24,355 nt of DNA, taken from IMG/VR virus record IMGVR_UViG_3300036814_001516, positions 1-24,355 of that record, one strand, 5' to 3'. Position numbers and translations under genes: made by a program. Shown here piece after piece: positions 1 through 24,355 of this stretch. The DNA is from a virus. Each line of letters starts with the position of its first letter. Within the stretch, counting starts at the first letter, position 1. The notes beneath the pieces were generated by a model. It searched no databases, was not told where the DNA came from, and saw nothing but the letters and a program-made list of their open reading frames with translations.

Positions 1-1
1 T

Positions 2-3000
2 GATATAGATTTAGCAACTAAAGATACAGATAATGTAGCAGAAGGATCTAATTTATACTTTACAAATGGACGAGCAGATGCTAGAATAGCACTAGCATCC
101 TTACCTGACTTAGCAGATGTTGATGCTGTTGGTGCTTCTAAGGATAATTATGTATTAACATACGATCATTCTAATACAAAATTTGAATGGTTAAAACCGT
201 ATGATTCTACAGATTTTAATACAAATTTCGGAAATAAATCTACTTTTAATTTATCAGAAGGATCTACTAATTTATATTATACTAATACTAGAGTAGATGC
301 CAGAATTGGTTTAGCAACAATAGAAGATTTGTATGATGTTGATATAACAAATCGGTCTGATGGTATGCTTTTAAAATGGAGTTCGGGTGTTAGCAAATGG
401 ATAATGGGTTCAGATGCTGGCACAACAGGCGGCGGTTCTCTAGGAGTAGGCACCTTAGTAGGATTAGAAGATACTAATTTAGGTACCCCAGGAACAGCAG
501 AAGATGGTTTACAAGTAGTATGGAATAATAACACTTCCAAATTTATATTCGGCCACGGAATTCAAGCCGCAGGACCTACACAAATTGTTACGGTTACAAA
601 TGGACAATTTTATTTAAATGGTAATTTACAACAAACCTTAAGAATATATAAAGGATTCTTATATGTTTTTAACCAAACTGATAGTACTAATATAGGTAAC
701 GAATTATATATTTCTACATCTTCAACAGGCGGCGCAAGCGGAGTAGGTGAATATACAGATGGGGTGTCTACATCAGGGAATGTAGGATCAACTTTTCAAT
801 TATTATTTAACGTCCCAATGGATGCTCCGGTGCAATTATATTATCAATCGAAATCAACTGCTAGTATGGGTGGTATATTAAATATTGATGTTGAAGGTGG
901 TAACGCATATCAGACTATAGCAGTAACAGATACAGGTACAGGGAGCTCATCGGGTGCAGACATAATAGCGGCATCATCAAGCGACACATTGACTGTAATT
1001 GCAGGCGACAATGTTTCTATAGTAACAAGTCAATCTGGAACAGATGATCAACTTACTATAAGTTCAACAGGTGCAACAGGCACAACGTCAACATTAGGAA
1101 CGCCAGCTGATACTACTTTTCATGATGGTGCATTTTTACAAAAAAACCAAACATTTAATACAGGTATTCCATTAACTGGTTTTAATACAACAGGTACAAT
1201 AACAGAAGCATTTGATGCAGTTAATGAAGTAATGTTAAACATAAGAAATGATTCATTTGTTCGACATGCTACTTTTACTGCAACTCCAGTAACAGGAAAT
1301 GCACCATTAGATGTTGTGTTTACTACAACAAGCGATTATAATGCTAATAGTTATGAATGGGATTTTGGAGACGGAAATACAGTAACTACAGCAAATGCTT
1401 CATATACCCACACATATACTACTTTTGTAGGTTCTCCATTTAATGTTGAACTTAAAGCAATTGCAACAAGTGCTAATGCCTCAGGTAGTGAAGGCAGTTA
1501 TGCGGTATTTAAACGTGACAATTATGTAACAGTTTACGCCCCATCGCCTATACCTGCAGTTGTATGTTCAACCCATGATGCAGATACAGGTACAATTATA
1601 CAGCATACAGTTAGTGATACACAATATGCAGATACATATATGATAGAATTTGGTGACGGAACAAAATATCCTACAGGTGCTGTTAACAATGATCCTTTAG
1701 GTACATCAAATACAGCATGGGCAGATATAACTAATATTCCTTATGTAGATCACACCTGGACAACAACATCAGATATTGAATATGATTTTGATTTATATGT
1801 ATGGGCACCTACAGCAGGACCTAGCGGAGAAATAGGACATTTAGATAATGATGACCATATTAAAATATATGTGCTACCAGTACCTACTTTTACTTCTGAT
1901 ACAACAACAGGTAATAGTAATGCCCCTGAAGATAATCTAGCCGCAGGATATAGTAGCACCGAAGGTTGGAGAGTAGAATTTACAAATACTACTTCAAATA
2001 TGGGAGAATTTGGTAATACAACTTATACATGGGATTGGGGTGATACTTCCGCCGATACTGTAATTGTGGATGATGGATCAAATGTCGCAGGTACACCAGG
2101 TAATGTAATTGAACATTTTTTCGAACATACAACTAATTCGAGTGTGTCACAAACATTTGATGTAACATTAATAATAGATAACGGATATAGTACTGCACCA
2201 ATAACAAGTTCAGCAACTACAATTACTGTTACTGTTGATCCAAGAGCAAGTTATACCGGCGAAACAACAACCGATTCGACCGGACATACAAACTATGATT
2301 CACAACAAATTGGATTTGAATTTACAGGATATGATGGTAATGATTATAGTTTGATTACATTTAATAATACTAGTGTTAATACAGATACATGGGCATGGGA
2401 TTTGGGAGATAATACAACTCCTTCTACACAAAATGTATCAAATCACAGTTATGCTCTCGGAACATTTAGTGTAACATTAGAAGCAACGGGCCCAACTTCG
2501 GTTGCAACAGGAAGCGTACCTGGTAGAGCCGCAACTTTTGTTGATGATACAGAAATAAAAACAGATTACATAGAAATCAAAGCGGCGCCAGTATCGCCTT
2601 CAAATTTATCAGGAAAAACTATGGGTTTAACTTCTATCGGAACTGCACCTAAACTAGCATCCGACACAACAAATAATACAACTACTACAATAACAGCAGG
2701 AGCAGATGTTGTACGAGTAACAAATTCAACAGTACAATTAGGAGAACTTAGTGATCATGTAAACAAAATTGCATCTAATGGTACAAATACAGCAACATTA
2801 ACAGCAATAATAAATGGAGCAGGTGCTGGAATAATACAATTAAATGCAACTGATCAAACAAATGTAACCAATGGAACACTAACACTTACTGTTGATGTTG
2901 ATGCAAATACAATTACTACTAATAAACCTACTATACCTGCAAATTTTTATAAAGTAATAAAAGCACAAGTAGAAAAAACAAGTACACCATTGGGTTATAA

Positions 3001-4198
3001 TGAAATTAAACTTACCCATTCCGATGGGTCTTCGTCAGATATAACAGAATTTGTGTATGATAATATAACAAGCACTCCTACTATAGCAGGTGGATGGGTA
3101 ATAACAGAATCTACTCCGGGCAATAAAAGAATAATGTCATCAATACCTTTTTATAATAATAGTGGCGAAATATCAATAAGTGGAATTACTGTAGCAAATT
3201 TAACCGGAGAAACATATAGAAATAATGGAAAAGTAAAAATAGAACCATTAACATGGGAAAATAGTATAGCAGATGATGTGTTCACACAAAAAACATATAC
3301 ATATACCGATATTGGATTAACAAATCCTCCACCTAAAAATGTGGGTGTGTTGGCTACACAAAGTCTAAGTACATTAAATATTGGGCTGACCGGTGGGACA
3401 TCGCTAGGAGTTGGTTATGCAAGAATTTTTGCTGAAAATTGTAATGGAGAAGGAACAAAAGTTGAAAGTACACAACCAATTCATTTTTGGCACGAAACTC
3501 CATTATTGGATGAACTTTCTATTTCTATTAATATGACACATGGTGCAGAAATTACTGGTGCTACAGTAGGAAAAAGAATAGATTATAGTTGGACAGGCGA
3601 TACCCCAAATTATTCGTCAAATGCTTCTAGTGATTTTTATACAACATATGCATGGAATAATTTATCTACAATTATTAATAGAACCGAAGCAGTTTGTTAT
3701 CTTAATGAAATAAAACATATGCTAACAGACTTTAGTGATTACCTACCTGCCGGACCTAATTTAAGTACAGGACGAGATAATGCAATACAATATTTTACAT
3801 TTGGTTTTAAAAGAAATGGGGCAAATAGATTTGCTATTAAAATATCAGGCGAGGTTACATCTTTGTATATAGCAATCCCGGGATATGACACAGATGACAC
3901 AAGCACATTAAATGGTTGGTTAGATTGTTCGACGTTGTTTGGAGGATCAGGGTTTCCTGGTGCCAATACTGTATCTAATAGCAACGGTATTTCAGGAAAT
4001 AATTCAAACGGTGTTCGAAAAACAGGAAGTTCTGTAGACCAAGGTAATTTTGCAATTAACACAGATCAAACAAATGCAGTTGCAAACATAGAATTAGGAG
4101 AAGCCAATACAGGCGATTCTACCAATAAAGTAATACTAGTTAGGTTTGGTATTGCGGTAAATAACAAAGTAACATCTATTTCAATAGAAGATGTTTAA
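2..4198 (+). CDS. Giant PKD-repeat phage tail/fibre-like protein, paralog 1 (5' end outside window)
   Basis: The frame is open from base 2, so the real start lies left of the window; the ATG at 329 is internal. At least 1398 residues are visible, counted from base 2. They begin with two EGS-LYxTNxRxDARI repeats (residues 14-29 and 86-102) and 'DVD' linker modules typical of marine phage fibre proteins. A cupredoxin-like module follows (about 192-300), then a linker (LGTPADTTFHDGA, DAVNEVMLNI). Four PKD-like domains have core motifs WDFGDGN (453), EFGDGT (549), WDWGD (677) and WDLGD (799). The C-terminal half holds domains shared with the next three genes (FYKVIKA, then FGFKRNGANRFAIKISGEV and ELGEANTG). 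No signal peptide or membrane segment is visible. A structural surface role, probably tail or baseplate fibre, is inferred from module families and neighbours; the exact virion position is unknown. Confidence 0.9.
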   Translation, partial: DIDLATKDTDNVAEGSNLYFTNGRADARIALASLPDLADVDAVGASKDNYVLTYDHSNTKFEWLKPYDSTDFNTNFGNKSTFNLSEGSTNLYYTNTRVDARIGLATIEDLYDVDITNRSDGMLLKWSSGVSKWIMGSDAGTTGGGSLGVGTLVGLEDTNLGTPGTAEDGLQVVWNNNTSKFIFGHGIQAAGPTQIVTVTNGQFYLNGNLQQTLRIYKGFLYVFNQTDSTNIGNELYISTSSTGGASGVGEYTDGVSTSGNVGSTFQLLFNVPMDAPVQLYYQSKSTASMGGILNIDVEGGNAYQTIAVTDTGTGSSSGADIIAASSSDTLTVIAGDNVSIVTSQSGTDDQLTISSTGATGTTSTLGTPADTTFHDGAFLQKNQTFNTGIPLTGFNTTGTITEAFDAVNEVMLNIRNDSFVRHATFTATPVTGNAPLDVVFTTTSDYNANSYEWDFGDGNTVTTANASYTHTYTTFVGSPFNVELKAIATSANASGSEGSYAVFKRDNYVTVYAPSPIPAVVCSTHDADTGTIIQHTVSDTQYADTYMIEFGDGTKYPTGAVNNDPLGTSNTAWADITNIPYVDHTWTTTSDIEYDFDLYVWAPTAGPSGEIGHLDNDDHIKIYVLPVPTFTSDTTTGNSNAPEDNLAAGYSSTEGWRVEFTNTTSNMGEFGNTTYTWDWGDTSADTVIVDDGSNVAGTPGNVIEHFFEHTTNSSVSQTFDVTLIIDNGYSTAPITSSATTITVTVDPRASYTGETTTDSTGHTNYDSQQIGFEFTGYDGNDYSLITFNNTSVNTDTWAWDLGDNTTPSTQNVSNHSYALGTFSVTLEATGPTSVATGSVPGRAATFVDDTEIKTDYIEIKAAPVSPSNLSGKTMGLTSIGTAPKLASDTTNNTTTTITAGADVVRVTNSTVQLGELSDHVNKIASNGTNTATLTAIINGAGAGIIQLNATDQTNVTNGTLTLTVDVDANTITTNKPTIPANFYKVIKAQVEKTSTPLGYNEIKLTHSDGSSSDITEFVYDNITSTPTIAGGWVITESTPGNKRIMSSIPFYNNSGEISISGITVANLTGETYRNNGKVKIEPLTWENSIADDVFTQKTYTYTDIGLTNPPPKNVGVLATQSLSTLNIGLTGGTSLGVGYARIFAENCNGEGTKVESTQPIHFWHETPLLDELSISINMTHGAEITGATVGKRIDYSWTGDTPNYSSNASSDFYTTYAWNNLSTIINRTEAVCYLNEIKHMLTDFSDYLPAGPNLSTGRDNAIQYFTFGFKRNGANRFAIKISGEVTSLYIAIPGYDTDDTSTLNGWLDCSTLFGGSGFPGANTVSNSNGISGNNSNGVRKTGSSVDQGNFAINTDQTNAVANIELGEANTGDSTNKVILVRFGIAVNNKVTSISIEDV
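41..307 (+). repeat. Two EGS-LYxTNxRxDARI fibre repeats in paralog 1
   Basis: Bases 41-88 encode EGSNLYFTNGRADARI and bases 257-307 encode EGSTNLYYTNTRVDARI. They are separated by a 'DLADVDAVG...' linker. This short repeat recurs in structural proteins of T4-like marine phages (family knowledge). More copies may lie left of the window. The two copies differ at many bases, so the duplication is old. Confidence 0.8.
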
Positions 4199-4212
4199 AG
4201 GATAAATTTAAA

Positions 4213-7200
4213 ATGGCTATTTCACAAACAGTTATAACTAATAGATTAGATAAAAAGATTAATTATGGCAAAGCAAGAACAGCAGCACATGAATTCAAAG
4301 GTCCTCTTAATGAGGCCATTGCATCACCTATGCCCCAAGGTACAGATAAATTTTGGGTAGAATCTCATTTAATACCAGCAGTAGCTCCAGCAACAAATAT
4401 TAGTTTACTAATAGATTCTTGGCAATGGGGATCCGTCGGGGGTACCACTAAAGGTATTATTGAAATGACACTAGATACTACTGTATCTAGCGGCAGAGCA
4501 TTTCTTGCTTGTTCGACAGTTGGTGTAAAAAATACAAGATTAGATTCTTGGATACCTACAACCTACGGAGCAACTTACGACGTTAAATTTTATATTGCAA
4601 CTGCCGGTAATCATGGAAATTTTAACATGCCCGGCGGCACGATCTCTGGTGCATATCAAATATTTCCTAATACAACAGGCGAGGAATTTTATTTTGATTA
4701 TAATTCAGGTGTATTTGCATTTGCTGGTGATAATATTCCTGCAGGATTAACAGGTAAGGCTCTTTATTTAGTATCAGGATGGCGGTATGTAGGGGGCAAA
4801 GGTTTAACATCGTATATACCGGCAGTTAGTTCGTCGTTGGTAGTAAAAGAAATAAACGATCCTGTTACTAACTTTTCTCAAACTGCTGTAGATGAAATAC
4901 ATTTTGATGTAGATAGTGGATTTGCACTAACAGATGTTTCGGCAGGCGGCAAACAAATTACAAAAATTGCCATGGAGAGTACCTTTAAACATTGGAATAT
5001 TTCAGGGCAAGATCCACTTACAGCATCAGGTGTTGACGAAATAACTGTTGAGGCAGGCGATGGCATAACATTAACTACAGTAACACCACCAAGTACTATA
5101 CAAACATATTATGTAAAATTTGCTAGTGGCAAGTATGTTATTGAAGATGCCGCAACTAGCGGTAACCCAGTTACATCTTTTAATTTTATTGCTGGCGGTA
5201 CATATCGTTTTGATACAAGCAATACACCATCAGGAAATAGTCAATTTGAATTTTCAGAAACAGTCGACGGCACACACACCACCGGAGGACTCACTTATTC
5301 TAATGGTATTACTTATGGCGAGGCTGGTGGTGTTAGAATATCTGATGGAGCAGCAGGAGCATATTTACAACTAAAAGGAAAAAATGATACTCCGGTTTTA
5401 TATGATTATAATGAATCAAATCCAGTAAATGGATCGGGATCTACATATACGGCACAACAAAAAACACTTATAATTAAAAATTCGATTATAGATAGTTTAG
5501 GGAATGTTATTATAACAGGTGATTTAACAGTAGGCGGAACAACAACAACTGTTAATTCAAATGTTACAACAATTGATGATCCGATTATAACATTAGGAGC
5601 AGGATCGACTGTTTATACATTTACAGATGATAATAAAGATAGGGGTATTGAATTTAAATGGCATGACGGTACAGCAGATGTTTTTGCAACTGCTATTGTT
5701 AGTGGAACGGAATATATTATTAAAACACTTGGTGATACAGACTGGACAACAGTAAGTATTCTTACAGAATTTGCCATAGGAACAATATTTACAGCAAATG
5801 CCAGCGGCTCAGCTCATTCTAACCCAGGTACTGCAATTACTTCAGAAACGTCAAAAACAGGTTTTTTTGGATTTGATGATAGTTTAGGTAAATTTACGTA
5901 TATACCAGATGGTATAAATGCATCAGAACTATACGGCGGCGACGCTGGCGTATTTGATTTAAGTGGAACATTAATAAATGAAATAAAAGATGTTAATGTT
6001 GGTACCCCAGTCGCAGGTGACGATGGAAAAGTATTAACATGGGATAATGCTACGCTTAAATTTGTACTTGCTCAACCAGGACAATCAGGATTAACATTAG
6101 GTGCACCAACCGATACAACATTTAATGATGGCGCATATTACCAAAAAAATACTATTGTCTCGGGCGGTACTTTTTTATCAGGGGTTGATACAACAGGAAC
6201 AGTATCAGATGCACTTGATGCAGTAAACGAAACTATTAAAAATATTAAAATAAACAAATATGTTCAAGGAGCAACATTTACTCCAAACGTAGCAGCAGGA
6301 AGTGCTTCACCTACAAGTCCATTAGTTGTTAGATTTTCTATTGTCGGTTGGAGTAATCCAAATGATGCAAATTATGCTGGTGAAGGGTCAAATGGTAATG
6401 CTACTCATGCAGATTGGACTTTTGACGATATAACTACTCCAGGGAATACTGTTACAGTACTTAATGATGCTGGCACTATTACATCTGGATTTATTGATCA
6501 ACAATTTATATCAACCCAAGGAGGAAATATAAATGTTACAATGACATTAAAATGCGAAACAACTACTTTACCACATATCGGACCTATGACTGAAGGTAGT
6601 TATACGACATGGAAAGAAGATGCAGCAGTTACTTTATGGATACCTAATCCAGAACCTGCTTTTACTACAAATACGACAATTGTAGATTTAGGTAGTGCAA
6701 TTCAGGCTAATAGACAAATAGTATTTGATGTTTCTACTTCGGGTTATACAGAGTTTTGGATGATGGAATTTGGCGACAACACAACATATCCTGCTACTGC
6801 TAATCCAACTGAAACAAATAACGCGAACATTAGTAGCGGTCCGGATGCGTGGGCAAATTATGCCACTATTACGCAATGGACACATGACTATGACCCAGGT
6901 GCCAATATTACAGTAGATCAACAATTTACACCTAAACTTTATTGCAGAAGTGTTACTGCCGAAGGCGGCGTTGGTAATACTCAATCGCATGAAAAACCAA
7001 CTTTCATTGACGGTTATATTCAACCTGTAGCATTATTCAATACAATAGGTGTTCTTATTGGTAATAATGATGAAAGCGGCGATATTAATGCTCAAAATGC
7101 ACCTAATATACAAGAAGGACATCCAGTAGAGTTTTCAAATGTTACTGCTAACTTAGGTACATGGGGTGATACAACTTATACTTGGGATTGGGGTGATACA

Positions 7201-9483
7201 AATCTTCCTTTGGTGGTTCCAGGTGGTTCGGGCTTTCCCGGTGATCTCGGTCAAACAATAGAACATTATTTTACATTAGCAGTTGACGATGTCGCCCAAA
7301 CATTTGATGTAACATTAAAGGCAGAAAATAAAAGACAGTTCGATAATGATAATACTACATCAGCAACCACCATACAGGTTAATGTTGATCCTAGAGCAGC
7401 ATTTTCGGGTCTATTTTTAAACCCTAATGCCAGTACAAATGGAACACCAGATTATATGACTCAACAATCACCGCCACCCAATAGAATAGGATTTGATTTT
7501 GTAAAATATGATCCTGTTTCCGGTGGCACCAATCTTGTCGGACCTTCAAATGTTTTTATGGCAACAAATGCATCTGCAGGTATAGGAGCAACCCCAACTA
7601 CATATAACTGGGATTTAGGTGATGGGACGCAGTATTCAACCCCAGATGTTAATCATACCTATGCTAATAACACCTTCGATGCCGCAGCAATAGTTCGCGA
7701 TGTAGAATTAATAACACAAAATGCTAATAGTTATGCAGGCGGAACTGATGACACAGAATTAAAATTAGATTATGCAGAAATAAGGTCTACTCCATCTGCT
7801 CCAGATGGATTAACCGGACTTACTACTGCTATACCAACAAACCAGTTAGAAGTAGACCACTCTCCTGCTATGTGTACTAATACCGACATTAACCTTGTGG
7901 GAGCATCTATAACTCCTCCGGCAGCAGGTTCGTTGGTTAATAGGGTTATTGTTAATAGTTTAGCATTTGGTACAGAAGAACTTAGTGGATTGGCAAATGA
8001 ATTTCCATCAAATGGAGTATTTACGGCTGAATTAGGAGCATATCTTAATGATGCATCTGCGCCCTCCGGTAAAGTTGACTTTACCGGAGCTGGGACGGTA
8101 GGGGGATGGGATGCCACTGGGTTTGCCGATGCAAACGGATTCCTTTACATAACAGAGGAACAAGATGCAAATGTAGGAAACCCAGCCAAATATCCAGATG
8201 ATTTTTATAAGCAATTTAAAGCAAGGATCAAGACGGGAGGTTCGTATGTCTTTATACCAGGATATAATACACTTCAATTAAAACATGATAGTCCGGCAAC
8301 ACAATCTGATTATGCCGAAGTTGTTTATGATACTATGACAACTGTACCAACAATAGCGACATTCGGTACTATAGCAGAAAATGCCTTTGTTTATAGATAT
8401 ATGTCTGGTGTTCCATTTTATAATACAGGATCTAGTTTAAGTATTACAGGTACCGAGTTAACACATTTAACAGGTCAAACCTATAAATTAACATCTGATG
8501 TTGTTCGTGTTAAAAATCAAACCGGCACACCTATTACAGCAATTGATACAACATATGCATATGATGATATAGGTTTAACTGCTATTCCAAATATAGATAT
8601 TGGTGTAAATAGCAATTATTCATGTGTACCGTTAATTGTACCTATGGATGGTACCGGTTTCGGCGAAGATGGAAAAATACAAATGACCGCCCATAATGTA
8701 AATGGTGATGCTGCAAATCTAGTAGATACAACAAAAACAATACGATACTGGTTTGATACACCGGTGTTAGATGAAAATCAAATACCAATGACCTTGGGGT
8801 CCACATACGGTGCTCAAGTAGGTAGTAATACTGTTGGACGTAGAATAGATTATGGATGGGGAACTACTAATCCGGCTTATCCAACATATACTCCAGGTAA
8901 TACTGATTGGTGGACAAAAACATGGGATAGTGAAAATATTATACTTACTAGTACAGCAGAAGCAGCATGTTATTTAAATAAAATTCAACATAGTTTGGAA
9001 AATTTTGCAATAGGTTATTTACCTGTAGGACCTGATTTAAGTTCGGGTAGATCTGCATCAGACCAATACTTTACTTTTGCATTTCAACGTATGGGTTTAA
9101 CTAAGTTTTCTATTAAGATTACAGGTTGGGTTTCATCACTTTACATTGCAATTCCCGGATATGACACAGACGAAACAAGTTCTATAAATGGTTGGTTAGA
9201 TTGTAGCCTAAATTTTGGAGGAAATGGATTTCCGGGATATAATACTACGCTAACCTCTAATGGTATTAGAGGTAATGGTTCAAATGGTGTTCGTAACACA
9301 GGTACACCAGCGGACCGGGGATCATTTTTGGTAGACACTGAGCTTGATGGTGCAAATTGTAATATAGAATTAGGTGAAGCAAATACAGGTTCTGCTCCTT
9401 ACCCAACTGTATTAGTAAGATTTGGAGTAAAAGCTACAAAATCTGTAACTGCAATATCAATTGAAGAATGGGGCGCGAACTGA
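4213..9483 (+). CDS. Giant PKD-repeat phage tail/fibre-like protein, paralog 2
   Basis: This 1756-aa protein is the longest in the window. The start is supported by AAAGGA at 4197-4202, ten bases upstream, and by the paralog-specific N-terminus (NRLDKKINYGKART). Visible modules: N-terminal domain (1 to about 205, with YFDYNSGVF); a DVDSGFALTD block plus a cupredoxin-like module (about 213-400); GDLTVGGTTTT (about 436); GIEFKWHDGTA and FFGFDDSLGKFTYIPD (about 478-566) split by a 59-residue insert; and the TDTTFNDGA linker (about 632). PKD-like domains follow, with EFGDN after W849, WDWGDT at 991 and WDLGDG at 1133. Next come FYKQFKA and YMSGVPFYNTGS domains, then the conserved C-terminal region (about 1590-1756). 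It probably forms an elongated virion surface fibre. Family knowledge says PKD domains are beta-sandwiches common in adhesins; binding a host receptor is inference. Confidence 0.93.
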   Translation: MAISQTVITNRLDKKINYGKARTAAHEFKGPLNEAIASPMPQGTDKFWVESHLIPAVAPATNISLLIDSWQWGSVGGTTKGIIEMTLDTTVSSGRAFLACSTVGVKNTRLDSWIPTTYGATYDVKFYIATAGNHGNFNMPGGTISGAYQIFPNTTGEEFYFDYNSGVFAFAGDNIPAGLTGKALYLVSGWRYVGGKGLTSYIPAVSSSLVVKEINDPVTNFSQTAVDEIHFDVDSGFALTDVSAGGKQITKIAMESTFKHWNISGQDPLTASGVDEITVEAGDGITLTTVTPPSTIQTYYVKFASGKYVIEDAATSGNPVTSFNFIAGGTYRFDTSNTPSGNSQFEFSETVDGTHTTGGLTYSNGITYGEAGGVRISDGAAGAYLQLKGKNDTPVLYDYNESNPVNGSGSTYTAQQKTLIIKNSIIDSLGNVIITGDLTVGGTTTTVNSNVTTIDDPIITLGAGSTVYTFTDDNKDRGIEFKWHDGTADVFATAIVSGTEYIIKTLGDTDWTTVSILTEFAIGTIFTANASGSAHSNPGTAITSETSKTGFFGFDDSLGKFTYIPDGINASELYGGDAGVFDLSGTLINEIKDVNVGTPVAGDDGKVLTWDNATLKFVLAQPGQSGLTLGAPTDTTFNDGAYYQKNTIVSGGTFLSGVDTTGTVSDALDAVNETIKNIKINKYVQGATFTPNVAAGSASPTSPLVVRFSIVGWSNPNDANYAGEGSNGNATHADWTFDDITTPGNTVTVLNDAGTITSGFIDQQFISTQGGNINVTMTLKCETTTLPHIGPMTEGSYTTWKEDAAVTLWIPNPEPAFTTNTTIVDLGSAIQANRQIVFDVSTSGYTEFWMMEFGDNTTYPATANPTETNNANISSGPDAWANYATITQWTHDYDPGANITVDQQFTPKLYCRSVTAEGGVGNTQSHEKPTFIDGYIQPVALFNTIGVLIGNNDESGDINAQNAPNIQEGHPVEFSNVTANLGTWGDTTYTWDWGDTNLPLVVPGGSGFPGDLGQTIEHYFTLAVDDVAQTFDVTLKAENKRQFDNDNTTSATTIQVNVDPRAAFSGLFLNPNASTNGTPDYMTQQSPPPNRIGFDFVKYDPVSGGTNLVGPSNVFMATNASAGIGATPTTYNWDLGDGTQYSTPDVNHTYANNTFDAAAIVRDVELITQNANSYAGGTDDTELKLDYAEIRSTPSAPDGLTGLTTAIPTNQLEVDHSPAMCTNTDINLVGASITPPAAGSLVNRVIVNSLAFGTEELSGLANEFPSNGVFTAELGAYLNDASAPSGKVDFTGAGTVGGWDATGFADANGFLYITEEQDANVGNPAKYPDDFYKQFKARIKTGGSYVFIPGYNTLQLKHDSPATQSDYAEVVYDTMTTVPTIATFGTIAENAFVYRYMSGVPFYNTGSSLSITGTELTHLTGQTYKLTSDVVRVKNQTGTPITAIDTTYAYDDIGLTAIPNIDIGVNSNYSCVPLIVPMDGTGFGEDGKIQMTAHNVNGDAANLVDTTKTIRYWFDTPVLDENQIPMTLGSTYGAQVGSNTVGRRIDYGWGTTNPAYPTYTPGNTDWWTKTWDSENIILTSTAEAACYLNKIQHSLENFAIGYLPVGPDLSSGRSASDQYFTFAFQRMGLTKFSIKITGWVSSLYIAIPGYDTDETSSINGWLDCSLNFGGNGFPGYNTTLTSNGIRGNGSNGVRNTGTPADRGSFLVDTELDGANCNIELGEANTGSAPYPTVLVRFGVKATKSVTAISIEEWGAN
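5084..5348 (+). repeat. Cupredoxin-like module shared by paralogs 2 and 4 (partner 14685-14937)
   Basis: Identical bases are 5084-5116 / 14685-14717 (33 bp), 5295-5322 / 14884-14911 (28 bp) and 5324-5348 / 14913-14937 (25 bp), with diverged sequence between. The module encodes PPSTIQTYYV through SNGITYGE-GGVRISDG. Paralog 3 has no copy. Confidence 0.85.
5677..5853 (+). other. Nested 59-residue module inside the GIEFKWH / FFGFDD domain of paralog 2
   Basis: In related marine phage proteins, GIEFKWH-GTA runs directly into GFFGFDDS-GKFTFIPD, as I remember the family. Here residues 489-547 interrupt it. The insert itself (SGTEYIIKTLGDTDWTTVS, then IGTIFTANASGS) resembles another widespread phage module of the type 'Y-I-SLG-TDFT-IGA---VG--F-A-G'. 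The reading frame is kept on both sides. Confidence 0.6.
6766..6904 (+). repeat. Donor-side tract A shared with paralog 4 (partner 15716-15854)
   Basis: Bases 6766-6855 are identical to 15716-15805 (90 bp) and 6875-6904 to 15825-15854 (30 bp), with 8 mismatches in the 19 bases between. Flanking sequence of the two genes is much less alike. The tract covers the EFGDNTTYP motif of the second PKD-like domain. Confidence 0.9.
7150..7197 (+). repeat. Tract B shared with paralog 4 (partner 16100-16147)
   Basis: These 48 bases are identical to 16100-16147 and encode LGTWGDTTYTWDWGD, the core of the third PKD-like domain. Paralog 3 differs here (LGEWGATTYTWDWDD) although it matches paralog 4 just upstream. 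Confidence 0.85.
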
Positions 9484-9486
9484 GGA
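9482..9486 (+). promoter_or_regulatory. Ribosome binding site of paralog 3, overlapping the stop of paralog 2
   Basis: GAGGA starts inside the TGA stop of paralog 2 and lies six bases before the ATG at 9493. This geometry suggests re-initiation or coupling by the same ribosomes. The leader is almost the same as that of paralog 4. Confidence 0.75.
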
Positions 9487-9492
9487 ATTTAA

Positions 9493-12400
9493 ATGCCTAC
9501 GTACACATTAAATGATGTAATAACTAATAGAATTGATAAAAAAGTTAACTATGGTAAGGCTAGAACAAATTTTGATCATGAAAAAGGCCCAAATAATGAA
9601 GCCATTCCTAGTCCTAGTCCTAGTCCTTCTCATACTTTATGGATTAACAGCCATTTAATAACAGCAGTAGCACCAGCTACTAATGATAGTACTGTTGATG
9701 TTTATCAATATAATTCAAATGCTAGTAACACAACACCTAGTCCTGATATAGGTAAGGTTCAAGGTGTTATGGAACTAACAAGAGATCCTACAGTCACAAG
9801 TCATCGATCTTGGATTACATGTTCAACTATTGATATTGCAAATACTCGATTAGATAATTGGGTAAGGACTACATATGGTGCAACATATATATCTAAATTT
9901 GCAATAGCACCATCTGGTAACGGTAACGGTAATATTGACCTATCAGGTCTTACCGGATATAGAGAAATTTACCCCCAAACAACAGGCGAAGAATATTATT
10001 TTGATTATGAATCGGGTGTTTTTGTTTTTATAGGGAATATAAACGGTAGCCTATCAGGAGGCCCTGCAGATCTTTTAGCCAAAACAGGTAATGTATATGA
10101 TTATTCTGTGTATATGATAAAAGGATGGAGATACACAAGCACAATAGGATTACAGAATTATAGTTTTGGACAATTAGGAGCCGATTTAGATGTAAATGGA
10201 TTTAGCATAATATCTGTAACTAATGGTGATATTACACTTGCACCAAATGGTACCGGTAAAACAAAACTTGGCGGAATAATACATGTTACTTCTGAACAAA
10301 GTTCATCTCCGGCTGCTCCGATAGACACTGCAGGCGGCTATCTTTATACAAAACCAGACGGAAAACCATATTGGGTAAGTTATGATCAATTAGAAGTTGA
10401 TTTATCTGCAGGTAGCGGTCCTGGCGGAGTAACGTTGGGTATTCCGACAGATACAACATTTAATGATGGAGCATATTATCAGGCACTCACGGCATATCAA
10501 AGCGGTAATGTTTTATCTGGCATTAGTACCAGTGGATCAGTAGCAGATGCACTCGACGGTGTTAATGAAACAATTAAAAATATTCATAATAACACATATG
10601 TTCAAGGTGCATATTTTACTAGATCTCCAATAGAAGGTAGTGCATCGCCGGCTGCTCCGTTAGTTGTAACATTTACTATTATTGATCCTGGTGATGCTAC
10701 TCATATGGATTTAGAATTTGATAATACCACCCAAAGTACTTCTTATACGTCTGTAATAAATGATACAACTTGGAAAGATGCAGGTGGTTCGGGTGTTCAT
10801 TATTATGATTATAGTTTTACTGATGTTCTAGGAGGATCTGTTGATGTTACAATGACATTAAAATGTCAACTTGCTTCAGGGACTACAGGTCTTACAGAAG
10901 GAAGTTATTTTAAATATAAATTTACTACCGCAGTTCAATTATGGGAACCTGATCCCGAAGTTTCGTGGATAGCAGATAATAATGATCAAATTGTAGATTT
11001 GGGTGGTTCGGGAGGGGCGAGAAGAATAACATTTGATGCAAGTAATACATTATATGCACATTATTGGATGATAGACTACGGAGACGGAACAATATATCCT
11101 CCTGCTGCTAATCCAACTGATACAAGTAACGCATCAATTGCTAGTACGTGGATATCTGTAAGCAGCGGCTGGTCAGCGCCGGGTACCCAATATCATTACG
11201 ACTCACCTCCTGGGACAATAACACAAGATACTCGATGGTCACCTATAATTTATGCTCGGAGTGTAACGGCAAGAGGTAATGCAGGTTGGACTAATAGTTT
11301 AGAAAGAGTAGATTATATTGAAGGTTATATAACACCAATTGCCTCATTTACAGCAGATAATTTTACAACAGGTAATAATGATGAAATTGGTGATATTAAT
11401 GCTCAAGGTACAATTAATACAGCAGTCGGGCATCCAGTTAAGTTTACAAATACCACACAAAACTTAGGTGAATGGGGTGCCACAACATATACCTGGGATT
11501 GGGATGATGGACTTGGCTGGACAGTTATTGTAGATAATGGCCAAACTGAAGCCGGACTTCCCGGAGACCAAATAGAACATTATTTTACTTTACAAGATGA
11601 TGATATTGCTCAAACATTTGATGTAACATTAAAAGCAGAAAATAATAGAGAAAACCAGAACAACGATACATCAACAATAACAATTACTGTTAATGTTGAT
11701 CCTAGGGCCAGTTTTTCGGGTGAATTATTAAATCAAAACACATCAACTCCGACTCAAAGTTATGTTGATCCTAGAATAGGATATAATTTTACAAAATATG
11801 ATCCTATCAATGGCGGAGCAGATAGTAATGGTGCATCTAATATTGTAGACTTTACAAATAGTTCGGGTGGTATAACAGGAACTTCGCCTACATATGCATG
11901 GACATTTAATAATGGACAAACTAGTACATTATCTGATCCTCCAGACCAGACATTTACTACTGTACAATCATATGATGTAGAATTAATAACACAAAATACT
12001 AATAGTTATGCTGGTGGTACAGATGACACAGAATTAAAATCAAATTATATAACAATAAATGTTAATCCAGCAGCACCATCTGGATTAACAGGATTAACAT
12101 TGGCAGCCCCGATAAGCGTCGGCGAGTCACCATTAATTTGTGCAAATACTGAGGATAACACAGGCGGATTAGTACCAGTAGGCGGTACCCCTGTTATCAG
12201 AATAACCCATAGCTCGAGCACAGATATATCATTTCTTTTGTCTGATTGGGCAAATGAATTTCCATCAAATGGTGCATATGCGGGTGTATTAACTCTTTAT
12301 ATAAATGAAAGCATTATGATGTACAGCCATTACTGGGGCACAGTAACATTTGATGGATCTGACAAGGTCGGTTCGTATGGTACCTCAGGTACACTAGTAG

Positions 12401-13761
12401 TTACAGAAGAACGTGATGCAAATGCTGGTAATGCGGCTACATATCCAGATAATTTTTATAAGCAATTTAAAGCAGAAGCTTTGATGTCATCCGGCTATTC
12501 TGGCTCGTTCGGTGCCTTTTATGTCGGATTTAATAATATATACTTTCAACACGACGATGGTACAACCACTACCGAAACAGACAAGGTAGGATTTGTGCGT
12601 GATTATATATACCAACCCGGAAGCACCGTACGGGCACCGACTTTAATTTTAAATACTGCACTAACAGAACTCTCAGGACTATACAGTTCTTATAGATATA
12701 TGTCTGGTATTAAGTTTTATAATACAGGATCGTTGTTATATATTAAATATACTATAGATGATTTTACAACCCTAGTTTATAGAGATACAACGTCGCCGTT
12801 AACAATCAGTAGTAGTAACGGAACACCAATTGCAAGCCAAGATTTTACTTATGCTAATTTAGGTCTAACTCCTCCACTTAACAAACATCTTGGGACAAAT
12901 GGGAACAATTCGCCAACAACACCTCACTTAGCTGTCAACATAAATGGATCAGGTTCTGGTATAGACGGAATAATAAAAGCATCTGCAAAAAATGTAAATG
13001 GCACAGGTCCAGATCTAGTAGATACAACAAACATAATGTACTGGATTACATCACCTACATTAGATGAATCAAATCTTCCTAATATTATAACAAATGGATC
13101 TGCAGGCCAAGCAGGTAAAAGAATAAAATATGCATGGACAGGAACTGACTATGCTTATCCTGCATATACTCCGGGTAGTAATGATTGGTACACAACATAT
13201 GTATGGGATAGTCAAACAGATACATTGCCGAATACAAATGAAGCAGGATGTTATTTGGATAAAATTCAACATACTTTAGAAGATTTTTCGTCTAGTCACT
13301 CACCAGTGGGTGATGATTTAGGCTCAGGAAGAAGTTCGGCTGATATACAATATTTTACATATGCATTTAAACGAAATAGTATATCTAAATTTTCTATTAA
13401 AATTACAGGCGAAGTTACATCGCTTTATATAGCATTCCCACAATATAATACAGACCTAACAAGTACAATAAATGGCTGGTTAGATTGTAGTACATTATAT
13501 GACGGCGCAGGATTTCCTGGAGCAAATACAAGTGCAGGAACTCCTATAGGTAATGGTTCAAACGGTGTTCGGCGAACAGGCAGTCCGGCACAGCAAGGAG
13601 CATTTGCAGTTAATATTCCATTAACAAATGCATATGCAAATTTAGATTTAGGTGAAGCAAACACAGGATTAATGACATATCCAACCGTATTAGTACGATT
13701 TGGAGTAGCAAATGATAAATCAGTAACTGCAATATCATTAGAAGATTGGAACCCCTCGTAG
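9493..13761 (+). CDS. Giant PKD-repeat phage tail/fibre-like protein, paralog 3
   Basis: This 1422-aa protein starts nine bases after paralog 2. Its N-terminus (NRIDKKVNYGKART, then FDHEKGPNNEAI) is almost the same as that of paralog 4. After the N-terminal domain (1 to about 225) it lacks the DVDSGFALTD and cupredoxin-like blocks of paralogs 2 and 4. Instead it has DVNGFSIISVTNGDITLAPN (about 233) and a 'GGYLYTKPDGKPYWVS' stretch (about 278-295), both typical fibre modules. The TDTTFNDGAYYQ linker (about 317) and DALDGVNETIKNIHNN (352) precede four PKD-like domains. Their core motifs vary: a weak first one, DYGDGT after W525, WDWDDG at 668 and WTFNNG near 803. The FYKQFKA, YMSGIKFYNTGS and C-terminal domains (from about 1287, YFTYAFKRN and LGEANTG) match paralogs 1 and 2. 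It is probably a tail or baseplate surface fibre, inferred from modules and position. Confidence 0.93.
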   Translation: MPTYTLNDVITNRIDKKVNYGKARTNFDHEKGPNNEAIPSPSPSPSHTLWINSHLITAVAPATNDSTVDVYQYNSNASNTTPSPDIGKVQGVMELTRDPTVTSHRSWITCSTIDIANTRLDNWVRTTYGATYISKFAIAPSGNGNGNIDLSGLTGYREIYPQTTGEEYYFDYESGVFVFIGNINGSLSGGPADLLAKTGNVYDYSVYMIKGWRYTSTIGLQNYSFGQLGADLDVNGFSIISVTNGDITLAPNGTGKTKLGGIIHVTSEQSSSPAAPIDTAGGYLYTKPDGKPYWVSYDQLEVDLSAGSGPGGVTLGIPTDTTFNDGAYYQALTAYQSGNVLSGISTSGSVADALDGVNETIKNIHNNTYVQGAYFTRSPIEGSASPAAPLVVTFTIIDPGDATHMDLEFDNTTQSTSYTSVINDTTWKDAGGSGVHYYDYSFTDVLGGSVDVTMTLKCQLASGTTGLTEGSYFKYKFTTAVQLWEPDPEVSWIADNNDQIVDLGGSGGARRITFDASNTLYAHYWMIDYGDGTIYPPAANPTDTSNASIASTWISVSSGWSAPGTQYHYDSPPGTITQDTRWSPIIYARSVTARGNAGWTNSLERVDYIEGYITPIASFTADNFTTGNNDEIGDINAQGTINTAVGHPVKFTNTTQNLGEWGATTYTWDWDDGLGWTVIVDNGQTEAGLPGDQIEHYFTLQDDDIAQTFDVTLKAENNRENQNNDTSTITITVNVDPRASFSGELLNQNTSTPTQSYVDPRIGYNFTKYDPINGGADSNGASNIVDFTNSSGGITGTSPTYAWTFNNGQTSTLSDPPDQTFTTVQSYDVELITQNTNSYAGGTDDTELKSNYITINVNPAAPSGLTGLTLAAPISVGESPLICANTEDNTGGLVPVGGTPVIRITHSSSTDISFLLSDWANEFPSNGAYAGVLTLYINESIMMYSHYWGTVTFDGSDKVGSYGTSGTLVVTEERDANAGNAATYPDNFYKQFKAEALMSSGYSGSFGAFYVGFNNIYFQHDDGTTTTETDKVGFVRDYIYQPGSTVRAPTLILNTALTELSGLYSSYRYMSGIKFYNTGSLLYIKYTIDDFTTLVYRDTTSPLTISSSNGTPIASQDFTYANLGLTPPLNKHLGTNGNNSPTTPHLAVNINGSGSGIDGIIKASAKNVNGTGPDLVDTTNIMYWITSPTLDESNLPNIITNGSAGQAGKRIKYAWTGTDYAYPAYTPGSNDWYTTYVWDSQTDTLPNTNEAGCYLDKIQHTLEDFSSSHSPVGDDLGSGRSSADIQYFTYAFKRNSISKFSIKITGEVTSLYIAFPQYNTDLTSTINGWLDCSTLYDGAGFPGANTSAGTPIGNGSNGVRRTGSPAQQGAFAVNIPLTNAYANLDLGEANTGLMTYPTVLVRFGVANDKSVTAISLEDWNPS
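11621..11708 (+). repeat. 88-bp identity between paralogs 3 and 4 (partner 16257-16344)
   Basis: The 88 bases are identical and encode VTLKAENNRENQNNDTST, then ITITVNVDPRA. A further identical stretch follows at 11752-11818 / 16388-16454 (67 bp) at the same offset. Others lie upstream at 10690-10749 / 15344-15403 (60 bp) and 10815-10869 / 15454-15508 (55 bp). They mark a recent common origin or ongoing conversion of the PKD regions of these two genes. Confidence 0.9.
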
Positions 13762-13765
13762 AGGA
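13761..13765 (+). promoter_or_regulatory. Ribosome binding site of paralog 4, overlapping the stop of paralog 3
   Basis: GAGGA begins on the last base of the TAG stop of paralog 3 and lies six bases before the ATG at 13772. The site and the following start region (ATGCCTAC) copy those of paralog 3, as expected if the two genes arose by duplication of the whole unit. Confidence 0.75.
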
Positions 13766-13771
13766 ATATAG

Positions 13772-16700
13772 ATGCCTACATACACATTAAATGATGTAAT
13801 AACTAATAGAATTGACAAAAAAGTCAATTATGGTAAAGCTCGAACGGCCTTTGATCACGAAAAAGGCCCAAACAACGAAGCCATTATTAGTCCTATTCCC
13901 AATCCTACTCATAATTTATGGATTGATAGTCACCTTATACCTGCGGTATCGGGTACTGTTAATACTAATACTGTTAATTCTTATCAATATAATTCAAATG
14001 TACCTTTTGGTACAGCAGTTGGCGACTCTGCAGGTGTTATAGAGTTAACAAGAGATCCAACGGTAGCTGATCAACGATCTTGGCTTGCATGTTCTACGGT
14101 TGGTAGTTCGACTACTAGGCTCGGTGATTGGCTTAGAGCAACGTATGGAGCAACATATTTGCCTAAATTTGCTATTGCTACTGCCGGAGGCGGCAATGGT
14201 AATTATGACTTATCACAAAGATCGGATTATGAAGTAATTTATGCACAAACAACGGACGAAGAATACTACTGGGATTATGAATCCGGAGTGTTTGTTATGT
14301 TTGGAAATCCTAATAGTACGGTTCGTGCAATACTTTTAGCAGAAGGATCTGGAAGCCATACTCACTCTGTATACTTGTTTAAGGGATTTAGATATAATGG
14401 CGCAGTAGGCTTACAGAATTTTTCCGGTGGTGGTGGTGGATCTGCCTTAACTGTAGCAGAAGTAAATGATCCTAGTTCCAATGTTAGCGTTTCGTCAGTA
14501 GGTGAAATACAATTTGATGTAGACAGCGGATTTGCTTTAACTGATTTAACTGGGGGCGTTGTTAAAGTTGCAATGGAAAGTACGTTTAAAAAATGGAATG
14601 TATTAGGACAAAATCCACTAATAGCACAAGCAGTCGACGAAGTTACATTAGCAGAAGGTAGTGGTATAATATTAACAACAACAGCACCACCAAGTACTAT
14701 ACAAACATATTATGTAATAGTTAATAATAATGTATATGAAATTTGGGACGGAGCAGGCGGCACCGGTACACAACTTACTTCTTTTAATTTTATTTCTGGC
14801 GGTACATATGTTTTTAATTTAGAAGATACAACATTAGCAAGTAATCAATTTGAATTATCTGATATTGCTCCAGATGATGCAATTTATTCTAATGGTATTA
14901 CTTATGGCGAGTCTGGTGGTGTTAGAATATCTGATGGTACAACAGGAGCATTTTTACAAATAAAAGGAAAAAATGATACTGCTCCGATTTTATATGATTT
15001 TAGTTATCTCACTATTAGTTATACTTCAGGTGCAACTATTAGTGCTCAACAAAAAACACTAACAATCAGCTCAGGAGTAAGTATGGGAATAGGAACACCA
15101 ACTGACACAACATTTAATGACGGTGCATATTATCAGGCAAGTACAGCATATCAAAGCGGTAATGTTTTATCTGGCATTAGTACTACCGGATCAGTGGCAG
15201 ATGCACTCGATGGCCTTAATGAAACAATTAAAAATATTCATAATAACACATATGTTCAGGGTGCGTATTTTACTAGATCTCCAATAGAAGGTAGTGCATC
15301 ACCAAGTAATCCGTTGGTTGTAACATTTACTATTGTTGATCCCGGTGATGCTACTCATATGGATTTAGAATTTGATAATACCACCCAAAGTACTTCTTAT
15401 ACGCCTGTAACAAATGATACAACTTGGACAAGTGGTAACTCTTATACCTACAATTTTACTGATGTTCTAGGAGGATCTGTTGATGTTACAATGACATTAA
15501 AATGTCAATCGGCTTCGGGAATTACGGGTCTTACAGAAGGAAGTTATTTTAAATATAAATTTATTGCCGCTGTTCAATTATGGGAACCTGATCCTGAAGT
15601 TTTATGGACGACAACAAATAATGATCAAATTGTTGATTTAGGTAGTGGAACTGCGGCCGATAGAGAAATAGAATTTGATACAACTAATACATTATATGCA
15701 CATTATTGGATGATAGAATTTGGCGACAACACAACATATCCTGCTACTGCTAATCCAACTGAAACAAATAACGCGAACATTAGTAGCGGTCCGGATGCGT
15801 GGGCAGATCATGATGCTATTCAGAAATGGACACATGACTATGACCCAGGTGCCACAGTCACACAAGATACTCGATGGACTCCTATAGTTTATGCTCGGAG
15901 TACAACTGCAAGAGGTTTGGTAGGGTGGACCAATAGTTTAGAAAAAGCAGATCATATTGAAGGTTTTATAACACCTATTGCAGCATTTACAGCAGATAAT
16001 TCAACAACAGGTAATAATGATGAAATTGGTGATATTAATGTTCAAAATGCAACTAATACAGCCGTCGGGCATCCAGTTAAATTTACAAATACCACACAAA
16101 ACTTAGGTACATGGGGTGATACAACTTATACTTGGGATTGGGGTGATTTAACACCTGACACAACTGTAACAGGTGGCGATAATGTTGATGGAGATTATCT
16201 CAATGACATAGAACATTATTTCACTTTAGCAGATGACGGTATATCCGAAACATTTAATGTAACATTAAAAGCAGAAAATAATAGAGAAAACCAGAACAAC
16301 GATACATCAACAATAACAATTACTGTTAATGTTGATCCTAGGGCAAGTTTTTCGGGTGAAATTACAAATCAAAACACATCAACTCCTACTCAAAGTTATG
16401 TTGATCCTAGAATAGGATATAATTTTACAAAATATGATCCTATCAATGGCGGAGGGCAATCCACGGCATCTAATATTGTAGATTTTACAAATAGCTCTAC
16501 AGGACTAACAGATGATGGTACTGCCCTTAATCCTACATATGCATGGACATTTAACAACGGACAAACTAGTACAATATCTGATCCTCCAGACCAGACATTT
16601 ACTACCTCTCAATCATATGATGTAGAATTAATAACACAAAATGATAATAGTTATGCAGGCGGTACTGATGATACAGAAGTAAAAGCAAATTATGTAACTA

Positions 16701-18406
16701 TAAATCCTACTCCTGCGAGACCAGCTGGATTAACAGGTTTAACAATAGCAGTTCCTGCTTCGGCGAGCTACACGGCTGATACCGCAATTTGTGCAGACAC
16801 AGATGACAATACCTTGTTGGGTTCTGCACCAACTGGCGGTACTCATGTTAATATACAGATAATAAATAGCATGACGTCAGATGAATTAAATAATTGGGCA
16901 AACGAATTTCCGTCAAATGGAACATATTCTGGTACACTGAAAGCACATGTAAATGAATCAAGTAATAATATTGATGGTATGGTAGTGTTTACAGGTGCAA
17001 ATAAAATCAATAGATGGGATAGTGCCGGAAATATTGATGCTGGGGGTTTGTTAGAAATTACACAAGAACGTGATGCAAATGCTGGTGATCCGACTACATA
17101 TCCAGATAATTTTTATAAGCAATTTAAAGCAAAAGTTCACATAACTGGACTATCTCCGGGATATAATACAGTCCAATTAAAACATTTCGATCCAATCCAT
17201 GGATTGCCAACTGTATCTACTCAATCTCAATGGGTATATGATGATGTAACTGCCATTCCCGTTATTGCATCGTTTGGTACAGTAACAGAAGGAACTGGTT
17301 CTTATAGATATATGTCTGGTATTAAATTTTATCATACAGGATCGACATTAACAGTTACAGGATTACAAATAAATGATTTAACAGGACAAACATATAACGA
17401 TACAAACTCTCCGTTAATCATGGCTCAAACTGATTTCATTTACCCAACTGGCTATACTTATACTCAGTTAGGAGTAGGTGCAATTCCTTCTAAAAATTTA
17501 TCTCCTACTGTATCTGCCTTAACAGTACCTATTGTTGATGTTGGGGGCGCTGGTCACGCCGCCGTCGACGGAAAACTAAAAGCACTTGCCTTTAATGTAA
17601 ATGGTTGGAGTGCTACTCTAGTAGATACAACAAACATAATGTATTGGTTATCAACATCAATTGAATTTGATGAAACATCTTTTATTAATAATATGGAAGC
17701 TGGAGCAGTATCTGGATCAGATACTGATTGTAAAAGAATAGATTTTATCTGGACTGGAACTGATTATGCATATCCCAAATATTTTACAGGAGCTTATTAT
17801 ACTGGAAGTGATATCTATACTAATAATCAATGGGATAAAACCACTGCAGACCTGGAGTATACAAAAGAAGCGGCTTGTTATTTAGATAAAATACGATGGG
17901 ATAGAACAGATTTTTCGACAGGATATTTACCTGTAGGACCTGATTTAAGTACAGGCAGATCGACAACCGATCCACAATTCTTTACTTTTGCATTTAAGCG
18001 AAATAGTATAACAAATTTCTCTATCAAATTAACAGGAAAAGTATCGTCTTTATGGGTTGCAATGCCTGGGGCTTGGAAAAACTTCTCTGGTAATCCTGTC
18101 TATTTGGATGAAACAAGTGGTTCTAATGGATGGTTTGATGCATTAACAAATGGAGCAGGCGTACCATTTCCCGGAGTAAATACTAGCGGGGGAATAGACG
18201 GTAATGGTAGTGATACTTGTAGAGCAACCAATTTTACCAGCAACATTGTTGCTGGTACTGCTGGCACAGATATAGGAACTAATGTAACATTTTATCAATT
18301 TAATACACAAATAGGTAATTGGACAATATTAGTTAGAGTAGGATTAGCAGATAGTAGTCATTATGTTGATACAATATCAATAAAAGATTCACAGGATTAT
18401 TCGTAG
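13772..18406 (+). CDS. Giant PKD-repeat phage tail/fibre-like protein, paralog 4 (mosaic of paralogs 2 and 3)
   Basis: This 1544-aa protein has an N-terminal domain (1 to about 222) like paralog 3. It then carries the DVDSGFALTD block (about 228) and cupredoxin-like module (about 313-410) that otherwise occur only in paralog 2. The TDTTFNDGAYYQ linker (about 441) and first PKD-like domain again follow paralog 3. EFGDNTTYP (about 649) and WDWGDL (788) lie in tracts copied from, or shared with, paralog 2. The fourth PKD-like core is WTFNNG (925). FYKQFKA and YMSGIKFYHTGS domains follow. The last 140 residues keep FAFKRNSITNFSIKLTGKV but diverge in SSLWVAMPG, GGIDGNGSDTCRAT and the final strands, and lack ELGEANTG. 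It is probably a surface fibre with a partly different tip; this is inference. All domains are in frame, with no sign of decay. Confidence 0.93.
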   Translation: MPTYTLNDVITNRIDKKVNYGKARTAFDHEKGPNNEAIISPIPNPTHNLWIDSHLIPAVSGTVNTNTVNSYQYNSNVPFGTAVGDSAGVIELTRDPTVADQRSWLACSTVGSSTTRLGDWLRATYGATYLPKFAIATAGGGNGNYDLSQRSDYEVIYAQTTDEEYYWDYESGVFVMFGNPNSTVRAILLAEGSGSHTHSVYLFKGFRYNGAVGLQNFSGGGGGSALTVAEVNDPSSNVSVSSVGEIQFDVDSGFALTDLTGGVVKVAMESTFKKWNVLGQNPLIAQAVDEVTLAEGSGIILTTTAPPSTIQTYYVIVNNNVYEIWDGAGGTGTQLTSFNFISGGTYVFNLEDTTLASNQFELSDIAPDDAIYSNGITYGESGGVRISDGTTGAFLQIKGKNDTAPILYDFSYLTISYTSGATISAQQKTLTISSGVSMGIGTPTDTTFNDGAYYQASTAYQSGNVLSGISTTGSVADALDGLNETIKNIHNNTYVQGAYFTRSPIEGSASPSNPLVVTFTIVDPGDATHMDLEFDNTTQSTSYTPVTNDTTWTSGNSYTYNFTDVLGGSVDVTMTLKCQSASGITGLTEGSYFKYKFIAAVQLWEPDPEVLWTTTNNDQIVDLGSGTAADREIEFDTTNTLYAHYWMIEFGDNTTYPATANPTETNNANISSGPDAWADHDAIQKWTHDYDPGATVTQDTRWTPIVYARSTTARGLVGWTNSLEKADHIEGFITPIAAFTADNSTTGNNDEIGDINVQNATNTAVGHPVKFTNTTQNLGTWGDTTYTWDWGDLTPDTTVTGGDNVDGDYLNDIEHYFTLADDGISETFNVTLKAENNRENQNNDTSTITITVNVDPRASFSGEITNQNTSTPTQSYVDPRIGYNFTKYDPINGGGQSTASNIVDFTNSSTGLTDDGTALNPTYAWTFNNGQTSTISDPPDQTFTTSQSYDVELITQNDNSYAGGTDDTEVKANYVTINPTPARPAGLTGLTIAVPASASYTADTAICADTDDNTLLGSAPTGGTHVNIQIINSMTSDELNNWANEFPSNGTYSGTLKAHVNESSNNIDGMVVFTGANKINRWDSAGNIDAGGLLEITQERDANAGDPTTYPDNFYKQFKAKVHITGLSPGYNTVQLKHFDPIHGLPTVSTQSQWVYDDVTAIPVIASFGTVTEGTGSYRYMSGIKFYHTGSTLTVTGLQINDLTGQTYNDTNSPLIMAQTDFIYPTGYTYTQLGVGAIPSKNLSPTVSALTVPIVDVGGAGHAAVDGKLKALAFNVNGWSATLVDTTNIMYWLSTSIEFDETSFINNMEAGAVSGSDTDCKRIDFIWTGTDYAYPKYFTGAYYTGSDIYTNNQWDKTTADLEYTKEAACYLDKIRWDRTDFSTGYLPVGPDLSTGRSTTDPQFFTFAFKRNSITNFSIKLTGKVSSLWVAMPGAWKNFSGNPVYLDETSGSNGWFDALTNGAGVPFPGVNTSGGIDGNGSDTCRATNFTSNIVAGTAGTDIGTNVTFYQFNTQIGNWTILVRVGLADSSHYVDTISIKDSQDYS
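15716..15854 (+). repeat. Recipient-side tract A in paralog 4 (partner 6766-6904)
   Basis: Just upstream (up to about 15718) paralog 4 matches paralog 3, sharing the bases for LYAHYWMI. Inside the tract it matches paralog 2. After 15855 it again follows paralog 3 (TQDTRW, YARS). The tract is a clean patch inside an otherwise paralog-3-like gene. Confidence 0.9.
16100..16147 (+). repeat. Tract B in paralog 4 (partner 7150-7197)
   Basis: The offset to paralog 2 is 8950 bases, the same as for tract A. The sequence just upstream (FTNTTQN) matches paralog 3 almost base for base, so the switch falls within the PKD core. Confidence 0.85.
16257..16344 (+). repeat. 88-bp identity between paralogs 4 and 3 (partner 11621-11708)
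   Basis: This is the partner copy in paralog 4. Identity breaks immediately outside on both sides at single bases; the wider region stays highly similar. Confidence 0.9.
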
Positions 18407-18419
18407 GAAAGTATAAATT

Positions 18420-19289
18420 ATGCCAGATTTTAATTTAAATGATGTTATAACTGATAGGATAGATAAGAAAGTTAACTATGGTATGGCAAGGACTGACTAT
18501 AGTCCTCCTGTTGCACCTACTAGTGAATCTCGATTAAGTCTTATTCCTAATCCAACTCATAATTTATGGATTAATAGCGATAATATTCCCGGAACTGCGC
18601 CAACAACAAATACAGCCGATGTCGGTGTATACAAATATAAATCTGGTGAAACTCTTGGATCAGGTGTTGGTGATATTCACGGTGTTATAGAAATGACACG
18701 CGACACCGGTGTACCTAACCAACGTACATGGTTAGCATGTTCTACTGTTGATAATGATGGAACAATACTTAAAGATTGGATTAGATTTACATATGGTGGA
18801 CAATATTCTGTTCGATTTGGTTTTGCATATGCTGGGTACGGAAATGGTAATATCGACATATCAAGCAAATCTGAATGGGTTGAATTATATCCAGATGCTG
18901 GAGGAAAAGAATGGTATTTTGACTACGAAGGTGGTGTCTGGACCATGTTTGGTACACCAGGAACAGGCCAAGGATCACCAGTACCAGATAGTAAACTTAC
19001 AGAAGGCGGCGCAGGAAATTATACATGGTCTGTGTATATGATGAGAGGTTACAGATATATTGGTACTACTGGATTAAAAAATTATGCAAGTGGAGGTAGT
19101 TCTGCCCTTGAAATTTTAGATGAATCAACTGTTTTATCTACAGGAGCAACTAAACTTACATTTACAGGATCAGGAGTAATTGCCACAGTACCGGATCCTG
19201 TTGTTCCTAATGAAATTTTAGTAACAATACCCGGTGGGGGTGGCAGCGGCGGCGGTATTAGCATCGGATTAGCAATAGCATTAGGATAA
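18420..19289 (+). CDS. Short relative carrying only the N-terminal module of the giant paralogs
   Basis: This 289-aa protein starts with LNDVITDRIDKKVNYGMART and keeps the rest of the N-terminal domain: NPTHNLWINS, GVIEMTRD, WLACSTVD, WYFDYEGGVW and MMRGYRYIG-TGLKNY (ending about residue 223). It then has one small beta module (ILDESTVLSTGATKLTFTGSG, about 228-250) and a glycine-rich tail (GGGGSGGG) with no PKD domains. AGGAAA at 18405-18410 supports the start. The next gene begins three bases after its stop, so there is no room for lost PKD sequence and nothing suggests a frameshift. It could be a stand-alone anchor or cap on the site used by the giant proteins, or a truncated duplicate that was kept. 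Function is not known. Confidence 0.88.
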   Translation: MPDFNLNDVITDRIDKKVNYGMARTDYSPPVAPTSESRLSLIPNPTHNLWINSDNIPGTAPTTNTADVGVYKYKSGETLGSGVGDIHGVIEMTRDTGVPNQRTWLACSTVDNDGTILKDWIRFTYGGQYSVRFGFAYAGYGNGNIDISSKSEWVELYPDAGGKEWYFDYEGGVWTMFGTPGTGQGSPVPDSKLTEGGAGNYTWSVYMMRGYRYIGTTGLKNYASGGSSALEILDESTVLSTGATKLTFTGSGVIATVPDPVVPNEILVTIPGGGGSGGGISIGLAIALG

Positions 19290-19292
19290 CAT

Positions 19293-19628
19293 ATGGCTGA
19301 AACATTTAAATTAAAAACAATAGCAAATGTCGACAATATAGCAGCAGATCTTCTCTATACAACCCCTGCGACTACACAAACCATAATATTGGGGTTGGCA
19401 ATTGCTAATACAAGTACCAATGGTGTAAAAGTAACCGTAACTTTAGAAAGTAGTACAGGTACAAACGCAAATATAACATTATTACATGAAATATCTGTAC
19501 CCCAGAATGCAACATTAGAAGTATTGTCAGGACAAAAAATGGCATTGCAGGATGGCGATGTTTTAAAAATAATAGCAAATACAATCAATGCAATTGATGT
19601 TGCATTAAGTGTTTTGGAGATAAGTTAA
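19293..19628 (+). CDS. Small conserved phage structural protein, unknown function
   Basis: This 111-aa protein is predicted to be all beta, with alternating hydrophobic and polar strands (VKVTVTLESST, ITLLHEISVP) and the phrase 'GQKMALQDGDVLKIIAN' near residues 79-95. There is no signal peptide or membrane helix. I recall similar small proteins beside fibre genes in T4-like marine phages, where they are annotated as hypothetical. AGGA at 19283-19286, inside the end of the preceding gene, is its ribosome binding site. It starts three bases after that gene's stop, and its own stop overlaps the next start (TAATG). A small virion or fibre-accessory protein is the most I can infer. Confidence 0.82.
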   Translation: MAETFKLKTIANVDNIAADLLYTTPATTQTIILGLAIANTSTNGVKVTVTLESSTGTNANITLLHEISVPQNATLEVLSGQKMALQDGDVLKIIANTINAIDVALSVLEIS

Positions 19629-20110
19629 TGTATATTGGATCATCGGCAAGAACGGTTAATCCGTCAGAAATTATAGATCAGAAAGAATACACAGTAAGTG
19701 ATAGTAGCGATATTATTGTTAATACTATAGATTATTATAGATTTTATTGTAATTATACACCGGGTAATGTTTCTTTATTTGTTCAAGGTATATTAGTTGC
19801 ATCATCAGCATATGTTGCAGATAACGGTACTGATGTTAGAATAGAAAAAGCAACTGTAACATTAGCTAGTACAGCCGAAATACAGATAATAGGTTATAAT
19901 GTACCAACAAGTCAAATGTTAGAAAGATCAGATGTTAGTATAACAGGTGGCAATATTACCGGTGTTGAACAGGTTGGTTCAAACTTTTTTATGAATAAGA
20001 ATTCTTTTGCTGCTGACATAACAATACCTGAGAATACAAATGCATTTTTTTGCGGCCCGGTAGATTTTACAGGTACTATAAATGTTAATGGGGTGTTAAA
20101 CATATTATGA
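19628..20110 (+). CDS. Small fibre-type protein with 'TPGNVSLFVQG' and 'INVNG-LNI' modules
   Basis: This 160-aa protein has two recognisable parts. Residues about 21-95 (EYTVSDSSDI, YTPGNVSLFVQGILVASSAY, TDVRIEKATVTL) match a beta module in which phage structural proteins carry 'G-I-VFVNGV-L---DYTA--GT-I'. Residues about 128-160 (FAADITIPENTNAFFCGPV, INVNGVLNIL) match a short C-terminal stretch that ends many phage fibre or appendage proteins, often as a right-handed beta turn. The start overlaps the previous stop by one base and the stop overlaps the next start by four (ATGA), which implies translational coupling. GGAGA at 19616-19620 is its ribosome binding site. It is likely a virion decoration or fibre-accessory protein. 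Confidence 0.82.
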   Translation: MYIGSSARTVNPSEIIDQKEYTVSDSSDIIVNTIDYYRFYCNYTPGNVSLFVQGILVASSAYVADNGTDVRIEKATVTLASTAEIQIIGYNVPTSQMLERSDVSITGGNITGVEQVGSNFFMNKNSFAADITIPENTNAFFCGPVDFTGTINVNGVLNIL

Positions 20111-22743
20111 GTAAAGTTCCATCACTAATGTCTAAATTGCGAGAAATTGACGTTATATTTAAAGCCGACCCGTACATTATTACCAAACTATTGTATCCTG
20201 CAATTGAGGGGAAAGATATTAATGGTAATGTAATGGATGTTTATACATATGGTGATGTTCATACTGCTACAGGTTTAAAATATTACTACACTGATATAAA
20301 AGGAAGTAAACCCATTAAAGATCCCCGCATAGGAGCACACTTTGGGAGCCAGAGGTATAAGTTTAAGACCTTACAATCTCTGGAACAAGAGACTGCAACT
20401 CATAATAAAAATGTTTATTCGGTTGATGGTAGAGAATATATAAGAGCAGTTGCTGATGAGGACGATAGGGTTGTTATAGAAAACAATAACAACGGAAACT
20501 ATATCAGTTTTCAAGAAGGAAGTAATGGTTATTGGTATTTAGAAATTGTTGGTTATTTTTCAGATTTAAACTTACTTGCACTAACCGAATATAGTGTAAA
20601 TAGAAATTTTATTTATAAAATAGATGGAGGTTCGAATTCGTCAGTGCAGACAACGTTTGGCAGTCTAACAAATGATCAATATAATGAACTAACTTCTTCT
20701 AGGTATGTAGATAGAGATAGTGTTGCTACTATAGTTACTGGCCAAACATTGGGTATTCATACTTTTACAATGAGGTCTAATGCTGCAACTGATGGGATCA
20801 ATATATACGGTTGTGAATTAATAGTCCAAGACATAACTTCATCTGCAACTAGATCCCAAATACAAATTCCTACACAAGATGTTGTTACTTATGGTAACAA
20901 AGTAGAGGTAAGAGGTTCGACACAACATTATGATCCTTTCAATGGGTTTGTTCCTGCAGATTCTTGGTCTGCTATTACTGATTTAGATACTACTACTTCA
21001 TTGGGTTTGGAGAAGTGGAAATTTACATCTAATAGCAACTACTATAGACCTTTTAATGGTGGACGTATTGTTAAATGGGTAGACAGCAATGGTGCAATTA
21101 AGACCTCTGTTACTATGATGCCACCAAATGCAAAGAGTGTTGCAAATTTAGATTCATTAACTGATGGAGAAAAAATCCAGCCCAATGATCCCAACCAAAG
21201 TTTCTATCCCAAGTTTGAAACTCATACGACATCAGTCAATGACGATTTATTATCTGAAGCTGCCAAGACATTTCATTGGAGAGAGTTTGGAAATGGTTCA
21301 GCAAATGCTGGAGCAGGTTCTGCTAATTGGCCAGATGCAAGTATGCTTGATACTACTACTGCTGCTATTGCCTATGTGATGGATGATGGACTTACTTCAT
21401 TTGTTGTAGCAAATGGTATATCAAAAGGCAACTCAGATTATAGTCCGTCAAATCCAGACGCATCAAATGGTTATTATCTTTATATTACATTTATAGGTAC
21501 CGGGTTGTCTATAACATCAACTGTAAACCCTGTAGGAGGCCTTAAAAAAACGATTGTACAAAACCTTCCTTATGGTACTCATGTTTATAAACATTGGTAT
21601 ATGTTAGACAATCATTCAGAGGGAATGATAGATGGAATTGTATTGGGAGATACAATGAGTGATGCCGACGGGTGTATTAATAAAATAACCTTCCACCAAC
21701 CCAAAATGCCTCCGATTCCGGAAAAGGCAGTGATCATTGCAGATTATATGCTGATGGCAGATTTTGTTCCTCAAGCAAATCAATCAGGGACACAATATAT
21801 AAGTAAAGGTGTCCGGAGACAAAATATTTCAAGGGATGTGTTTGTTACGCACGAAAACCTCGCCCATATTTATTTCCAACACGTCAACGACGAACCTGCT
21901 GGATTTAAGGTAGTTATTACTGGAGATACCCCGCCGCCGTTGTCTACCTATCGAATACCTTCTTTTGGAACTAATTATGTGCATATTGGTTTAGGAGTAA
22001 AATTATTTATTGATACAACTGATAACGATTCTAATGCTACAACGGGTGTTAATTATTCTCATTTAACAAGTGATATTACACTTGGAAGTTATAAATTTGG
22101 AGCAAATCCCCTACCTGCTAACACAGCCCCAACCTCAGCATTTGATATAGCAACACCAATCCACACATCATTACACTACAAGACATTTGAAACACAATTC
22201 CTATATGAATTAGTTGGTGGTGATCGGAACATGGAACAGAATAATTTAGTGGTTACTGCTGACGGCAAAACATGGGATGAGGTTACAAGGGATACGAGTT
22301 ATATTGGAAACAATTCTTTAAGATGTGGTCTAACTGAATCAACTTCTATCGAAAACAGTACGTTGATATGGGATGAGTGGAGGGGTAAATTTTCAATCCT
22401 GGGGGGGATAAGCCCAAACAATGTAATAGCTTTTAATAAAGATTTTGCTATTGCAAATGATAGATTTATTTGTTTAAGAAATGGTTTGTATGATATTAAA
22501 GTTATTACATATAGCAAATCCAGCGGCAAGCGACACGCTACAATAAATTTAAATGACAATATTATATGTGCTGCTACGTCAGCCTCTTATCAAGGCTATG
22601 AGCAAATACTTACTTCTTATATACAATTATATGTAAGAAATGGAGATAATATAAGAATTGGAGGAGCCATAGGTTATGCTATGAACTATCAAGTTACGGC
22701 ATACGGTTACAACACCAGTTTTGTAACTATAACTAGAGTATAG
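20107..22743 (+). CDS. Large tail-fibre / receptor-binding protein with C-terminal C1q-like domain
   Basis: This 878-aa protein is unrelated in sequence to the PKD array. Residues 1 to about 110 lack a family I can name. About 140-245 look like a beta-sandwich (YWYLEIVGYFS through LGIHTFTMRSN and INIYGCELIVQD). The middle (about 250-700) is beta-rich and not assigned. About 716-770 holds DGKTWDEVTRDTSYIGN and WDEWRGKF, a phrase I know from marine T4-like fibres. About 773-878 (FNKDFAIANDRFICLRNGLYDIKV, in pieces; then INLNDNIICAA, YVRNGDNIRIGG, ending FVTITRV) has the strand pattern of C1q/TNF-like jelly-rolls, which form trimeric tips on phage fibres. I infer an adsorption fibre. The start overlaps the previous stop (ATGA) and only a weak GGGGTG (20090-20095) precedes it, so coupling probably drives translation. 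Confidence 0.85.
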   Translation: MSKVPSLMSKLREIDVIFKADPYIITKLLYPAIEGKDINGNVMDVYTYGDVHTATGLKYYYTDIKGSKPIKDPRIGAHFGSQRYKFKTLQSLEQETATHNKNVYSVDGREYIRAVADEDDRVVIENNNNGNYISFQEGSNGYWYLEIVGYFSDLNLLALTEYSVNRNFIYKIDGGSNSSVQTTFGSLTNDQYNELTSSRYVDRDSVATIVTGQTLGIHTFTMRSNAATDGINIYGCELIVQDITSSATRSQIQIPTQDVVTYGNKVEVRGSTQHYDPFNGFVPADSWSAITDLDTTTSLGLEKWKFTSNSNYYRPFNGGRIVKWVDSNGAIKTSVTMMPPNAKSVANLDSLTDGEKIQPNDPNQSFYPKFETHTTSVNDDLLSEAAKTFHWREFGNGSANAGAGSANWPDASMLDTTTAAIAYVMDDGLTSFVVANGISKGNSDYSPSNPDASNGYYLYITFIGTGLSITSTVNPVGGLKKTIVQNLPYGTHVYKHWYMLDNHSEGMIDGIVLGDTMSDADGCINKITFHQPKMPPIPEKAVIIADYMLMADFVPQANQSGTQYISKGVRRQNISRDVFVTHENLAHIYFQHVNDEPAGFKVVITGDTPPPLSTYRIPSFGTNYVHIGLGVKLFIDTTDNDSNATTGVNYSHLTSDITLGSYKFGANPLPANTAPTSAFDIATPIHTSLHYKTFETQFLYELVGGDRNMEQNNLVVTADGKTWDEVTRDTSYIGNNSLRCGLTESTSIENSTLIWDEWRGKFSILGGISPNNVIAFNKDFAIANDRFICLRNGLYDIKVITYSKSSGKRHATINLNDNIICAATSASYQGYEQILTSYIQLYVRNGDNIRIGGAIGYAMNYQVTAYGYNTSFVTITRV

Positions 22744-22752
22744 GTAATTAAT

Positions 22753-23313
22753 ATGTATATATCACACAAATCAAATATACTTCATCAAGTCCATGAAACA
22801 GAATGGCAATGTAGGAGATTATCAAAAGGACTTACGAAGCCTGAGTACTGGGCTTGGTTGGATTCTATAACTTCTGGTGATCCACCTGTAACTGATTATA
22901 GTGGAGAAACAGGATATACTATTGTCAAATGCATTGATGAAAATGTTCAGGCAAGACTTAAACAACTTAATGATTATATAAGTAGCGGTTTCAATATTAA
23001 ATGGTCTGACACTAAAGTTTCGGCAGTTTTAGGACAGGATAGTAATGGTAATAATATTACCATTGAGACTCATTTCATAGGTGATGATATTGCAAAAGAT
23101 GCTAGTTTATTAGCAAAAATGTGGGTAAGTGTTAGAGATAACCGTAATCGTTTATTAGCAGAAACAGATTGGATAGTAACACAAGCATTAGAAAAAGAAG
23201 AATCTATTTCAGTTCCGTGGAAAACTTATAGAGAATCTTTGAGAAATGTTCCGGAAATAAATAATAATGTAATATTTGAACAAAATATTATATGGCCAGA
23301 AAAACCAGAATAA
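22753..23313 (+). CDS. Phage tail assembly chaperone-like protein (fibre-associated)
   Basis: This 186-aa protein is soluble, with no signal or membrane segment. Its C-terminal third carries the pattern I know from the phage tail assembly chaperone family (Phage_tail_APC type): VRDNRNRLLAETDW (residues about 127-140), then WKTYRESLRNVPE (about 156-168) and a closing WPEKP. The N-terminal part (ECRRLS-like 'WQCRRLSKGL', PEYWAWLDS) is not assigned. Such proteins are usually encoded beside tail-fibre genes, as here, between a fibre and a tail-collar protein; they are thought to help fibres fold or attach. TAGGTAA at 22741-22747 overlaps the previous stop and acts as a modest ribosome binding site. 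The family match is from motif memory and not from a search. Confidence 0.8.
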   Translation: MYISHKSNILHQVHETEWQCRRLSKGLTKPEYWAWLDSITSGDPPVTDYSGETGYTIVKCIDENVQARLKQLNDYISSGFNIKWSDTKVSAVLGQDSNGNNITIETHFIGDDIAKDASLLAKMWVSVRDNRNRLLAETDWIVTQALEKEESISVPWKTYRESLRNVPEINNNVIFEQNIIWPEKPE

Positions 23314-23323
23314 AGGTAAACAA

Positions 23324-24355
23324 ATGCCAGAAATACAACTAGGGGGTCAGCCCCTTATTTCACAAACAGGCACCGGTCCACCCCAATTGGAATCTGCAGT
23401 TGCGCTCCCAGCCGAAGCAGCATTACCATCTATTGTACTTACCCCGACTGATACTGCACCAACTGCAACAGAAGGGGCAATATATTATGACTCTACTTCT
23501 AATGTCATAAAGGTTCATGATGGGACAAGTTGGGACAATATTATACCAGGCACGTCTTCGACCAACTGGAATACAGCATATGGTTGGGGTGACCACTCAA
23601 CAGCAGGATATTTAACTTCAGAGACAGATCCTGTTTTTTCTGCTCATGATGCATCAAATGTAACTTCAAGTAAAATAACAAATTGGGATACCGCCCACGG
23701 TTGGGGTGATCATTCTTTAGCAGGATATTTAACTTCAGAGACAGATCCTGTTTTTTCTGCTCATGATGCATCAAATGTAACTTCAAGTAAAATAACAAAT
23801 TGGGATACCGCCCACGGTTGGGGTGACCACTCAACAGCAGGATATGGTAGCCCCGGCGGTGCAGGAATACCTGCAGGAATGATTGGTCCGTTTGCGATGG
23901 GAAATGCACCTGGAGGTTGGTTGATTTGTGATGGAAGCCGGGTCAGTACAACAACGTATGCAGCATTGGTGACTGCAATATATGTAGGTGATGGGTCAAA
24001 CGCATCCACAAGCATTGAGTGGGGGCAAAAGTGGGATGCCGCAACTGGCGGCAGCAGAAGCACGTCTGGGACTTACTTGTCATTGCCGGATTTGCGTGGA
24101 GCATTCTTGCGAGGGACAGGTACGTCATTAGTAGATGCAAATTATGTTGGTCCTGCTGTTGGCAGTTCGCAAAGTGATCAAATTACATTACATGAACACA
24201 CATTTTGGAACTTTTCGGGAGGATTGGGCGGCGGACAACCCAGCACAGTCGGAGGAGGAACATCACCTAGCGCCTCTGCCTGGCCAACAACACATGGCGG
24301 GCAAACCGGAAATACTGGGGGTGAAGTTAGAGTATATAACTATGGTATTCAATTT
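23324..24355 (+). CDS. Tail-collar domain fibre protein (3' end outside window)
   Basis: The frame starts at ATG 23324 with AAAGG at 23312-23316 and runs through the right edge without a stop, giving 344 residues. Residues about 40-75 hold an appendage module (TPTDTAPTATEGAIYYDSTS, VKVHDGTSWDNI in part). About 81-175 hold three GWGDHS--AGY repeats: YGWGDHSTAGYL, HGWGDHSLAGYL, HGWGDHSTAGYG. From about 183 comes a phage tail-collar domain (PAGMIGPFAMGNAPGGWLIC, DGS-VS---YAAL), with LPDLRGAFLRGTG near 260. The end (Q-QSDQITLHEHTFW-like stretch, then glycine-rich sequence) fits the fibre region usually following a collar. In T4 the short fibre gp12 has this collar domain; here I would only say collar-type fibre. 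Most family members end within 100 residues of this point. Confidence 0.92.
   Translation, partial: MPEIQLGGQPLISQTGTGPPQLESAVALPAEAALPSIVLTPTDTAPTATEGAIYYDSTSNVIKVHDGTSWDNIIPGTSSTNWNTAYGWGDHSTAGYLTSETDPVFSAHDASNVTSSKITNWDTAHGWGDHSLAGYLTSETDPVFSAHDASNVTSSKITNWDTAHGWGDHSTAGYGSPGGAGIPAGMIGPFAMGNAPGGWLICDGSRVSTTTYAALVTAIYVGDGSNASTSIEWGQKWDAATGGSRSTSGTYLSLPDLRGAFLRGTGTSLVDANYVGPAVGSSQSDQITLHEHTFWNFSGGLGGGQPSTVGGGTSPSASAWPTTHGGQTGNTGGEVRVYNYGIQF
23602..23826 (+). repeat. 117-bp in-frame tandem duplication in the tail-collar protein
   Basis: Bases 23602-23709 and 23719-23826 are identical over 108 bp with a period of 117 bp (39 codons). Each copy encodes AGYLTSETDPVFSAHD, then ASNVTSSKITNWDTAHGWGD. 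The bases between differ (encoding HSL against HST), so the ends are drifting or were converted. A third, diverged half-copy (NWNTAYGWGDHSTAGY) precedes them. Confidence 0.95.

Follow-up and report, generated by a model that had tools for sequence, protein, structure and literature searches.

A 19-kb row of giant PKD-domain genes in a putative jumbo phage: candidate plug-and-socket links of one long fibre

Gene Organization of the Locus

The window analysed here is an entire record of 24,355 bases from an uncultured marine virus of bacteria, in which five consecutive intact genes, A to E, follow one another in the same orientation (+ strand) with intergenic gaps of 9–14 nt (Table 1). Long direct repeats of up to 300 nt, with 60–94% DNA identity, connect the five genes, and the initial annotation of this DNA as a row of about 19 kb made up of five related genes, four of them encoding at least 1398 aa, holds in that the genes are intact, repeat-linked and on the same strand. 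The overlapping contig IMGVR_UViG_3300027847_002098 (G009), which is 100% identical to A over the common 1398 aa, supplies the complete A of 1859 aa, and contig G001 prolongs the right end of the window. Beyond the array, the 878-aa neighbour found zero matches in the phage collection, and the GWGDHSxAGY repeats of the window's collar fibre recur inside the last N-module protein of two relatives, G004 and G008.

Table 1. Features of the window (N-module, phrog_9417-like; C-region, phrog_8578-like).
Feature	Coordinates	Strand	Size (aa)	Remarks
Gene A	2..4198	+	1398+	5' end cut by contig end; fibre-like-repeat N-terminus (from G009), about four PKD-like domains, C-region; no N-module
PKD-like region of A	1244..2551	+		Pfam plus sequence reading; approximate boundaries
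C-region of A	2588..4195	+		PHROGs, iterated profile; proposed socket for the N-module of B
Gene B	4213..9483	+	1756	N-module, linker, PKD-like domains, C-region
N-module of B	4213..4806	+		PHROGs, iterated profile
PKD-like region of B	6250..7782	+		Sharply different in the near-identical strain G009
C-region of B	7792..9480	+		Structure model: tandem all-beta domains, pLDDT 80
Gene C	9493..13761	+	1422	N-module, linker, PKD-like domains, C-region
N-module of C	9493..10152	+		Iterated profile
C-region of C	12067..13758	+		Iterated profile
Gene D	13772..18406	+	1544	N-module, linker, PKD-like domains, C-region with divergent tip
N-module of D	13772..14413	+		Iterated profile
C-region of D	16712..18403	+		Last ~200 aa divergent, in step with the likewise outlying N-module of E
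Gene E	18420..19289	+	289	N-module alone; would be the last link or an adaptor
111-aa protein	19293..19628	+	111	phrog_1276/26609; counterpart after the array in G008 (31% identity) and G004
878-aa protein	20107..22743	+	878	Relatives only in near-identical contigs
Tail-fibre assembly chaperone	22753..23313	+		PF16778
Collar-domain tail fibre	23324..24355	+		PF07484; 3' end cut

We infer from gene content that the window virus is a jumbo myovirus with T4-type head genes, because its relatives G008 and G004 carry gp20 portal, gp21 protease, gp23 capsid and gp15 genes recognized by Pfam, and because the capsid protein is closest (74%) to that of the Sinorhizobium jumbo phage Phosso (469 kb), followed by those of Vibrio 2.275.O, PA5oct and GAP32. 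The earlier description as a marine T4-like phage therefore stands as far as these T4-type genes of close relatives are concerned, whereas the nearest capsid protein belongs to jumbo phages and not to ordinary small marine T4-like phages. Among named phages, the whole of B and D matched jumbo phages almost exclusively, namely the phiCbK group infecting Caulobacter and Brevundimonas, Salicola SCTP-2, Phosso and Atu_ph07; A additionally matches cyanophages.

The capsid proteins of G004 and G008 are 90% identical, yet the entire fibre block is relocated and inverted between them relative to the capsid genes. Within the fibre gene region, both also carry a gene for a tryptophan halogenase-like flavoprotein (G004 15042–16760, locus L030; G008 70524–72242; PF04820, E 9e-76 in G004) that runs against the direction of the surrounding genes.

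Domain Families and Structure Models

The large proteins exhibit a common architecture. PKD domains (PF18911/PF00801) are found above the Pfam curated cut-off in A and B and below it in C and D (E 0.002–0.006), and sequence reading gives four PKD-like units in each of A–D, in agreement with the initial estimate of about four. The C-region of A–D corresponds to phrog_8578 (E 1e-33 to 1e-44; function listed as unknown in PHROGs), and an iterated profile of this region spans positions 1–465 or more of 468 in all four proteins; it is absent from E, which has the N-module only. The N-module corresponds to phrog_9417 in B–E (E 1e-22 to 1e-28) and finds no match in A, whose full-length copy on G009 begins with an unrelated, fibre-like N-terminus. 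An N-terminal module common to all five proteins was thus correctly recognized for B–E and does not extend to A. Overall, the common C-region, N-module and PKD-like domains bear out the view of A–E as related long fibre-like proteins. Preceding the PKD block is a hinge motif with a weak match (E 0.2–1.7) and a constant position. PKD blocks were considered as a speciality of the window lineage, an idea that was dropped on finding PKD in broader relatives.

No description of function was found for the phrog_8578/phrog_9417 pair of families. When compared with the PDB, the C-region model (pLDDT 80) displays a loose Ig-like adhesin likeness, with TM below 0.2, and is accordingly given no fold-level function, whereas the N-module prediction (pLDDT 41) is unusable, so that this module is not identifiable by fold. 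Profile searches against PDB sequences gave no matches, the T4 fibre families gp34, gp35, gp36 and gp37 are absent from the Pfam and PHROGs scans of A–E, and Pfam detects general PKD (Ig-like) domains and not the Hoc family. In plasmids, no match to the N-module was found.

Order of the Two Modules Across Phages

Because the complete A has no N-module, the window array reads C, N+C, N+C, N+C, N, with four C-regions and four N-modules. This order proves to be general. Each of the 19 arrays in which both ends were scored, as well as the truncated G003, follows the pattern C, (N+C)x0–3, N, and in over one hundred further sets of phage genes the C-region (below, the proposed socket) comes before the N-module (the proposed plug). 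Starting from the C-region side, 38 loci were found with 45 C-regions and 45 N-modules, an N-module following every C-region. Starting from the other side, at least 545 relatives of the N-module were found in IMG/VR, and the best loci among them contain 80 N-module genes, which represent 32 clusters at 70% identity. All 79 of these genes that could be tested lie directly 3' of a C-region gene, with gaps of −41 to +48 nt, and the 80th is cut by the start of its contig.

The pairing is also obligate in number. In all 19 whole records the count of N-modules equals that of C-regions (30 and 30); four of these genomes (G010, G012, G013 and G014) hold two separate C-N pairs, and in L085 the counts are still equal though the last N-module lies 5 kb away. 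The four genomes with two pairs are of 415–578 kb, and their pairs lie on opposite strands, 14–38 kb apart.

Among named phages, CcrPW, CcrSC, Bambus, Kabachok, Bajun, Phosso and Atu_ph07 have the order C, N+C, N, while phiCbK, SCTP-2 and most other arrays carry the modules on two adjacent proteins, the C-region protein always being first. The number of proteins varies from two to five, which argues against a set of exactly five fixed orthologs, and the suspicion that an array of this size is unusual proved justified, as the four N-modules and junctions of the window are the most seen, every other array or record examined having two at most.

Tenacibaculum phage PTm1 carries a single recognizable and remote N-module, found with the N-module profile in ORF-291, and ORF-290 lies 10 nt upstream. 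A Foldseek search with the C-region model matched a 629-aa PTm1 protein, A0A5S9BZ79, a likeness that is structural only (13% identity). A prediction set beforehand, that the gene upstream of ORF-291 encodes this protein, held in that ORF-290 is 629 aa long; the identification of A0A5S9BZ79 with ORF-290 is based on this equal length, and the sequence by itself gives no support for ORF-290 as a C-region protein.

Covariation and Strain Variation

If the C-region and the following N-module dock, their variation might be expected to be correlated. Across the window, G008, G004 and G003, the divergence of the C-region tip and of the next protein's N-module follow each other, the true pairing ranking 1 of 48 within-genome pairings with r 0.83 (r 0.69 without the near-duplicate G003), in contrast to the N-module and C-region of the same protein (r −0.02, six pairs). 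D's tip and E's plug are joint outliers; in addition, the plug of the last gene in G004 (G004.L) is 81% identical to that of D, and the tip of G004.A is 71% identical to C's tip and 42% to D's own. In the phiCbK-type group, on the other hand, the true pairing is not favoured (rank 5 of 16). It should also be noted that a socket end and the next plug adjoin on the DNA, so that linkage alone could yield covariation.

The middle of the proteins behaves differently from the ends. Between C and D, dS is 0.35 in the PKD block, 0.97 in the plug and 1.09 in the tip, the lower value indicating that the middle has been exchanged more recently than the ends. G009 and the window agree completely over A and ~600 N-terminal residues of B, after which identity falls to ~50–70% in B's PKD block, the divergence between these near-identical strains setting in abruptly at window positions 6100–6700. 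The sequences thus support a change of allele in B's PKD stretch and suggest allele exchange in an exposed shaft. Chimeric assembly was considered for the divergent allele and is disfavoured: the stretch is closest to B (68%) and identical to no window paralog, but because it lies at a contig end, some doubt about the allele remains.

Gene Neighbourhood and Location on the Virion

Of the 52 loci that extend far enough upstream, 22 have a gp23-type capsid gene at a distance of 1.4–6.1 kb upstream on the same strand, and it occurs nowhere else in the loci; none was found in the other 30. The pair is downstream of the capsid gene in phiCbK, CcrPW and Bambus, the array of G008 is on the same side, and the PTm1 pair precedes a head-closure (Hc2) neck gene. 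In G004 and Phosso, the array is not near the capsid gene. For the window phage itself, G009 places the array 9 kb downstream of gp23, A being preceded by genes for a gp21-type protease, a gp23-type capsid protein and then three paralogs of ~335–366 aa. These three tandem paralogs (335, 362 and 366 aa; 8096–11557 of G009, locus L039, reversed) are alike over ~150 N-terminal residues and then divergent, and in other phages a relative of them is often located between the capsid gene and the C-region gene; they are possibly a capsid decoration protein and fibre base.

The ends of the arrays are also informative. The A-type proteins of G004 (54785–60367) and L058 (4466–9931) have a weak N-terminal lysozyme domain (PF00959, E 3e-4 and 1e-5), which implies that the proximal end of such a fibre can bear a cell-wall enzyme. 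The last protein of L163, of 2710 aa, has the N-module first and lectin plus collar domains at its end, an architecture that suggests the polarity of the fibre. Considering the gene neighbourhood and the occurrence of the pair in phages with head filaments or capsid hairs, such a fibre would probably form part of the head or neck and be a head filament. Kinship with the capsid fibres of phage 7-7-1, whose capsid filament genes are reported as unknown (PMC12796354), was also looked for, and this phage gave no N-module match.

A Serial Fibre and Its Alternatives

We propose that A–E are successive plug-and-socket links of one long fibre, most likely a head filament with A nearest the virion, and would put the probability of this reading at roughly one half (0.52). 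The C-region of each of A–D would serve as a socket for the N-module, or plug, of the next protein (B–E), and the proteins would join end to end in the gene order A-B-C-D-E, A with its different N-terminus being the link nearest the virion. The last link may be a bare plug, as in E and phiCbK gp74, possibly serving as the mount for a further tip, or may combine the plug with a distal adhesin portion, as in G004, G008 and L163. The PKD-like domains would constitute the exposed, strain-variable shaft of each link, and the complete chain, presumably adhesive, would be long, at 6870 aa.

The initial annotation had instead regarded the N-module as an anchor fixing all of the proteins to one kind of site on the virion, the large proteins being separate adhesins of which a particle would carry a mixture. 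The homology of the N-modules of B–E and the variation of the PKD parts between paralogs and strains are consistent with such parallel adhesins. However, A carries PKD-like domains and a C-region without an N-module, most arrays place the two modules on separate adjacent proteins, each lacking the other's module, and an N-module always has an upstream C-region partner. Since a virion anchor would be expected on the adhesin itself and would need no such partner, the array pattern fits joining in series, and the order rule, the equal counts and the covariation lead us to prefer the serial fibre and to regard parallel adhesins as quite unlikely. It is also conceivable that pairing and covariation are by-products of tandem duplication and linkage between modules that do not interact, as each C-region and the next N-module lie within ~50 nt and are thus co-inherited, and duplicating a C-N unit preserves equal counts. 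Nevertheless, the separate pairs of G010, G012, G013 and G014 always retain both halves, the counts in L085 are equal in spite of the 5-kb distance, and no array with one half lost was seen across the 32 N-module clusters, which makes this explanation very unlikely.

Two further readings accept that the modules work together. The N-module protein might cap or assemble the preceding C-region in the manner of a chaperone, large arrays then being tandem pairs and not a chain; many last N-module proteins are indeed small (210–360 aa) and their genes adjoin or overlap the C-region gene, as chaperone genes often do. N-modules, however, also start proteins of 1300–3500 aa, some with terminal lectin and collar domains, the middle proteins bear both modules, and a true fibre chaperone (PF16778) is separately encoded in the window, so that we consider this fibre-plus-partner arrangement unlikely. 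Alternatively, the same serial fibre might be attached to the tail or baseplate instead of the head. This would accord with the chaperone and collar fibre genes downstream of the array, the lysozyme domain of the A-type proteins in G004 and L058, the tail-fibre-like last link of G008 and G004, and the records of Caulobacter phages that name the homologues tail proteins. These labels are probably transferred annotation, though, and given the recurrent placement of the pair shortly behind the capsid gene or among head/neck genes, and the head appendages of phiCbK, Atu_ph07 and PTm1, a tail location seems somewhat unlikely.

A broader reading of the serial fibre, offered tentatively and at rather less than even odds, is that the plug-and-socket joint, so far without a name, is widespread, that phages, a good number of them giant, build variable-length head filaments by inserting links whose pairs are specific and co-adapted, and that the gene pair is the basis of the phiCbK-type filament. 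If this is true, the window phage bears the longest chain seen, its four-junction chain being the longest among the arrays examined. The pair, present in at least 545 environmental stretches and in one order wherever examined, would provide testable candidates for at least the phiCbK-type filaments. If the joints are specific, moreover, they would represent a natural case of an extensible fibre design, and 19 kb of related giant genes could be accommodated without the need for many attachment sites.

Comparison with Known Systems

The T4 long tail fibre, in which gp34, gp35, gp36 and gp37 are joined end to end in gene order, resembles the proposed fibre in its working; the window array instead reuses one homologous plug-socket pair at each joint. 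In CBA120 tailspikes and multi-depolymerase Klebsiella phages, adhesins are mounted on adhesins via dedicated N-terminal domains. These branched receptor-binding systems differ from the window arrangement, which would be linear, and their docking domains found no match to A–E in the family scans.

Further parallels come from phages that share one or both of the modules. PTm1, which has hair-like protrusions on its capsid (PMC13282480), would have one junction, between ORF-290, directly upstream and apparently of C-region-like fold, and the remote N-module of ORF-291. Atu_ph07 (gp326-gp325-gp324) and Phosso (123-124-125) have the three-part order C, N+C, N, with three links of ~310–720 aa, and Phosso also has the nearest capsid protein. 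Atu_ph07 exhibits whiskers that are mainly capsid-associated, and its virion cluster as defined by mass spectrometry, CDS 284–329, spans gp324–326, an assignment that applies at the level of the cluster only (PMC6102473).

Finally, the phiCbK-like phages (Dolichocephalovirinae) differ from the window phage in having a siphovirus body, two or three links instead of five, an N-only last link and no PKD block seen between the hinge and the C-region. The gene for the phiCbK head filament is unproven; gp76 is the published candidate, and virion mass spectrometry detected eight proteins, gp73 and gp74 not among them (PMC3556154). In phiCbK, gp73 (C) is followed by gp74 (N), in CcrPW the triad is gp94-gp95-gp96, and the giant lectin-like gp76 comes afterwards. 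These phages thus share with the window the same two families in the same order, downstream of the capsid genes, and they bear a head filament.
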